Source: Aphanomyces cochlioides (Eukaryota > Oomycota > Saprolegniomycetes > Saprolegniales > Verrucalvaceae). From it: a stretch of DNA of 64,000 nt. Under the pieces are notes generated by a model that was not told the origin of the DNA, ran no database searches, and was given only the letters and a program-made list of their open reading frames with translations. The DNA lies in contig JAHQRK010000006.1 in assembly GCA_019828595.1 (NCBI GenBank), forward strand, positions 1,612,001 to 1,676,000, read 5' to 3'. Both the position numbers and the translations under genes were made by a program. Numbering within the stretch: position 1 is the first letter of the stretch; every line of letters starts with the position of its first letter. Shown piece by piece: positions 1-64,000 of this stretch.

Positions 1-567
1 TCCTTTGGAGATGTCTTGGGAGCCAGCGATCATATCTCGTCTCTCGTCTTTGCCACGTCGTTTGGTGACTCGAGTGTGTCGGACATTGCATTCTCTCAAG
101 CGCTCGTCATCGGCGGCAATGTCAAGGCAATTTTCATTGCCAAGCTCTTCATTTTGAGTATTCCTCTGCTTGATTTGATCTTCTTCTCGGACAGAGTCGG
201 TCCTTCGTGCAAGTACCAGCCGCACCACCAAAAGGAATGCTCGATCGAAGGCACGTTGGCGTTGCGGGCAAATTGTTGTGGTGGTCTTGGCAAGTCGACC
301 ATGTACACCCCGACGGCCATGAACGCGTATGAAGTCGTGCGCCTCGGCCATATCCTCTTTGGCCAGAACAATTTGATCTCGTTCAACGACTACTATGTGA
401 TCGTACTCTGCTATTTCTCCAACGTTGTCAACGAGACGTACAACCGCCGCGTGCTTGTCCTCGACATGACGACAAATCCAGTCGCGTTTTCAAGAACGAT
501 GTATCACTGGAGCCATCCTCGCTTTAACCATCGATGGTATGATATAGTTGGCGTCGACTTAGAGTGA
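1..567 (+). CDS. Unknown membrane-associated protein, 5' partial
   Basis: The frame is open from the first base, so the N-terminus lies outside the window. The visible 188 residues contain a hydrophobic stretch at about residues 39-62 (AIFIAKLFILSIPLLDLIFF), then a Cys-containing segment with the motifs FSDRVGPSCK, CCGGLGKSTMY and NNLISFNDYY, ending in a TGA at 565-567. I do not recognise the family. A clear paralogue lies on the opposite strand immediately downstream (768-1772), sharing FSDRVGP, CGGLGKSTMYT, NNxxSFxxY and NETxNxR motifs. The two are convergent with 200 bp between them and nothing recognisable in that gap. The GLGKST string resembles a P-loop, but the first glycine at the required spacing is missing, so no nucleotide-binding function is claimed. 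Confidence 0.6.
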   Translation, partial: SFGDVLGASDHISSLVFATSFGDSSVSDIAFSQALVIGGNVKAIFIAKLFILSIPLLDLIFFSDRVGPSCKYQPHHQKECSIEGTLALRANCCGGLGKSTMYTPTAMNAYEVVRLGHILFGQNNLISFNDYYVIVLCYFSNVVNETYNRRVLVLDMTTNPVAFSRTMYHWSHPRFNHRWYDIVGVDLE

Positions 568-767
568 CTCGAGTCGGTAATTTCTTACAAGTTTATCTGT
601 TCGCCTTCGATGACATGCTTGTGATCTTCATCTTCGACGACTTGCACATCCAAGAGGCCTCGGCAGGGAAAAGAATTCCACGCCACTATCTCTGAGCTAC
701 GTAAGACGATGGATCAAGCAAAGAAAGGGGAAGAGATCGAATACGACAAGTTCCAAGGTGCTCGCCG

Positions 768-1772
768 TCATTCCATGTCGATGCTACTTACTTGGAACCA
801 CGAAATTGATGCAAAGCGTGGATGGTTCCAGCGATACATGGTCTGCGTGATCGAGACCGGTGAAGGCTCGACAACCAGAGTAAGAATGCGCTGGTTGAAA
901 GTTTCATTGACAGCGTACGACGGGTAGCAAGCAATGGCCACCAAGTAGTTGTCGAACGACAGGATATTGTTCTTCCCATAGAGCATGTATCCAAGCCGGA
1001 GGACTTCATATCCATTGAGCCGCGTCGACGTGTACATGGTGGACTTGCCAAGCCCCCCGCAATAGTTGGCGTGCAGCGCCAACGTTGTTTCGATTTCGGT
1101 GGGCTTTCCACCAGGGAGTTGGTCTTTGCACTTTGGCCCCACACGATCCGAGAAAACGACGAGCTCGAGCAGGGGAAGTACCATTGTCCCAGTAAGGTAG
1201 GATGAGCACAGGCAACGCATTTGTGCGCTCAATTGTGAAGGTTGCTTCCGTTCCAACGTTGACTCGAAGACTGTCAATTGTTGGGATGTAGCCTTGGTCA
1301 GCGCAAGCAAATTGAATGCCTTCGATCGTAAGCGCGATGGCCGAGCAAACCGAGTCGTAAGTGGCATAAATGTCGTCCAGTGTAGTCTGTGGATCCGGGC
1401 GTACCATGACTGTGTAGCTATCAGCGGTGATGTTTGTGAATTGTCTGATAGTCGCAGCCCCAGCTAAAGCGTCCGTAAGTGTTGCTGACTTGTACACGCG
1501 GCCGACGAGCAAGCATGCCATGGCGCGGTCAATGTATGGGTCATCGTTGTTGCCAGGAATGGGTTGGATGGGAGTTGTGAAAGGACTGGAGCCGTAGACA
1601 AGAGTCGTGTCGGTTTGGGGCTTTGCATGAGAAATGTGTTGACAACTTGCATGGCGACGAGATAAGCCAGAAGAAACCAGCAGCTCATATCAAACGCGGC
1701 AACAAGTCGACTCGACCATGCGATGGGAAGACGCAGAGAGTGTAGAGTTTCAATTTCTTGAAGTATTAACAT
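768..1772 (-). pseudogene. Paralogue of the unknown membrane protein, frame-disrupted
   Basis: Reading leftwards from ATG 1770-1772, the protein starts with a basic segment and a membrane helix (FLLAYLVAMQVVNTFLM). The frame then changes near 1615, continues as VYGSSPFTTPIQPIPGNNDD and an extracellular-looking region, and changes again near 1185-1200 into the frame with FSDRVGPKCK, YCGGLGKSTMYTS and NETFNQR, stopping at 768. The two frame changes fall inside sequence that is collinear with the upstream paralogue, and I found no introns of normal size that would repair both. I therefore call it a pseudogene or a sequence with two indel errors. Function is unknown. The pair with 1-567 is an inverted duplication. 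Confidence 0.55.
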
Positions 1773-2844
1773 TGGAGCAACCCAGTGAGTCTCAGCTGGT
1801 TTCGGCGCAACATGGGTCATCGATATAAGTTGGATCGACCGAGTAACTTCTTACTCCGGAGTACATTATTAATACCATTCGCATCAGTAACAGCTGTCGA
1901 CCAAAACGGACACGACACATTCCAATAGTGAACATGGCGTTGCAGTATTTAGCCGCCAATCTCTCGTCGGACAATTTTCTGTCTTCGTCAAATGCACCAC
2001 CGAGACTCTGTCCTGTCCTCAGGTGGTGTATCACTTCCATTCGTCTTCTTAAACACCTGTCGTCTCCTGGCGTGGTGATGCGCGTGTTCCATTCACCGTG
2101 TCGGTTTTTCCAACACAGTGAGCCTCCATGAGATTGAGTCCTGCAAGATGTGTAAAATTGCCGTGACCCTGTTCTATGTATAAAATTTCTATAAATAGAA
2201 ATCAGTGAGCCAATCGGATTTCAGTATTTGGCATTTTGGCCAATCATATATGACCATTAGTCGTACTTTCCGGAGGAAACCACTACCATGTTCATTCCTT
2301 TGGCGTCTCCGCTCTTCACATGTCGACCAACACCAAAGACGCTTAAGAGACGTTGAACGACGTGAAATTGGAGCTAACTTATGGTCAATGTCTCTTCTAT
2401 ATCTGGTTGAGTCCTGGTTGCTCTGGTTTGTGATGTTGGTCACATGGGGCCTGCGACCGTGTTCTCGTCGAAAGCATCTACATGGACGAATCCGTCAACT
2501 TCGCCAACTAAGACAACTTGCGGTTGCCTCTAAAGTGTCGCTTGCAGTTCCAAACTAAAGACACTCTAAGCTATGGAGGCATCGAGGGTGCTATCGCATG
2601 TACAGTGCTCAGCATGCAGTTGTCGTCGGCTTTGTTGGTGCTTCCATCGAGGGCCGAAAAAGAGATTCCATCGAAAGCAGATGATGAAGCTGAAATCAGC
2701 TCGGCAATCGAGCCACTGGCATGTACTACTGCGCCTTGTTATGCGTTTGCCAAGGCAAGCATGATGATTCGAGTTTGAAAGCACTTGAAAACATCATTGT
2801 GAGATACTACATCGAATGGAAATATCATTAGCATTCGTCAATGT
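1773..2844. other. Intergenic region, nothing recognised
   Basis: Short open frames occur on both strands, but none shows a known domain, conserved motif or convincing splice structure. The stretch lies between the start of the minus-strand pseudogene and the 3' end of ZPR1. I see no tRNA, simple repeat or transposon ends in it. Confidence 0.4.
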
Positions 2845-4614
2845 CTACAGCTCAGTGCGCTTCGAGTCGAGATCCATGACAGCATTTGGGTTTGGATGGT
2901 AGTCCTTGACTTCAATGGCTTTACCACCACGTTCCATCGTCTGCTTGTCACTGAGTTGCACTTGGATGGATTCGCCCGTCAAGTTGTCGGTGATTTCGTC
3001 GTTGTAGTTTTCAACCTTCATGTCGAGAAGACCCAATTGGTCGTTTTCTTCTTCCGAGCGCTCATAGCTTTCGCACTTCATATCTGGGTCATCAGCGGCA
3101 GATCCCACTGGAGAGTAGATGAAGCTGTTAGCCAAGGGGTCTTCAATAATCAACGTGAATGGAGCACCATTCTTAAGCTCGTCCAAACGGGCCAACCAAG
3201 TCTTTAGTCCCGAACGACCACCGTCACTGTCACCGACGGCAAATGGGTTGCCTGTCTCAATGTTTTCGCGGATCTATAACAATTGTGGGATCATTTCGTC
3301 GGCAATCTGCGGTGTTACCTTGTCCAAAAGACCTTCGATCGTTGTGTACAAACCACCAAGAGAACCTGGCATCATTTCCAACTCAAGCTCTGGAATATTG
3401 ACACATGCCGAGTCTGATTTGAGCACATCACGGTCCAAGTACGAGGAGTCCTAGAATTTGTCGGATTTACTATGGCTTAGATGCAACATCGTACCTGGAC
3501 GCGGAGTTCAATGTGTTCGCCAAATGGAGGAATAGCACCACCGGCCTTGACTTCGTTAGTCTTGAAGCCGCAGTGTTCGCAGTTGAAGGCCATAATGATC
3601 ACTTCTTTGAAATGGGGAATGTCTGTCACGCACATGAGCGACACGCCATCTTTGTAGCAAGCATGGCATTGCGTTGGGAATCGAATAGCCTAGACCATAT
3701 AAGCAACTAAGAAATGCATGGTAAATTGTACCTCGCGCTTGGCAATGTTGTTGTTCGCTTCCAAGAATGTATCCAAGCCTTCGTTACGAGGTGGCAACAC
3801 CCGTGGCGCGTTCGATGGCTTGTCATGATCGTAAGACTTGTCAGGCTGCAAGCCGCAAGCCAAATCTTCAGCTTCACTTCGGAAGTAGGTTTCCACTTCG
3901 AGCTGGGGATCGATGTTGGGAGCACACAAGTTTTCAATGTGGGAGTTGCCAGCAGGATCGGTTACAATGACTGTGAAAGGGAGGGTGATGCCAGCTCCCA
4001 TCATGGCCAATTTGGCCAAAAAGTCATCAATTTTCTGGGCCGTTTCAGGGTCGATCGCGCGGCGTTCTTCTTGGTTTTCGCGGAGTCCTTCGATAGCTTT
4101 CGAGATGAAACCCTACACGATATGTGATCGATATGGGGTATAAAAAATGCACCGCTACCTCAATCGTGTTGATCGTGCCTTGTTGTGTGTTGGCAGGGAT
4201 TTCAAAATCAATTTCAGGGAAGAGAATCGTCGCCGTGTCGGATTTGATCAATTGTCGGTTCAAATCTTCTCGCGATTGCACCGACAATTCCATGCGGCAT
4301 CCCTTTTCTTGAATCGTGCCCCCGAATTGGACTTCACTGTTTTGGAATCCACACTCGTCGCATTGGAACGACATGAGAATGATCTCTCGAAAGTATGGAA
4401 TGCGCGTCAAGAGCAATTTCGTCGTGCCTTGTTCGTGGCAATTAATACACAAACTCGACAATTCCGTCACGTTTGGGATCTCGTCGTTGATGTCCGTAAA
4501 GAGTTCATTCGACGTTTGTTCTTCATCTCCAGGGCCGTCTTCAATATCCAAATGCACACGTTCGCCCGTGTTCACAGTCGTGCCGCCCAACACCAACGGA
4601 GCTTTCGATGACAT
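2845..4614 (-). CDS. ZPR1: ZPR1 zinc-finger protein
   Basis: Five exons join in phase to 530 aa: 4159-4614, 3732-4112, 3495-3689, 3319-3450 and 2845-3273. The four GT-AG introns are 46, 42, 44 and 45 nt. The protein has the ZPR1 duplicated layout: zinc finger 1 (C56, C59, C85, C88, with TRIPYFREIILMSF between), a beta-rich A domain with DPAGNS, then zinc finger 2 (C287, C290, C316, C319, with TDIPHFKEVIIMAF) and a second A domain with NPFAVGDSD and DPLANSF. ZPR1 proteins are known as chaperones that bind eEF1A and help its folding. The last intron (3274-3318) is a multiple of three and contains an in-frame TAG at 3274-3276, so the continuous frame appears broken until spliced. Paired ATCCGGAT boxes lie 45-63 bp before the start. 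Confidence 0.93.
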
Positions 4615-4658
4615 GGCGACTATAAGTTTGAATGGGCACCAATTCCCATCAACAAATC

Positions 4659-4677
4659 ATCCGGATAATATCCGGAT
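4659..4677. promoter_or_regulatory. Paired ATCCGGAT palindromes before ZPR1
   Basis: Two exact ATCCGGAT copies begin at 4659 and 4670, 11 bp apart, and lie 45-63 bp before the ZPR1 ATG at 4614. The same box, usually doubled at 10-12 bp spacing, lies before VPS34 and in the shared C2CD3/transferase promoter. This is inferred to be a core promoter or factor-binding element from position and recurrence only. The flanking stretch 4615-5094 holds no gene I can recognise. Confidence 0.5.
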
Positions 4678-5037
4678 AGACCTTTCTAGCAGGTTGCAAG
4701 GGGTGGTTCCCCTCCATGACGCCACGAACACCACTAGCCCAGCGAGAGAGCTCAGCAAACTCTATCGCGTGGATGACAATAGGGTGCTTGAAATCTATTC
4801 TGCTGAGAGCGACAATGCGATCCCCGACCAGCCTCTCGAGAAACTTAGTGATGGTCTTTCTATGATGTAAGGCGAGGGGGAAACGCCACCGAGTAGAGTT
4901 TGGCGTTGAAATCGTGGCTTCAAGACTTCGTTGGCTTAGCATGAAGGGGAGCTGTGGCAGCGAGAGATATGAGAGCAAGTATGTCCTTTCAACTTGGCGA
5001 TGGACGTCTGGAGTGTTCGTTGAAGATTCGCCATATC

Positions 5038-5045
5038 ATCCGGAT
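5038..5045. promoter_or_regulatory. Single ATCCGGAT box
   Basis: One exact copy lies about 50 bp before the first coding sequence of the ankyrin-repeat gene. The spacing resembles that of the copies before ZPR1, VPS34 and RMI2. It could equally serve an unrecognised minus-strand gene. Confidence 0.35.
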
Positions 5046-5094
5046 AACGAGAGTATTTTTTTGTAAAAGGCACATGGTCGATGCATGACATGTC

Positions 5095-6319
5095 TTGAGC
5101 TCGATCGACTTGCTCTCGTGTGTATTTAGCTACCAAGATGGACTTGTCGGTGCTCTTTGGCCTCTTCTTTCACTCAGTCACCCGCCTCTCGACGACTTGG
5201 AGCATTTAGACGTTGATACGTTTGCGCAAAGTGACTGCGTACTGCGACCATGGTACACCCAGCATGCATTGACACGAATGGACGCCTTGACCCGTTCCAG
5301 CCACCTCCGCGACTTGGCAGTCCTCCACGCAGTGTATTACGACCAACTCGACGTGCTAGAATGCATGACCAGTCGATATTTCAACGACTGCATCGAAGAC
5401 GAGCTGGACCTTGTTTGGTATGACCAACTTGTCGATTTGGCAGCATACAGAGGACACTTGAGAATCGTGAATTTTCTCCATGACGCTGGCCACGATGGAT
5501 GTACAACTGAAGCGATGGACTGGGCAGCCACGCATGGCTTTCAATCCGTTGTGGAATATCTCCATCTTCATCGCAAAGAAGGCTGCCATGAGCGGTGCCG
5601 CAAGCAACGGACATTTGCCAACTGTTGCATATTTGCACGAGAACCGAAGAGAAGGATGCTTTCCATGGGCAATGGACGCTGCCGCTGCAGCTGGTCATGA
5701 CCACGTTGTTCATTATCTTCACTCCAAACGCTCCGAAGGATGTACAATTGCTGCCATGAACGGAGCAGCAGTCAACGGCCACATCTCCATCGTCGCTTTC
5801 TTGCACGAGAACCGTCGGGAAGGCTGCACAGTACAAGCCATGAATGGAGCTGCCGAGCACGGTCACCTTGATGTTGTCAAGTATTTGCACTCCCATCGTC
5901 ATGAAGGATGTTCAAAGCATGCAATGAACGGCGCAGCAGCGCGTGGTCACTTGCAGGTTGTCCAGTGGCTTCATGCCCATCGAAGCGAAGGCTGCTCCAT
6001 GGATGCCATGGATCGAGCAGCAATCATTGGTCACTTGGACGTCGTCAAATGGCTTCATGCCAACCGCACTGAAGGCTGCTCTGCATGGGCATTGAATGGC
6101 GCAGCGCAGGCTGGTCATCTGCACATTGTCCAGTGGCTCGTGGAACATCGAAGTGAAGGATGCATCGAGTGGGCATTGCGAGGAGCTAACATGCATGGCC
6201 AGCTTCAAATTCAGCGATGGCTCGAGGAGTATTCCAAGCAGATGCAGCATGGAAAGACTCACTCGTCCAAGGCGCTACAAGTCATTCCAAACGCAGTCCT
6301 GCCTTGTTTAACAGCATAA
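5095..6319 (+). pseudogene. Ankyrin-repeat protein, frameshifted
   Basis: The gene encodes an N-terminal region with SYQDGL and LRPWYTQHALTRM, followed by about nine divergent ankyrin-like repeats of roughly 33 residues with the pattern GHLxVVxWLHxxRxEGCxxxAMxGAA. Such arrays are a large expanded family in water moulds and probably mediate protein binding. Two defects are visible. No ATG precedes the N-terminal motif in frame: the frame opens only after a TGA, with a TTG at 5095. At about 5578-5582 the frame changes. The repeat EGC-xxx-AM has 15 nt from TGC through GCC in intact copies but only 4 nt here, an 11-nt loss. The last repeats degrade towards the C-terminus, and the frame stops at 6319. 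It is either a young pseudogene or has sequence errors. Confidence 0.65.
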
Positions 6320-7725
6320 ACTAAACCTCAGTATAACCACAGCTACAGCGTCATGATGTGTTGTCTCTTTGTCATCCAGTCGTGTAGCGTCGACGCTGTG
6401 GAGTTGGCAAGCGAACAGCAGACAACGCGGGGAAAAGAACGCAAATGGAATCATGTGCTCGGACTCATCGTTCTGCTCGTGCCAAACACTCGGAACTTTT
6501 TTGGTCGTGTCGTGACAGCTATCAGTCAACTCCTCTAGGACGGAACGATATTGACCTGCGGTAGAGTAAGCGCGAGTCCAGCATTTCATCCTCCAGACAT
6601 CAAGTCACGTGGTCGCTTGGTCACGCGTCGATTTGCACTGTGACTGCCAATGATTGTTCACAATCAAGCAGCAGAGGTCCGCTCCTTGCAATCCCACGGC
6701 GACTAATGTTTGTCGTGCGAGCAACGAAGAGACGAGAGCGCTTTCATGGCGAAAGGGTCTTTGTCCATCCCCAGTCCATACGAAATCATTCATGGCGGAC
6801 ATTGCAAATTTTCGAGGTACACTACGATCTCACTCATGTGCACCACATGGTCAACTTGACAGAAAGATCGCATATGTCTATTGCATCTGACAACTTGGCG
6901 GTCATAGCAAGCGTAGAGTCGTGTTTATCACGACAGCGATAACGATCACGATGATGGGCGAGACAATCCAAGGCAAGTCAGGCCACACTCCATGCTATCC
7001 ATCTGGTCTCTCTCCCGCAACTTCCTTCCATTCTCCTAGCTTTGACACTGGAGCACTTTGTCAAGACCATAGGTGGATCGGGGGACACTCTGGGCTTCTC
7101 CAGCGCTGAGACGTGTGTACTGCATCCGCGCCGTTGTCTTGTCGCGTCATGCGAGTCAGGGCAACTTGAGGGCGATTTGTCCATCCAGAATGTACAGCTT
7201 TGTAACTGCCATGTCGCATTGTCTGTTCATGAAACATAACGTTTAAACTCTTTCAAACTCCATTCTACACTATGACAAGTACGTTTTATTCCTGTCTCAC
7301 CTCTGAACAAAGCGTCAGTCTCCACGTATTCCCCCATGACTTCACTACCATCCCACTTACTCACCAGTGCGATCCACGTCGACAACCTAGGAGTCAACAG
7401 CCTCGATGGCAGCACCAACGGAGCCGCAACATGCAGTCTTGTGACTGTGGATATTTTTTATAAATATCCAGTCTTAACTTGGTGTTTGTATACTTTATAT
7501 TGTATTTTTATAAATATGTCGACTGTTTTGATTGGTGGATGAGAGATTCAATGTGATTTGATTGGCTAGAAAGGGTTGACGTATTCGTGACCACTTCTTA
7601 ACAGTAAAGTAAAAACCAGGTTGGGAATAGGTTTTATAGTTTAACGTGTTTGGTAAATTTAGGTCAGGTGGGAGAAGTTTCACATCTGAAAAGTCTGCAC
7701 CACCGGCAGCGAGAGAGGGAAGAAT
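6320..7725. other. Intergenic region, no gene recognised
   Basis: The only suggestive sequence is on the minus strand around 6915-6985, which can encode a short strongly hydrophobic helix (IVSPIIVIVIAVVI). I could not connect it to flanking exons with consistent phase. Small open frames elsewhere show no known motif. About 200 bp before gene A at 7726 are AT-rich and could hold its promoter. Confidence 0.3.
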
Positions 7726-9131
7726 ATGACGAGCATATTGAGCGACTCGGATCGAAGCTCGGCGATCTCCCGCGTCGCGAAAAGCTCGGATCATTTGACT
7801 GTTGAAATGCTATTGAATCATGAAGAATGGGTGCCGGACCATGAGCGACATCGATGCTATGTCTGCACGCGCAACTTTTCCAACTTTCGACGAAAGCACC
7901 ACTGCCGTCGGGTACGTTTCGTCGATGTACGCATGACGGAATCTCATGTTTGAATGCGTAGTGTGGTGAAGTGGTCTGTCGGAGTTGTTTACTCAAGAAG
8001 ATGGCAAGACTACCGATGAAAGGATCCCTGGAAGTGAAAATTTGCATGACATGCATCCTCTCCGACACGCAATCACATGACAGTACCATCGGCACGATGC
8101 GAAGACGAGACAACTCCACAACTGCGTCGTCTCGATCGTCCCGATCTACCGACGCGATGACACATCTTCAATCGCCCACTGCAAATTCAACGGGGGAACG
8201 TGAAACCCTCACAATGGATGACCTTGAAGCAGATGAATACCCGCTAGACTACTCGTGGAATTACCCATGGCCGAAACCACCAGTCCTTCCAGATGATGCT
8301 GAACGTGTGGATGTATTGCGAAGCTACAACATCCTTGACACTGATGCCAAGGAAAAGTTTGATATCACATGCACTCTAGCCGCGAATGCCATCAAGTGTC
8401 CGATTGCCGTCGTGTCGTTCATCGATGAAGACCGGCAATGGTTCAAAGCAAATGTCGGCTTGGCTCAGTCTGAGATCCCACGAAACGTAAGCTTTTGTGC
8501 CCACGCTATCAAGTCCAAAGAGACTATGGTCGTGTGGAACACCATGCTTGACAAGCGATTCGTCAAGAACCCGCTCGTGACGGGCCCCGCCGCCATCCGA
8601 TTCTACGCTGGAGCGCCTATCGTTGCACCCTCTGGCCATGTCATTGGTACCGTTGCCGTCTTTGACAATCAACCCCGACAAAGCGTCGACATTGCAACGC
8701 TTGAGAAGTTGTCGACTGTCGTGATGAAACACCTAGAAGAGCGTCGAATGCCTCGAATGTCCGTTGCGCCGCCGCTGCCACCACATCCTGTAGCTCGCGA
8801 CGATTCAGAAATCGCTTCGCGACGGTACAGTCAGCCGCCTCCAAAGCCCGTCACACCGCCGGAGGCGTCTCAAATGGCCCCGCGGTCTAGTCTACATGAA
8901 GCTGTTGTTCCTGTGGCCCCGCTTTCCACCTCAGTCGCAGCACCGGCTGTTGTCGCCGTCGAAGGATCCAACATGGAAACCATGTTGATGAACCTCCTTT
9001 CCAAGACGACAGAAACACAACAACAGTTGGCAACACAGCAAGGCGCCATGTTCACAACGCTCGGCCAGCACTCGGTACAAATCGACAAGCTTGCCGATGC
9101 CGTCGCGCGGATCGAAGCCAAGCTGAAGTAG
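7726..9131 (+). CDS. FYVE-GAF protein A
   Basis: Exons 7726-7911 and 7962-9131 join in phase to 451 aa, with a 50-nt intron. The FYVE finger (residues about 35-93) has WVPD, the basic RRKHHCRR patch and eight cysteines (C44, C47, C60, C63, C68, C71, then CMTC). FYVE domains of this type bind PI3P on endosomes. A Ser/Thr-rich linker ends in YSWNYPWPKPP, followed by a GAF domain (about 175-330) with YNILDT, CPIAVVSFIDEDRQWFK, VSFCAHAI, NPLVTG and IRFYAGAPI. These strings are typical of bacterial GAF sensors. A Pro-rich region leads to a C-terminal amphipathic motif (METMLMNLLSKTTETQQQ to AVARIEAKL), probably a coiled coil. The ligand is unknown. It is convergent with RMI2, 26 bp away. Confidence 0.9.
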
Positions 9132-9157
9132 ACTATCGATAGATTTAATATAGAGCT

Positions 9158-9665
9158 TTACTCAATCTCGATCATGTGTCGAGGCATCCCGACGACTTGT
9201 GTCCAATACTCGATGACTTCGAGGAACCACAGTGTCTCTCGCTGCATGTCCTTCTCGCTCAGACGGATCACTTGATGGGCCTGAATCCAGGAGGGAGAAT
9301 GTCGCGGAGACGATCCGCCTGTGTTGCTGTTGTTGCCCATGACAGGTCCAATGATCATGACGTATTCGCCGACGACAACTTGAACGTGCGGGTTTGTCTT
9401 GATCAAATTCTGCATGTCAATCCAAACGACTCCCGTCCCGTCATCTATTGCAAAGCGAGGAGCTTCCACTTCGACGACGATTCCCTAGACACATCAACAT
9501 GACATTGTCAACTGCAGGGAGAGAGAAGATCCGTCGTACTTGAATCCACGCTCGAATGAGCTCCACGCCTCGATACATGTACTTGCTTCGACTCTCAGGA
9601 AGACTCTTCGCCTGGAAGAGCTGGTTCACAAAGAGCTTACGCGTCGCACTCGCTTGACTGTTCAT
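9158..9665 (-). CDS. RMI2: RMI2-like OB-fold protein
   Basis: Exons 9540-9665 and 9158-9484 join to 150 aa across a 55-nt GT-AG intron. After splicing, the motif WIQGIVVEVE is followed by DDGTGVVWIDM, GEYVMIIGPVM, IQAHQVIRL and WFLEVIEYW. These match in order the OB-fold of RMI2, the small subunit of the BLM/TOP3A/RMI dissolvasome that stabilises RMI1 and helps dissolve double Holliday junctions. The length is close to that of animal RMI2 (about 147 aa). An ATCCGGAT-like box (GTCCGGAT, 9719-9726) lies 54 bp upstream. The assignment comes from motif order alone; another small OB-fold protein is possible. Confidence 0.72.
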
Positions 9666-9718
9666 GGAAGCAGCGCGTTGGCGGCGGCAATTTCAAAATG
9701 TCCATCTGTCCTCAACCA

Positions 9719-9726
9719 GTCCGGAT
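9719..9726. promoter_or_regulatory. GTCCGGAT box before RMI2
   Basis: A one-mismatch version of ATCCGGAT, followed by A, lies 54-61 bp before the RMI2 ATG, at the same distance as the copies before ZPR1 and VPS34. It is weaker evidence than the exact pairs. Confidence 0.35.
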
Positions 9727-9798
9727 AGGCATTGCGAATCGTCATCGAGATGGCCGTCAAGGAGAAAGACTACCCTCCATGCAATGCAGAATCGACCG

Positions 9799-12700
9799 TC
9801 ATGCTTTCCCTTCTCTCATCGAAATGCAATAGTTCGATAGGGGAGCTGGCATACAAAGACAACACCGCTCTCTCGAAGATGGTGTGCAGCTCGACCGAGT
9901 TCAATCACATCGCCAAAACGAAGCGCGGTCGTTCTCTCCGCGGAACACTTGGCTCCATTCACATACGTGCCGTTGCGGCTGTCGAGATCTTGGAGGACAA
10001 CAATGCTACCGTCAAAGAAGGACTGTAAGTTGAACGGTGTCGATGCGATGGGTCTTACTCGTCGTTCTGGATTGAGAGACAAGCGTGGCGCTTGCTGACA
10101 ATTCCAGGATACGCCTTGCTATCGACGACGGCAGTGCAATGCTTGGCACTGCGACCTAGGACGATTGGGCTCTCTTTGTGGATCAGGACGACACGTCTGT
10201 CGTGGGTTTCGTCCAAGCGAACCAGCTGCATGGCAACTGCGATCGATTGCGTCGAGACATCGTGAGGGAGCGACTGTGGAGAAGCACCCGACCGTCGAAG
10301 TTGTTGTCCTCCTGGTGCTGGTGGAGGTTGTAGCACTGTTGGTGGCTTAATTCGAGGCAATCTTGCTAATAGCTCGAGGAAGGCCCGCTCCTTTGCAAGA
10401 CGTTCCTTGGCCGTCGCATGCTACGCCAGCATCTCAACAACACAGCCATCAGCATGACGTACGTACCTTGCGCATATGCTCATCAAACCATTTCTTGTTA
10501 TGGAAGCGGCGGCCTCCACACCGCGGCTCGAAGCATCGGTAGATCAAAAGATCTTCTTGGGGTTTGTCGAGATATGGCAATTTCATGGCACCGCGCGTTG
10601 CCACGTCATGGGATTGGGATTCCAGGAACGACCGCTTGGATTGACAGGCTCTCGTACTGCCACGTCATCAGATTGACTCTCCAAGTCGATTGAATGGGCT
10701 CTCGTGCTGCCACGTCATGAGTCGAACTTTCTGTCCAGTTCAGCCTTGGCACCGCTATCGATGAGGCTGATCTCACTGGCGTCTTGGCAACTTTGTCGAC
10801 GACGTCAACCCCCTCCTCGTTGGGCAAGTCTTGCTGCGTGGTTTCCAAGATGCCTTCAAGCTCCTCCGAGTTGCTCTGTGGCTCAGAGGTTGCAGAAGTT
10901 GTCGGCAATTTGGTAAGCCCGCGACGCCGGCGACGTTGTAGCTGAACAATGCCACGAGCCGCTGTCCGGCGTCGCAATCGTCGCGCGAATGCCGCTTGGG
11001 ATTCTTCAAATCGCTTCTCGGCTTTTATTGCTCGACGTCGCAGGAGGAAGACTAAGCACATGCGCTGGATGAGGATCACCGCCGTGAGCTGGACATCGTG
11101 ATGCCATTGACTTTGATACGACCGGAAGTCTTCCAGCGTCATCTGCAACTGGTCCAGGACATGGATTAGCTTGGGTCGCACCGTCGACACTTGGTATTCA
11201 AACATGGTTCTGTCGAGCGCCTGGACAAGCAAGTGGCTCCGCGACGACGTGTCGATACGAGCGCCACACCGAACGCATGTGAAAGCTACCGTGCCGAGCG
11301 AGTGAAACGAGGAGTGGCTCGCGTGAGAACAAGCGACGGCAACGTCGACGCGTTGAATGTCCGTCAAGCAAGCCTCAATCAAGCCCTGCGTCTTTAGAAC
11401 CCTACGGCAGGCGTCAAGTTGCTGGCGCTTGTGGAACAACGTACATCGCGCGGAAGCTACACAGCGCTGCAGCTCGTCGAAGGAGGCCACTTGGCCAGTG
11501 GAGACTCTTGCGCAAGGGATGAAAGTCCCGATGGCAAGTCGGTGGTCGTGCAATATGCCAAATGACATGACGGAACGCTTTATGCACTGCGAGACTCGAC
11601 TTGCGGCGGACGGAACCAACGCAAGACCGTCGTGTGGCCAATTCGGTGATGACTTGACGACGCAGCACCCGCACCCGCAGGTCCTTGGAGATGTCTCCGA
11701 GAGCCCGTCGACATGCGGCGAGATTTGTCATGAAAGGAGACTGACATGAGCTAAATTTAGTGCAAGTCGTGTTAGTTGCATCCTGTTGACGCAAAATATA
11801 GAGCTTCTAATGAATCAACTTGGTGGAAATTGATCGGCGCGGCTGGATCAACAACATGCGTGGGCTTTCGCAAGCTGTACTGACTTCCCACCGTCACGAC
11901 GACGGACACAGTCGACTCGGGCAACGCTTTCTTGAGAATGGACTTGGGTGGATGTTTCACCACTGGGAGTGTTTCCTCGTCAGGTTGTTGCTCAGAACGA
12001 CTTGAGCAGAGTTCGATGCGGTCGTCAATGGGATCGACAGAGGCGTTCAAGCTTCGAACTTTCACGTCCAAGTCGGCATCGAGCAGATCGACCCACTCGC
12101 CATCAGGAGCAATAACAGTACTGGGCATCCATTGAAAGATGGAAGTGCTGGCAGGTGTCGCAACTTCAGGACGACTCGGTGGCTTTTCATCAAAGCACTC
12201 GGGAATAGTGTCGTCGAGAGCTACCATGTCTCGCATCGCAGTACAAAGCTCATCAGCGTCCGAGGGAGCTAGTGGTTGTTGTTGAGCTTCGATAGCATTG
12301 TCGAAGCATTCAGCGATGGGAAAGCTTTCGTCCATGGCAGTGCAGAGTGCATTTGCGTCGCGGTTGCGGTATATCAAGGATGGATCATTGAGAGGCCGCA
12401 GCGGCAGAGTAAATTTGAGCTTTTCAGCCAGGTTGGGATCGTGGATGAACGTCTCGAGGGACTTGGCAACGGGTGGCTCAACTTCATTCCACTGTTGAAT
12501 GAACGAACGCCGTGGTGTTTGTGGCTTTCCAATGCGTTTTGTTGGCGTGTTTGCAGGGGATCGACTGAGAGGCGATGGAGACGGCAGCACCTTGAGGTCT
12601 TCTCTTGGCTTGATAATGCGCCGAAAGCCGCCTCCAACTCGTTTCAGAACCAGTTCCGGCTTGGACTCTTTCCTGGCGTTAGGAGGCGTGGGTTTGTGAA

Positions 12701-13556
12701 AGTGGACGGGGTCAGGTAATCTTGCTTCAGTCTCCTTGGTTCCTATGGCCTTGGGTAGCTCCTCGCTAGATGGAGGCGGCAGTGAAGATATGGCACTTTG
12801 AATAGCAGCGGGCTCTATGGCGGTGGAGTCGCTGGCCCCTTCAGAAGATAGCTTGGACCTCATAGCGCGGACTCGTAGCATGCTTTGTCTTCGACGAACA
12901 TGGGCTTGGATCTTGATTGCACTGCTGGACTGTGCAAAATTACAGACTTGACATCAGGAGTAACCCTACCTTGAGTTCATCCCTGGCTCGCTTTCGTGTC
13001 CGGAACTCTTTTTGCGCTGCGAACCGCCGAATGTGGACTTGAATAGATATTGCCGCCTGTCGCTCATGGTCAATGCGTTTACGAACCCGGTTGCCGCGAT
13101 GGACAGATTGAATCTTGATGACTGAAGCGCGCTCCAATGCTCGTTGTGACTCAGCTTTCACAGCCTGCTGCTCTTCCCAAGCTCGCTGTCGTCGAAGGTA
13201 CTCGCGGTGTTTTCGTTTCTCCTCCAGCTGAACTTTGGCTAAGAGTCGCTGTTCTTGGTACTCGGCCAGTTTCTTCATCCTCTCTTCCTCATCACGCTTC
13301 CTGTACAGAATATAAGGTCAAGCACTGTCCTCTTGACGAGACTCCACCGCTGCAATTCCCGTGCGAGCATCCGCTTGGCATTCTTGAGTGTGTGGTCTTG
13401 AAACATGTGCCCATGGAACGCCGTCGTGAATGTGTTGCATCTCGGTCGATGGAACATATTTTTGGCTCTGTACGAGTCAATCTGCACACCGACATTTCCT
13501 GGCGAAGCATAAATATCTGGGAGCCGCGTCGTCGGCGCGTCTTGATTCTGGCTCAT
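9799..13556 (-). CDS. Large protein with IQ motifs, C2H2 finger and FHA domain
   Basis: The start is ATG 13554-13556. Resolved exons are 13348-13556, 12970-13300 and from 12929 leftwards; at the other end, an exon ending at 10467, then 10059-10420, 9896-10005 and 9799-9845. Introns of 47, 40, 46, 53 and 50 nt are well supported. The middle (about 11820-10650) has at least two frame changes whose splice sites I could only guess, for example a 43-nt intron near 10640-10680. Domains in order are: a basic coiled region with IQ motifs (SVIKIQSVHRGNRVRKR, SAIKIQAHVRRRQ), a long acidic/Pro-rich linker, a helical region with a further IQ-like ILIQRMCLVFLLRRR, a C2H2 finger (YRCFEPRCGGRRFHNKKW then HMRKH, split by an intron), and a C-terminal FHA domain (VLGRS, VSKRHACL, DLDSRNGTYVNG, RFGDVIEL). 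FHA binds phosphothreonine and IQ binds calmodulin-like light chains. Two adjacent genes remain possible. Confidence 0.55.
10647..10718. repeat. 22-bp direct repeat inside the IQ/FHA gene
   Basis: GGCTCTCGTxCTGCCACGTCAT occurs at 10647-10668 and 10697-10718, 50 bp apart, with a decayed third copy around 10595-10610. On the minus strand each copy can read HDVAxRE, but in different frames relative to the flanks. The duplication may have created the intron or frame change here. Confidence 0.55.
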
Positions 13557-14423
13557 GCGTCTATTTCTGTCGTGTTTCGTCTAGCTGTTTCCATCTCCAT
13601 GTCGTTTCGTCTTGAAATCGTGACAAGCTTTCATCAGTTGTCTATCTCATTCTCTTGTAAGCGATAGCTTACTTCATAAGATAGCCACGACATCCATCGA
13701 TGTCTGGTGTGAAAGGTGCGAAGATGACACATGGTACACTGACTGGATGCAACCAACAACAGGAGCCAGCGCAGCCTCCTGTGATTGTTCTACGACAATG
13801 TTCCAGTCTACTCACGCCTTCATACAGGCTGTTCTCAGCCGGGTTGCTGAGTTTCCCAAGTGCACCCATGGCATTTCTTGGTGGCAGAGGGCGCGGCGTT
13901 GCATTGCAGATCCTCTCCCAGTGGCTTCACCATTCGATCGTTCATTCGGTACTATTTCGGTCAAAATATCTCCATTCACGTCTAATCTGACTGCGCTCCT
14001 CTGCGTTCATATTAGCTCGTCAGTGCATCCAAAGTCCAAAGATGATTCTGGAAACCATGCAGCGAGTGGTAATTTTTCTCAGGGCATTGGATTTCCATCA
14101 TGCCAATGGATTTTAGCCACGCGCCGATACTACGCACTGTAAATTACCTTAGAAGACTCTATCACTGTGGCCTTAAACACGAATGAGTGGTCTGTAGGGA
14201 GATCCCAGTCTGCTGGGATTGAGATATTTTGAGCGGAAAATGTGAACGAACTATTGAAATCTGGTGCATTCCCTGTGCTCTTCTCAATCGCGCGCGAACT
14301 ATTTTGACCGAAAATGGCACCATTGTCTAAATCCAATCGAAAATTTGATTGGTAGAAAATAGAAACGGCTGTAACTAATGTCTGAACCATCCTATCCTCA
14401 TTGCCACCAGAGACGCTAGTGAG
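13557..14423. other. Intergenic region, no gene recognised
   Basis: Head-to-head promoter space between the IQ/FHA gene (minus) and FYVE-GAF B (plus). A minus-strand open stretch at 14130-14400 with Ser/Asn-rich sequence (FNSSFTFSAQNISIPADW) has no identifiable start, partner exon or known domain. Confidence 0.3.
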
Positions 14424-16035
14424 ATGAAGCCAGCCGGTGCGTCCTCCGCTGACGGACACAGTGCACAAGGCGCAGCGATGAAGCAACCCAAGGCGTCTTC
14501 GATCACCGCCTCATCGTCCACCGGCGGCAAAGATTTGATTATCGTGCCGCCCACGCAAGTGATTCTCACGCAAAAAGAGCTTGTCAGCCCCGACTTGTGG
14601 GTCGATAAACAGTCGCGGGGGAAATGCTACGTGTGTAGCCGACCTTTCCACGCTCTCTTGCGAACAAAGCACAACTGCCGCAAGGTACGTCTGCCTCGAT
14701 ACGATCGATTGATTCCATCGAGTATATGTAGTGCGGTGAAGTCGTCTGTTCGAAATGCCGCGTTGCACAAATTTTGCACATGCCATCCGTGCCGGCGAAA
14801 GAGTACGCTTCGATCCAGATATGTCTTGTGTGCAACCACAGCATCTTGGGTGAATCTTCCACCGACGAGAAGCTCAATCCCCGAAATGCTTCGTTGGGAA
14901 GTGCCCTCTCGAATGAATCGGGCACAGATGCCGCAGAGACTGAAACGTCCGATGGAATGATCCCATGTCCGTATGAACTTGACTGGAATTGGGTTCACCC
15001 TTGGCCCAAGCCTCCTGCTCTTCCTGCTGCCGTGGAAGCTCAGCAAATGGAAGTCCTCGCCAGCCTCAACATTCTTGACACGCCCCGCGAAGATGCATTT
15101 GACCGGATCGCCTTGGCTGCTCGCAAGTTTACCACCAGCTCTTGCAAAGTTGCCTGTGTGAGCTTCATGGACCTCCAAAAGCAACGCCAATGGTTCAAAG
15201 GAAGTTGTGGTCTCGCCCAAGAAGGTTTGGCATCTTTTTGCGTCGTCTTGGTGACTTCTGTGAAATAGAAATGCCACGCATTGTGTCGTTCTGCACCCAC
15301 ACAATCTACCTCAACCAGCCCGTCATCGTCTTGGACGCCAGAATTGATGAACGCTTCTGCCTCAATCCTCTTGTGACAGGTTCAGGTCAATTCCGCTTTT
15401 ATGCGAGTGTGCCGATCACTGTGGACAGCGTTTGTATCGGTACCATCTTTGTCCTCGACGCAGAAACGCGTGCCGAGAGCGACGTTGACATCTCGAGACT
15501 GGTCAAACTGTCGGTCGTCGTGAGCAAATTGCTTGTTGAGCGCCGAGAGGCCAAGCTGCACCCATCTCAGCAATCAACAACCTCCTCGCGAAAGCCGCAG
15601 CAACCTCCCTCTGCTGCTGAGGATAAACCCATGCGAAGCTATTCCATGGCGATGGAGCTCCCACCAGCACTGTCGAGACACCAGTCCACGGACGAAATCT
15701 TGCCCTCCAAGGCGGACTTTCCACCGCAACCTCCAACGCAAGCACCTCCAAAGGAACCCGTGGCTGAACCTCAGCCCCAACCGCTGCCTGATAAGAGCAC
15801 GACTGTCGCGTTGCAAGATCCTCAAGCCAAGGTCGACGCGTCTGGCAACAAGATGGAAGCGATGCTCATGAACCTGTTGAGTCAAACGACGTTGACGCAG
15901 CAACAGATTGCCAACCAACAAGGAGCTATGCACGCGCAGATCGGCCAACACAGTACGCAGCTCAACAAGCTTGCCGAAGCCGTCGCGCGCATGGAAGCCA
16001 AACTTTCAGAAAAGAAGACTAGTCCCGACGCCTGA
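14424..16035 (+). CDS. FYVE-GAF protein B
   Basis: Exons 14424-14684, 14732-15224 and 15269-16035 join to 506 aa; introns are 47 and 44 nt. The FYVE finger has WVDK rather than WxxD, CYVC, TKHNCRK, then CGEVVCSKC and CLVC. The usual second His of HHCR is Asn, so PI3P affinity may be reduced. The linker carries DWNWVHPWPKPP. The GAF domain (LNILDTPREDAF, QRQWFKGSCGL, IVSFCTHTI, NPLVTG, FRFYASVPI) is interrupted by the second intron just before MPRIVSFC, an intron absent from the paralogues. A Pro/Gln-rich region and the C-terminal motif MEAMLMNLLSQTTLTQQQ to AVARMEAKL follow. The domain order matches gene A. The role is inferred as an endosomal PI3P reader with a small-molecule or redox sensor domain. 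Confidence 0.9.
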
Positions 16036-16128
16036 ACTCGGCGTGTCATTATTTAAGCCCCACTTGCCGTGTGTGGTCGATCGTGGACTCCAGCGCTTGC
16101 TTAAGAATAGATAGATGCTCCAAAAACT

Positions 16129-16605
16129 TTAGCTAACGACGGGGGATGCTTTGGCACTTAGAAACTCTGACAACGACTTCACCTGGGCCACGTGCTCGGT
16201 ATTGGTCGCGTCTTTCGCGTCGACCGAATTAAGCGCAATCGCCGCCGCCGACTTTACGCTCACCAGAGCGCCCAGTTCTTGAGAGGAAGCGTTGAGGACG
16301 CAAATTGGGATCTCAAACGTCTCGGCCATGGTCAAGACGTGGTGCAGGACGTTCTGACTCGACGGGTCGAGAGCAACGATCAAGACCCGCGCTCGTTTAC
16401 GCTCGATGGATCGTGTAACAGCATTGACACCGATGGAGACAGCTTGAAGAGGCTTCAACGATGCCTGGAGCGGCACGAGCTCCAGACGGATGCGGTCTAG
16501 GACGATCTGCTTGTCTTCGTCGTCCAGTGCTTTATATGCCAGCGGACGACTCGCATCCTTGTCGCGAGTCTTCTCGTGGATGGCTCGCTGCCGTAATGTT
16601 GTCAT
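16129..16605 (-). CDS. L7Ae-family RNA-binding protein (Rpp38/NHP2-like)
   Basis: 158 aa, intronless. ATG 16603-16605 is chosen over an upstream in-frame TTG. The core (about residues 50-120) has IGVNAVTRSIERKRARVLIV, then HHVLTMAETFEIPICVLN, SSQELGALVSVKSAAAIAL, the L7Ae/Gadd45 fold that binds kink-turn RNA. The spacing of GVNAVTR, EIPICVL and SxELGALxSxKS resembles Rpp38/Pop3 of RNase P/MRP more than NHP2, but I cannot settle this by eye. It is divergently paired with SHQ1, which assembles H/ACA RNPs containing the L7Ae protein NHP2, so either assignment suits an RNA-processing locus. The 57-bp intergenic space contains ATTGG and CCAAT. Confidence 0.7.
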   Translation of the reverse strand: MTTLRQRAIHEKTRDKDASRPLAYKALDDEDKQIVLDRIRLELVPLQASLKPLQAVSIGVNAVTRSIERKRARVLIVALDPSSQNVLHHVLTMAETFEIPICVLNASSQELGALVSVKSAAAIALNSVDAKDATNTEHVAQVKSLSEFLSAKASPVVS

Positions 16606-16662
16606 GTTGATTGGAGCCAATGAACACAGGAGTGGATAAAATTAAACCAATTGACCGAAAGC

Positions 16663-18234
16663 ATGCCATCCACGCCGCGGTTCAAAGTCACGCAGGATGC
16701 GACGACAGTCTTCGTGGAGATCCACGTGCCGTACGTCCGCGTGAGTGAGATGGAGTACCACATCGACGGCACCAACTTCTCCTTTTGGTGCAAGCCGTAT
16801 CTGCTCAACTTGACATTTCCAGGAGCAGTCGTGGACGACGACCGAGCCAAAGCTGTTTACGACATGAACAAGGTACCAGCGCCTTGGCGTCCATGGCTAA
16901 ATGCTTGCTTTGTGCGTAGAACCACGGCACGATTACAGTGCACTTGCCGAAAGAAACGCCAGACGAGCATTTTCCAGACCTCGACTTGCTCACGACACTC
17001 CTCCAGAAGAAATGGAAACCAGAAGACGAAGGACTACCCGACAGGTACGACACGAGCTCGAGGTTCTCACTAATGAGGTGGCAGTTTGGCGAAAGCGCCG
17101 CTGATCCAAGTCGTCGAGTCCTCGGACAGCAAGGAGTGCGAGCAGGTTGAGACTCCAACGACCACGCCACCGCAGGTTGCCAGCAAGACAGACTCGAGTC
17201 TTCTCTCGTTTGAAGACAAGGAGCCGCCGATCAAAGTCTCCGTCGGTCCGCCAACTTACGGCTTCAACAACAGCTTCAGCGACTTGTTCAAGTGCTGGCA
17301 TGGAGAACTGCACGAAGTGATCTCGCTGCCGACGCCAGAGACGTCGTCGCCTCTGGAGCGACGGCAACTGCGCACGGCGGTCGAAGACGAAGACTTTGAC
17401 GTCGAGCGATATCTCATGGACTTTGTCAACCAGTCTGAAGACGAATACTTTCAAGGCGCCATTGCCTTCACACCGTTCTGGACAACGCTGCCGCCGTGGA
17501 CACCGCCGACGCCAGCGTCTTTGATCGTCGATATCACATCCACGATGGCTGCAGTCGACTTGGACTCGCCGTCATCGCCATCTCCAGCCGCGGTTGTCTT
17601 TACCGACAAGGAGAACGAACTCCTCCTTCGACTTCCTCGCAAGGAATACTTGCCCTTCTCCCCGACGGAATCGCGCTATGTGTGGCATGGACTCTTGGAT
17701 ATCCTCGCCGCGTACTGCTACGACATGCGGGCGACACAGGGCGAGCCCAACGTCGAGTCGCCATGGACCTTGTCAATCCTGAGCCCAACTCTATCCTGGC
17801 TCGACACGCCCGACACTCTTGCCGACGTTGTCAAGCACGCCTTTCGAAGGGCGCTCACATATCCATTCCTCCGACAATGGGATTTGATCCACGCTGCCGT
17901 GACGGACGTCGTCAACTTGCTCAAGCGCGGCAAACGCGTCGTCCTCCGCGTCCTCTTGGCGATCTACTCGGTCTTTGAAAAGTCCGAGACGTACTACCTC
18001 CTCAACACACTCTACATCCAAGACTATGCAACGTGGATCCAAACGATCCAAGACTCGGACGTGAGCCAGTGGGGCGACCAACTCGGCGCCACGCTAGCGG
18101 CATTCCAAAAAGACCAAACCGGGTGGGCATTGACTCAAATGGAACGTGCATTGCTCGAAGAGGACGACGAAGAAGAGAGCAGTGATGACGAGGAAGATAG
18201 CGACGAGTCGGACGACGAATCCCCGACCCAATAA
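16663..18234 (+). CDS. SHQ1: SHQ1, H/ACA RNP assembly chaperone
   Basis: Exons 16663-16872, 16920-17044 and 17085-18234 join in phase to 494 aa; introns are 47 and 40 nt. The N-terminus is a CS/p23-like domain (FKVTQDATTVFVEIHVPYV, FSFWCKPYLLNLTFPG, ITVHLPKE). The C-terminal SHQ1 domain has YGFNNSFSDLF, an acidic hinge (DEDFDVERYLMDF), KEYLPFSPTESRYVWHGLLDILAAYCYD, ESPWTLSILSPTLSWLD and RRALTYPFLRQWDL. The tail is a run of Asp/Glu/Ser. SHQ1 holds dyskerin/Cbf5 before box H/ACA snoRNP assembly and is known to bind it as an RNA mimic. The divergent neighbour is an L7Ae-type protein. This is the best-supported ribosome-biogenesis gene in the window. Confidence 0.93.
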
Positions 18235-18987
18235 GAGAGATTCACTAGAGCACACTCTGACCTGCTGCTGATATATCTCTTGAGTGGAAGCAAGCTATAG
18301 TGAAGGAGCAACTTCATCGCACACTCTCTCCACTGTAGTCATGCTCACTACTGTGCCGCTTTTCGATGACAGCGCGAAAGATCCGTTTGTAGCACGCTCA
18401 GCTGCTTAATGTCGTCACTGTCAACCTGTCGCGACGACCAGAGTTGTTCTCCTTGCATCTCTTGGCGGTGTCGACCCTCGTCGTTGCATCCGGGGACTCA
18501 TCCAAGAAAGTCCTTGCGACCATTTACCAGCAACGTGCTCGTGAGTGGACTTTGATGTTGTCTGGATCCGCTCTTGGCTCAACTTACGTGTATTGGACGA
18601 GTGCGTGACATAGTGAAACCCATTACAAGGCTGCAGTCGACCCGCAGCATCAGGACCAGAGTGGTCCCAGACAGCCGATCTACAGACGAGCCAATGGCGA
18701 TACTCGTTCTCTTGGGTGAATGGAGAGCGTCAGGGGCAACGCGGAGTTGCTCAGCTCGCCACTGAACGAACGACGGGACGCTTCGTGGCTTGTCATTTCG
18801 TTCCAACGATCAACATATGAGAGGTAACTAGACGTGTGGCCAGGTGGTGGTGCAAGGGAGATCCGCATCTGGAATGTCTCTCGTCTGGTCGATTGTGACA
18901 GAGGTGTAATGGCGGTCGCGTCCGACTTGATTGGCAAAAATATGCCTGCGTTTCACGGTGTCACAATGCACTTTCGCAATTGCCACC
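18235..18987. other. Intergenic region, possible small exon
   Basis: A plus-strand stretch at about 18403-18610 reads as QLLNVVTVNLSRRPELFSLH and on to ASGDSSKKVLATIYQQR, which looks protein-like. No ATG or clean splice partner was found, and I do not recognise it. The rest shows no feature. Confidence 0.25.
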
Positions 18988-19905
18988 ATGAGACCAGACT
19001 ACCGTGCCGTCTCGCGGCCGTCGTCGTTTCGACGCAGCACCATCCAAGACGACGACGACTTGATGAGCGAGTCGCTCTCGAAAGTGTCGACCGAACCGAC
19101 GGTATTAGACCTGAAACATCCAGACGACTGGGTCCGTGCGTCCGAACGATCGCATTGCCACTCATGCGGCGCGGAATTTGGTATTTTTCGACCGAAGAAC
19201 CATTGCCGAAAGGTATGCCCGACACACGTAGCGCATTGCATTGTGATTATGATCTGTAGTGCGGAGAAGTCGTTTGTGCCGAGTGTGTGGTGAAGAAGCC
19301 CATTGTGCTCCCTATGATCGGCCAGACGACAACGAAATTCTGTGTTACTTGTATCGAAGGCTTTGGAAACACATGGGATCGAACCATGCTCGTGACAGGA
19401 GTCTTAGCCCCATCTCCAGCCCCGTCGTCGTCCAGCTCGTCGGGGACGCGATCACAGGTTAGCCAACCTTCGAACAGACCGCCCAAGAACTTGCGAAGTC
19501 AGAGCCGCGGGAGAAGTTATCTGAGTTCAAGCCAAAGCCATGAGACCAGTGGACATCTCGCAAGTAGCCGGAGCCAAGAAGGCGAGGCTAATGCGAACAA
19601 CCCCGCATGCGCCCCGCTGAGGTTTGAAGACTTGATACACCCCGACAAATGGGTGCCAAACTCCCACCGGAAGCACTGCGTAGCATGCAACAACGCCTTT
19701 GGCCTCTTTCGACACAAGCATCATTGTCGTGTGGTACGCATGTCGTTACTAGACAGTCGTTCATATTCCTCTCATCTAGTGCGGCGACCTTGTATGTAAA
19801 GACTGCACGATGATGCGCCAAGTCGTACTGCCGGCCGTGGGCCTCTCGGACGTGCGGGTGTGTGAGCCATGCATCGTGGCCAGCGCTGCGAGAGTAGCTC
19901 CATGA
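18988..19905 (+). CDS. Tandem double-FYVE protein C (no GAF)
   Basis: Exons 18988-19212, 19260-19733 and 19780-19905 join to 274 aa; introns are 47 and 46 nt. Finger 1 has DDWVRASERSHCHSC, RPKNHCRK, CGEVVCAEC and FCVTC. A Ser/Arg-rich linker leads to finger 2 (DKWVPNSHRKHCVAC, RHKHHCRV, CGDLVCKDC, VCEPC). Each finger is cut by an intron at exactly the same place, before the CG of the second cysteine pair. The protein ends shortly after finger 2, so it lacks the GAF and coiled-coil parts of its paralogues. Tandem FYVE domains are expected to bind PI3P membranes with higher avidity. It probably arose by fusion of two duplicated FYVE ends. Confidence 0.88.
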
Positions 19906-22340
19906 TGAACTTCGTCGTATGGCTCCTGTAATTGTTTTAAACGTACTTGGCGTGAGATCCATAATATGTAAGAAAGGGATGATATACCTCCTCAAGTCTT
20001 CCGATCGAGCACGCGAACAATCGAGACGAGACCACGCCAAAGAGTCGTCACTGCGCCCAGACGGAAGCTGGAACATCCTCCATGGAGGGATCAGGTATCA
20101 AGTGCCAAAGCAGAAAATATATTGAACAATAAATTGAAGTTACGGGTTCGACTTGGCAAAGAATCATGACTCGAGTTGATTCTGTACAAATTTTATCCAA
20201 TAGAAAACGACCACGAACCATATGTGCGTTTGCGAAATTTCCTTCCGTTCCTCAAGGAACACTGGGATAATCCACTTTGGTGGGATAATCATGATTTTTA
20301 GAATCTATCCCATACAGACATATTCATAAGAGTGAATGTGGATTCTCATGAATGTTGTTAATCCCGTGAAAGACCCAAATAGGTTTTGCATGGGAGAATC
20401 AAGATGCGATCATGATTTTCGAACCGAACACGGCCCAAAAAAACTGGAGTCGTGCGGAATAAATTTTGACGCAAGCAAATTGACACAACAATTAACGCAA
20501 ACAAATTTCAAGTGAAAAGAAATTGAATGTTTCGAACATGTTTTCAAACATTTAAAACGTTTGAAAATACACTATTTAATGGTCACGATCGAGGTCAGTA
20601 TAAAATGTTTACATAAACTTTAAATAGTGTATGCGTCAATTAATTGAAACATTTTCAAAACATATCAAATTTCCTGTTTTGGACCCAAACGACAAAATAT
20701 TCAAGAATGGAAAATATATTGTTTAGGGCGATATGCCAAATCGATTTGAGAATCGACTAGCCAATCAGTTTGCGCTATTATTTATTTTCAGCTAATCAAA
20801 GAGCTTTATTTTTGCCCTCAATTGTGTACCCGATTTAACATCATCAAAACTCGTAACAACAATGTTTCCTTGCGCAAAATCAGCGCATCCTCAGCGTGGC
20901 TGATGGAACTACGAGCAACTCTTTAAATGACATTGGTAAATGATATTGTGCTTTTCAACTTATTTGGCTAATCTGGGGTTAAATCGGCCGACTTAATATT
21001 GGTGCCAACAGAATAAAACAATGTCTTCCTCAACTTTAATGTCACCCCAAGGCTCGTTGGGTCAGATTTACGGACGGGCTCTCTGGATTTATGAACAGAA
21101 TAATGAGGAACATGCAGATTTGCACTTTCTAATGTGCAAATCTGCCGGAATATCGGTTACTATAATGTATCGAAAATACTTTAATTCAAATGAGTCAAGC
21201 CCTGTCGATTACCCACAGCAAGGACATGCGTTGGAGAATGCCTTGCCAATTTTCACTCGGAAGAGAACGGTGACGTGTCTTGGTAAGTCGATAGCATTGC
21301 CAGCCTGTGCCATGAAATCAACCGATTTGTATTCTTAATATACTCTCCCAACGTAATTACGACCCCGTTTTAGTTTAAAACTATCCAGATTTATGGATAG
21401 ATTAGCCATGATTTCAAAGCAGCTTTACGCTTCTAATCTAGACAACTTGAAATGCAGACAAAGACAATCATAATCGATTCGGCAAATCGACTGGAAAGTG
21501 CAAATTAGTGTGAAATTGACAATATTTATTATCGTTTCGATGTGCCATCGCAGATTTTTCTTCCAGCAGTGTTTCTTTTTCTGGATTATCCGAAAAATTT
21601 GTAGTTGAAGTTGCAACAGCATTGTTGCAACTCGAAACATGAAATTGTTCGGATAACCAACGTAATTGCTTCAATTTCCGTCCAAGAATACGTGCTCATT
21701 TTTGTTTTTCGCTGATTCTTCCATATGAAATGAACAATTAGGAAAAAAAACTACTTCGAAGTATACAACATGAATCCGGAAAGTGTAGGGCAATGAAGTA
21801 TAAAGTATAAATAAACAATATTTTTTCAGCTTTAAACCGTCATATGAGCAGAAAACATTTTCATTCAAAATATTATATATTTAGTGCTCACATAATGTTG
21901 AGCAACGCACCCACATGCACATTATCCGGCTCTGTCTCGTTTTGGCGCCAAATTCCTTGGTAATCGACAATCAAGTGTCTACCACAACTGAACTATGCTG
22001 CAAGTGGAAGAAGAAGAACCCAATGAAAGAAGAATGGCTCTGCATCGTTCATCACCTCATCGTGTCTGGTGCCGTTCTGTGTTGACTTCTTTGGTGTAAA
22101 AGCCATTGCTCATGACGTATCTCCTCGCAAAAACGGAAGGAGAGGAAGCAAAACATGACACGACCCAAAGGAACTCGAAGCGCGAATCTGGGAGATTTAA
22201 CAGTCGCGTCGGTATTGCTTTTGCTCTCTTAGCTATGCCCTCCAAATCCCGAAGCCCAGTCTGCATCGTTACAACAAGAAAGGATTTATTGCAAAGTTCT
22301 CAACATACTTAAAGCCAGTACTGACTCGAGCAAACAAGAC
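19906..22340. other. AT-rich region with no recognisable gene
   Basis: From about 20150 the base composition becomes AT-rich and stays so. At 20565-20635 the 12-bp TACACTATTTAA and its reverse complement face each other about 40 bp apart, a small palindrome or MITE-like remnant. A plus-strand frame at 21021-21338 has no recognised domain. This is the left part of the transposon-rich island. Confidence 0.4.
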
Positions 22341-23120
22341 TTATTGACTGAAATGGGCGATGGACTGCATTGAAAACAGCAATCCGATGAAGCTAGTCGA
22401 AGCAATGTGCGTCACTGGTGATGTTGGCGAGAAGTGGTTTTTTATGACACGCGTCAAAAACGTGGTTAATGGTGACCCTGGTGAGCCAATTGAGCAAAGA
22501 TCCTGCAAGTCGAAGCGCTTCTTGGTCAAGGTCATGTTTCTCTCAGCTGTGCGATCTCGCTGGGATTATTCATTGAATACATGGTTCAATGGAAAGATTG
22601 GAACTGGCGTTTTACACAAATCAAGCCAGCTGCTCGACGGCGCGAAGATGGATCCCCTGTGATGATATGTTTGAATGTTACGCGTGAGACATACAAGTCA
22701 ACGATACTGGAGAAAGTTAACTTTGCTACTTCAATGTTTAACGTCCGACTGAACGTCCGACCTATCGTTGTCATCAACACTGTTTCGGACGATAAGCATT
22801 AAACGGGAAATATCCAGTCGACTTGAAAAGCACATCCATTTGTCACAATTATAGCACCTTGTCCGACGAACATCTACCACACTTCGAAGTTCGAATTTGT
22901 CCTGCACAACGAGTAACGATTGGCTCATGCGATTCTTTCACACATCTCAAATCACGATCTCCCTGGAGCCGACCACAAGCCCAAAGTCTGGCTGTCAGCA
23001 ACGGTAAGAACGCGACTCCAAACGTCAATTCAAAGTACTCTAGGTCCAGATCACGTGGATCAAGCTATCCATGTGTCGTTTGATCCGAGTATAACGACGA
23101 ATACGACGTTTTTGTTTCGA
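22341..23120 (+). pseudogene. Decayed mariner-type transposase, middle part
   Basis: In broken frames this stretch reads GEKWFFMTRVKN, GEPIEQRSCKSKRFLVKVMFL, WDYSLNTWFNGKIG, FTQIKPAARRREDGSPV and VTRETYKSTILEKV. These are in the order of mariner-family transposases seen in oomycetes, including the catalytic-region DEKWF motif, here degraded to GEKWF. Frames change at least once between 22580 and 22660. Homology fades after 22802; the sequence to about 23120 may be more of the same element. A matching C-terminal fragment lies at 25925-26393, so one copy may have been split by later insertions. Confidence 0.6.
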
Positions 23121-23570
23121 TGATGAACGTGTAAGCTGCCCCTTTTGAAAACAAGTCAGAGATCAATGAATATCTCTTAGTAGGCAAGTAAAACTGACCA
23201 AGACGCACCAATAGCTATATGTGAACGCATATATAGTGGGTTTTGGACGTGAGATCATGCAACCAAGCAGATTATGAGCCATGAGTCGAGCGTACTCCAT
23301 GGTAAAATATCTACGTCCATCGCGATGTCGATTAGGATAGAATATGACTTCAGATCTGTAGACACATTTCCCATCGTCTGGAAGCTGTGAATGAGCCATT
23401 TAGCGACTCAAAAATGACGCTTAGATCGAGCAAGTGCATTGACGAACATGTATGCCATTTGAGGTTGGTTACATTGTGTAAATGGCCCCCTTTTGGTATA
23501 TTTATTGATATCAACACAGGATAGCTTACTCAATCACCTGGAAGGCACGTGGTATCAACTAGACATCGAA

Positions 23571-23688
23571 CTCAGTGACAAATGAGAGCTCAAAGAGATC
23601 ACAGACAACATGTACTCAGCGACAAATGAGAGCTCAAAGAGATCACAGACAACATTTACTCAGCGACATATGAGAGCTGAAAAAGATT
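23571..23688. repeat. 44-bp tandem repeat, 2.7 copies
   Basis: Units start at 23571, 23615 and 23659 with CTCAGxGACAxATGAGAGCT; the first two are nearly identical over 44 bp and the third is partial. The array lies between mariner debris and the Crypton-type gene. Confidence 0.8.
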
Positions 23689-23730
23689 ATACTGTCGATT
23701 CATGTACGATGGTCTTACAGAAACACGACT

Positions 23731-24108
23731 TTATACAACATGACTAGACTTCTTCTTCTTGCTCCAAGCTTTCAGTAGACCCGACACACTTCCTGTTCGT
23801 GAGCGTTTGCGGTGCCCTCCATCAGTACGTACCGCGATTATAATTTCTGTTTGAGCTACACGTGCTAAGGCTTGTGCATTACGCATCCACGCTTCCTTTT
23901 CAGAAGACGAGCCATCAAGAGGAAACGGTGCTGGTGCCCGTTCGCCCAGTACTGAAGTTGCCAACAAGGCTACTTGCCGCGCGTCGCGCTGTGCATGGTG
24001 CTGATAGTCACATGGAACTTCCAGAAGACGGTCAAGCCATACACGGTACACCAAATCTTGGAGCGGTCGTCCATCATCAACAGCTACAGGTAGGTGAAAT
24101 ATACTCAA
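23731..24108 (-). other. Open frame next to the Crypton recombinase
   Basis: A 125-residue frame overlaps the 3' end of the recombinase gene in another frame. It begins near a peptide AVDDGRPLQD that also occurs inside the recombinase, because of a 31-bp DNA repeat, and ends in a basic tail (RTDGGHRKRSRTGSVSG, SKKKKS). It could be a C-terminal exon of the recombinase, a second element protein, or chance. No domain is recognised. Confidence 0.3.
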
Positions 24109-24689
24109 GCACAGTGCTCAAGTTGTCGAGTTGCCATCTGCCACGGTGAGCTAAGTCGCTCAAATTGATATCTGAACTCGCAGCAGCAACTGCAGCAGCT
24201 CCTCGACGGCTGGAATGAGAGCGCAAGCCAGGTGTAAGATCTGATGGATCGCTTGATTTTGTGACGTTTTCGAGCAAGCGATTGATATAGGCTGCTGTGT
24301 TGTTTTGCTGAGACGTTTCGAAAGCAATTTGGCTGAATAATCTGTCTGACAAAGAGAAGCGGTCGACTGCAAGCTGCGCTGCTAGAGAGTGTATTGGATC
24401 GATTTGCCACAAGAATGCAGATGGAAAAACGGCCACGGAATGCTCTTGTCGTGTCTTTTTACGAAGCACTCGCATAAGGAGGTACTTCTCACACCATTTG
24501 AGATGGGAAAAGAGTGCATCGTCGACGTCAGAGCTTCGTCCAACTAGACTCCACTGAAATGACAAAAGTGTTCTATCCTTGATAGCTGTTGTTTCGCCTT
24601 TCAAAAATAGACTCTCGCAAATGACGCAGAGATCTTGCATGGTCATGAGAGGTGCCTTATCTTGGAGCGGTCGTCCATCATCAACAGCT
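24055..24689. repeat. 31-bp perfect direct repeat in the Crypton gene
   Basis: The 31 bp at 24055-24085 are repeated exactly at 24659-24689. The second copy encodes AVDDGRPLQD inside the recombinase; the first covers its 3' end and encodes the same peptide in the neighbouring frame. Confidence 0.8.
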
Positions 24690-25156
24690 TTTTGGAGATA
24701 CTTATTGCGTAGAGCCGAGCGCAGACTTTTGTACCAATCGTTCCTTTCGATAAAAAACGTCGTGCGTGTTTGGTCCACCAACTGCCACTTTACACTGCTT
24801 AAGTAAGTGGTTGATGAGGAGAACCCAATTGTGGTATCTGCCACGAGAAATGACGCAAACTTTCCCATCATGTCTTCGTTCACATGTGCTGCTGTGAGTG
24901 CTGATACCTCAACTTCGTCGTTTGTGTATTCCCGTATGAACTGTGCAAACTTCTTCATGGCAGATGAAGCATGTTGGTTGGTGGCCTGAGCATATTTGGT
25001 GTCCATCAGGTTCACCAGCTCATCACGTTCTGTATGTTGGATGTCCGTAAGAGTTGACATATCAGTCATTGAGAGATCATCATGTGGAGGTACTTCGGAG
25101 CGATGGATGGTTTCCATGATTTCTCGGCGCTTATCAAATACAAACCACCCCTCCAT
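24077..25156 (-). CDS. Crypton-type tyrosine recombinase
   Basis: About 359 aa from ATG 25154-25156. The N-terminal half looks like a SAM-like core-binding domain (MDTKYAQATNQHASSAMKKF, SSTTYLSSVKWQLVDQ). The C-terminal half has the tyrosine-recombinase signature: Arg in LVGRSSDVDDALFSHLKW, then HSSRRGAAAVAAASS (HxxR), LAHRGRWQLDN (H/R box) and LEYISP with the nucleophile Tyr. This combination, without phage-integrase features and in a transposon-rich oomycete region, points to a Crypton DNA transposon, which moves by site-specific recombination. The frame is intact. An ATCCGGAT box lies 30 bp upstream. Element ends could not be defined. Confidence 0.75.
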   Translation of the reverse strand: MEGWFVFDKRREIMETIHRSEVPPHDDLSMTDMSTLTDIQHTERDELVNLMDTKYAQATNQHASSAMKKFAQFIREYTNDEVEVSALTAAHVNEDMMGKFASFLVADTTIGFSSSTTYLSSVKWQLVDQTRTTFFIERNDWYKSLRSALRNKYLQKAVDDGRPLQDKAPLMTMQDLCVICESLFLKGETTAIKDRTLLSFQWSLVGRSSDVDDALFSHLKWCEKYLLMRVLRKKTRQEHSVAVFPSAFLWQIDPIHSLAAQLAVDRFSLSDRLFSQIAFETSQQNNTAAYINRLLENVTKSSDPSDLTPGLRSHSSRRGAAAVAAASSDINLSDLAHRGRWQLDNLSTVLEYISPTCSC

Positions 25157-25185
25157 CCGCACATAACCGACTCCTCGATCCGATC

Positions 25186-25193
25186 ATCCGGAT
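25186..25193. promoter_or_regulatory. ATCCGGAT box before the Crypton gene
   Basis: One exact copy followed by ATCGGAT lies 30-37 bp before the recombinase ATG. The element may have adopted the same promoter box as host genes. Confidence 0.35.
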
Positions 25194-25492
25194 ATCGGAT
25201 GATTACAGCTTAAACTACTGTAAAGACTAACGTCGGCTAAAAGTCGGCTGAGCAAGAATACTGAATCCAAGATTTAGCGCCGAAAATAGGACATATTTCG
25301 ATCATGTATACTTTTATCTTAATCTTTGTATGAGATTTATGTTTATGTATTCCTAAAGTCATCGACCAACATATTTGCAATAGTTTTGATGCTGAATAGA
25401 TGTATTTCAGAGAAAAGAGCTCTGCCCACGACTCACCTGCCAACTTGGAGTTGCCCATGAGGACTTTGGATTTCTTCTAGTATCGTGGTAAT

Positions 25493-25556
25493 AAAGTGAA
25501 CAATGAGCATGCGAGATTAACGAGATAACAAAGTGAACAATGAGCATGTGAGATCA
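25493..25556. repeat. Short tandem duplication
   Basis: AAAGTGAACAATGAGCATG occurs at 25493 and again at 25530, 37 bp apart, in AT-rich sequence between the Crypton gene and the mariner remnant. The surrounding 25200-25920 holds no gene I recognise. Confidence 0.6.
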
Positions 25557-25924
25557 ACAAACAAAAGGAACGGTTCACAGCTTTAATATACAAGAAATAC
25601 AGAATGATCTGGACGACTTCTCGATATTCTGTGTGTCTTTCATAGAAAACTAAAAAGGAAACAAATGCTCAATGTCCATGACTCTGCTTGAAGAAACGAG
25701 AGTTCACATTGCCCATGGTCAGTAAATCATTTACATGCATTGTAATGCACGAATCGATGTTAGCAGTGAGATTCCTAGCACTTCAGAAAACTCCAGCTGC
25801 CCGAGCTCACTTCATGATGACTGTGATGCTTTTTGATTGGTTGAAATGATAGAATTTAAAATTACATGATTGGTTCATCTTAAAGTCGGCCGACAGAAGA
25901 GCAATATACTACTGTATATGCGAA

Positions 25925-26393
25925 AAGTGACCAGCTGAGGAGATCAAGGCCATAAAATTCAACAGGACAACGCAGGACTCCGCGTGGCTCCTGTTGACAG
26001 TGATACCATTGCTCCATGCACCTCGGATGGATGGCAAATGGAGTTGGTGTTCCAGCCACCGAACTCTCCTGATTTGAATGTTTTGGTCTTGGATTTTTTC
26101 GAGCAATCCAAACTTGGAAAAATGAGAGACACTCATCAACACTTAAAAAAATAGTGCCTGAAAGGGTGCAGAGCGACACCGGTTTGTGCAGTGGAGGATA
26201 CAAAATCGTCAAGTCTATTGATTTGGTCGCTCACATGGTGAAATTAGCCGAAGAAACGCGCGAAAACATGCAGCTTGGAGAGGTATGCTCTCAGATAGAT
26301 AGTCTTATATTTGGCAATGATACTGGGATTGCTGAAGAAGAGCTGTGTGCTGGTATTGCTTCAATTTTGAACCGTGAACACTTTGCATTGTAA
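25925..26393 (+). pseudogene. Decayed mariner-type transposase, C-terminal part
   Basis: Broken frames read DSDTIAPCTSDGWQMELVFQ, PPNSPDLNVLVLDFFEQSK, then VQSDTGLCSGGYKIV and a helical tail to a TAA at 26391-26393. The PNSPDxNxLDLxFF string is the third catalytic region of mariner-family transposases. The N-terminal part of a similar protein lies 3 kb upstream (22341-22802). No terminal repeats were found. Confidence 0.6.
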
Positions 26394-26899
26394 TCGCAAC
26401 ATTGATCTTCTTTGTTTGAGAATAATATCCGGAATTTCGAAGTGTTTACTTTAGTGGGAAATTGAACTTGAAAAAATGTTTACAGTAAGCTCTGGCTTAA
26501 CTCCGCACCCACTATATCCGCATTTCACACAATATCACACACGTCACCGGTGCTGAGATTGAAAAATATTTTTAAAACGAAGTTTGATTTTTTATTCTAA
26601 TCCCATTTCAGCCATGGCGGACGCAATAGAGGTTCTCACAGTGGCATCAGCCGCTGAGGCTGAAATGAATTGTCCAATCAGAAAGCGTTCTCAGTTGACT
26701 CCTTTCAGCACCGATCTGTCAGCACCAATTTCGTGCTGACAGAAGTGGATGAATCACATATATTTTGATTGGACGATATTAACGAAATAGAGGGATTTGA
26801 TTGGTCCTGTAAGTTTGGCTGAAATGCCATCAGCCATCTGAGAGGGGACACTTTTGCTTCACAGCTTCGTCTGCGTGATTGCGGAGACCGCTGCGCTCC

Positions 26900-27622
26900 A
26901 TGGTTCTCGAGAAGTGGACGGACGATGAGACTAACAGCTTTCTTGCGTACTGGAATGATCATATGGAAGAGTACTCAAAGCAGAAGATGGCATTCTACCA
27001 AGCAGCTGCTCGTTGTCTAGGCACGAAGGAATGGAAGTCTGTCAAGAACAGATGCGAGCACCTTGATCGAAAATACTCAAAGATCAAGCAAAAGATGAGC
27101 GCGTCTGGCTTTGGCGTTCGTGAAACAGACCCTCCTACGCTGCGTGCAACGATCACAAAGGAGTTCAAATGGTATTATGAGTTAGATGATTTACTGGGCA
27201 AATCTACACACGTGACTCCACTCGTTGTTGTTGACACGTGCTGCATCCCCAGTGATTATGAGCCAGCTAGCAACAATCAAGACGACGCAGCATCTATGAC
27301 TCAGCCACAAGCCAACATGGAAGTGTCCGAGGTAGAGCTCCCAACTCAAAAAATCACTGGTAAACGCAAAAAGAGAGAGCCAAGCAGCGAGCCAAGTATA
27401 ACGGACATTCTTCTTGAACTTGGAGAAAAAACCATTGATCTTGAACGCAGCAAGCTTGACCTCATGCAGAGGCAATTTGAATTTGAAATGGTTACATGTC
27501 GTGAAGAAATGCTCCAACGCCAGCGTCAATTTGAGCTAACATATCAAAATGCTCAAGCGAAATACGAACTGGACAAAATGATGCTCGAAGCAAAACTACG
27601 CAAGCTAGGAGACACAGACTAG
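26900..27622 (+). CDS. Harbinger Myb/SANT-like accessory protein
   Basis: 240 aa from ATG 26900, intact. The N-terminal trihelix-type domain has WTDDETNSFLAYWNDH, AAARCLGTKEWKSVKNRCEH and KYSKIKQKM. The middle is low complexity with a basic nuclear-localisation-like GKRKKREP. The C-terminal half is a long Glu/Gln-rich helix (LDLMQRQFEFEM, LQRQRQFELTYQNAQ), probably a coiled coil. In Harbinger transposons such proteins bind element ends and bring the transposase into the nucleus. It is convergent with the transposase gene. Confidence 0.82.
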   Translation: MVLEKWTDDETNSFLAYWNDHMEEYSKQKMAFYQAAARCLGTKEWKSVKNRCEHLDRKYSKIKQKMSASGFGVRETDPPTLRATITKEFKWYYELDDLLGKSTHVTPLVVVDTCCIPSDYEPASNNQDDAASMTQPQANMEVSEVELPTQKITGKRKKREPSSEPSITDILLELGEKTIDLERSKLDLMQRQFEFEMVTCREEMLQRQRQFELTYQNAQAKYELDKMMLEAKLRKLGDTD

Positions 27623-27624
27623 AT

Positions 27625-28845
27625 TCAAATGTAGTTAAAATGGCGCAATACAAGATGCTTTTGAATTTCTAATTGAAACTCATTCGCTGGGGTCCAAATC
27701 TCATCAGTGTCAGAGTCATCTCTGTTTTCATCCGCTTCATCGTTCTCTGGGTCTTGTAAATCAATGTCGTACTCTTCGTTTCGATCATCGTCTTGCGAGA
27801 TGCAAATATTGTGCAAGATAATACAGACAAGAATCATTTGGACAACCATGTCGTGCGACTCTACATCACGCATTATAGTAAAGAATCCATCTCGAAGCCT
27901 CGAAAACCGTGCTTTAATCATACCAATACAATGCTCAATCGTCATTCGTATGGCCGAAAAGTGATAATTGAAGCTCTTGTTTTCACGGATTTTTGACTTA
28001 GGTGCCTTGTAGGGGCGCAAGAGATGAGTTTGTAGCGCGTACGTTGAGTCGCAGATCAATAATTCATTTTGGGAGAAAAAGTTCTTGGGCTCCAAGGAAA
28101 TCGCCATTGCTTTTTGTTGTCTGCTGTCGTGAACACTACTAGGAAACCCTACTAGAGCAGCTCGGACGCGTCGACGATGATCGCAAATCAGTTGCCCTGC
28201 TATTGCATAGCGCGATTTTCTATTGAAATACGTCTCATGGTTGTCTTGCGGCTTGTATTTTAATTCAAACGCAGTGCCATCAATGACTCCAACAGCCCCA
28301 CGCAGACCGCATCTTTCCTCAATTTTCATGGATATATGTTGCCGTTCTTTTAAACTTGGCCATGATACAAATTCAGACAGTCGACTATGGAGGGTAGCAA
28401 CAACTTTGACAATGAACTTCCGCACTGTTCCTTCCCCAATACCGAAATGCTGACCAATGACATGGTAAGATCCACCAACTCCACTTGTTGCCATCTAATG
28501 CAAAAATACTTGGAGCTGCAGCTCCAATGGAGCTTGCTGGGGGCCAAACGTATTGTTAAACAAAGGGTGGCAGCGTAATAATGAAGCAACATAATCGAAC
28601 GTCTCAAATGACATTCTCAAGTCTCGTGTAACTCGAACAGAGTCCAATCCAAATAGATAGTTCATTGTCCAATTGCCAATTTTCGACTCAAGGTTGCGTC
28701 TCGCAATGTATCGACGGTGCTTAACGAGGTAATACAGATGGGGCAGGAAGTGAAACGCCTTTCGAAACGTTGGAGACGAATGGTAGATGACAAGGAACAG
28801 CTCCAGTTGAGAGACGATCGCTGAACGTGCTGATTTGCGCGGCAT
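27625..28845 (-). pseudogene. Harbinger DDE transposase with in-frame stop
   Basis: The frame runs from ATG 28843-28845 to 27625 with one interruption, a TAG at 28495-28497 directly before ATSGVGGSYHVIGQHFGIGEG. The catalytic residues are present: GVIDGTAF (Asp), the CDHRRRVRAALVGFPSSVHDS block (Asp) and MTIEHCIGMIKARF (Glu), as in DDE_Tnp_4 transposases. The stop lies where relatives have an ordinary residue. A 15-nt GT..AG segment around it is too short to be an intron. The rest is intact, so the loss looks recent. A truncated protein starting at the ATG just after the stop would lack the N-terminal part. Confidence 0.8.
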
Positions 28846-30699
28846 TGTTTGCTCTCCCAGTCGCTTCAATGCCTGTGGCTGACAATCCACAGTTCTCCTC
28901 ACAGTGTGTTCAGTCAGCACAACGTTGATTGGCTAATGCAATTTGTCAGCCTCAGCCGCTGAAGCGACTGTGAGAACCTCTAATATACTCTTCCGAGTCC
29001 CTGTCGTCACAACGAAGAAAGCGATCCACATCACTTGAATCAAGACCATGAGACTCAATCAAGGACGCAATCTGTTCGTCGCAGCTACGATCGTCATCAC
29101 CACTTGGAGTGTCGTTCGAAGGCCAGCTGATTCCAATGTCAGCCTTATTAAAGGCATGTCAAATGGTAGTGCTCTCGACGCTCTCCCAAGCAGCTTTAGT
29201 ATAGAATGCAGCATCGTAGATAGTAGCTGGTCGACTATCCTTCACGCCAGCGGAACCAGGTCGCTTATACTTGTTCGCTTCGTGAATAGAGTCTTTGGCC
29301 TCGTCACTGAGTTCTTGAAAATCAATAACGTCGCGCAGGAGAAGGAATTTATACCTCTTCTTGAGAGATGCGATTATACCAAGATCGCAAGGCTGTCGCC
29401 TCGCTGTACATCTTGGGCGCAAGAACAAAACGCGGATTCCATTCTCTTCATAGGCTTGAAAGTGACCAGGGGCATTGTCCAAGATTAATAAAACAGGATC
29501 ATTGCAGAGCGCTCTCACAGATATGGAACGAAAATTGACTTGAACCAGTCCTCACAAACCACACGGTCGACCCATGCGTTCTTCTGCGCCACGTAAGGCG
29601 TCGGCCATGTACGGCCAACAATACAAGCCGGACGGACAGCCTTGCCGACGTTCCTACAAGGGATTTTAATCGAACCGTCACCATTTGCACAAACAATAAC
29701 GCTGACTCTCTCTTTCGGAGACTTGCGTCCTCGTGTACTGCGCGGGTCTTCGTCGGGTGTGAGCAATGTGTGTCGCGGCAGAACACGGTAAAAAAGTCCC
29801 GTTTCGTCCATGTTAAAGACGCAAGACGGCTTATAGGTTGATACAATCGCAGAGAATTCGTGGAGTTTTTCAATCAGAGCAGGGTCATTTTGATCGATTT
29901 CGGCGGCTTCGCCGTGGAGCAATATTGTGACGAGGCCATGACGCCGTCGAAATGCCTGAAACCAGCCTGGTGATGCAGCGACATTGTCCGTCGTTATATT
30001 GAGCTCCTTTGCAAAAGACAGGGCCTTTACGCACGCAATTGATGGAGGCACAGGGAGTTTGTGTTTTCTCATTTTCGATATCCAAGTGAGCAAGCGCTGT
30101 TCAAGCTCTGCGTGGGCAGCGGGTTGGAAACGCAGACGATTGTTGAGAACGGGTGGCGGAACCCCTTGTGTCCTATCACGAATGATAGAGCGCTTCTTCC
30201 ATAGCTGTCTTATGGCAGACTCATCAACTTGAAACGCTCGAGCTATGGCTCGGACGGATCGAACACGCGGCGCCTCCAGCTCGGCGAGGATTGCCAGACG
30301 CTCTTGCTCGCTGAGGCGCTCCCCGCTGCCTTGTACCATACGAGCTCAAAAGCAATATGAAGTCAGTCCCTCGGCCATTGTCGACAATGAAATATTTTTA
30401 ATACCTTCTAATTTGTATTAATATCATGCTCTGCTATCTCCGCACTCGATATTCCAACCTTGTGCTGGGGACTGCGGAGATAGGCGAGAGCTTACTGTAC
30501 TTATTCTTGGACGGAGGTAGTAAAAATTACTACTACACCTTTTCCCGACCAAAATGATCGCTAGAGCAATCAATATGATTCCTTGAACCGTAGATAGTTG
30601 AAATCTGACCATATTGGGCAATCAATGTGATTTCACAAGCAATCAAAGTGAACTGACTATCACTTTATTCCTGAAGACAGCTTGCCGGTCTTCATAGGC

Positions 30700-31762
30700 A
30701 GTTTGCGAAATACCTGCAATCCAAGAAAAGGAGCGTGTTCTTGCTGCCTTCCACGCCTATGAAGACTGGCAACCAGTCACTGGGAATGACGGGGTGTTCA
30801 TATCAACGGCCAGACGCCTCATTCGATCCAATAGAACCCTCTACCACGCGGCGGTGCAAGAGCCTCTCGAACTATGGTTACACCGGCAATCGTCGAGGCG
30901 TTAGAAAGATACATCAATGACTCGTGCACTCGACCGCTTTCCCAACTCAAAGACATGGCTATAGCTGAATTTAACGTCGATGTGTCAACATCAACGATTG
31001 CACGAAAAATCGGTGGGATGCTCTACACAATAAAAGAGACCCGCTTGGAACCAGCTGCTTGTAACAACGACGTGAACAAGGCAAAACGAGAGACGCTTGC
31101 TGCGAATTTCCTGGTTCATATTGCCGATGAGGACTATATCGTGTATTTTGATGAAACAAACTGCTACCTCTATTGCAGACGCTACAGAGGGAGAGCTAAA
31201 AAAGGCACGCGTGCTGTCGAAAAAATGCCGGCGACAAAAGGCCCAAACTTGCAACTCCAATGTGCGGTGTCGGTCCACGACGGACTTGTTCCATATGAGT
31301 TCCAACGGGGAGCATTCGTATGCAACAAAATGCTTTGTTTGTTGAGACGATCTACAATTATGTCCAGGGATCACAATCCTATCGTGATTCATTACCGACA
31401 AGAAGATTTTCGTTGTCTTCGACAACGCTCCATGCCACTCCCAGACTGAAGAACGCGTCTCTCACCACGACGATCTTGTCCTCCTGCGGCTTGCGCCGTA
31501 TTTCCCAATATGCAATTCTATTGAAGGATGTTTTAGTGCTTCGAAATCGAAGATCAAGTCTTACCTGGCTTCCAACCGCCGAATGATGCTGGATTCTGGT
31601 GAATTTGCAACTTTGACAGAAGCCAAAAAGGTCTTGCTCGAGCGTGCAGCACTTGCTTCAATCGGTTGCATCACTCCAAGTCTTGTCTTGAGCCAATTTG
31701 CTCACTCGCTTTGGTTTGTTGAGGCAGCCAACAGACTGGAGGATATGGAGTATGGTCAGTAA
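30700..31762 (+). pseudogene. Mariner/Tc1-type transposase, several frameshifts
   Basis: Pieces in three frames read in order: KERVLAAFHAYEDWQPVTG (DNA-binding N-terminus), VTPAIVEALERYINDS and VDVSTSTIARKIGGML (helix-turn-helix), DYIVYFDETNCYLYCRRYRG (first Asp), QQNALFVETIYNYVQ, KKIFVVFDNAPCH (second Asp) and PICNSIEGCFSASKSKIK (Glu). By eye 33 residues separate the last Asp and Glu. Frame changes occur near 30870, 31310 and 31400, and the gene ends at TAA 31760-31762. The family is of the DDE_3 type and the copy is inactive. Confidence 0.72.
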
Positions 31763-31832
31763 CATGCACAATTTAATACACACGAATATTCATCCATACA
31801 GGTTTCACTTTGATTGAACGCAAAATCATATT

Positions 31833-32734
31833 AGGGGTAATCAAAGCTCTCGCTTTAAAATTTTCGGCTCGCTTTTATTTCTGAAATAAAATAACGAAAA
31901 ATCCGCTTTATTTTGCAGATATATTTTCCGGAACTATATGGAGTTTTCTCGGTCATGACTGCGGTCATACTTCATTTTTGGTCGTTTTATGACCAGGATA
32001 AAATATTCTGTTTTTTCATTTTCTTTCACAATAGGACACCGAAAATCTTGTTTTCAAGCTTAAATTAGGCATCACAAGACATGTAAACTTTGTAATGACC
32101 GCTCTAGCAGTCGAGATGGCTCTCATCATGGAGCATGATAGTCTTGACCTTGGCAGGAGTGATGACGACGAGTGTTTGTATTAGCTTAAAATTAGTATAA
32201 TGACCAGAGTTAAATATATCTCGAATATTTATTCAGAAACAGCCAATTTGGAAATTATATCTCTGATATTTATTTTCTTGGTCATGACCCTGGTCATGAC
32301 CGCAAAATTTATATTTGAGCTGAGAAATTAAAGCGTCTCCGGAGGTGCTTTTAAAAATAAAAGCTGCTTTATTGGTTATATATGAACTTTATTATAGCAT
32401 AGTCAAATGGGTATTATGATCCATTCATGAAGATGCCTCTTCCAAGACAAGGCTCTGTGGAGCTTAAGTAGCGTCAACGGATGCCGAAGAGCAAGCTACA
32501 TAACACAAACCTTGATAGCTGTAAGGATAGAGTCTTTCTTTACTGACATCCGCGGCATCGTCTTATGTGGTTTAAACAACTTTCATTTTCACTGACCATT
32601 TTGCTTCAGCTTTGATTCCCCCTGCTCAAGTTCAAGTTCACTTTTTCTTGGAGTGTTTTCTTTCAATATTGTTGCTTTTAATTTGAATAAAATTACGATA
32701 AAAGCGACACAATTTGAGAGCTTTGATTACCCCT
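31833..32734. mobile_element. Non-coding terminal-inverted-repeat element (902 bp)
   Basis: The ends are perfect inverted AGGGGTAATCAAAGCTCTC, with the flanking ATT duplicated at 31830-31832 and 32735-32737. It lies between two halves of the mariner element's subterminal sequence and contains no gene. The AGGGG start and 3-bp AT-only target duplication suggest a Harbinger-related MITE. Confidence 0.8.
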
Positions 32735-32855
32735 ATTGATTGCCCTATATGGTCGCAGTTCAACTCTCTCCTGACAAGTTCGCTTCAACTAGTCATGTTG
32801 ATTGCCCAACGGGTCATTTTGGTCGGGAAAAGGTGTAGGACGTAGTATCCGTAAA

Positions 32856-35800
32856 GCCGAAGTTTTGAAATAGAATAGAATTAGAAACAACAGTGCTGCT
32901 GGAGATGCTCTAATTTGCTAAAATAGGCCAAATTATGGCATGAAGAATTTGCACCGATTTGATCTATGCTACGAAGTACCACCTAGGTCTTATTAACTGC
33001 TCCCTGTATTAGGGCATATTGATGCGCAGGCCGACATATCGTTAGACCACAAACGAAATTAATCCCTCGACAGTCAATGAGCATATATATCTATCTTTGA
33101 CACAAGACGCGTTTTCGGAAACACATGTTACATTTAGCTTCAGATCCGATTTGAAAATTGATGCGGACCAAACGTGAATTTCGGAAGCTTTTTTTATTGG
33201 ATTTCAGATTGAAAATGGGTTATTTGCCAAAAATCAATCAGAAGGCAATTGTCCTACCTGAAATTAATAATTTTTTCACATCCAGAAGTTGCATCTCGAA
33301 AATGTACACAAGATTCAGATCACCCATATGTGTGTTTCAGCGTGTGTTTGGGGCAGTTGTCTGGGGCAAACAAAATGTTGAGAACAATTTTATACATGAC
33401 ATATTGTGCGTTTGATACAAAATTGTGAGGAACGGTTTGAATCGACCGAGGTTTCCGAATCGAACGTGCTTCTCTTATTGGCTAGAATTAAAAATTTAAA
33501 ATTAGTCAGCCAATCAGCCACCTAACTCATGCGAAACACACACAGACACACACCTCTTCAGTATGATGAAATCGATTTGAAAATGAATTCGCTTTTTGGT
33601 CAAAACCACAAATTTGGTTGAAAATGACAATATTATTTTACAGAGAAAAAGATGAGTTTTGGCGAAATACCACCAGTTAGACGACACATGCCGCAATCAT
33701 TTAGGAACGGAGTAGTACTATGCATTATCTAGACAGAATTGTCGGCTCACTGCTCACTCTGCGACTCCTTAGCAGATAGCAGCCCGACCATGATCCCATG
33801 CATGCTCCAAGCCTAAGGAAGCTTGCGTCATGGACCACCGTTTTGGTGTCCCAAAACGGTGGTTCAAGATTCTAACTTAGCTCAGTGATTTGAGAACAAG
33901 ACCAAGCAAATCATAGCCTTGGAATAGATTTTTTACAAAAATGAACTCAAAGATTCACATACCCTTATTCAAATTCACAGGCAGGCCTTAGTGCGATAAA
34001 TATCGCACAATGGTCTACAAGAATTCCTTTGTCGTTTGGATCAAAAGGCAAAAGGTGAAATGTCAAATACTAAACTATTCACTTATGTACATAGCATTAT
34101 TGATGAAAGCAGTTATTCAACTAGGTCAATCATATTCACGATCACTCATCTTGTGGATTCGTTGCCCAAGCCGCCACAAATGACAAAATGACAGTAGCGT
34201 TGTGCTTTGACAATGTTTAGTTGTCAAGGATTGGTCAGTTTTTGTCCAATGATTGTCATATCTCTAGCGTAACTGAAGGAGCTTACAGATTCGCGTCACA
34301 TTTCATTGATGTGCAAGCATAATTTAATCAAGTCATGCACAGGAAAATAAAAAATATTTATGGGAAATTGTAAGCTGTCCGTCTTACGCTGCCCCTGAAA
34401 AACCCATACTCAAGTTACAGAAGTTGTTGAATCTGAACTGAAAAACACGTCCAAAAGCTGTCCACTATCACACGTATCATTTGATGATGCATCTTCTTCG
34501 TACCTATGCTTGAGTAGTCTAGAAGTACCCAAAGACAAGGAAAACAGTTCAGAAGGGGGGGGCAAAAGCTTGGGACATTGTATAAACTTGTAGAATTCAA
34601 TTATAATTGACCCTCTCTTAGATCATCGTTACGTGCTGGTTATTATCATCGCAAAATGCCCAATATAGCAACCGAACTTAGATTAGCAGCACCATTTCTA
34701 AATCCCGTTTGTTAGCTATTTTACAGATTTGGTTTGGTGCATAGCGAGGCAAACTTAGAGGCCGTAGTTTATAGTACTTCGTGGGGAGAGGCGTGACACC
34801 AATAGATCCTCAACTTCGTCTATACAAAGGAAATGTCGTGTAGGGGAGACTTTAAGTATCCTACCCCCATCTCTATATATCCCCTCCTTATACTTAGAAT
34901 TCGTATATAACGCCTTTCACATGCAAATAGTGTTACTTCTGTTTAAACACCAGCCAATCAGCGTTTTTGGGAAGTTCACATGCGAGATTATTCGCACACG
35001 CCAGCAATAGAGTACAGAAAACGTTCACACCAAAAAGAACATACAGCCTGAATCGGGGAATCACAGGAAGATGTAACAAATTACTCTAGTACAGTACAAA
35101 CCATTTTTTATCATGGGAAATATCCCTGATTGATAGATTTTCGTTGGGAACTGAAGGTAAGTATCCTCAGTGACTGTTGAGGTACACCCATATGAAGTCT
35201 GTTCAAGTTTTCATCACAGACAGGGCTGCTGTGACTGACAACGAAAGAATTTTGGAGCAAGGACATTCATAATGCGAACCACGCAGTACGAACCTTTAGA
35301 GCGAGTTATTGTGTCGCTTATTATTCAAATCAACTGCGTGAGAAGGAGGCGCTTGTGTTGTTGATGTCCTTTGCTGAAGGTAGCGTACAAGGTATCCTTT
35401 GTCGCAAGACAAACAGAGAAGGCAACGCTTGATTTATTGAAGTAATCTACAGTGAAATCAAACTGGTAGAAACTTACCGTAGGGAGACAACGTAGCCATA
35501 ATGGAGGCGCTTGTGCAGGTTTTGAGTGTTCTATGTCCAGGTTAGACTAGATAACGCAGTTCGATCGTACCATTGACGAGACGTCGAGCCATCTTTGGGT
35601 TCTTGAGTGAAGCAAAGGCCGACAGCAATTGATTTTGTGCCCGGGAAATCTTAACAAGAAAAGGAGAGGAGATCATGAAAAGGAAATGTATTTGCTTAAA
35701 GCACAGATTATCCTGTGCTTCTCAAGAGAATAATCTAACCTAAATACAAAGCACCGCGATTGTTTCTTGGACGACCACTCGTATTACCTTCTACTACTTC

Positions 35801-36415
35801 GTCGATGGCATCATCTCGTGGCCGCTGACGATGTGTTCTATTCTTCAATTTTCTGGGAGCACTTTCCATGCCTGGGGGAATCTTGCCAATTCGACAGGAT
35901 AATGCAATCGAATGCACACAAATACAATTGCGCACCAAAACAAGACAGCTGCAGCGCACGACACCATCTGCACGAACGACATCTCACCCCGTTGGTGGTT
36001 GCATGTACAATTCAAGGCGTCTCAAATTTCTGCTGATAGGATTTCTTGGACTCATCTCAGGATAGGAGCCAGTTGTGAAATTCAATCGTTCTTGGTCATC
36101 GTCATCTTGTTGGACTTGATGGGGTGTCAGATGGCGGACTCTCCATGTCATCGGGTTTTCTGACACCATAGCAGAAACTTGCAATAAACGCAGTTTTTAC
36201 AACTTTTGGTAAAGTCGCTGGGAGTCTTTGGAGTCTTTCGCTTACCATGGCCTCAGTCGCCCAAACTGTGCGAGATCTCGACTCCTTACTTAACAGCCGA
36301 CAGATTTCTTGAACCAGATGTGGAACATGCAATTTTTGATTGTTGACAAACTACAAAACATGTATGTAAGAAGAAAGTAACCGTCATGAAAACGTACAGT
36401 GTTCATTGGGATTGT
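32856..36415. other. AT-rich region, no gene recognised
   Basis: No open frame with a recognisable domain on either strand. At about 32890-32908 a copy of GCTGGAGATGCTCTAA matches the end of the Harbinger remnant at about 38015-38034 in the same orientation, probably a solo end. The rest is probably old transposon debris. Confidence 0.4.
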
Positions 36416-36418
36416 TGG

Positions 36419-37121
36419 TTAAAGTACTTCCACTATCGCTATGGTACACTTGCCACTTCCAAAATCGAAATTTATTTCGATGAGAGAACGGAACTTGACG
36501 AGGCAGCCAGGTGCCTTAAAAGTAGGATCGAAACTTTTTGAGTTCTCGGCTCGAGCTCCAGTTCTCATAGACGCGAGCCATTTTGTCCAGCAAATCTTCA
36601 AAAGAGGTTGACATGTAGATGTCGAAAGAGACGGTGCACCATTCAGACCATATGAAACCACTCTTCTTCTCAAAGCACTTTTTGACGACATGGAAAAAAC
36701 ACATGACATGTTGCACTTCAGGAGTATTGGGTGCAATAACTTCCATAAGGTCACGGTATTGCGCCTTGTCCTTATTCATGGGTGACGCCATGAATAAGCG
36801 GGACTTCCATGTGTGTTTCAATTTCTCAAGCATAAGATTGCACAAAGACCTCAAAACCCAGCGAAAATCCTGGCCTCGACGCTGAGATGTGATACTTACA
36901 CACAGTGTGTGAAAACGACCACTCCTGTCAGAATATCCCAGTTCAAATATTGGGTAGCCTGATTTGTTTGTCTTGAAGGTAGTATTAACATGAGTCATGA
37001 CTCTATAGTCAGGATTTTTTCTCATATTTTCGTAAGAGGGCGACTGTAGTGAATCCTGGCCACATGTTAGCATATACAACACTTGATGATGTACCTGCTC
37101 GCAATGCTTCAATCCCACCAT
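36419..37121 (-). pseudogene. MULE (Mutator-like) transposase fragment
   Basis: The minus strand reads FELGYSDRSGRFHTLCVSI, RGQDFRWVLRSLCNLMLEKL and VQHVMCFFHVVKKCFEKKS, characteristic of the MULE transposase domain around its second catalytic region (CFFHV is the usual CxxH block). No terminal repeats, start or full catalytic triad could be found, and a frame change occurs near 36530. It is a fragment. Confidence 0.6.
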
Positions 37122-38034
37122 CGCCCACTCGTGGCTGGCCGTCGATTATTGGGACACCGAAAACAAACGGTTTGTCCTCATCGACGTTGTCATCTGGTTG
37201 CATTCGTCGGACAAGTAGAGTCGTCACAACAATGGGTCTATCTACAACCCAGAAGTGCACCGCAGCAATGCGATTGCTAGCATACGGACTAGGATGCGAC
37301 GCAGTAGATGAATATTGCCGACTTGGAGAGACCACAGCAAACGAAACGTTAAAGCGTTTTGCATCCGCAAAGCAAAATCCGCGCCAAAATTTTCGCAAAC
37401 GAAAAATTTGTCGAGCGATACGGGACTGAGTACTTGCCTGAGCCTACAGCGGACGACGTCAAACGCCATCTTCAGGAGAATTCAGACAGGGGCTTTACAG
37501 GAATGTTTGGATCCATCGATTGTACCCACTGGAAATGGAAAAATTGTCCAGCAAAACTTCCCAACGTGAAGCTTGATGACAGTAAACTTGGATTCGAGCG
37601 CACGGAAAGTTCTCTCAGGCCGATCACTGGGTATCGCCGCATTGTATTCGGCAGTCACAGCTTCCCAAAGGGACGAAGAGTTTTGTCCACTTCCCTTGAT
37701 TGGATCTTCGGAGATCTTGACCCAGGCACGGCAGAGTAGCTCGTTCTCGGAGTCGGGCATCCACAAAAACACCTTGATCCAAAGTCAAAGACGAGAGAAA
37801 ATTTATATTAATAATTGTATGGTATAATTTAAATCAGCTTAAAAACCAAACTCAGTGTCGCCTTTCAACACTGAGTTCTGGCCTTGGAACTGAAGAGGGG
37901 CCAAAATCCAGTGCCCTGACATTTAAACTCAGTTTCAGTGCGGGATTCAGTGTACCGATGGGGCTGAATTCAGTGTCAACTCCTCAATGAGTCCGGATAA
38001 CCAAAACTCAGTGCACTGCTGGAGATGCTCTAAG
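37049..38034. mobile_element. Internally deleted Harbinger remnant
   Basis: Two pieces of a Harbinger pair survive. On the plus strand, from about 37268, MRLLAYGLGCDAVDEYCRLG and, in another frame, YGTEYLPEPTADDVKRHLQE, MFGSIDCTHWKWKNCP form the first half of a DDE_Tnp_4 transposase. On the minus strand, 37482-37772 encodes NELLCRAWVKISEDP, SSLWEAVTAEYNAA and RALESKFTVI, a trihelix/NAM-like accessory domain. They run into each other, so everything between has been lost. The right part (37850-38034) has repeated CAGTG/CACTGAGTT motifs and ends GCTGGAGATGCTCTAA, resembling plant-type Harbinger ends. Confidence 0.65.
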
Positions 38035-38300
38035 TGCTCGATTGAATTGGCGCTGGCATTGGAATCGTGACGACATCAAGATAATCGTCGGAATCTCTTA
38101 CAGTTCTCACCATTATGATTTTGGTGGGTTGGGGATTCTATCACATTTATCAGAAAGCTGAAGTTCAATGTTACAACAGTTCGAAAGTCGAATTTTGGGA
38201 ATTTGGACCTGACCAGATTGGAGGTCAAAACCGTAGGTGAAAATGAAAGTCAAAGGCTTTCCGAAAATTCTCTAATGTTAGCACGACACAGTAAGAAAAT

Positions 38301-40536
38301 TTGCATAAGAAAACTGGATATGAACCAGACCTTTCTGACACCTTACATTCCTGGCGTGCACTTCTCTCCCAATTGAATCATTTCGCTCACACTGCACGCT
38401 CCAAAAGACCAGATCCAAAGTCAAAGGGCAAGTGTGTTACTTATGATGATTACAAATGCCGAGTGTGCCAACCAAAATTCATTAAAATACACAAACGATC
38501 AGGCTATCAAAATCTTGCGCACCACGTTTACACAAATCACAAAGTCTACATGCGTCAAAGCACCTGAACACAGTTGTTACTGAAAGTAAGGCCGTTCCGC
38601 ACAAAGCGATCGAGTTGTACGCATGCGTGGATTGGATCATATCAAATAACCTGCCTCTTAACTTCTTCGAATCAGAAACAACAAAAGCCTACCCAAAACA
38701 CAAAGTATTCCATGCAAAAACAATTCGCACTTAGCTTGGCCTTATAGACCGCAAAACTGAAAGCCAAATCAGCGCCAATTGACCTCAAATATTTGGTCTC
38801 ATTTTTTATGGATGTTCATGCCGCAATGAACAGCTTATTGGTGTACTGTATTTGCTGTCTTCATGTACAACAACGAATTAAAACCCCCACCGCAAGCTAT
38901 GATAATGTTAGCTCTCTTTTATTTATGACTTTGTCCCATTTGACGTATCGCATGGTGCAAAAGAACATGTGGAACTTTTTGAGTCTGTCGATCTACTCAC
39001 ACTCGATCACCAATGTCGTATTTATTGTCCATGATAATTGCTTTGTGAACAAACGCATATCAAAGGATATGCATGTGCTAATGATCGGTTATTCTAGGCA
39101 TAGACTCAACTTGCCTGTAAAGCGATTCATGATTGATTACGAGAATGTCATCGGCTGGTGCAAAAGGCAATGCCGGCACTGTCAAAGTTGAACAATGGTA
39201 TACGACTTTGTTTTAGGACCCACCTTACACACAAACTTCACAATGCTATCAAATTGTCTTCATGTTTCGAAATGATCCAGCGTTTAGTAAAAGTACTTCC
39301 TGTTCTGCCAAAGGATTTGTACAAGCACAAAGTACTTTGCATGGAGTATTCATCAGTCTTTGGTTGTGCCCCACACTGTTTGAACAATTTGGCTTTAGAC
39401 TTTTTAGCAAAGGAAAAGCCAAGTCGCATCCTTAAATCCAGTGTACAAATCGTGAAGTACATTAGAAACTCCCACTTCCTTGGAAATGTCTTTGCAAATC
39501 TCTGCTTGGAGAAGTACAAAACGACATATGCTCTCCCTCTCTTTATTAAAACACGTTGGTCAACAGCAAAGTTTATGTTTTCACGACTGCTTCATGTTAA
39601 ATCGGCATTGCGTGCACTCTTTACTGAGAGCAAACTCAAAATTACGACTTTGATTTCGATGTCCAGACGCTTGTCTTATCCTCGGCATTTTGGAGCGGTC
39701 ATCTTGAGCTGGAAACGTTTTTGGAGCCTATTTGCCAGTGCTTGGGCTACCTGGAGAGCGACCATGCATCCTTCTCAACTGTATATGCTTGCTTCATATT
39801 TTTGAAAATTGAGCTAGTGGGCCTGGTCCTACGATTCAATTGGGAAATCACTCCAGGTGATGTTATTTCTCTCGTTCACAAGCGGTTCCAGAGCATCATT
39901 CTCCTAGCCATTGCCTTGCATTTGTTACGGATCCAATGTTTGCATCATTTAAGACCAACGTTGAAAGATCTATGGGAAACAATTTTATTTGCCTGGGACA
40001 AGGGTCGCTGTACTCACAATGCTCTGCTGCCTTGGAACAACACGCATTGGGTGATGCAAAAAAGAGAATCGACTTGATTGATAAGTTCAATGAGTTCTTT
40101 AGCCCTCAAGATAGTTTGGCAATGGACGGTTCTTGGAATTTGGCCCCCCATTTGTCGTGGTTTTTGTTAGATGGCACAAATGAACTTGGTCCAACTGCAC
40201 AGAAACTCACCAGGGGCTGCTGGTGGTGAAAGGAATCATAAGACTGGAAAACTAGTCCACAGCAAGAGCCGCGCAAGTTTATCAAGTAGCAAAGTAGAAA
40301 TGCAAGTCACAGTGGCCTACAATTCATCTCAGCTTTTGCGCGAGGTGCCGAGTCGCCGGACAGAGAAGTTTCTACATTACATAATTTCATCTGTGGATAG
40401 ATCGTCATGCAGTGAGTCAAAAGAACCCGATGAGATCATTGGGAATGATGACGAGGAGTTTGATGAAGATGAATTCGATTCCTTTGCTCAAATATTAACC
40501 GACATAGCTCGCGCAGTCGCCCTGTCCGAAGTTTAG
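38301..40536 (+). pseudogene. hAT-type transposase, heavily decayed
   Basis: Scattered plus-strand pieces follow hAT order: a BED-like zinc finger (YKCRVCQPKF, NLAHHVYTNH), NNLPLNFFESETTKAYPK, a middle region (LSKLNNGIRLCFRTHLTHKL, FIKTRWSTAKFMFSRLL), and the C-terminal AGGERNHKTGKLVHSKSRAS, which resembles the dimerisation segment of hAT proteins. Many stops and frame changes separate them. The tail is acidic (NDDEEFDEDEFDSF). Confidence 0.6.
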
Positions 40537-42101
40537 CAGCTGAAGCTATGATTTCTCAATGACACGCGATCTCAGTTGCTGCACTCGTGTCCAAAATAAC
40601 TCATAAGATTTGTATTCATGGCTTGAAGTCGTAGTTGTACAATCAGCCATAGGTTTGAGGCAAGTTATCCGAACATCCGGACAATTTTGAATACTTCCTC
40701 TGTGCCATATTACTGGCCCCCAAAAATTCATATTTTGTCCAAGGTCGACGTTTCATACCTGGTTTGAAAGAGCAGAAAAATCTGAACCAACCTTCTATTG
40801 AGTACAAAGGGCAATGAGCTCATTTTGCACGTCTTATTCATCTCCACTTTTTGACCTTCAGTATAAAAATATGAAATCATTAATATTTCTTTTAAAATAC
40901 AGGGACCTGAAAGCAGCATCATGGTGCCATAAATATCATATGTTCGCACTTAATGGTGCGATTTATGGCCAATTAAAGTCATTTATTTCGACCATTAGCC
41001 AATCAAATAGAAATGCTGCCAGTATTTTGATAAAAGTGGATTTTCCTTTTGTTTACAGTAATATGAAACAGAGGTAGTACAACATGACAGCCGAGTTTTC
41101 ATTTGTTTTCATTTATTTGGGTACGGGGTGTTAGGTAAGGCAGAGCCTTGAATTGGCGAGCTCAATTGGACGAAATACGATTCGGATGGTACTGGTATTG
41201 GAATGATTTCAAGCGGATTTGCATGTTTCTCATTTCAATGGGGAAAAGGTGTGTATCAAACTTTCATTCCTATTCTTCATTGTGTGTTCTTGAACTTTGA
41301 CAACGTTTGGTGCAGTCGAAACAGTGTCAGAAGTTTCTGATCTTGTAATATACATGTATTGCTATGTTTAGCCAATATACGTATAGTATGTCAATCCACC
41401 TTCTTTCAAACCTCCCAATCGTTACTTTTTATACTCTCATAACATATTTCATTGGTGGATTTGTCAACAACCCGTCGCTTTCTCCACGTCATTGAAATGC
41501 GCCATCCCGCGCGAGATTGTTCATCCTTGGGGAGGAGACCTTTCACCGGACCAACATGCAGAGGAATCCTCCTCTGTTCAACTTGTTTGTAGGTCTGACA
41601 AGAATATTCCGAGATTGCTCAACAACACAATTGTATCCTCCTTGTATGTACCACGGGAATAGGGTTTTTGATTACGAACGCTTGTAGTTTGCCTTCTTTT
41701 GGCTGAAAACCCATCGTGTTGTCATATCCGGACATGGCGTGTCCTAATGTTTGGCGCTTGCATGTCGTATTTCAATGGTCAAAAGATAGGATTTTCTACC
41801 AATGAAATGCATCCATACACACTTAATCGGTCCGCACTAAGTCGCGACGGTAGCTCCAAGAATCCACTCGCCGCGGTGAGGCTTTCCACAGCACCGGTTG
41901 GAGCGCAAAGGACTCTGCGGCAAAGATTTGTCCACCGGCACGCTTTTCCACAGCGTATAAACCTTGCGGGAAGTCATTGTCCAACTGTTGAGGCTGTAAT
42001 CTCCCGAAGCCTTGTGATTGGGCATATATACCTGAATTTTCGCTAGCCAGCTCTGGACTTTCAAGTCACTTCTCCTGTGGTGTGGTGGTCGCCGGTACTG
42101 A
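40537..42101. other. Right flank of the transposon island, no gene recognised
   Basis: AT-rich to about 41450, then approaching the composition of the gene-dense region. No known domain was found. The last 100-200 bp before 42102 probably hold the promoter of FYVE-GAF D. Confidence 0.35.
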
Positions 42102-43748
42102 ATGAGCCAGTCGTCCGTGAACATGGCAGCCAAATCGATGAGTCAACCCACCCTAGTGCGAGGTCCGAGTGTCGAAATCAACGCCCGCGCCATCGACCAT
42201 GCGACGAAGGATAAAATCATCATGATCAACAATTTCAAGCATCAAGACGATTGGATTTCCAACTCGGAACGCAATCGATGCCACATTTGCACAAAGAATT
42301 TTGGCGCATTCCGTCGGAAACACCATTGCCGTGTGGTACGAACTCATCTTCTTAGAGCGCTTGCTTATAATTCTGACTAGTGCGGCGAAATTGTATGTGG
42401 GTCATGCACACTAAAGAAGCAAGTGATGCTGCCCATGGTTGGGCAAACAGAAGCGAAAGTCTGCGTCACATGCGTTCTTGAACACTGCAACAAAGCAATT
42501 GAACCTGGTATGGCTTTCGAAGCCGCGATGAATGCATCTGTGCCCTCGCCGGCATCATTTTCAGTTCCATCCAGCGTTAGCTCGCGTGATGGCCGTGGTG
42601 GTCGCAGTGATATGAGCAGGAACAATACGCACCTTGTGCATTCTCCAGATGTGATGAGCGCAATGGATCCTGACTACGGAGAAGAATTTGACTACCCACT
42701 GGACTTCGATTGGGAGCATCCATGGCCCAAGCCACCAATTGTTGCTGACGAGAAGCAGCGACTCGAAGCGCTCCGAGCGTTTGATATCCTTGACACACCA
42801 CAAGAAGACGTGTTTGACATTATCTGTGACCTTGTCAGCAAGTCGCTCAACTGCCCCATTGCCGCAGTCTCATTTATTGACCATGATCGTCAATGGTTTA
42901 AGGCCAGTGTCGGCCTTATCCAGGAGGAAATTCCCCGAAATGTCAGCTTCTGCGCCCACGTGCTGCACACGAAGCAATCCATTGTCGTCCCCGACACAAT
43001 GCAGGACAAGCGGTTCGATCGCAATCCGCTCGTCACGGGGCGTGCTGGCATTCGATTTTACGCCGCCTCGCCCATTATCGTCCCTGGCTCGAACGTCGTC
43101 CTTGGTACGATCTTTGTCTTTGACAACCATCCTCGGCCGCGTGATCAGTTTGATATGGCGACTCTGGAAAGATTGGCCGGCGTGGCCATGAAAAACCTTG
43201 AAGACCGTCGAGCGACTTACGCTAGCCAGCCTTCCTACGACCAGAGACCGTCCGGCGCAACTGACCGATCATCAGTCGTCACAGCACTGTCCCAGGAAGG
43301 TTACCAGGTGCAGAGCCCGAAACCACAGTCAAGTGCCCATTCCGCCAATGGCCCCACAACTCCTCAATCACGAACTCCGACTACTTCAAATGTGCCTCCG
43401 GCTTCTCCAACTTCGTCTGCGCTTTCATCCACATCAGCTACTGCACCATCTGCAGTCTCAGCCGCCGCTCGTCAGACTCCATCCCCTCAGCCGACGACTG
43501 CAGTGACGACCACATCTCCTGGGGCTCCTGTTTCTACCGAAGTCGCAGCGATGCCCAAGATGGAGACGATGCTCATGGATCTTTTGAGCAAGACGACTGT
43601 GACTCAGCAACAGTTAGCCAAGCAGCAAGGATCTATGTATGCGACAATAGCTGGCCACAGCCAACAGATCGACAAGTTAGCAGAGGCAGTGGCAAGGATG
43701 GAAGCCAAACTTGTCGGCGACCAGAAGCCAAGCGACTCGAATTCATAA
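42102..43748 (+). CDS. FYVE-GAF protein D
   Basis: Exons 42102-42335 and 42381-43748 join to 533 aa across a 45-nt intron; a second in-frame ATG at 42123 could be the start. The FYVE finger has DDWISNSERNRCHIC, RRKHHCRV, CGEIVCGSC and VCVTC. The linker ends YPLDFDWEHPWPKPP. The GAF domain has LEALRAFDILDTPQEDVFD, CPIAAVSFIDHDRQWFK, GLIQEEIPRNVSFCAHVL, NPLVTG and IRFYAASPI, the closest of all copies to bacterial GAF sequences. A long Ser/Thr/Pro-rich stretch separates it from the C-terminal METMLMDLLSKTTVTQQQ to AVARMEAKL motif. It is the first gene after the transposon island, in the same orientation as A-C. Confidence 0.92.
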
Positions 43749-44747
43749 AGACATTTAATCCAACGCCCTCTAGATCTATACACACTCCCACTGTAGACGC
43801 ATTTCGCATACAGAAAAAGGACTGAGGCCAGATAGTCCAAGTGGACTTGCATGATTTGAAGAAATCCATCGACGGCAAAGTTGACTTGCCACGCTCTGAG
43901 ATGGTCAAACTGCAGACACATTAGCCGCACTCACCCAATCTCTCTCCACATGACATAGAATTCGACCAAATATACAAAAAAGTCAAAAAATCCAAAACAA
44001 ATTCTCTGAATTTCAATATTATTTTCAGTATATTTTGGTGAATTTGTTAAAAACATTGTGAAATTTGCAAAAATTGAAGTGGATTCAAATTGGTGAGATA
44101 TGATTGACTTCTAGACCATGGTGAGACACTGCGGTATTGTGAAATCATGGCACCGAGATGGTAAAATATATAAAACGCCTCCAAGAGACGGACCAGTTGG
44201 ACTTTACCCTCAAAAGAGCTCACCCACAATCCATCTAGCATACAACTGGACAGGCTGAGGAATTCGCACGCTGCCATCAAAATCAAGTGGATGCGCTTGG
44301 AACTTTGTCATCTTGCAAGTCAAGAGGGTCATATCGAGCGCCAAGACATATAGGAACAACTATACTGTGCGTTACAATGGTCGAAAGAGCAGTAGAAAAT
44401 ATCCCACCTGATTGTCGATATGGTGAGAAAATTATGTTCCAGTCAGTATGAAATACTGTAGGTAGTGCGTGGATCATGTTGTAATGAGCGGAGCTGGTCG
44501 GAAGTCGATGGACTTTCGCGCTTGGTTTCGCGTCGACTGGAAAGCTTCCGCGCTGTTCTCTTGAGGATTTCCAGCGTCGTGGAGAGGAAGAGCACGAGGA
44601 TTTGACGCGGTGGAGATATCGAGATCGTGTTGGGTTTCTCGGTGTGAGTCACACGCTGGTGTGCAGTCTGGATTAATGGAAGAAACCCAGATGGGAGCGG
44701 CGAATCCCACAGATCGGCATTTTCAAAAGAAGACACGATAGGTGTTG
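43749..44747. other. Intergenic region, possible minus-strand exons
   Basis: On the minus strand, stretches such as FQAHPLDFDGSVRIPQPVQL (around 44210-44290) and FAVDGFLQIMQVHLDYLASV (around 43800-43890) look protein-like and could be exons of one unrecognised gene between D and E. No consistent start, phase or domain could be established. Confidence 0.3.
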
Positions 44748-46058
44748 ATGGTAGACGAAGCCGACTTCCTCCACGCGGCGCCAGAGTGTCTCCTCCCGCC
44801 CGAAGCATGGGTGAACAAGAAGGAACGCTTCCGATGTTATGTGTGTGCGCAGAAGTTTAACAACTTGTTCCGGCGACGACACCACTGCCGTCTGGTACGA
44901 CGATGCCGGCCTTGATCCATGTGGTAGCGCTTCTTGAACTTGTAGTGCGGCGAGCTCTTCTGCAAGCAGTGCATTGTTCACAAGTTCGTCTCAATCGCGG
45001 GGAGAGAGAAAGTGTCCGTCAAGGTATGTACGCCGTGTGCGTATGAAGATGTCCACAGAGCAAAACGACATTCGCCGCTCTATCGATCGTCGAGACGACT
45101 GCTCCAAATGTCGGACGAAGAGGCCGCGAGAGAACTCCTCAATTCACCCGTCACGAGCGCGGCCGACATGACTTTTGACGACACGCATGGCGATCTCGAC
45201 TTTGAGGAATCGTTCTACCAAGGGCGATTTGAATGTCCGCCGCCGCCGTTCGCGCCAGACGAAGTTGAACGTCTCACGGCCGTCAACGACCTTCAAATTC
45301 TCAACACGCCGCCTGACAAAACGTTCAACGTCATCTGCGAACTCGCCGCGACTTCTCTCCACTGCCCCATGGCTGTCATTAGCTTCATGGACCATGAGCG
45401 CCAGTGGTTCAAGGCCAAGATTGGCTGGTCCAAGAATTATTTACTCCGCCGCGTGTCGTTCTGCGCCCACGCCATCTTGACCACGGCGCCGACCGTTGTC
45501 CTGGACACCCGCGCAGATCCACGCTTTGTAAAGAATCCGTTGGTCGTGGACTACGGCGTGCGATTTTACGCGTCTGTGCCGCTTGTGACGAGTTTGAACT
45601 GGGTTGTGGGGACCCTCGCTGTCTTTGACTATCAGGCCCATCCCGCGTGCGATGTGAGTTCGTTGATTCCTCTTGCCCGCGGCATTATGAAGCAAATCGA
45701 AGAAGAACGAACAATGGAGCGAGTACAGCGTCGTCGCCAGGCTGCCTCCTTTGACGAACGAAGTCTATCTCCTCCGTCCGCGTCCTTCATGCGGCCACAT
45801 CTATCTTCTCGTGGAAATGTAGAGCCATTGCCCGAGAACGACACGATCCAGACACAAGCGCAACTCGCTGCGAATGGCAACATGGAAACAATTCTCTTCG
45901 ACCTGCTGCACAAGACAAGTGAGACACAACAGCAACTCGCGACGCAACAAGGCACAATGTTTGCAACGCTTGGACACCACTCGAAACAGATCGGCAAGCT
46001 CACAGAAGCGGTGGCGCGCATGGAGTCGAAATTGTCCTCCCCCGTCGCGAAAGCATGA
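44748..46058 (+). CDS. FYVE-GAF protein E
   Basis: Exons 44748-44894 and 44946-46058 join to 419 aa; the intron is 51 nt. The FYVE finger has EAWVNKKERFRCYVC, LFRRRHHCRL, CGELFCKQC and VCTPC; the WxxD Asp is Asn. The GAF domain has LQILNTPPDKTF, CPMAVISFMDHERQWFK, RVSFCAHAI, NPLVV and VRFYASVPL. The C-terminal motif is METILFDLLHKTSETQQQ to AVARMESKL. The linker lacks the PWPKPP box of A, B and D. The 3' flank carries a large nested inverted repeat (46171-46363). E and F share the RRRHHCRL and CGELFCKQC spelling and are the most similar pair in the finger. Confidence 0.9.
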
Positions 46059-46170
46059 TGTCTCCTCTTTGTATCATGAAAATGTTGAATGGAAGAATGA
46101 CGTGGCGTATTGACATGAGCAGTTCGTGGCGGTGTCGCATTGTACGCTGGACTTCTCGCCGTCTTCGTTG

Positions 46171-46363
46171 CACCCACACGGTGTGGGTGAGCGAGCATAC
46201 AGTGTGTGCTCGTCCTGGGATGATAGATGGTGTGGCCCACACCATCTATCATGTCGCTGGTAAGCGCGTTTGTCAAGCGGTTGTGTGCTCGTTCATGTTG
46301 CCCACACCATCTATCATCCCAGGACGAGCACACAACCGCTTGACAAACGCGCTTACCAGCGAC
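46171..46363. repeat. Nested perfect inverted repeats behind FYVE-GAF E
   Basis: Four overlapping palindromes lie within 193 bp: a 9-bp-arm hairpin (46171-46179/46181-46189); 32 bp at 46204-46235 matched exactly by its complement at 46302-46333; 15-bp arms at 46221-46235/46237-46251; and 39 bp at 46253-46291 matched exactly at 46325-46363. The 32- and 39-bp right arms share CGAGCACAC (46325-46333). The structure starts 113 bp after the stop codon of E. From 46364 to 46972 I see no other feature. Confidence 0.9.
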
Positions 46364-46972
46364 AAACGACGAGAGTGACAGAAAAGCGACAAGGAAGCGC
46401 CAGCCTTGCTCTGGTCGTTGATATCTTGCCGCTTGACTCAACGAGCACGTAGTTGTTGGAGTCAGTGTGGACATATCATCGTCTTCCCCTTCAGCGACAT
46501 ACATCTCCTGAACAGCGAGAGAACATCAACTACCTGAAAAGAACCCGCGAGTCTTGAGCAATGCTAGCAAAGCATGACGTGGAGATCCATGACGCTGCGA
46601 GTTGATAGAGATGGATACATCTCGTTTTCTCTCCGTGGGTTCTCAGGGTCATCAACACTTTCTTACTGTGGAACTGCATATTGAGGTCGGGGGGACTCAT
46701 CAACTGAGTGTGTGGATAGGAATCTTCTCAGCAATGAACGGTGAACAAGGCGGCCAACGAAACAAGTTGAGCGGGAGATGATCCATTACACATGTGACGA
46801 TGGAAAGGCAGGTCGGCGAGAGAGGATGAGATGATCAACGTTTACTAACACATGCCCCAAGCTTTTCCGTGTCCATGACAAGCTTTCCATCCAATGGGTT
46901 CATCGAGAACGAGTCGCATGTTGAGTTTCGGGGGTGATTTGGGAATTCGCCGCATTCATTCGACAACAAACC

Positions 46973-48233
46973 ATGCTGAGACTGGAATCCGCGAGCGACG
47001 AAGGCCCACGGAGTATTCGCCTCGAGGACATTTTGTCCCCCGCACGGTGGGCATGTAAGAAAGAACGCCTGACGTGCGGCGACTGTCGCCTCAAGTTTAG
47101 CAACTTGTTCCGCAGGCGGCACCACTGTCGACTGGTACGTTTCCTACTGTGTACTGATCAAGCTGACGTGGCGACGACAGTGTGGGGAACTCTTTTGCAA
47201 GCAATGTGTTCTCCTCAGGGAGCTTCAAGTTCCAGCGCAGGGCAAACAGTTTGTCAAAGTGTGCAAGACGTGCTTTCTCGATGACGCCAGGACTGCCAAC
47301 TCGTCGTCGTCCTGTGAAAGCCCCAAGCGACCGCACAGTGTCAAGTCCATGTGGGCAATCTTCTCGAACGACATCGCTGCAATCTCGACTCCAACCTTCG
47401 ACTACGAGAGACGCTCGGTGCAGAATTTGACGACCAGGACTCCACCAAGTGTCGATCGCAACAGCGAGAAAGGCCGTCTGGACGTCCTCCGCGCTTACCA
47501 TATCGACTACACAGCGCCCGACGACACACTCCAGTCCATCTGCATGAAAGCAGCACAGGCGTTGAAGTGTCCGATTGCCTACGTCGCCTTCATGGAGGAA
47601 GACACTCTGAGGATTAAGGCTTCCGTCGGGTTCAACGTTGTCTCTATCCCGCGAGACCAATCTGTCACCGCTCACGTCGTTCAGACCCGCAAGCCTTTGA
47701 TCGTGACCGACACGTTCATCGACGGACGCTTCCACGACACCGCTCTCGTGATCGACCATGCAATTCGCTTCTATGCGGGCGTTCCCATTGCCAACAAGAA
47801 CGGATGGGTCCTCGGCGCTTTGGTTGTTCTCGACTACGAGCAACATGTCGAGGAAATCGACGTCCGACAGCTCACCTCCTTGGCGAAAGCGACGATGGAC
47901 AGCCTGCGCAAGCCACGCTCGATCTCTCGTCGAAGGACAATATCCCATGACAGCTCCAAGCCGAGGGGCTCCGTGCTCCTGCTCGACGCTGACTTTGTCG
48001 TCGACACCACCGATCGCAACTCTGAAGTTGGCCAACGATTGACGTCCAGCGACCGCGGTGGTCTCTCCGAGTGGACGCTCATGGACCTCTTGACCCAGTC
48101 GACCAACACGCAACGATCTCTAGCGCAGCACAACAGTCATCTCGCGACGACGCTTGGAACGCACTCGGAGAAACTCGACCAGCTCACGCAGGCGATCTCT
48201 CGCATGGAGTCCAAGCTACGAGATGCCGCATGA
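46973..48233 (+). CDS. FYVE-GAF protein F
   Basis: Exons 46973-47134 and 47181-48233 join to 404 aa; the intron is 46 nt. The FYVE finger has ARWACKKERLTCGDC, LFRRRHHCRL, CGELFCKQC and VCKTC. The WxxD motif is lost (WACK), so PI3P specificity is uncertain. The GAF domain is the most diverged of the family: LRAYHIDYTAPDDTL, CPIAYVAFMEEDTLRIKASVG, IPRDQSVTAHVV, IRFYAGVPI, with the usual RQWFK and SFCAH boxes replaced. The C-terminal motif is LMDLLTQSTNTQRSL to AISRMESKL. It is convergent with the ERMP1-like gene (159 bp gap). Confidence 0.88.
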
Positions 48234-48392
48234 CGGGCGTCCTCTCCATCTCCATGCTCTTATTTGAATGTAACTTATTTGTCCTTGAAGCCGCGCTACT
48301 GCGTCCTTCGAACCACCGAAGAAACGATCAACATGCAATAAGTTTAGTGCCGCAGGCTACGTGTAGAGCGCGCTCGTGTCGGGAGAGGAACG

Positions 48393-50252
48393 TCACAGAC
48401 ATGGAGCAATGGCAGCAACGAGGAGCGCGCAGTAGACGCCGCAAATGACGCACATGACGTCGGGGCGAGGATCACGCTGGGCAAACCAAGTCACGAGGAG
48501 ATGCAACGACGGAGCGAAGAGCGCAGGGAGTAAGACCAAGTGGAGCGCGCGAAAGGCCGCGATGGACTGTACGACGATGGCGAGATCGACGGCAAAGTGG
48601 AATGAGATGCCCATGTAGACAGCCATGGCACCTCCGATGGCTGCCCACATGGTCCACGCGCTTGGCGATGCTTTCGGCTTGGTCGCAATGTTCCCGTCGA
48701 GGGAGATCGTCGAGTAAGAAGTTGTCGCTGTCACAAGAACGAGTGGCGTCGACTCGTCCATCAACCCGCTCGGGCTCTTGGAAACCGCCGCCAAGGCCAT
48801 CACGCCCATCGCCAAGACTGAAAATGGCAGCACGGCCACTGGGATCAAGTACAGCGCTGGAAAGTCGGCGAGGAAAGCGAGACTCAACATGGCTCCGCTC
48901 GTCGCCCCCGCCGTGACAAAGCGAGCCCAGACGTGGTTCGGTGGCGCCGCACCGACGGGAAGGCATTGATGTCGCCGCCACTTCTCGGCAGCCTTCGTGA
49001 CGCCGACAACGCTCCCAATCACAACCAGCGGCACGACCGCCCACGACAGTCCCAAGTTGTTGGTGACAGCAATTGTTAGCCAAAGCGGGACGAGCGCGAC
49101 GACGCCTCCAAGCCAAGAGTAAGCCAAGGCACGAGCGAGGAACGGCCAGTCGTGACGCATGGACGCGACGGCGTCGTAGACTTTCTTGTTGGGCTGGAAC
49201 GTCGACGCAAAGACCATGAGCACGCCTCCAGCAGCCAAGAAGGTGAAGAGGACGAGCGTCGAGCGCATATCGAGTGACAGCGCAAAGCTCCATCGGCCCA
49301 CCAAGTCAAAGAAGACAGGTTGACTGGCGTGCGCATGGAGTCGCGTCAAGAACGGCATGTCGAGGAGCGACTTGGTAAACGCCACGACGTTGCTTCCAGC
49401 CAACTGCACGCGGTCGGCCGACAATTTCTCCGACGTGTTCTGGACAAATGCGATCTCAACGCCGGGGACGTTTGCTTCCTGGAACGTGTCGTAATCGGTC
49501 GAGTCGCGGGAGAGTGCGGCAAAGCCCACGATGTTGTTCATCTCCGGCCGAGGAGCTTCGATGGCGTATTGGGATGCAAGTTGGATGTCCGTAGCTCGAG
49601 ATAGGATCGCACGGTCTCCTCCGCCGCCTCCAAGATGCACAAATGCTTGCGTCATGTAGTGGTGTGTCAAGTTTGAGCGGACCGACCACTTGGGGCTGCA
49701 CGGAGCGTCCGCTCGGCCGTTGTTGAAGACGGCGATCAGTGTATTCCGCGGTTTCGACGGCGTGGTCACGACTGCACGCAAGATGTCCAAGATAATGCCA
49801 ACGGGAGCGCCGAACAAACCTGGTTGGGAGTCGTACTGGGTGGACAAGACGACAGAGGATGCAAACATCCCTGGGACTTTGGCAACGATCTGCGCGTTGC
49901 TCGCGAGTTCAATGTTGCAAGATCCAACGGGAGACAGCGACAGATTGCCAAGATCATGACGGGGGGTTTGGAGGAACAAGCGATTGCTCCCGTTGAGCGT
50001 CTGCAGATCTTGGAGCTTGTCGTGGATATACTTGTAGATGAGTTCGTCGGCGTCCGTGCCATTGATCAACGTTGCAGACTCGATGAATTGCCCCGTGCCA
50101 AACACTTCAAGGCCCGAAATCCCGTGATGCCCCGCTGCTTGAGGAATGCTCTGTGCTGGAGGCGCTTGGGAACGCCACATGACGTTGATCCATTGGACAA
50201 AGCACGCCAGGAGAGCCATGAAGAGCCATGGAAGGTAGTAAGGCACGCGCAT
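48393..50252 (-). CDS. ERMP1-like multipass membrane protein, M28 fold without zinc ligands
   Basis: 619 aa, intronless, from ATG 50250-50252 (a TTG lies 15 nt upstream). An N-terminal signal anchor (YYLPWLFMALLACFVQW) is followed by a lumenal domain of about 300 residues collinear with M28 peptidases of the ERMP1 type: SSVVLSTQYDSQPG, APVGIILDILRAV, NTLIAVFNNGRAD, FVHLGGGGGDRAIL, FQEANVPGVEIAFV. The zinc ligands are not conserved: HxD is QYD, the DD and EE pairs are absent (NNGRAD). The C-terminal half has about eight membrane helices. It probably resides in the ER as a pseudoenzyme. GAA1 of GPI transamidase shares this architecture and is an alternative. Confidence 0.65.
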   Translation of the reverse strand: MRVPYYLPWLFMALLACFVQWINVMWRSQAPPAQSIPQAAGHHGISGLEVFGTGQFIESATLINGTDADELIYKYIHDKLQDLQTLNGSNRLFLQTPRHDLGNLSLSPVGSCNIELASNAQIVAKVPGMFASSVVLSTQYDSQPGLFGAPVGIILDILRAVVTTPSKPRNTLIAVFNNGRADAPCSPKWSVRSNLTHHYMTQAFVHLGGGGGDRAILSRATDIQLASQYAIEAPRPEMNNIVGFAALSRDSTDYDTFQEANVPGVEIAFVQNTSEKLSADRVQLAGSNVVAFTKSLLDMPFLTRLHAHASQPVFFDLVGRWSFALSLDMRSTLVLFTFLAAGGVLMVFASTFQPNKKVYDAVASMRHDWPFLARALAYSWLGGVVALVPLWLTIAVTNNLGLSWAVVPLVVIGSVVGVTKAAEKWRRHQCLPVGAAPPNHVWARFVTAGATSGAMLSLAFLADFPALYLIPVAVLPFSVLAMGVMALAAVSKSPSGLMDESTPLVLVTATTSYSTISLDGNIATKPKASPSAWTMWAAIGGAMAVYMGISFHFAVDLAIVVQSIAAFRALHLVLLPALFAPSLHLLVTWFAQRDPRPDVMCVICGVYCALLVAAIAPCL

Positions 50253-50456
50253 GACGATGGACACCAAAGATTCAACATGACGATCTTTCCTTCGCAGCCA
50301 TTTTATCTTGATTAAAGTATACTATAGTGTCTGCTCCGTTGGATTTGTACGGTAGAACGGTAGGACGGCGGCGGCGGCAGTTCTGGGCGCACAACATGAT
50401 GGACCAAGTGCAGAGGGTTAAATTAAAGCAACATTGAAAAGAGTCTAGAGGTGGTG

Positions 50457-51398
50457 TCATACGACGCAATGCATGCGTTCCTTTGTGTCTCGGAGGAGCG
50501 TCGCGGTTTGCATCGACATGGTCAAGAGTGCTTCCATCATGCCCTCGGCCGATTCACTCACATTGGAGCTCGTCGTCGAGTCGGCGGCATCGCGGAAGCT
50601 GCTGGCTGAATACATGCTGCTCGTGCTTGTCGTTGAGGCTGAGTTGCCGCGGTGTTGACGCAACCGACTCGCTGAGGGCCGCTTGTTGGGATGGTGGTGT
50701 TGAGACTCGATTGCGGTGTTTTGCATCACCATCGCGGCGGTCGATGCAATATTTTGCAAGTCCTTGATGACATCTGCAGGCGGCATGTAGCCACTGGGAT
50801 TTGCGACTTCAAGAGTTCCAATGCACGATGTGGCGAGCATGAGCGGGATTCGAATGAACGGCATCTCGTCGTGGTATGCTTCTTGGACCAGCGTCGGGTC
50901 GGCTGTGAGCGTGACGAGACCAGCTTCCACGCGGGTCATCTGTGGCGGGAGATCATCCACGTTATACGCCGTGACATAAAAGACATCACGTGTGCCAATG
51001 AGTTGAATGAGACCCATGGACGAGCCGATGACGGCGAGCGCTTGCTCGAGCAGTAAAAAGTACGTCGCGTCGGTTTGGAAGCGCGGCGCAAAGACTGACA
51101 GATCTGCGAGGGTCGGCGGTGGTTTCGCGCGGTGGTATGTGTGAAATACTGGATCAAGCGGCTTGGGCGAGCCAAAGTCGCTTGACGCGGACGAGTGTGG
51201 GTGGCCTGCGTTTGGCGGCTGATGAAACTTGGCGTCCATGAAGCACGCGAGGCACACGCGTCTTGGTTTCTTCAGTTTGACTCCCTGGACGATGTTGGCC
51301 TTTGCAGAGCACGCAGAGCAGACGAGCTTGGAGCAGTATCTGCACGTGTGGGTCCACCGGAAGGCCGTGAACGACTTGGCGCACACGGAGCAGCCCAT
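50457..51398 (-). CDS. Divergent FYVE-like/GAF-like protein G
   Basis: 313 aa from ATG 51396-51398; an upstream exon is possible, since CTCACAG precedes the start. The N-terminal finger has GCSVCAKSF, THTCRYC, LVCSAC and VCLAC with eight cysteines, but no WxxD and no RKHHCR, so it is FYVE-related without the canonical PI3P pocket. It also lacks the family intron. The middle (about residues 110-230) resembles a GAF fold (LLLEQALAVIGSSMGLIQL, MPFIRIPLMLATSCIGTLEV) without the bacterial-type signature boxes. A Ser-rich region and a short C-terminal helix (MMEALLTMSMQTATLL) echo the family's C-terminal motif. It is either an ancient relative or a domain-order convergence. Confidence 0.75.
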   Translation of the reverse strand: MGCSVCAKSFTAFRWTHTCRYCSKLVCSACSAKANIVQGVKLKKPRRVCLACFMDAKFHQPPNAGHPHSSASSDFGSPKPLDPVFHTYHRAKPPPTLADLSVFAPRFQTDATYFLLLEQALAVIGSSMGLIQLIGTRDVFYVTAYNVDDLPPQMTRVEAGLVTLTADPTLVQEAYHDEMPFIRIPLMLATSCIGTLEVANPSGYMPPADVIKDLQNIASTAAMVMQNTAIESQHHHPNKRPSASRLRQHRGNSASTTSTSSMYSASSFRDAADSTTSSNVSESAEGMMEALLTMSMQTATLLRDTKERMHCVV

Positions 51399-52724
51399 CG
51401 CGCGCACCTGTGAGAAATTAGCAAGTGACTCGAATGTGCAACACAATTTCGGTTTAATTCCAAGGCGTTTTATCAGCATTTCAAGTCAAATCCAACGACA
51501 AAATTCACATTTTTAGCCTATTTTTATACTTGATTTTTGTATATGTTGTAAATCCCATCCCAAGCGTATACAAATTGTAGTATAAAAATGTTTATATTTT
51601 GTGTATTTGAATTCTAATTTGGCTGCAACCAAACAAGAAAAATCCATTTTGAGAGTTGGCATCGCAGTCACATGCGCCGCGCAGTCGCGACATTCGTCGA
51701 TCGTGGAGAGGCTGGAAGAGCAAAGGCGATGGCTGTCGATGGAAGAAAAAGACGGAGGATTGGGTATGGCAAGGCGTTGGTGAATAGATGGAATCGTAGC
51801 CTGGCCTTTGCATCACACGCGTCTGAACGAGTTCGACGTCTATGTTGCTTCCCGATTACACTGTACCACACGTGATGTCTCGCAAGTGGAAGCATGTTAC
51901 AAGCGCCACATGCTTCAACATGATGGTTGCACACTCGGCTCAGCGCTCATCGACGTGTTTTCTCAATGGCTGCACGCAACTTGTCAACAGACTCGGATGA
52001 CTTGTAGACGGTTCGATTACAGTATCGAGGAGAAGCGTGGCTATGAAGAGTTGAATGAGTTTCATGCATCTATCCTCATCACCTCTCTCTCAGGGACGCT
52101 TGGGGTTTGTATCGACGACGTCTTGGAAAGCCATGGCATGTTACGTTCATTGTTGGCCGTGTTGACATCTCTACTTGGCAATTACGATCTCTCAAGCCTC
52201 TACACCACATTGCAGGTCGCGTTCGACTTGTCCAGCATTGCGCATTGTCGTCGCTCGCCCCATCGAGAATGCCAGATGCGCAGTCTGCCGATTGTGTGCT
52301 GCGACGAAGTGCTGGCCCCATCGAGAAGGCCAGATGCGCAGTCTGTCGATTGTGTGCAGCGACGAAGTCAAGATGGGTTGGGCATCTTCTCCGTGAATTT
52401 CACATTCCTCGCTTCGTCTTTGCACCATGTGGCTGCCTCCGTGAGCTGAGCTTCCTCCTGGAGCGCCGTAAGTGGCTGCACCTGACTCTTCAAGCCACAT
52501 GGACAGCTTTGGCTTGGCCAAGACTGTCACCTGTTTGTAGTAGCAGCGTGATATGTATCCAACACGCATCCACAAGACTCATGAGCTGCGAAGGAGCATA
52601 CGCTGGAGGACATGCTGATGCGAGAGAAAGTAATGCTTGCGACTTGATGTCATCAGGAGGCGACAAACTGTAGCGACGCTGTGTTGGTTAGGAAGAAACA
52701 TGACATTAACATGAAGAGGGAGGA
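51399..52724. other. Intergenic region, no gene recognised
   Basis: Several long open frames exist on the plus strand (51808-52449, 52107-52673) but show no domain, and part of their length comes from a 58-bp duplication. From 51480 to 51610 it is AT-rich. I do not call a gene. Confidence 0.35.
52258..52373. repeat. 58-bp tandem duplication
   Basis: Two copies of about 58 bp starting CCCCATCGAGAA lie at 52258-52315 and 52316-52373 with only a few differences, including CAGTCTGxCGATTGTGTGC. It is downstream of VPS34. Confidence 0.75.
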
Positions 52725-55709
52725 CTACTTGAGGGCGCCAGCAAGATTGTGGACGATATCGACGACGAGGGGGAAGAGGGCGCTGACACTGTCGTTGATC
52801 AAGCCGAGGAAATACGCTTCGGCTTGTTCATCCGTCATGTCGAGACGGAAACGTTCTTGGACTTTGGCGAGCGTCGTGAGCGGATCGTTCTGGAGTTCAG
52901 GGATGCCGGCGTCAATCATCAAATGAAGGAGACTCATAATCATCGATGCACTCTTGCGCAACCTACAAAGACGTGAGCACTATCGTGGAGAGGGCGACGC
53001 TACCAATTGTACGCTTGACAGCAGTAGGTCTTGAATCGACTGTAGTTTTCACTCTTGCGGCCGCCCATGCCTTCCACCATTTCCTTCGTCAACTTGAATG
53101 GCGGCGGGAATGGCTTTGGATCCGATCCAAAGACAAAGCCAAAGTCAATGTGGAACAAATGGCCATGGCTTTTCATCATTACGTTGTCCAAGTGGCGATC
53201 GCCGATGCCCAAAATGTACGTGATGACACAGTACCCAGCGAGCGACTTGACGTACGTGTTGACAGACTCGACGGCGATGCCTTCCCATCCATTTGGATCT
53301 GGGTTGTGCGCCCGGAGGTAATCTTGCACCGTTCGATACTTGGAGATCACATCCTTGAACGCCATCGAGTTTTCAACGAATTCCATGAGCCCGGACGTAG
53401 TGGACGTCGCTAGGACGCGGTACGGCGTCAGCTTCAAATCCAAGTTGACTTTTTTCAGCAGTCGATCCATGAGGATAATCAACTGCATGATCAGCTGATC
53501 TTGACGCAAATCATCGCCGTTTTTGATGAAAATCTTGCATATTGGACCTTCTTTTTCGCGTTTGCGCATGTGAATCGAGTGCTGGTGGGTGATGTGATGC
53601 GCTGCGAGGGATTCGCGCAATGAAGATGCTTCTGTTTCCTACAATTATCCATCGCATCATGACACTATTCAGTTGGAAACAAGTACCTCGAGGATTTCGT
53701 GCTCTGGCAATGCCGTGGTGAAATCTACCACACAAGGATACATGGCGCTCTTGAACATCTTGACGGACGACGGGACAATTCCCGAGAGATGAATGGACGG
53801 ATCCAAGGGCAGTCGAATGTGGACGCCTTTGCCCCATGGCATTTGTTTAAAGAGCGTGCGCAATTTTTCTTCCTTTTGGTCGCGACGGCCGCGCTCATCT
53901 CGTGCCCGAAGATGCGACGACATGACGCGGGACAAATATTCGTTCTGCGTTGTCAACATGTTGGAAATCGCTTGGCCATCAGCTGTGAGCTTCATTTCTT
54001 CGAGCATGACATGAAGCACATAATTAAACATTTCGCCGTCGCGTCGGTCCGATAGCTCGACTTGCAAGTACCAATAAAAGTAATTGGCCATTTTGAAATT
54101 GGTACAAGCGCGCGAGACGAGGAAACGAGCGAGGGGACCAATTTGGTTGTCGAACTTGCTAAACTTTTCATACCGCATGGCTTGCACGAGCTGGAGTAAA
54201 AAGTCCAAGAGGTCATCGTTCGAGGCTTTCGCCAGTGCCGCGACGGCAAATTTACGCACGACATCGCTCTTGAATTCTTTACGCGGTCCCAGCAATTTGA
54301 GCGCATCGGCCACGTCAATATCACACCTACGGCAATGTTACAACCACGAAGACGCCGCGAAATGTACCAAGCGTGGAGAAGTTCCGTCGTGAGCGTGACT
54401 TCAGTTTCGTCGAGCCAGTCGACACTGAGCAAGAACTTGACGATAGCGCGGCGGTTTTCGATCAAAGTGTAGCGGAATTTCCACAACAAATCCTTGTCCT
54501 TGTTCGTGAGTTGGTCGCTCGACGAGCTCAAGAGCGCCTCGATATTAGCTTGTTCTTCACGGCTCGGCTTTAGGTTAGGATCAATCGAACCACGAAGGAT
54601 ATCACGGGCAAGCTTGCGGTATTTACGTTCGGCAGGATTTTCTTCATTTAGGTCGGGGTCCCACACTGGAATCAAAGAAGTCTCACCATCTACAGCTGGA
54701 TGAGATGGATTTGATCAAGAGAGAGCGTACCAAAGCGAAAGTTTGACAATTTGGACGAAGGCGTCGGCATGGGAACGTCAATTGGAGCACCGCTTCCGGG
54801 AATTGTGACCTTTGGCACGCTGCCGTCGCTGTACGGAAAGCCGAAGGCATTGCGAGCAGTGTATTGCTCCTCCTCGTATACTATCGTTTGACCAAAATAC
54901 GGCAGCTCGATCCACAAACATGGCTCCTCGCGGAGTTGCGAAAAGGATGGCAAATCTTCCTTGGAGCCTGGAAAATCACTGCTCCGTCGAATGCGCGAAA
55001 TGCGGCGATTTGTGACGCGATCCATCCATTCGCTTCTCGGCATTTCTCGTCGCTCGTACTTCTCCCGAGCTTTGTCGAGACGGTAGCACTCCATTTGTCG
55101 TCCCAAGACTTCACTGTTCGAATCTTCGTACTCGGAAGCAGTTGTCGTGTCGAGTTGAGGATCCGCAGTCACATCAGGCCAGACGCGCAGACACTGAATT
55201 CCATCTTTCATGCATCCATTCTTGGCAAAGATTGCAAAAGTTGTGCCACCAATTGGAACCTGGCCAACGCCCCACAACGTGAGTGCGATCACAGCATTGC
55301 GCGGGAGGTCTTTAAACTTTACTGGCATCGTGAGCCATTCGTTCCAGATGATCATCGATTCTTTCACTTGGCTCGGGTACTTTGTGTTGATATGCATTGG
55401 GTGCATTGGAATGCCGTCCGCAAACACCTGGGCGGTCACAAACACTTCGCTCATGGGAGAATTACGCAGTTCGGACGTCGTGCCGGCTAACTGGTACAAA
55501 CTTTGCATTGGAAACGTCGGGTCATGGACTGTCCCATTCACGAGCTTGGGCGGCGGCAGGTCAATCGACGAGAGGAAAAACATCACTTCGCAATCAATCG
55601 CGCTGCTCAAATAGTACTTATACTCATGATAGACCGCCGCAGTGTTGTCCAGCCCAATGAACCCATTCGAGCTCGCAGTCACGGCCGTGGACGATTTCGG
55701 TGCCGCCAT
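52725..55709 (-). CDS. VPS34: Class III phosphatidylinositol 3-kinase VPS34
   Basis: Five exons (54731-55709, 54368-54689, 53687-54326, 53004-53638, 52725-52962) join in phase to 937 aa. Introns are 41, 41, 48 and 41 nt. Domains in order: C2 (CEVMFFLSSIDLPPP, WLTMPVKFKDLPRNAVI, LWIELPYFGQ), helical PIK domain (DILRGSIDPNLKPS, AVAALAKASNDDLLDFLLQL, FYWYLQVE), then the kinase with CKIFIKNGDDLRQDQL, the catalytic loop GIGDRHLDN and HIDFGFVFG, and a C-terminal helix that anchors on membranes. VPS34 makes PI3P on endosomes and autophagosomes, the ligand of FYVE domains encoded by several nearby genes. Paired ATCCGGAT boxes lie 39-58 bp upstream. Divergent from the TPR-DnaJ gene. Confidence 0.95.
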
Positions 55710-55747
55710 TCTCACTGCGTTCGATTTCTCTCCACACTGCAAGGATA

Positions 55748-55767
55748 ATCCGGATAAGTATCCGGAT
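55748..55767. promoter_or_regulatory. Paired ATCCGGAT palindromes before VPS34
   Basis: Exact copies begin at 55748 and 55760, 12 bp apart, 39-58 bp before the VPS34 ATG (55709). They lie in the 251-bp divergent space shared with the TPR-DnaJ gene at 55961. Confidence 0.5.
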
Positions 55768-55960
55768 TCTCGATCCATCCCTTCAACGTGAGCAACAATG
55801 CCAGCCTCGGTGGTAAACCGATGCGACCTTGGTCATGAAGAAGGTATGGTTCTATAGCAAAGCCAGGACAGTCAAAGGCCTTCCCTGCTTTACTACTGCG
55901 ATTGCATTGTCGGTTGGCGGCGGTCGCGTTAAATTTAGAGATCTCTTGAATAAGTAATCA

Positions 55961-57762
55961 ATGCAAGAACCAGTTGCGCCATGTCAAGTCAAGTGGTCCA
56001 AGCACGAGAAGCAGTTCATTCCGCACGAAATCACAGTGAAATCCACGCATGAAGGAGTAAGACAGCATCCACGACTAACGCCAGACTATGTTGGTTCGGT
56101 CACAGTCGCAACCATGACAGAAAAACAAGTGCAGCAGGTATTCATTGAAATGACGGTCACGTTGAGATCGCTTTAGTTCTTTAGCCGCAACGTCTTTCGA
56201 GAAGAGTACATTGCAAGCGTGCCTCCAGGAGAGCTGTATCCCAATCTTTGCAGCGGAATCGATTTTACTTGCAAGGATATTGCACAGGTAGCGCTGAACC
56301 GTCGCGCTGTTGAACTCTTTCTTGAATGCTACGACGTGTTCCTCGCTATTCTAGTCCGCTCGCAGCCCGCGCTTGCATCTGGTACAATATTTCCCACTCA
56401 AAGCACTCTCATCTTACCTTGGTAGAGTTTATGCGGTGTGCCTACGTGAACATGCACTTTGGACGATTTGCTGCAGCCCGAGCTTGCTGTCAAGCCTATT
56501 TGACGCTTGATCCAGCAACTTCTGAAGGCAAAGCAGTCATCTTGCAGGCGAGACATTGTGAAAAGACGCTCGAAAAGTGCAAGACGCAAAGCCAGAAGGC
56601 CCAATTTCCACCGCGCGATGTCGTTGTCAGCCTTATCAACGAAATTGATTGTGTGTTAGCTGTCGCTCCTCTCTCAATCGAGGCTCTCCATGTCAAAGCT
56701 GGGATCTTGCTAGCAGCTGAGGCGTACGATGATCTAGTAGCGGCGTTCACATCGCTCCCACCTGCTCTGATGGACGTCCCGCTCACGTTGGCCCTCTCGA
56801 GAGCATTGGATTACTCTGGCCACACTCAGCAAGCTCTCTCAGAGTTGAAAAAGTTTCAACAGCCATCGCCTATCATTCGAGCCGAGCGACAGCGTCTCCA
56901 GGACATGCTGGGCAAACGAGTACACTCTTGAATGTCCTGAGCATGGTGACTTGATGCTGTAGGCTCATGCAATGTCGTTAGCACAGGGCGGACATTTCGC
57001 CGCGGCTGCGTATGCATTTCAAGCGTGCTTTAACCTCGACGCACACCATCGATTGTACAATGCCAGCATCTTTTACGAACGCGCTGGTACTTGGCTTGCC
57101 TTGGGACATGAACAAAAAGCTATTCAAGACGCCAACAGGTGCCTCGAGCTGCATCCTACTCATGCAATGGCCGCTGCTCGAGTGCATTCAGCCATGGCCC
57201 AAGCTGAAACTTCACGCATGGTAAAGATGGCAGACAGTCTTTGTCGCTTACTGTGGTGCAGCGAAGTCAGCTCTACAAGGAACAGCGAGCGCGTGACAAG
57301 CAGATTGGGTTGGATCCGCTTGATTGCTTGGTGGTCTCACTTTGCCGTAGGAAAAAGTCGCATGCGAGCTTTTTCTTTCGAGTTGGATCGTATTCGAATC
57401 TGGCGTCTCGCGACCAAGTGCAGTTCATCCAAGAGAAAGCTGCAGAGGAGCCAAAAAAGCCAAAGTTTGCTGTCCCAACGTTGGCCCCACTCGTGGACTT
57501 GTACAATCTCTTGGGAGTTTCCAAAGCAGCATCCACTGATGAAATCAAGAAGGCATACCGTCGATTAGCACTTCAGGTGCATCCAGGTGAGATTATAAAT
57601 ATTCTTTGGGAATGTAATCGCTTTCATGTTGTAGATAAGAGCAAAAGTCTCGACACGGACGAGCAATTTAAGCGAATTGCAATGGCATATTCGATCTTGG
57701 GGGATGCCGACGCACGAGCACAATACGACAGAGTCTACAATTCCATGTTTTATCACAATTAG
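55961..57762 (+). CDS. TPR-DnaJ co-chaperone (DNAJC7-like)
   Basis: Exons 55961-56137, 56177-56381, 56426-56919, 56963-57220, 57262-57586 and 57635-57762 join in phase to 528 aa. Introns are 39, 44, 43, 41 and 48 nt. TPR-like helices include ALNRRAVELFLECYDVFL, FGRFAAARACCQAYLTLDP, AAYAFQACFNLD, GHEQKAIQDANRCLELHP. The C-terminal J domain has DLYNLLGVSKAASTDEIKKA, AYRRLALQVHPDKSK and AYSILGDADARAQYD. The essential HPD tripeptide exists only after splicing, because the last intron splits its Asp codon. Two 42-nt GT..AG segments inside exon 5 (57314 and 57397 region) are also possible introns. It likely works with Hsp70/Hsp90. Its stop overlaps that of the C2CD3-like gene. Confidence 0.85.
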
Positions 57763-60700
57763 AGGCATTCCTCGTCACTCGAGTCGTTTTCCATCCATTG
57801 CTCAAGATTTCCACTCATAATTCTTGCGATTCGCTCTGTCTCCGAGTCAAAAAGAGGTCGTGATGCAGGTTTTGGCTCGGCGTCGATTTTGTTTGTTGAG
57901 CGAAAGACGCGAGGTAGATGCTCCAATGGTGTTTCTCGAGACCAGTGCCGACCAGAGTGCGACGCAAAGTCATTCACATGTTCCAATCTTTGGCTATAAG
58001 TATTGGGAGCGCAGACAAGGCTTGGGATTGTCAGATGACTTGTGCTCTCTCGTAAACGAGGAGAGTGTGCGAAGTCGCTCCAGTACGAACCAAATATTGG
58101 AGGAGTGGAGTCTGGGAGATTGGTAGATTGGATTTGATTCTGTGTCGAAGCGCTCTCAACAATTTCTTCAATATAATTGACTGTTGAATCACTTGGCAAT
58201 GTTGAACTTGTTGTCAGTGATGGCGAGGTTGCAGTAGATTTTGTTGCTGTTGAACTTGAAATGGTTTGTGTTTCCTTTGATACTGATTCCTGGAGGGGCT
58301 CGACACATGCTTTATCATTTTCTTTTTCTTGGCTAAGGTTTGGAGGGCTAGACGCATCATTTTTCCGAGGAGATTCCGGGGAGGGGACATCATTTGATTT
58401 AATAGTGCCGAAGTCGATTGTATCCGTTTGGCATGTGGATACACGCGACGCACTACACGAGTCAGCAACCAGTGATGGCATTTCGGATAACTGATGGGCA
58501 ATTTCTTCGTTCTTTTTGACAAGAGCAGCTATTTCAGTCTTCATATCTTCCATGGCTTCCAAAACTTGGAGAAGAAGCACCTCTTGAGCCTTTCCAAGTG
58601 AACTCGTCAAAGGCGTTGTTGGAAATGATGCATTAATTTCACTCCGTGAAGGTTGTTGCGGGGCAAATACTTCCAGCTCTCTGATATCCAGCTTCACACT
58701 GCCCTCTGATACTCGACTGAGGCTGCTGAGTGATGCAGCATCAAGTCCATAGTTTGACTCGTTGTCCAAACTGAACCTGGAAGAGACGATTTCTGGGACA
58801 TTCATGTCCACCAGCTTTGTGTGGTCGTCGAAAGCAAGATGGCCTTGTACCCCGAGGAAAGTGGATTCAACATCCAAATCCAGTAAATGCTCTGAAGAAT
58901 GATTCGACTTCAGGGTTTCCGAATTTTTTGCATCATCAATTACCATTTCATCGCACTCTGCGTGAAAATCATTAGGCTCTTTCAATGAAGTGGCCGAGTC
59001 AATATCGTAGTCCGTTCTTCCATTATTCAGTGTGCCTGAAATCATTCTTCTGCCAACTTCATCATCCGTGTTCTCATCATTTGAAAAATCGAAGGGTTCA
59101 TCAATTGGTGATCCATGAATGTTCAAAGCGTTCATATCAAGAAATTCGTCATCCCATGACTCGCTAGTCTCATTCGGTGATTCATCGACAATCATAACTT
59201 GATTTGGATTTTGACCACCAGTTGATTGGATTGGTGCAGTTCGAGTCTCATCTTCGTGCACTTCCTCATCTCGGCTGTGTGGAACCTCAAGAGAATTCTG
59301 ACATGATGTTTGATGATGATCTGACTCGTGTGATGCGATATCTGGTACGTTTGGAATTGAGTCATACTCCTTGGACTCCATGATATCGCTATATACTTGA
59401 GAGCCATGTTGAAACGGAACAACCTGCTTGAGGGAAGCGTCCATGACTTTTAAGCTCTGAACAAGATCTCGCAATTCATGCAATGATAGCGAGTCATCTT
59501 GAACTTTGTCATCATTAGAAGTTGATAAATCATGTTTCGACGTTGGTCCAATTGAAATTTTCAATTGCCCCTACGAGAAGCATGAGCATAAAATCGAGGG
59601 TTGAATTTACGTTGCTTGTATTTTGTTTGTCAAGAATGTGATACCAGCCGCATATTTCTTTGGTCCATTTTAGAATCGACATGTCAACCGTGGCTTGACC
59701 GATTGGGATAGTTGAATCGGTAATTGTGTCATGATGATAAATCGATACCTTGAATTCCTTCTCATGAAATTCAGTACGAAAATAGTTTTCATAACTCCAT
59801 TCTGGGCAAGTTGACCCAAAGCATACCGGAGTATTCTACGACAATATCATGTCAATATTCAGCTTAAATACAATAATTACATATTCCTTCCCCTCCCAAA
59901 AGAAAGTAGCGCTAACATTTGGAGGTTTACCGTCAAGCATACCCAAATTTCTTGCTTCTTCTATCCGGATCTAAGCATCAAATTAGCCAATTTTAAATCG
60001 GTTCGATTCACAAACCACTGTGCTCTGATGCACATCACCATCTTGAAGATCGGAAGATGAAGTGAGTTCATCCAGGTATTTCTCTTTGCTCGTTTGCATA
60101 TTTTCTGTCTACAAAATCAATCACCTCCAGTCGCACACGTGGCCATCTCAATAGCTTACTCGAACTATTGAATCAGCATTGCCAACATTTTGATGATCGA
60201 ATTTGTCGAGGCTTTCGTCCAAGAGAAAATCGTAATCGTGAATTGAGAACGTTTGATCACTTTGTCGATTTGGTACTCGTCGCTCATTTGATGGGGTCGA
60301 TTCTGGTAAAACGATGTCGTTTTCAATGAGTGGGTCGTGATTGTGCAGAAAGAATATGTGGACTTCCATTCGCCCAGGGTACAGTGCACCTAAAAAGATG
60401 ATCCAAAACAAACTTCACCACGCGAGTACCTTGATCTAAGGGAAATATACCATGAATTCCTCTCTTTCGGTATAGCAGTGTCGCCAGTGGAATAGAAGCT
60501 TTGCCAATCAAAATATCCATATTCATAACATAATGGTAGACTTGGATCGTCATCTCATTGGTTTGCATGGATTCGAGCAAGGCAGGATGAATCACAACGT
60601 GCTCTTCAATCTTTACACTAGTCATTGGTGATTCCAGTAAAAAATGCGGCGATGACTTGTATGATATATATTGATGGTATTCAGTGTTGTACTCGGCTGT

Positions 60701-63156
60701 TTTTGACAGTGGGTGTAGCTCATTTCCAATGACAATACTGAAAGTCAAGAAGACATTCCAGTCTGAAGTATCGGTAAATATATCCAATGAAGAAATTTCA
60801 ACACATATAGTAGCCGTTGCTGGCAGTGGTTTTGATATTTTCGCTGTTGAGTCATGCTTGGCATTCAAGATTTCCTTGGAATGGTGGACTCGGAGGGGTA
60901 GGAATTCCACATCGTGGTAGTCTTGCCGTGCCCATTTTATTGGAACAGAGAGTTCTTGCACTGCGAAATGCGGCATATTCAATACTGCACTGCCAAGAAA
61001 GCTGTCATGGGGTGACCAAATCTCCAAATTTAACAATGTGGAACTTGCTGTGTCGACCAATACATGCTCGTTCCTTGAACTCAACGCAGGACTGTAAGTA
61101 TCCCACCATAAGGATGACATTGTACCATGAAGTGAATATCTGATCTCCATGCCACCAGATATTGGACAGGGTTGAGTAATCTCGAGAGCCACACGATAGT
61201 AGTAATCGCCGGGCTTGATATCTTTTGGAAAGCCTTGTTGCAGTACCGGTTGATTCAGAATATCTATTGTTTCTTGGTCAATAATTAATTGCTCTTCAAT
61301 ATTTTCATCATGTTGGACTTGAGGCTGGGCATTCATCCAATCAGTCGAATCTAGTTGTTCTTTAAATCGACGAAAAGCACCTTGAATTTTCCTCGCTGCG
61401 TCATCATCACTGCGGAAATACTTTCTTTGGTGTCCATCTACTTTCAATTCATTTCTTTTTGAAGCATCTTGGTCAGTAGGTTTATTGCAGGAATCTCTTT
61501 CGGCTTCAATGTTGTTAATTGTATCAAGGTCAACTTGTTGAGCCTGTTCTGTGAACTTCAAATCATCTTTTCGACAATGAGGCAAAGGATTCCGACGAGC
61601 ATTGCAGCCTCGCCACCAGGCCTGGATTCGTCGAGCTTCGAATTGCTTGAGCTGAATAGTACGAATCTAAAACACAATGCATGAGCAAAGGAAATGTATT
61701 CTGCATGCCTGTGTGGCATCACCAATCCAAATTGAACAAGCCATCAACCCCATTGTAGATCCATCAAACGGATTTTTTATCACGACGTTGTCATAGAACT
61801 TGCTTGCAAACGGGTTATCTCCAGCCTGAATGTCACTTATGGCTTTGTTACTATTGAGTGCATTGTCATATGCTCACACAATTGGCGCCATACTGGAGAA
61901 GATGTGCAAAACAGGATAGACGTAGCTTGGCCAGTCCAACTAAATGACTCTCCGTGCTTAGTTTCATCCATACCTCGAGAATCTAGGGGAAACAAGATAA
62001 CAATTGTACATAGAATCTTCGATACCATTTGTTTCGTTTTCAGATATACTAATGTCGAGCCGTTGAGCTCAAACGGTTGAGAAATAGAGTAAGTAAAAGG
62101 AACTTTGCGAGTGAAGACTGATACTTTCTTCCACGGTGACAACAAACTTGTTGTCGTGAACAATGCCTTGTGTTGAATGTATACATTTGCGCTAGATTTG
62201 GCGTTGGAGACTTTCAATTTAATTGCATCTAAAGAGTCGACACAGAGAAGCATTTCAAGTGGGATACGTTTAACGGCTTCTGTCGCATAGACAGGTGGAG
62301 GAGAAGATCGAGGCATTTCTGTGATTTGTGGTGATGATTCAGTTTCCAACATTTTGCGAGGGTAAATTTGTGCCACGGAGTCTACGGTGTCAACAGGGCC
62401 AAAACTTTTTGCCGTGGCCAATATAGTTTGGATATCGTTCGAAGGCCGATTCTCTTGGACATCTAATGCCTTTTCCATGGCTCTCTTCAATGCTTCAGCC
62501 TTTTGAACAAGTTTGTCAATAACATTGTCATGTTCCACTCTTAGATTGTCAACAGGTCGTTGTACGTTAAACGTATTGAAACTTGGCAGATTTGGAGGGA
62601 AATCCATATTTTTCCACACTTTCACGTCGCCTTGTTGAGGAATCACGGGACTTGCCGCAGTAGAAAGATCACCCCAGACAAGGGATGCATGGAAGGACAA
62701 TGTTCCGTGTCTTTCAGTACTATTTGTTTTCAAAACAACAATATGCTTTCGCGTACCACCAACTGATTCCAATTCATCCAAGTTTATCGCTGCATTCGCT
62801 TGGCCGCAAACTCGATGGCTTTGTTTGTCAACAACATCAAATTGCAAATCTGCCATATCTTCCAGGTATCGTCCAAAGGCATCTCGGGGCACATGAATTG
62901 GAAAACACAATTCTTGCTTTTCACGCAACAAGTCTCCTTTACCTAAAGTCGACATGGAGCCCCACCATCGGACCCGGACAAGCCATTCCCCAATTTTGCC
63001 CATCTCCACGTGGGGTGTGCTTAATTCAACTGTCAATCTCACATATCCATATACAGGGCCATCAATATGAGGTGGTAATGATCCCAACGATATAATTGTC
63101 GCCTTCTGTCCTTGGATTTCTTCATCAGGCCAGTCGTCTTCCCCAATGGAGGACAT
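57759..63156 (-). CDS. C2CD3: C2CD3-like centriolar C2-domain protein
   Basis: Nine exons join in phase to 1679 aa: 62026-63156, 61878-61982, 61709-61825, 60430-61666, 60160-60389, 60016-60108, 59881-59970, 59611-59835 and 57759-59570. Introns are 40-52 nt. The one at 61667-61708 begins GC, not GT. The 6/7 junction could instead start 3 nt earlier. The N-terminal block (VYGYVRLTVELS, WLVRVRWWGSMSTLGKG, LCFPIHVP, FGRYLEDMADLQFDVVDK) matches the unusual N-terminal C2 domain of C2CD3. Further C2-like segments follow (LEVWMKLSTESHLVGLAKL, RIEEARNLGML, FKVSIYHHDTI), an IQ-like EARRIQAWWRG, and a Ser/Asp-rich C-terminus with a coiled coil. C2CD3 is known to be needed for distal centriole assembly, which suits a zoospore-forming organism. 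Confidence 0.75.
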
Positions 63157-63193
63157 CTTCTCGCGCCTTCAAGCAAATTGAAATTTAATCATT

Positions 63194-63211
63194 ATCCGGT
63201 TTTATCCGGAT
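63194..63211. promoter_or_regulatory. ATCCGG boxes in the C2CD3/transferase bidirectional promoter
   Basis: ATCCGGTT at 63194 and exact ATCCGGAT at 63204, 10 bp apart, lie in the 102-bp space between divergent ATGs at 63156 and 63259. The exact copy is almost equidistant (about 48 bp) from both. Confidence 0.5.
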
Positions 63212-63258
63212 ATGCGTCGGGTCTTTCGCTATGTGGGATTCCGAAATTCGACGTGGCC

Positions 63259-64000
63259 ATGTCGACAGCGAAGGCTCTGCGCATGGACGAGGAATTCGTG
63301 CCTGAATATTTACGTGGATACATGCATCATGCGCAGGAAGATTTCTGGATATCCCGCTGCTTTGATCCAGTCTTTATTGCGCATATCATGCATGTCGGCT
63401 TCCTTCCGATTGCGACGAAAGCGCGCGGCGATTGCTACCTTTTGCCCAAGTTGCACGAGAATCGCTGTGTCATGGACCCTCGCGACTTGCACATTCCAAA
63501 GCAAATCCGAAAGAAAGCGAAAGGCTATCGCCTCACGATCAATCAAGCCTTTGATCAAGTTGTGGCAGGGTGTCACGAACAACACGGCGAAGAATGGTTA
63601 TACCCTCCAGTTGTCCAAGCCTTTCGAGAGCTCATGCCTGGTATCCCCGTGAACAATGTGACTATCAAATTACACAGCATCGAGCTTTGGAAGGACACGA
63701 CGTTGGTTGCGGGCGAACTGGGATATTGCAATGGCGCCATGTTCACCAGTTTGACTGGTTTCTTCGCACCTGGCACGAATGGAGCTGGCACGATGCAGCT
63801 CTATGTCTTAGGCGCGCTCCTGCATATTTCAGGCTTTCAAATGTGGGACCTCGGCATGTCGATCGACTACAAACTCAAGCTTGGCGCGAAGGATATTCCG
63901 CGAAGAGAATTTGTCAAGGCCGTGTACGATCTGCGGATGACGCCAGTGTCTCTGGTAGACGACGAAGAGAATGCAAGAGGCTTGCTTGATCGTCATCTAA
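63259..64000 (+). CDS. Leucyl/phenylalanyl-tRNA-protein transferase homologue, 3' partial
   Basis: Open from ATG 63259 to the window edge (247 codons). It reads MSTAKALRMDEEFVPEYLRG, YMHHAQEDFWISRCFDP, GFLPIATKARGDCYLLPKLH, IRKKAKGYRLTINQAFDQVV, then GELGYCNGAMFTSLTGFFAPG, GAGTMQLYVLGALLHISGF and MWDLGMSIDYKLKLGA. These follow the order of the Aat family (N-end-rule transferase that adds Leu/Phe to proteins with N-terminal Arg/Lys), including the GELG...SLTGF core. Bacterial Aat feeds ClpS/ClpAP; what a eukaryotic version serves is unclear. Divergent from the C2CD3-like gene. No targeting peptide is obvious. Confidence 0.8.
   Translation, partial: MSTAKALRMDEEFVPEYLRGYMHHAQEDFWISRCFDPVFIAHIMHVGFLPIATKARGDCYLLPKLHENRCVMDPRDLHIPKQIRKKAKGYRLTINQAFDQVVAGCHEQHGEEWLYPPVVQAFRELMPGIPVNNVTIKLHSIELWKDTTLVAGELGYCNGAMFTSLTGFFAPGTNGAGTMQLYVLGALLHISGFQMWDLGMSIDYKLKLGAKDIPRREFVKAVYDLRMTPVSLVDDEENARGLLDRHL

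Follow-up and report, generated by a model that had tools for sequence, protein, structure and literature searches.

A tandem cluster of FYVE-GAF genes in Aphanomyces cochlioides encodes candidate helix-assembled, PI3P-anchored adaptors with a Dcsbis-type GAF domain

Among FYVE adaptor proteins such as EEA1, HRS and RUFY1, EEA1 combines a coiled coil with a FYVE finger, as in the family described here; a GAF domain is not known from any of the three. In oomycetes the FYVE repertoire can be expanded, with 191 FYVE proteins given for Phytophthora sojae in the accessible part of the source (PMC10381902). The closest described GAF domain is that of the bacterial GAF-GGDEF diguanylate cyclase Dcsbis (PA2771, PDB 4zmu), in which, according to the sections available, the NKFDE motif is degenerate and neither cAMP nor cGMP is bound (PMC4937426). 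No description of oomycete FYVE-GAF proteins was found in the literature searched, as far as its texts were accessible. The FYVE-GAF fusion may already be included in the survey of oomycete domain combinations by Seidl et al. (2011).

The window, i.e. the whole stretch of DNA that was analysed, comprises 64,000 nt of Aphanomyces cochlioides (GCA_019828595.1, JAHQRK010000006.1, 1,612,001-1,676,000, forward strand), and the genome searched amounts to 76.2 Mb. Seven related genes, A-G, and a neighbouring lipid kinase gene are located as follows (window positions):

Gene A, 7726..9131, plus strand, exons 7726-7911 and 7962-9131: FYVE, PWPKPP linker, GAF, Pro/Ser region, C-terminal helix (451 aa)
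Gene B, 14424..16035, plus strand, exons 14424-14684, 14732-15224 and 15269-16035: FYVE with altered motifs, PWPKPP linker, GAF, helix (506 aa)
Gene C, 18988..19905, plus strand, exons 18988-19212, 19260-19733 and 19780-19905: two FYVE fingers (274 aa)
Gene D, 42102..43748, plus strand, exons 42102-42335 and 42381-43748: FYVE, PWPKPP linker, best GAF score, helix (533 aa)
Gene E, 44748..46058, plus strand, exons 44748-44894 and 44946-46058: FYVE, GAF, helix (419 aa)
Gene F, 46973..48233, plus strand, exons 46973-47134 and 47181-48233: FYVE, diverged GAF, diverged helix (404 aa)
Gene G, 50457..51398, minus strand, modelled without intron: degenerate FYVE finger, remainder of the protein without assigned fold (313 aa)
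VPS34, 53000..55832 (approximate ends), minus strand: class III phosphatidylinositol 3-kinase with PI3K_C2, PI3Ka and kinase domains

The frames of all seven gene models are open, and those of A-F are spliced by GT-AG introns of 44-51 bases, with no stop on read-through. A phase-0 intron lies at the identical position in all seven fingers of A-F, directly before a CG pair of the finger. Pfam FYVE matches above cut-off were obtained for all seven proteins, while Pfam GAF (PF01590, cut-off 22.4 bits) was matched in five of them (A 45.0, B 32.1, D 60.3, E 33.7 and F 45.5 bits), so that the profile search of the spliced proteins, which the preliminary description had named as a check, bears out its fusion of a lipid reader with a sensor fold. 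The order it gave is likewise present in A, B, D, E and F, namely FYVE, linker, GAF, Pro/Ser-rich stretch and a 55-residue helix; its linker motif DWxxPWPKPP, said to occur often, is recognisable as PWPKPP in A, B and D but not in E and F. With three local profiles, E 0.01 was reached by none of 1400 sequences obtained by shuffling the seven proteins. Further family genes are found on the same contig, one ~2 kb before the window and a pair ~36-39 kb after it. An ankyrin-repeat ORF (5471-6316) is situated just upstream of gene A, and a low-GC region (20000-44000) with several transposase-like ORFs, as read by eye, separates C from D.

Among the FYVE-GAF proteins of the window, only A carries the complete PI3P signature (WVPD, RRKHHCR, KIC). 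WxxD is absent from B (WVDK), D (WISN), E (WVNK) and F (WACK), as well as from the fingers of C (WVRA and WVPN), and it is not present in the G model; among relatives, WxxD is present in 59 of the 72 fingers that were readable by a fixed pattern, which passed over others including the first finger of C and that of G. The counterpart of D in S. parasitica (P0004) reads WVSD, so that the Asp of D was probably lost within Aphanomyces. The basic motif is intact in A and D (RRKHHCR) and in E and F (RRRHHCR), while it is altered in B (RTKHNCR, where the second His of HHC is also changed) and in C (RPKNHCR and RHKHHCR), and is lost in G (RWTHTCR). Since four of the five FYVE-GAF fingers are devoid of the WxxD Asp, these proteins may bind PI3P weakly or in an altered manner, and A, in which WxxD, the basic and the third motif occur together, is the likeliest of the family's window members to bind PI3P in the ordinary way. 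Judged from their motifs, the fingers of B, D, E and F may recognise different lipids, have a lower affinity or depend on partners.

The GAF domain belongs to the type of Dcsbis. 4zmu is the closest solved structure, matching in both fold and sequence the two proteins tested (D and the orthologue of A), and the signature RQWFK / FCxH / NP / IRFYA is retained in 25 (A), 25 (B), 26 (D), 24 (E) and 18 (F) of the 26 shared columns, with RQWF, FC and NP lost in F. R66, C71, D89, R91, F92, N95 and P96 are conserved in 96-100% of the oomycete GAF rows and, by analogy with the GAF fold, would be located near the roof of the pocket. This conservation bears on the possibility that the GAF is a structural dimerisation domain without ligand and that the proteins are plain PI3P-anchored scaffolds. 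Such a role would be in line with the Dcsbis dimer, which according to the accessible part of the report is made by the GAF domain (PMC4937426), and with gene F, which lacks many signature residues and yet is an open, full-length gene; drift would however be expected for a pure dimeriser at just those seven positions that are kept, and we regard this explanation as unlikely, albeit one to be taken seriously. The Cys of FCAH, which 48 of 50 oomycete P rows and all 57 bacterial rows retain, could serve as a redox switch, with oxidative-stress and mitophagy pathways as the family's main field of action, as for the P. sojae FYVE proteins PsFP1 and PsAF5. As far as the sources are accessible, PsAF5 is required for H2O2 tolerance (PMC10912746) and PsFP1 is linked to the oxidative stress response (PMC8233823). 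The architectures of both proteins (ANK, FYVE and TPR in PsAF5, FYVE and PX in PsFP1, in the same accessible parts) differ from that of the window family, however, and a single conserved Cys is equally explicable by packing or by ligand contact, which makes this reading a long shot.

In a midpoint-rooted GAF tree without outgroup, from which 5 of 135 rows were omitted as very diverged, the FYVE-GAF sensors are set apart by a strong branch from 57 bacterial GAFs; 23 of 80 bacterial loci had been omitted because the cutting pattern demanded RFYA in the same frame as RQWFK, and no full GAF was obtained from 2 of 132 sequences. The breadth of this GAF in bacteria suggests a transfer from bacteria to oomycetes, as seen in a search whose length limits excluded large eukaryotic proteins with a Dcsbis-type GAF. 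The same genome also holds a tandem cluster of GAF relatives at C1:2772922-2816434 (loci L016 and L019-L021). The two members scanned with Pfam (594-1946 of L016 and 521-1996 of L019) combine a GAF domain with a class III nucleotide cyclase, which for an oomycete is a bacterial-looking layout. L016, the sole GAF-cyclase row kept in the tree, falls among the bacteria, outside the FYVE-GAF set.

No block is better conserved among A, B, D and E than the C-terminal helix (57-74%; 38-44% for F). The 55-residue motif that had been described is present in all five proteins, but the ending AVARMEAKL attributed to it is exact only in B and D, with the variants AVARIEAKL in A, AVARMESKL in E and AISRMESKL in F, in which both helix and GAF signature are thus eroded. 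A helix is predicted with high confidence, as claimed, at residues 398-450 of P0041, the orthologue of A in A. euteiches (block means of 92-96 over 401-450, single-chain model), and its invariant polar residues are T414, Q415, Q417 and Q422 (P0041 numbering, 46 alignment rows). There was no Pfam match above cut-off for the helix, and the single PDB match (UL13, E 0.0018, no individually passing stretch) was dismissed as chance. When the genome was searched with the helix, 13 places were found, of which 11 belong to genes that encode FYVE as well as GAF; a second search added one weak place, in locus L132, next to FYVE and GAF pieces. At 2093-4585 of L132, the FYVE, GAF and helix pieces extend over several frames, with a long middle region without assignment. 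A FYVE-less GAF-helix type, with YGYxLxFxWxHPWPRAP close to its start, makes up a separate strong branch (four rows) in the tree and is represented in A. cochlioides by L131. The helix place at C4:1229425 lies in a gene with neither FYVE nor GAF:

L120, 404-3086 (C4:1226904-1229586): PH, PI3K-accessory, PI3/PI4-kinase-like gene with a partial and a full helix copy at its end

The PH domain of L120 is barely over the threshold (25.4 bits, cut-off 25.1), and the helix copies score 23.4 (partial) and 76.0 bits (full). The kinase-like part is connected to them by an in-frame 41-base intron, the likeliest of ten fitting splice choices. The catalytic loop reads GLGNQHYDSI, as compared with GIGDRHNDNI (five) and GIGDRHSDNI (one) in the paralogue frames; the loop pattern read L120 and these six frames, and none in L128, L129 and L130. 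The altered residues presumably have catalytic roles. With a loop degenerate relative to its paralogues, the L120 kinase is, going by the gene model, probably inactive. This carrier is one gene model in one genome (A. cochlioides), the helix being absent from the stretches fetched of ten other loci scanned with L120, and a protein search with the helix alone returned eight proteins, all FYVE-GAF and none a kinase. Since FYVE-GAF proteins, FYVE-less GAF proteins and one PI3K-like protein all carry the helix, they might plausibly form mixed oligomers. Going further, the coil could be an assembly module that unites FYVE-GAF sensors, FYVE-less GAF proteins and a dead PH/PI3K-like subunit, with a small molecule tuning assembly on PI3P membranes through the bacterial-type GAF; we consider this extended scheme quite unlikely as a whole. 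On the same contig as L120, PH/PI3K-like genes are locally expanded (C4:549001-681000); the expansion surrounds a group of five GAF genes (590-618 kb), of which four show a clear finger match, and one product of the expansion (P0244) also matches RBD and C2.

Genes C and G depart from the common layout. Gene C was correctly described as having two FYVE fingers and no GAF according to Pfam; neither GAF nor C-terminal helix was found, and both fingers are split by the family intron. For gene G, the degenerate finger that had been noted is matched by Pfam FYVE, but the accompanying GAF-like fold is not upheld: Pfam gave no GAF at E 0.1, the hhalign probability against GAF is 0.2%, the family GAF profile scores 2.8 bits, a value reached by 23 of 2000 shuffled bodies (1417 sequences in all gave a score), and the fold model has a pLDDT of 35, too low to use. 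Its membership of the FYVE-GAF family is therefore unsupported, and since the family intron does not split its finger, G is more loosely related than C.

The family reaches across the oomycetes. A homologue search with D scored 7991 candidates, of which 222 passed, and by hand count 76 of the best 120 of these matches name an organism, in every case an oomycete (Saprolegniales, Albugo, Pythium-like genera, Phytophthora and downy mildews among those listed), in agreement with the preliminary description, which had placed the fusion in this lineage. In local profile scans of 249 sequences (the seven window proteins and 242 fetched ones, 118 of these being GAF-only proteins from the GAF search), FYVE, GAF and helix occur in this order in 86, and GAF and helix without FYVE in 31, some of which are cut gene models. 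A hand tally yields ~30 loci with FYVE and GAF in A. cochlioides, some counted only through a finger ≤1.5 kb away on the same strand. Two loci (L012, L017) encode FYVE-GAF-FYVE proteins with the second finger downstream of the GAF, and L013 has two GAFs, no finger being found in its frame. Gene A is 95.8% identical to A. euteiches P0041 over 451 aa, gene D is 97% identical to A. euteiches P0001 over the full length, and gene E shares 58% with A. stellatus P0099. B is matched best by SPRG_19004 of S. parasitica and SDRG_07950 of S. diclina, each at 45% (471 and 491 columns, respectively). By best match, the S. parasitica counterparts of B and D are SPRG_19004 and SPRG_19006, the former pairing being found also as a branch with a value of 99, and both genes are apparently on one contig with SPRG_19001 and SPRG_19002. 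This apparent clustering indicates that the tandem layout probably predates the split between Aphanomyces and Saprolegnia. It is conceivable that the cluster consists for the most part of dispensable copies in a birth-and-death family, C and G being decaying remnants, as the domains missing from C and G, the divergence of F and the transposon-like ORFs between C and D (read by eye) might suggest. Against this stand the seven open frames, the full-length identity of 96-97% between A or D and A. euteiches proteins and the Saprolegnia counterparts of B, which render dispensability improbable.

PI3P is produced by class III PI3-kinases. The gene at 53000-55832 scores up to 234 bits against VPS34 chains (116 for the best other PI3K class), lies next to gene G on the same strand and is the sole class III gene found in the genome (489 bits versus 115.5 for the next). 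A meaningful linkage between VPS34 and the cluster gained no significant support from a simple placement control, in which 1 of 21 GAF-relative clusters is within 10 kb of a PI-kinase-like match (P 0.18) and 2 of 21 are within 40 kb (P 0.11), and VPS34 is therefore treated as a neighbour only.

The domain order, the GAF type, the conservation of GAF signature and helix and the sharing of the helix are established from the sequences. The reading that we prefer, with a probability of about 0.5, is that the tandem cluster in the window is old and that the FYVE-GAF-helix proteins act as PI3P-anchored adaptors, assembled through the helix and equipped with a sensor for an orphan ligand; oligomerisation, PI3P and ligand binding, partner choice and cellular place are inferred here. 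In this mechanism, dimeric or oligomeric adaptors would reside on PI3P membranes of the endosome or autophagosome, with the C-terminal coiled coil linking the chains. Two or more FYVE fingers per assembly would then provide firm membrane binding in the case of A, and weaker or altered binding in B, D, E and F. The Dcsbis-type GAF would bind a small molecule, probably hydrophobic, and thereby alter chain pairing or the choice of partners, which may be sought among helix-bearing proteins. If the Dcsbis findings are transferable, as far as they are given in the accessible part of the report (PMC4937426), the ligand is likely to be hydrophobic and not a cyclic nucleotide. No known output domain is present in the FYVE-GAF-helix proteins.

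The adaptors proposed here would place a widespread bacterial orphan sensor domain within a eukaryotic membrane-identity system, in an oomycete-wide family. Owing to the conserved GAF signature, a ligand common to bacteria and oomycetes can be tested for directly, and the coil that the proteins have in common points to concrete candidate binding partners. HRS and RUFY1 have the FYVE finger in common with gene D (49.9 and 44.4 bits, respectively), but no match of the family helix was seen in HRS, RUFY1 or EEA1, and WxxD is altered in B, D, E and F of the window. PsFP1, PsAF5 and PsZFPK1 of P. sojae are also oomycete FYVE proteins, but in the accessible parts of the sources the finger is joined to other partner domains, the last-named combining FYVE with a kinase. 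The GAF-cyclase genes at 2.77-2.82 Mb of C1 in A. cochlioides possess a related GAF, which is joined to a class III nucleotide cyclase instead. Dcsbis shares the GAF fold and signature with the window family (38% identity over ~165 residues), but it is bacterial and has a GGDEF cyclase as output, whereas the window family has a FYVE finger and a coiled coil.
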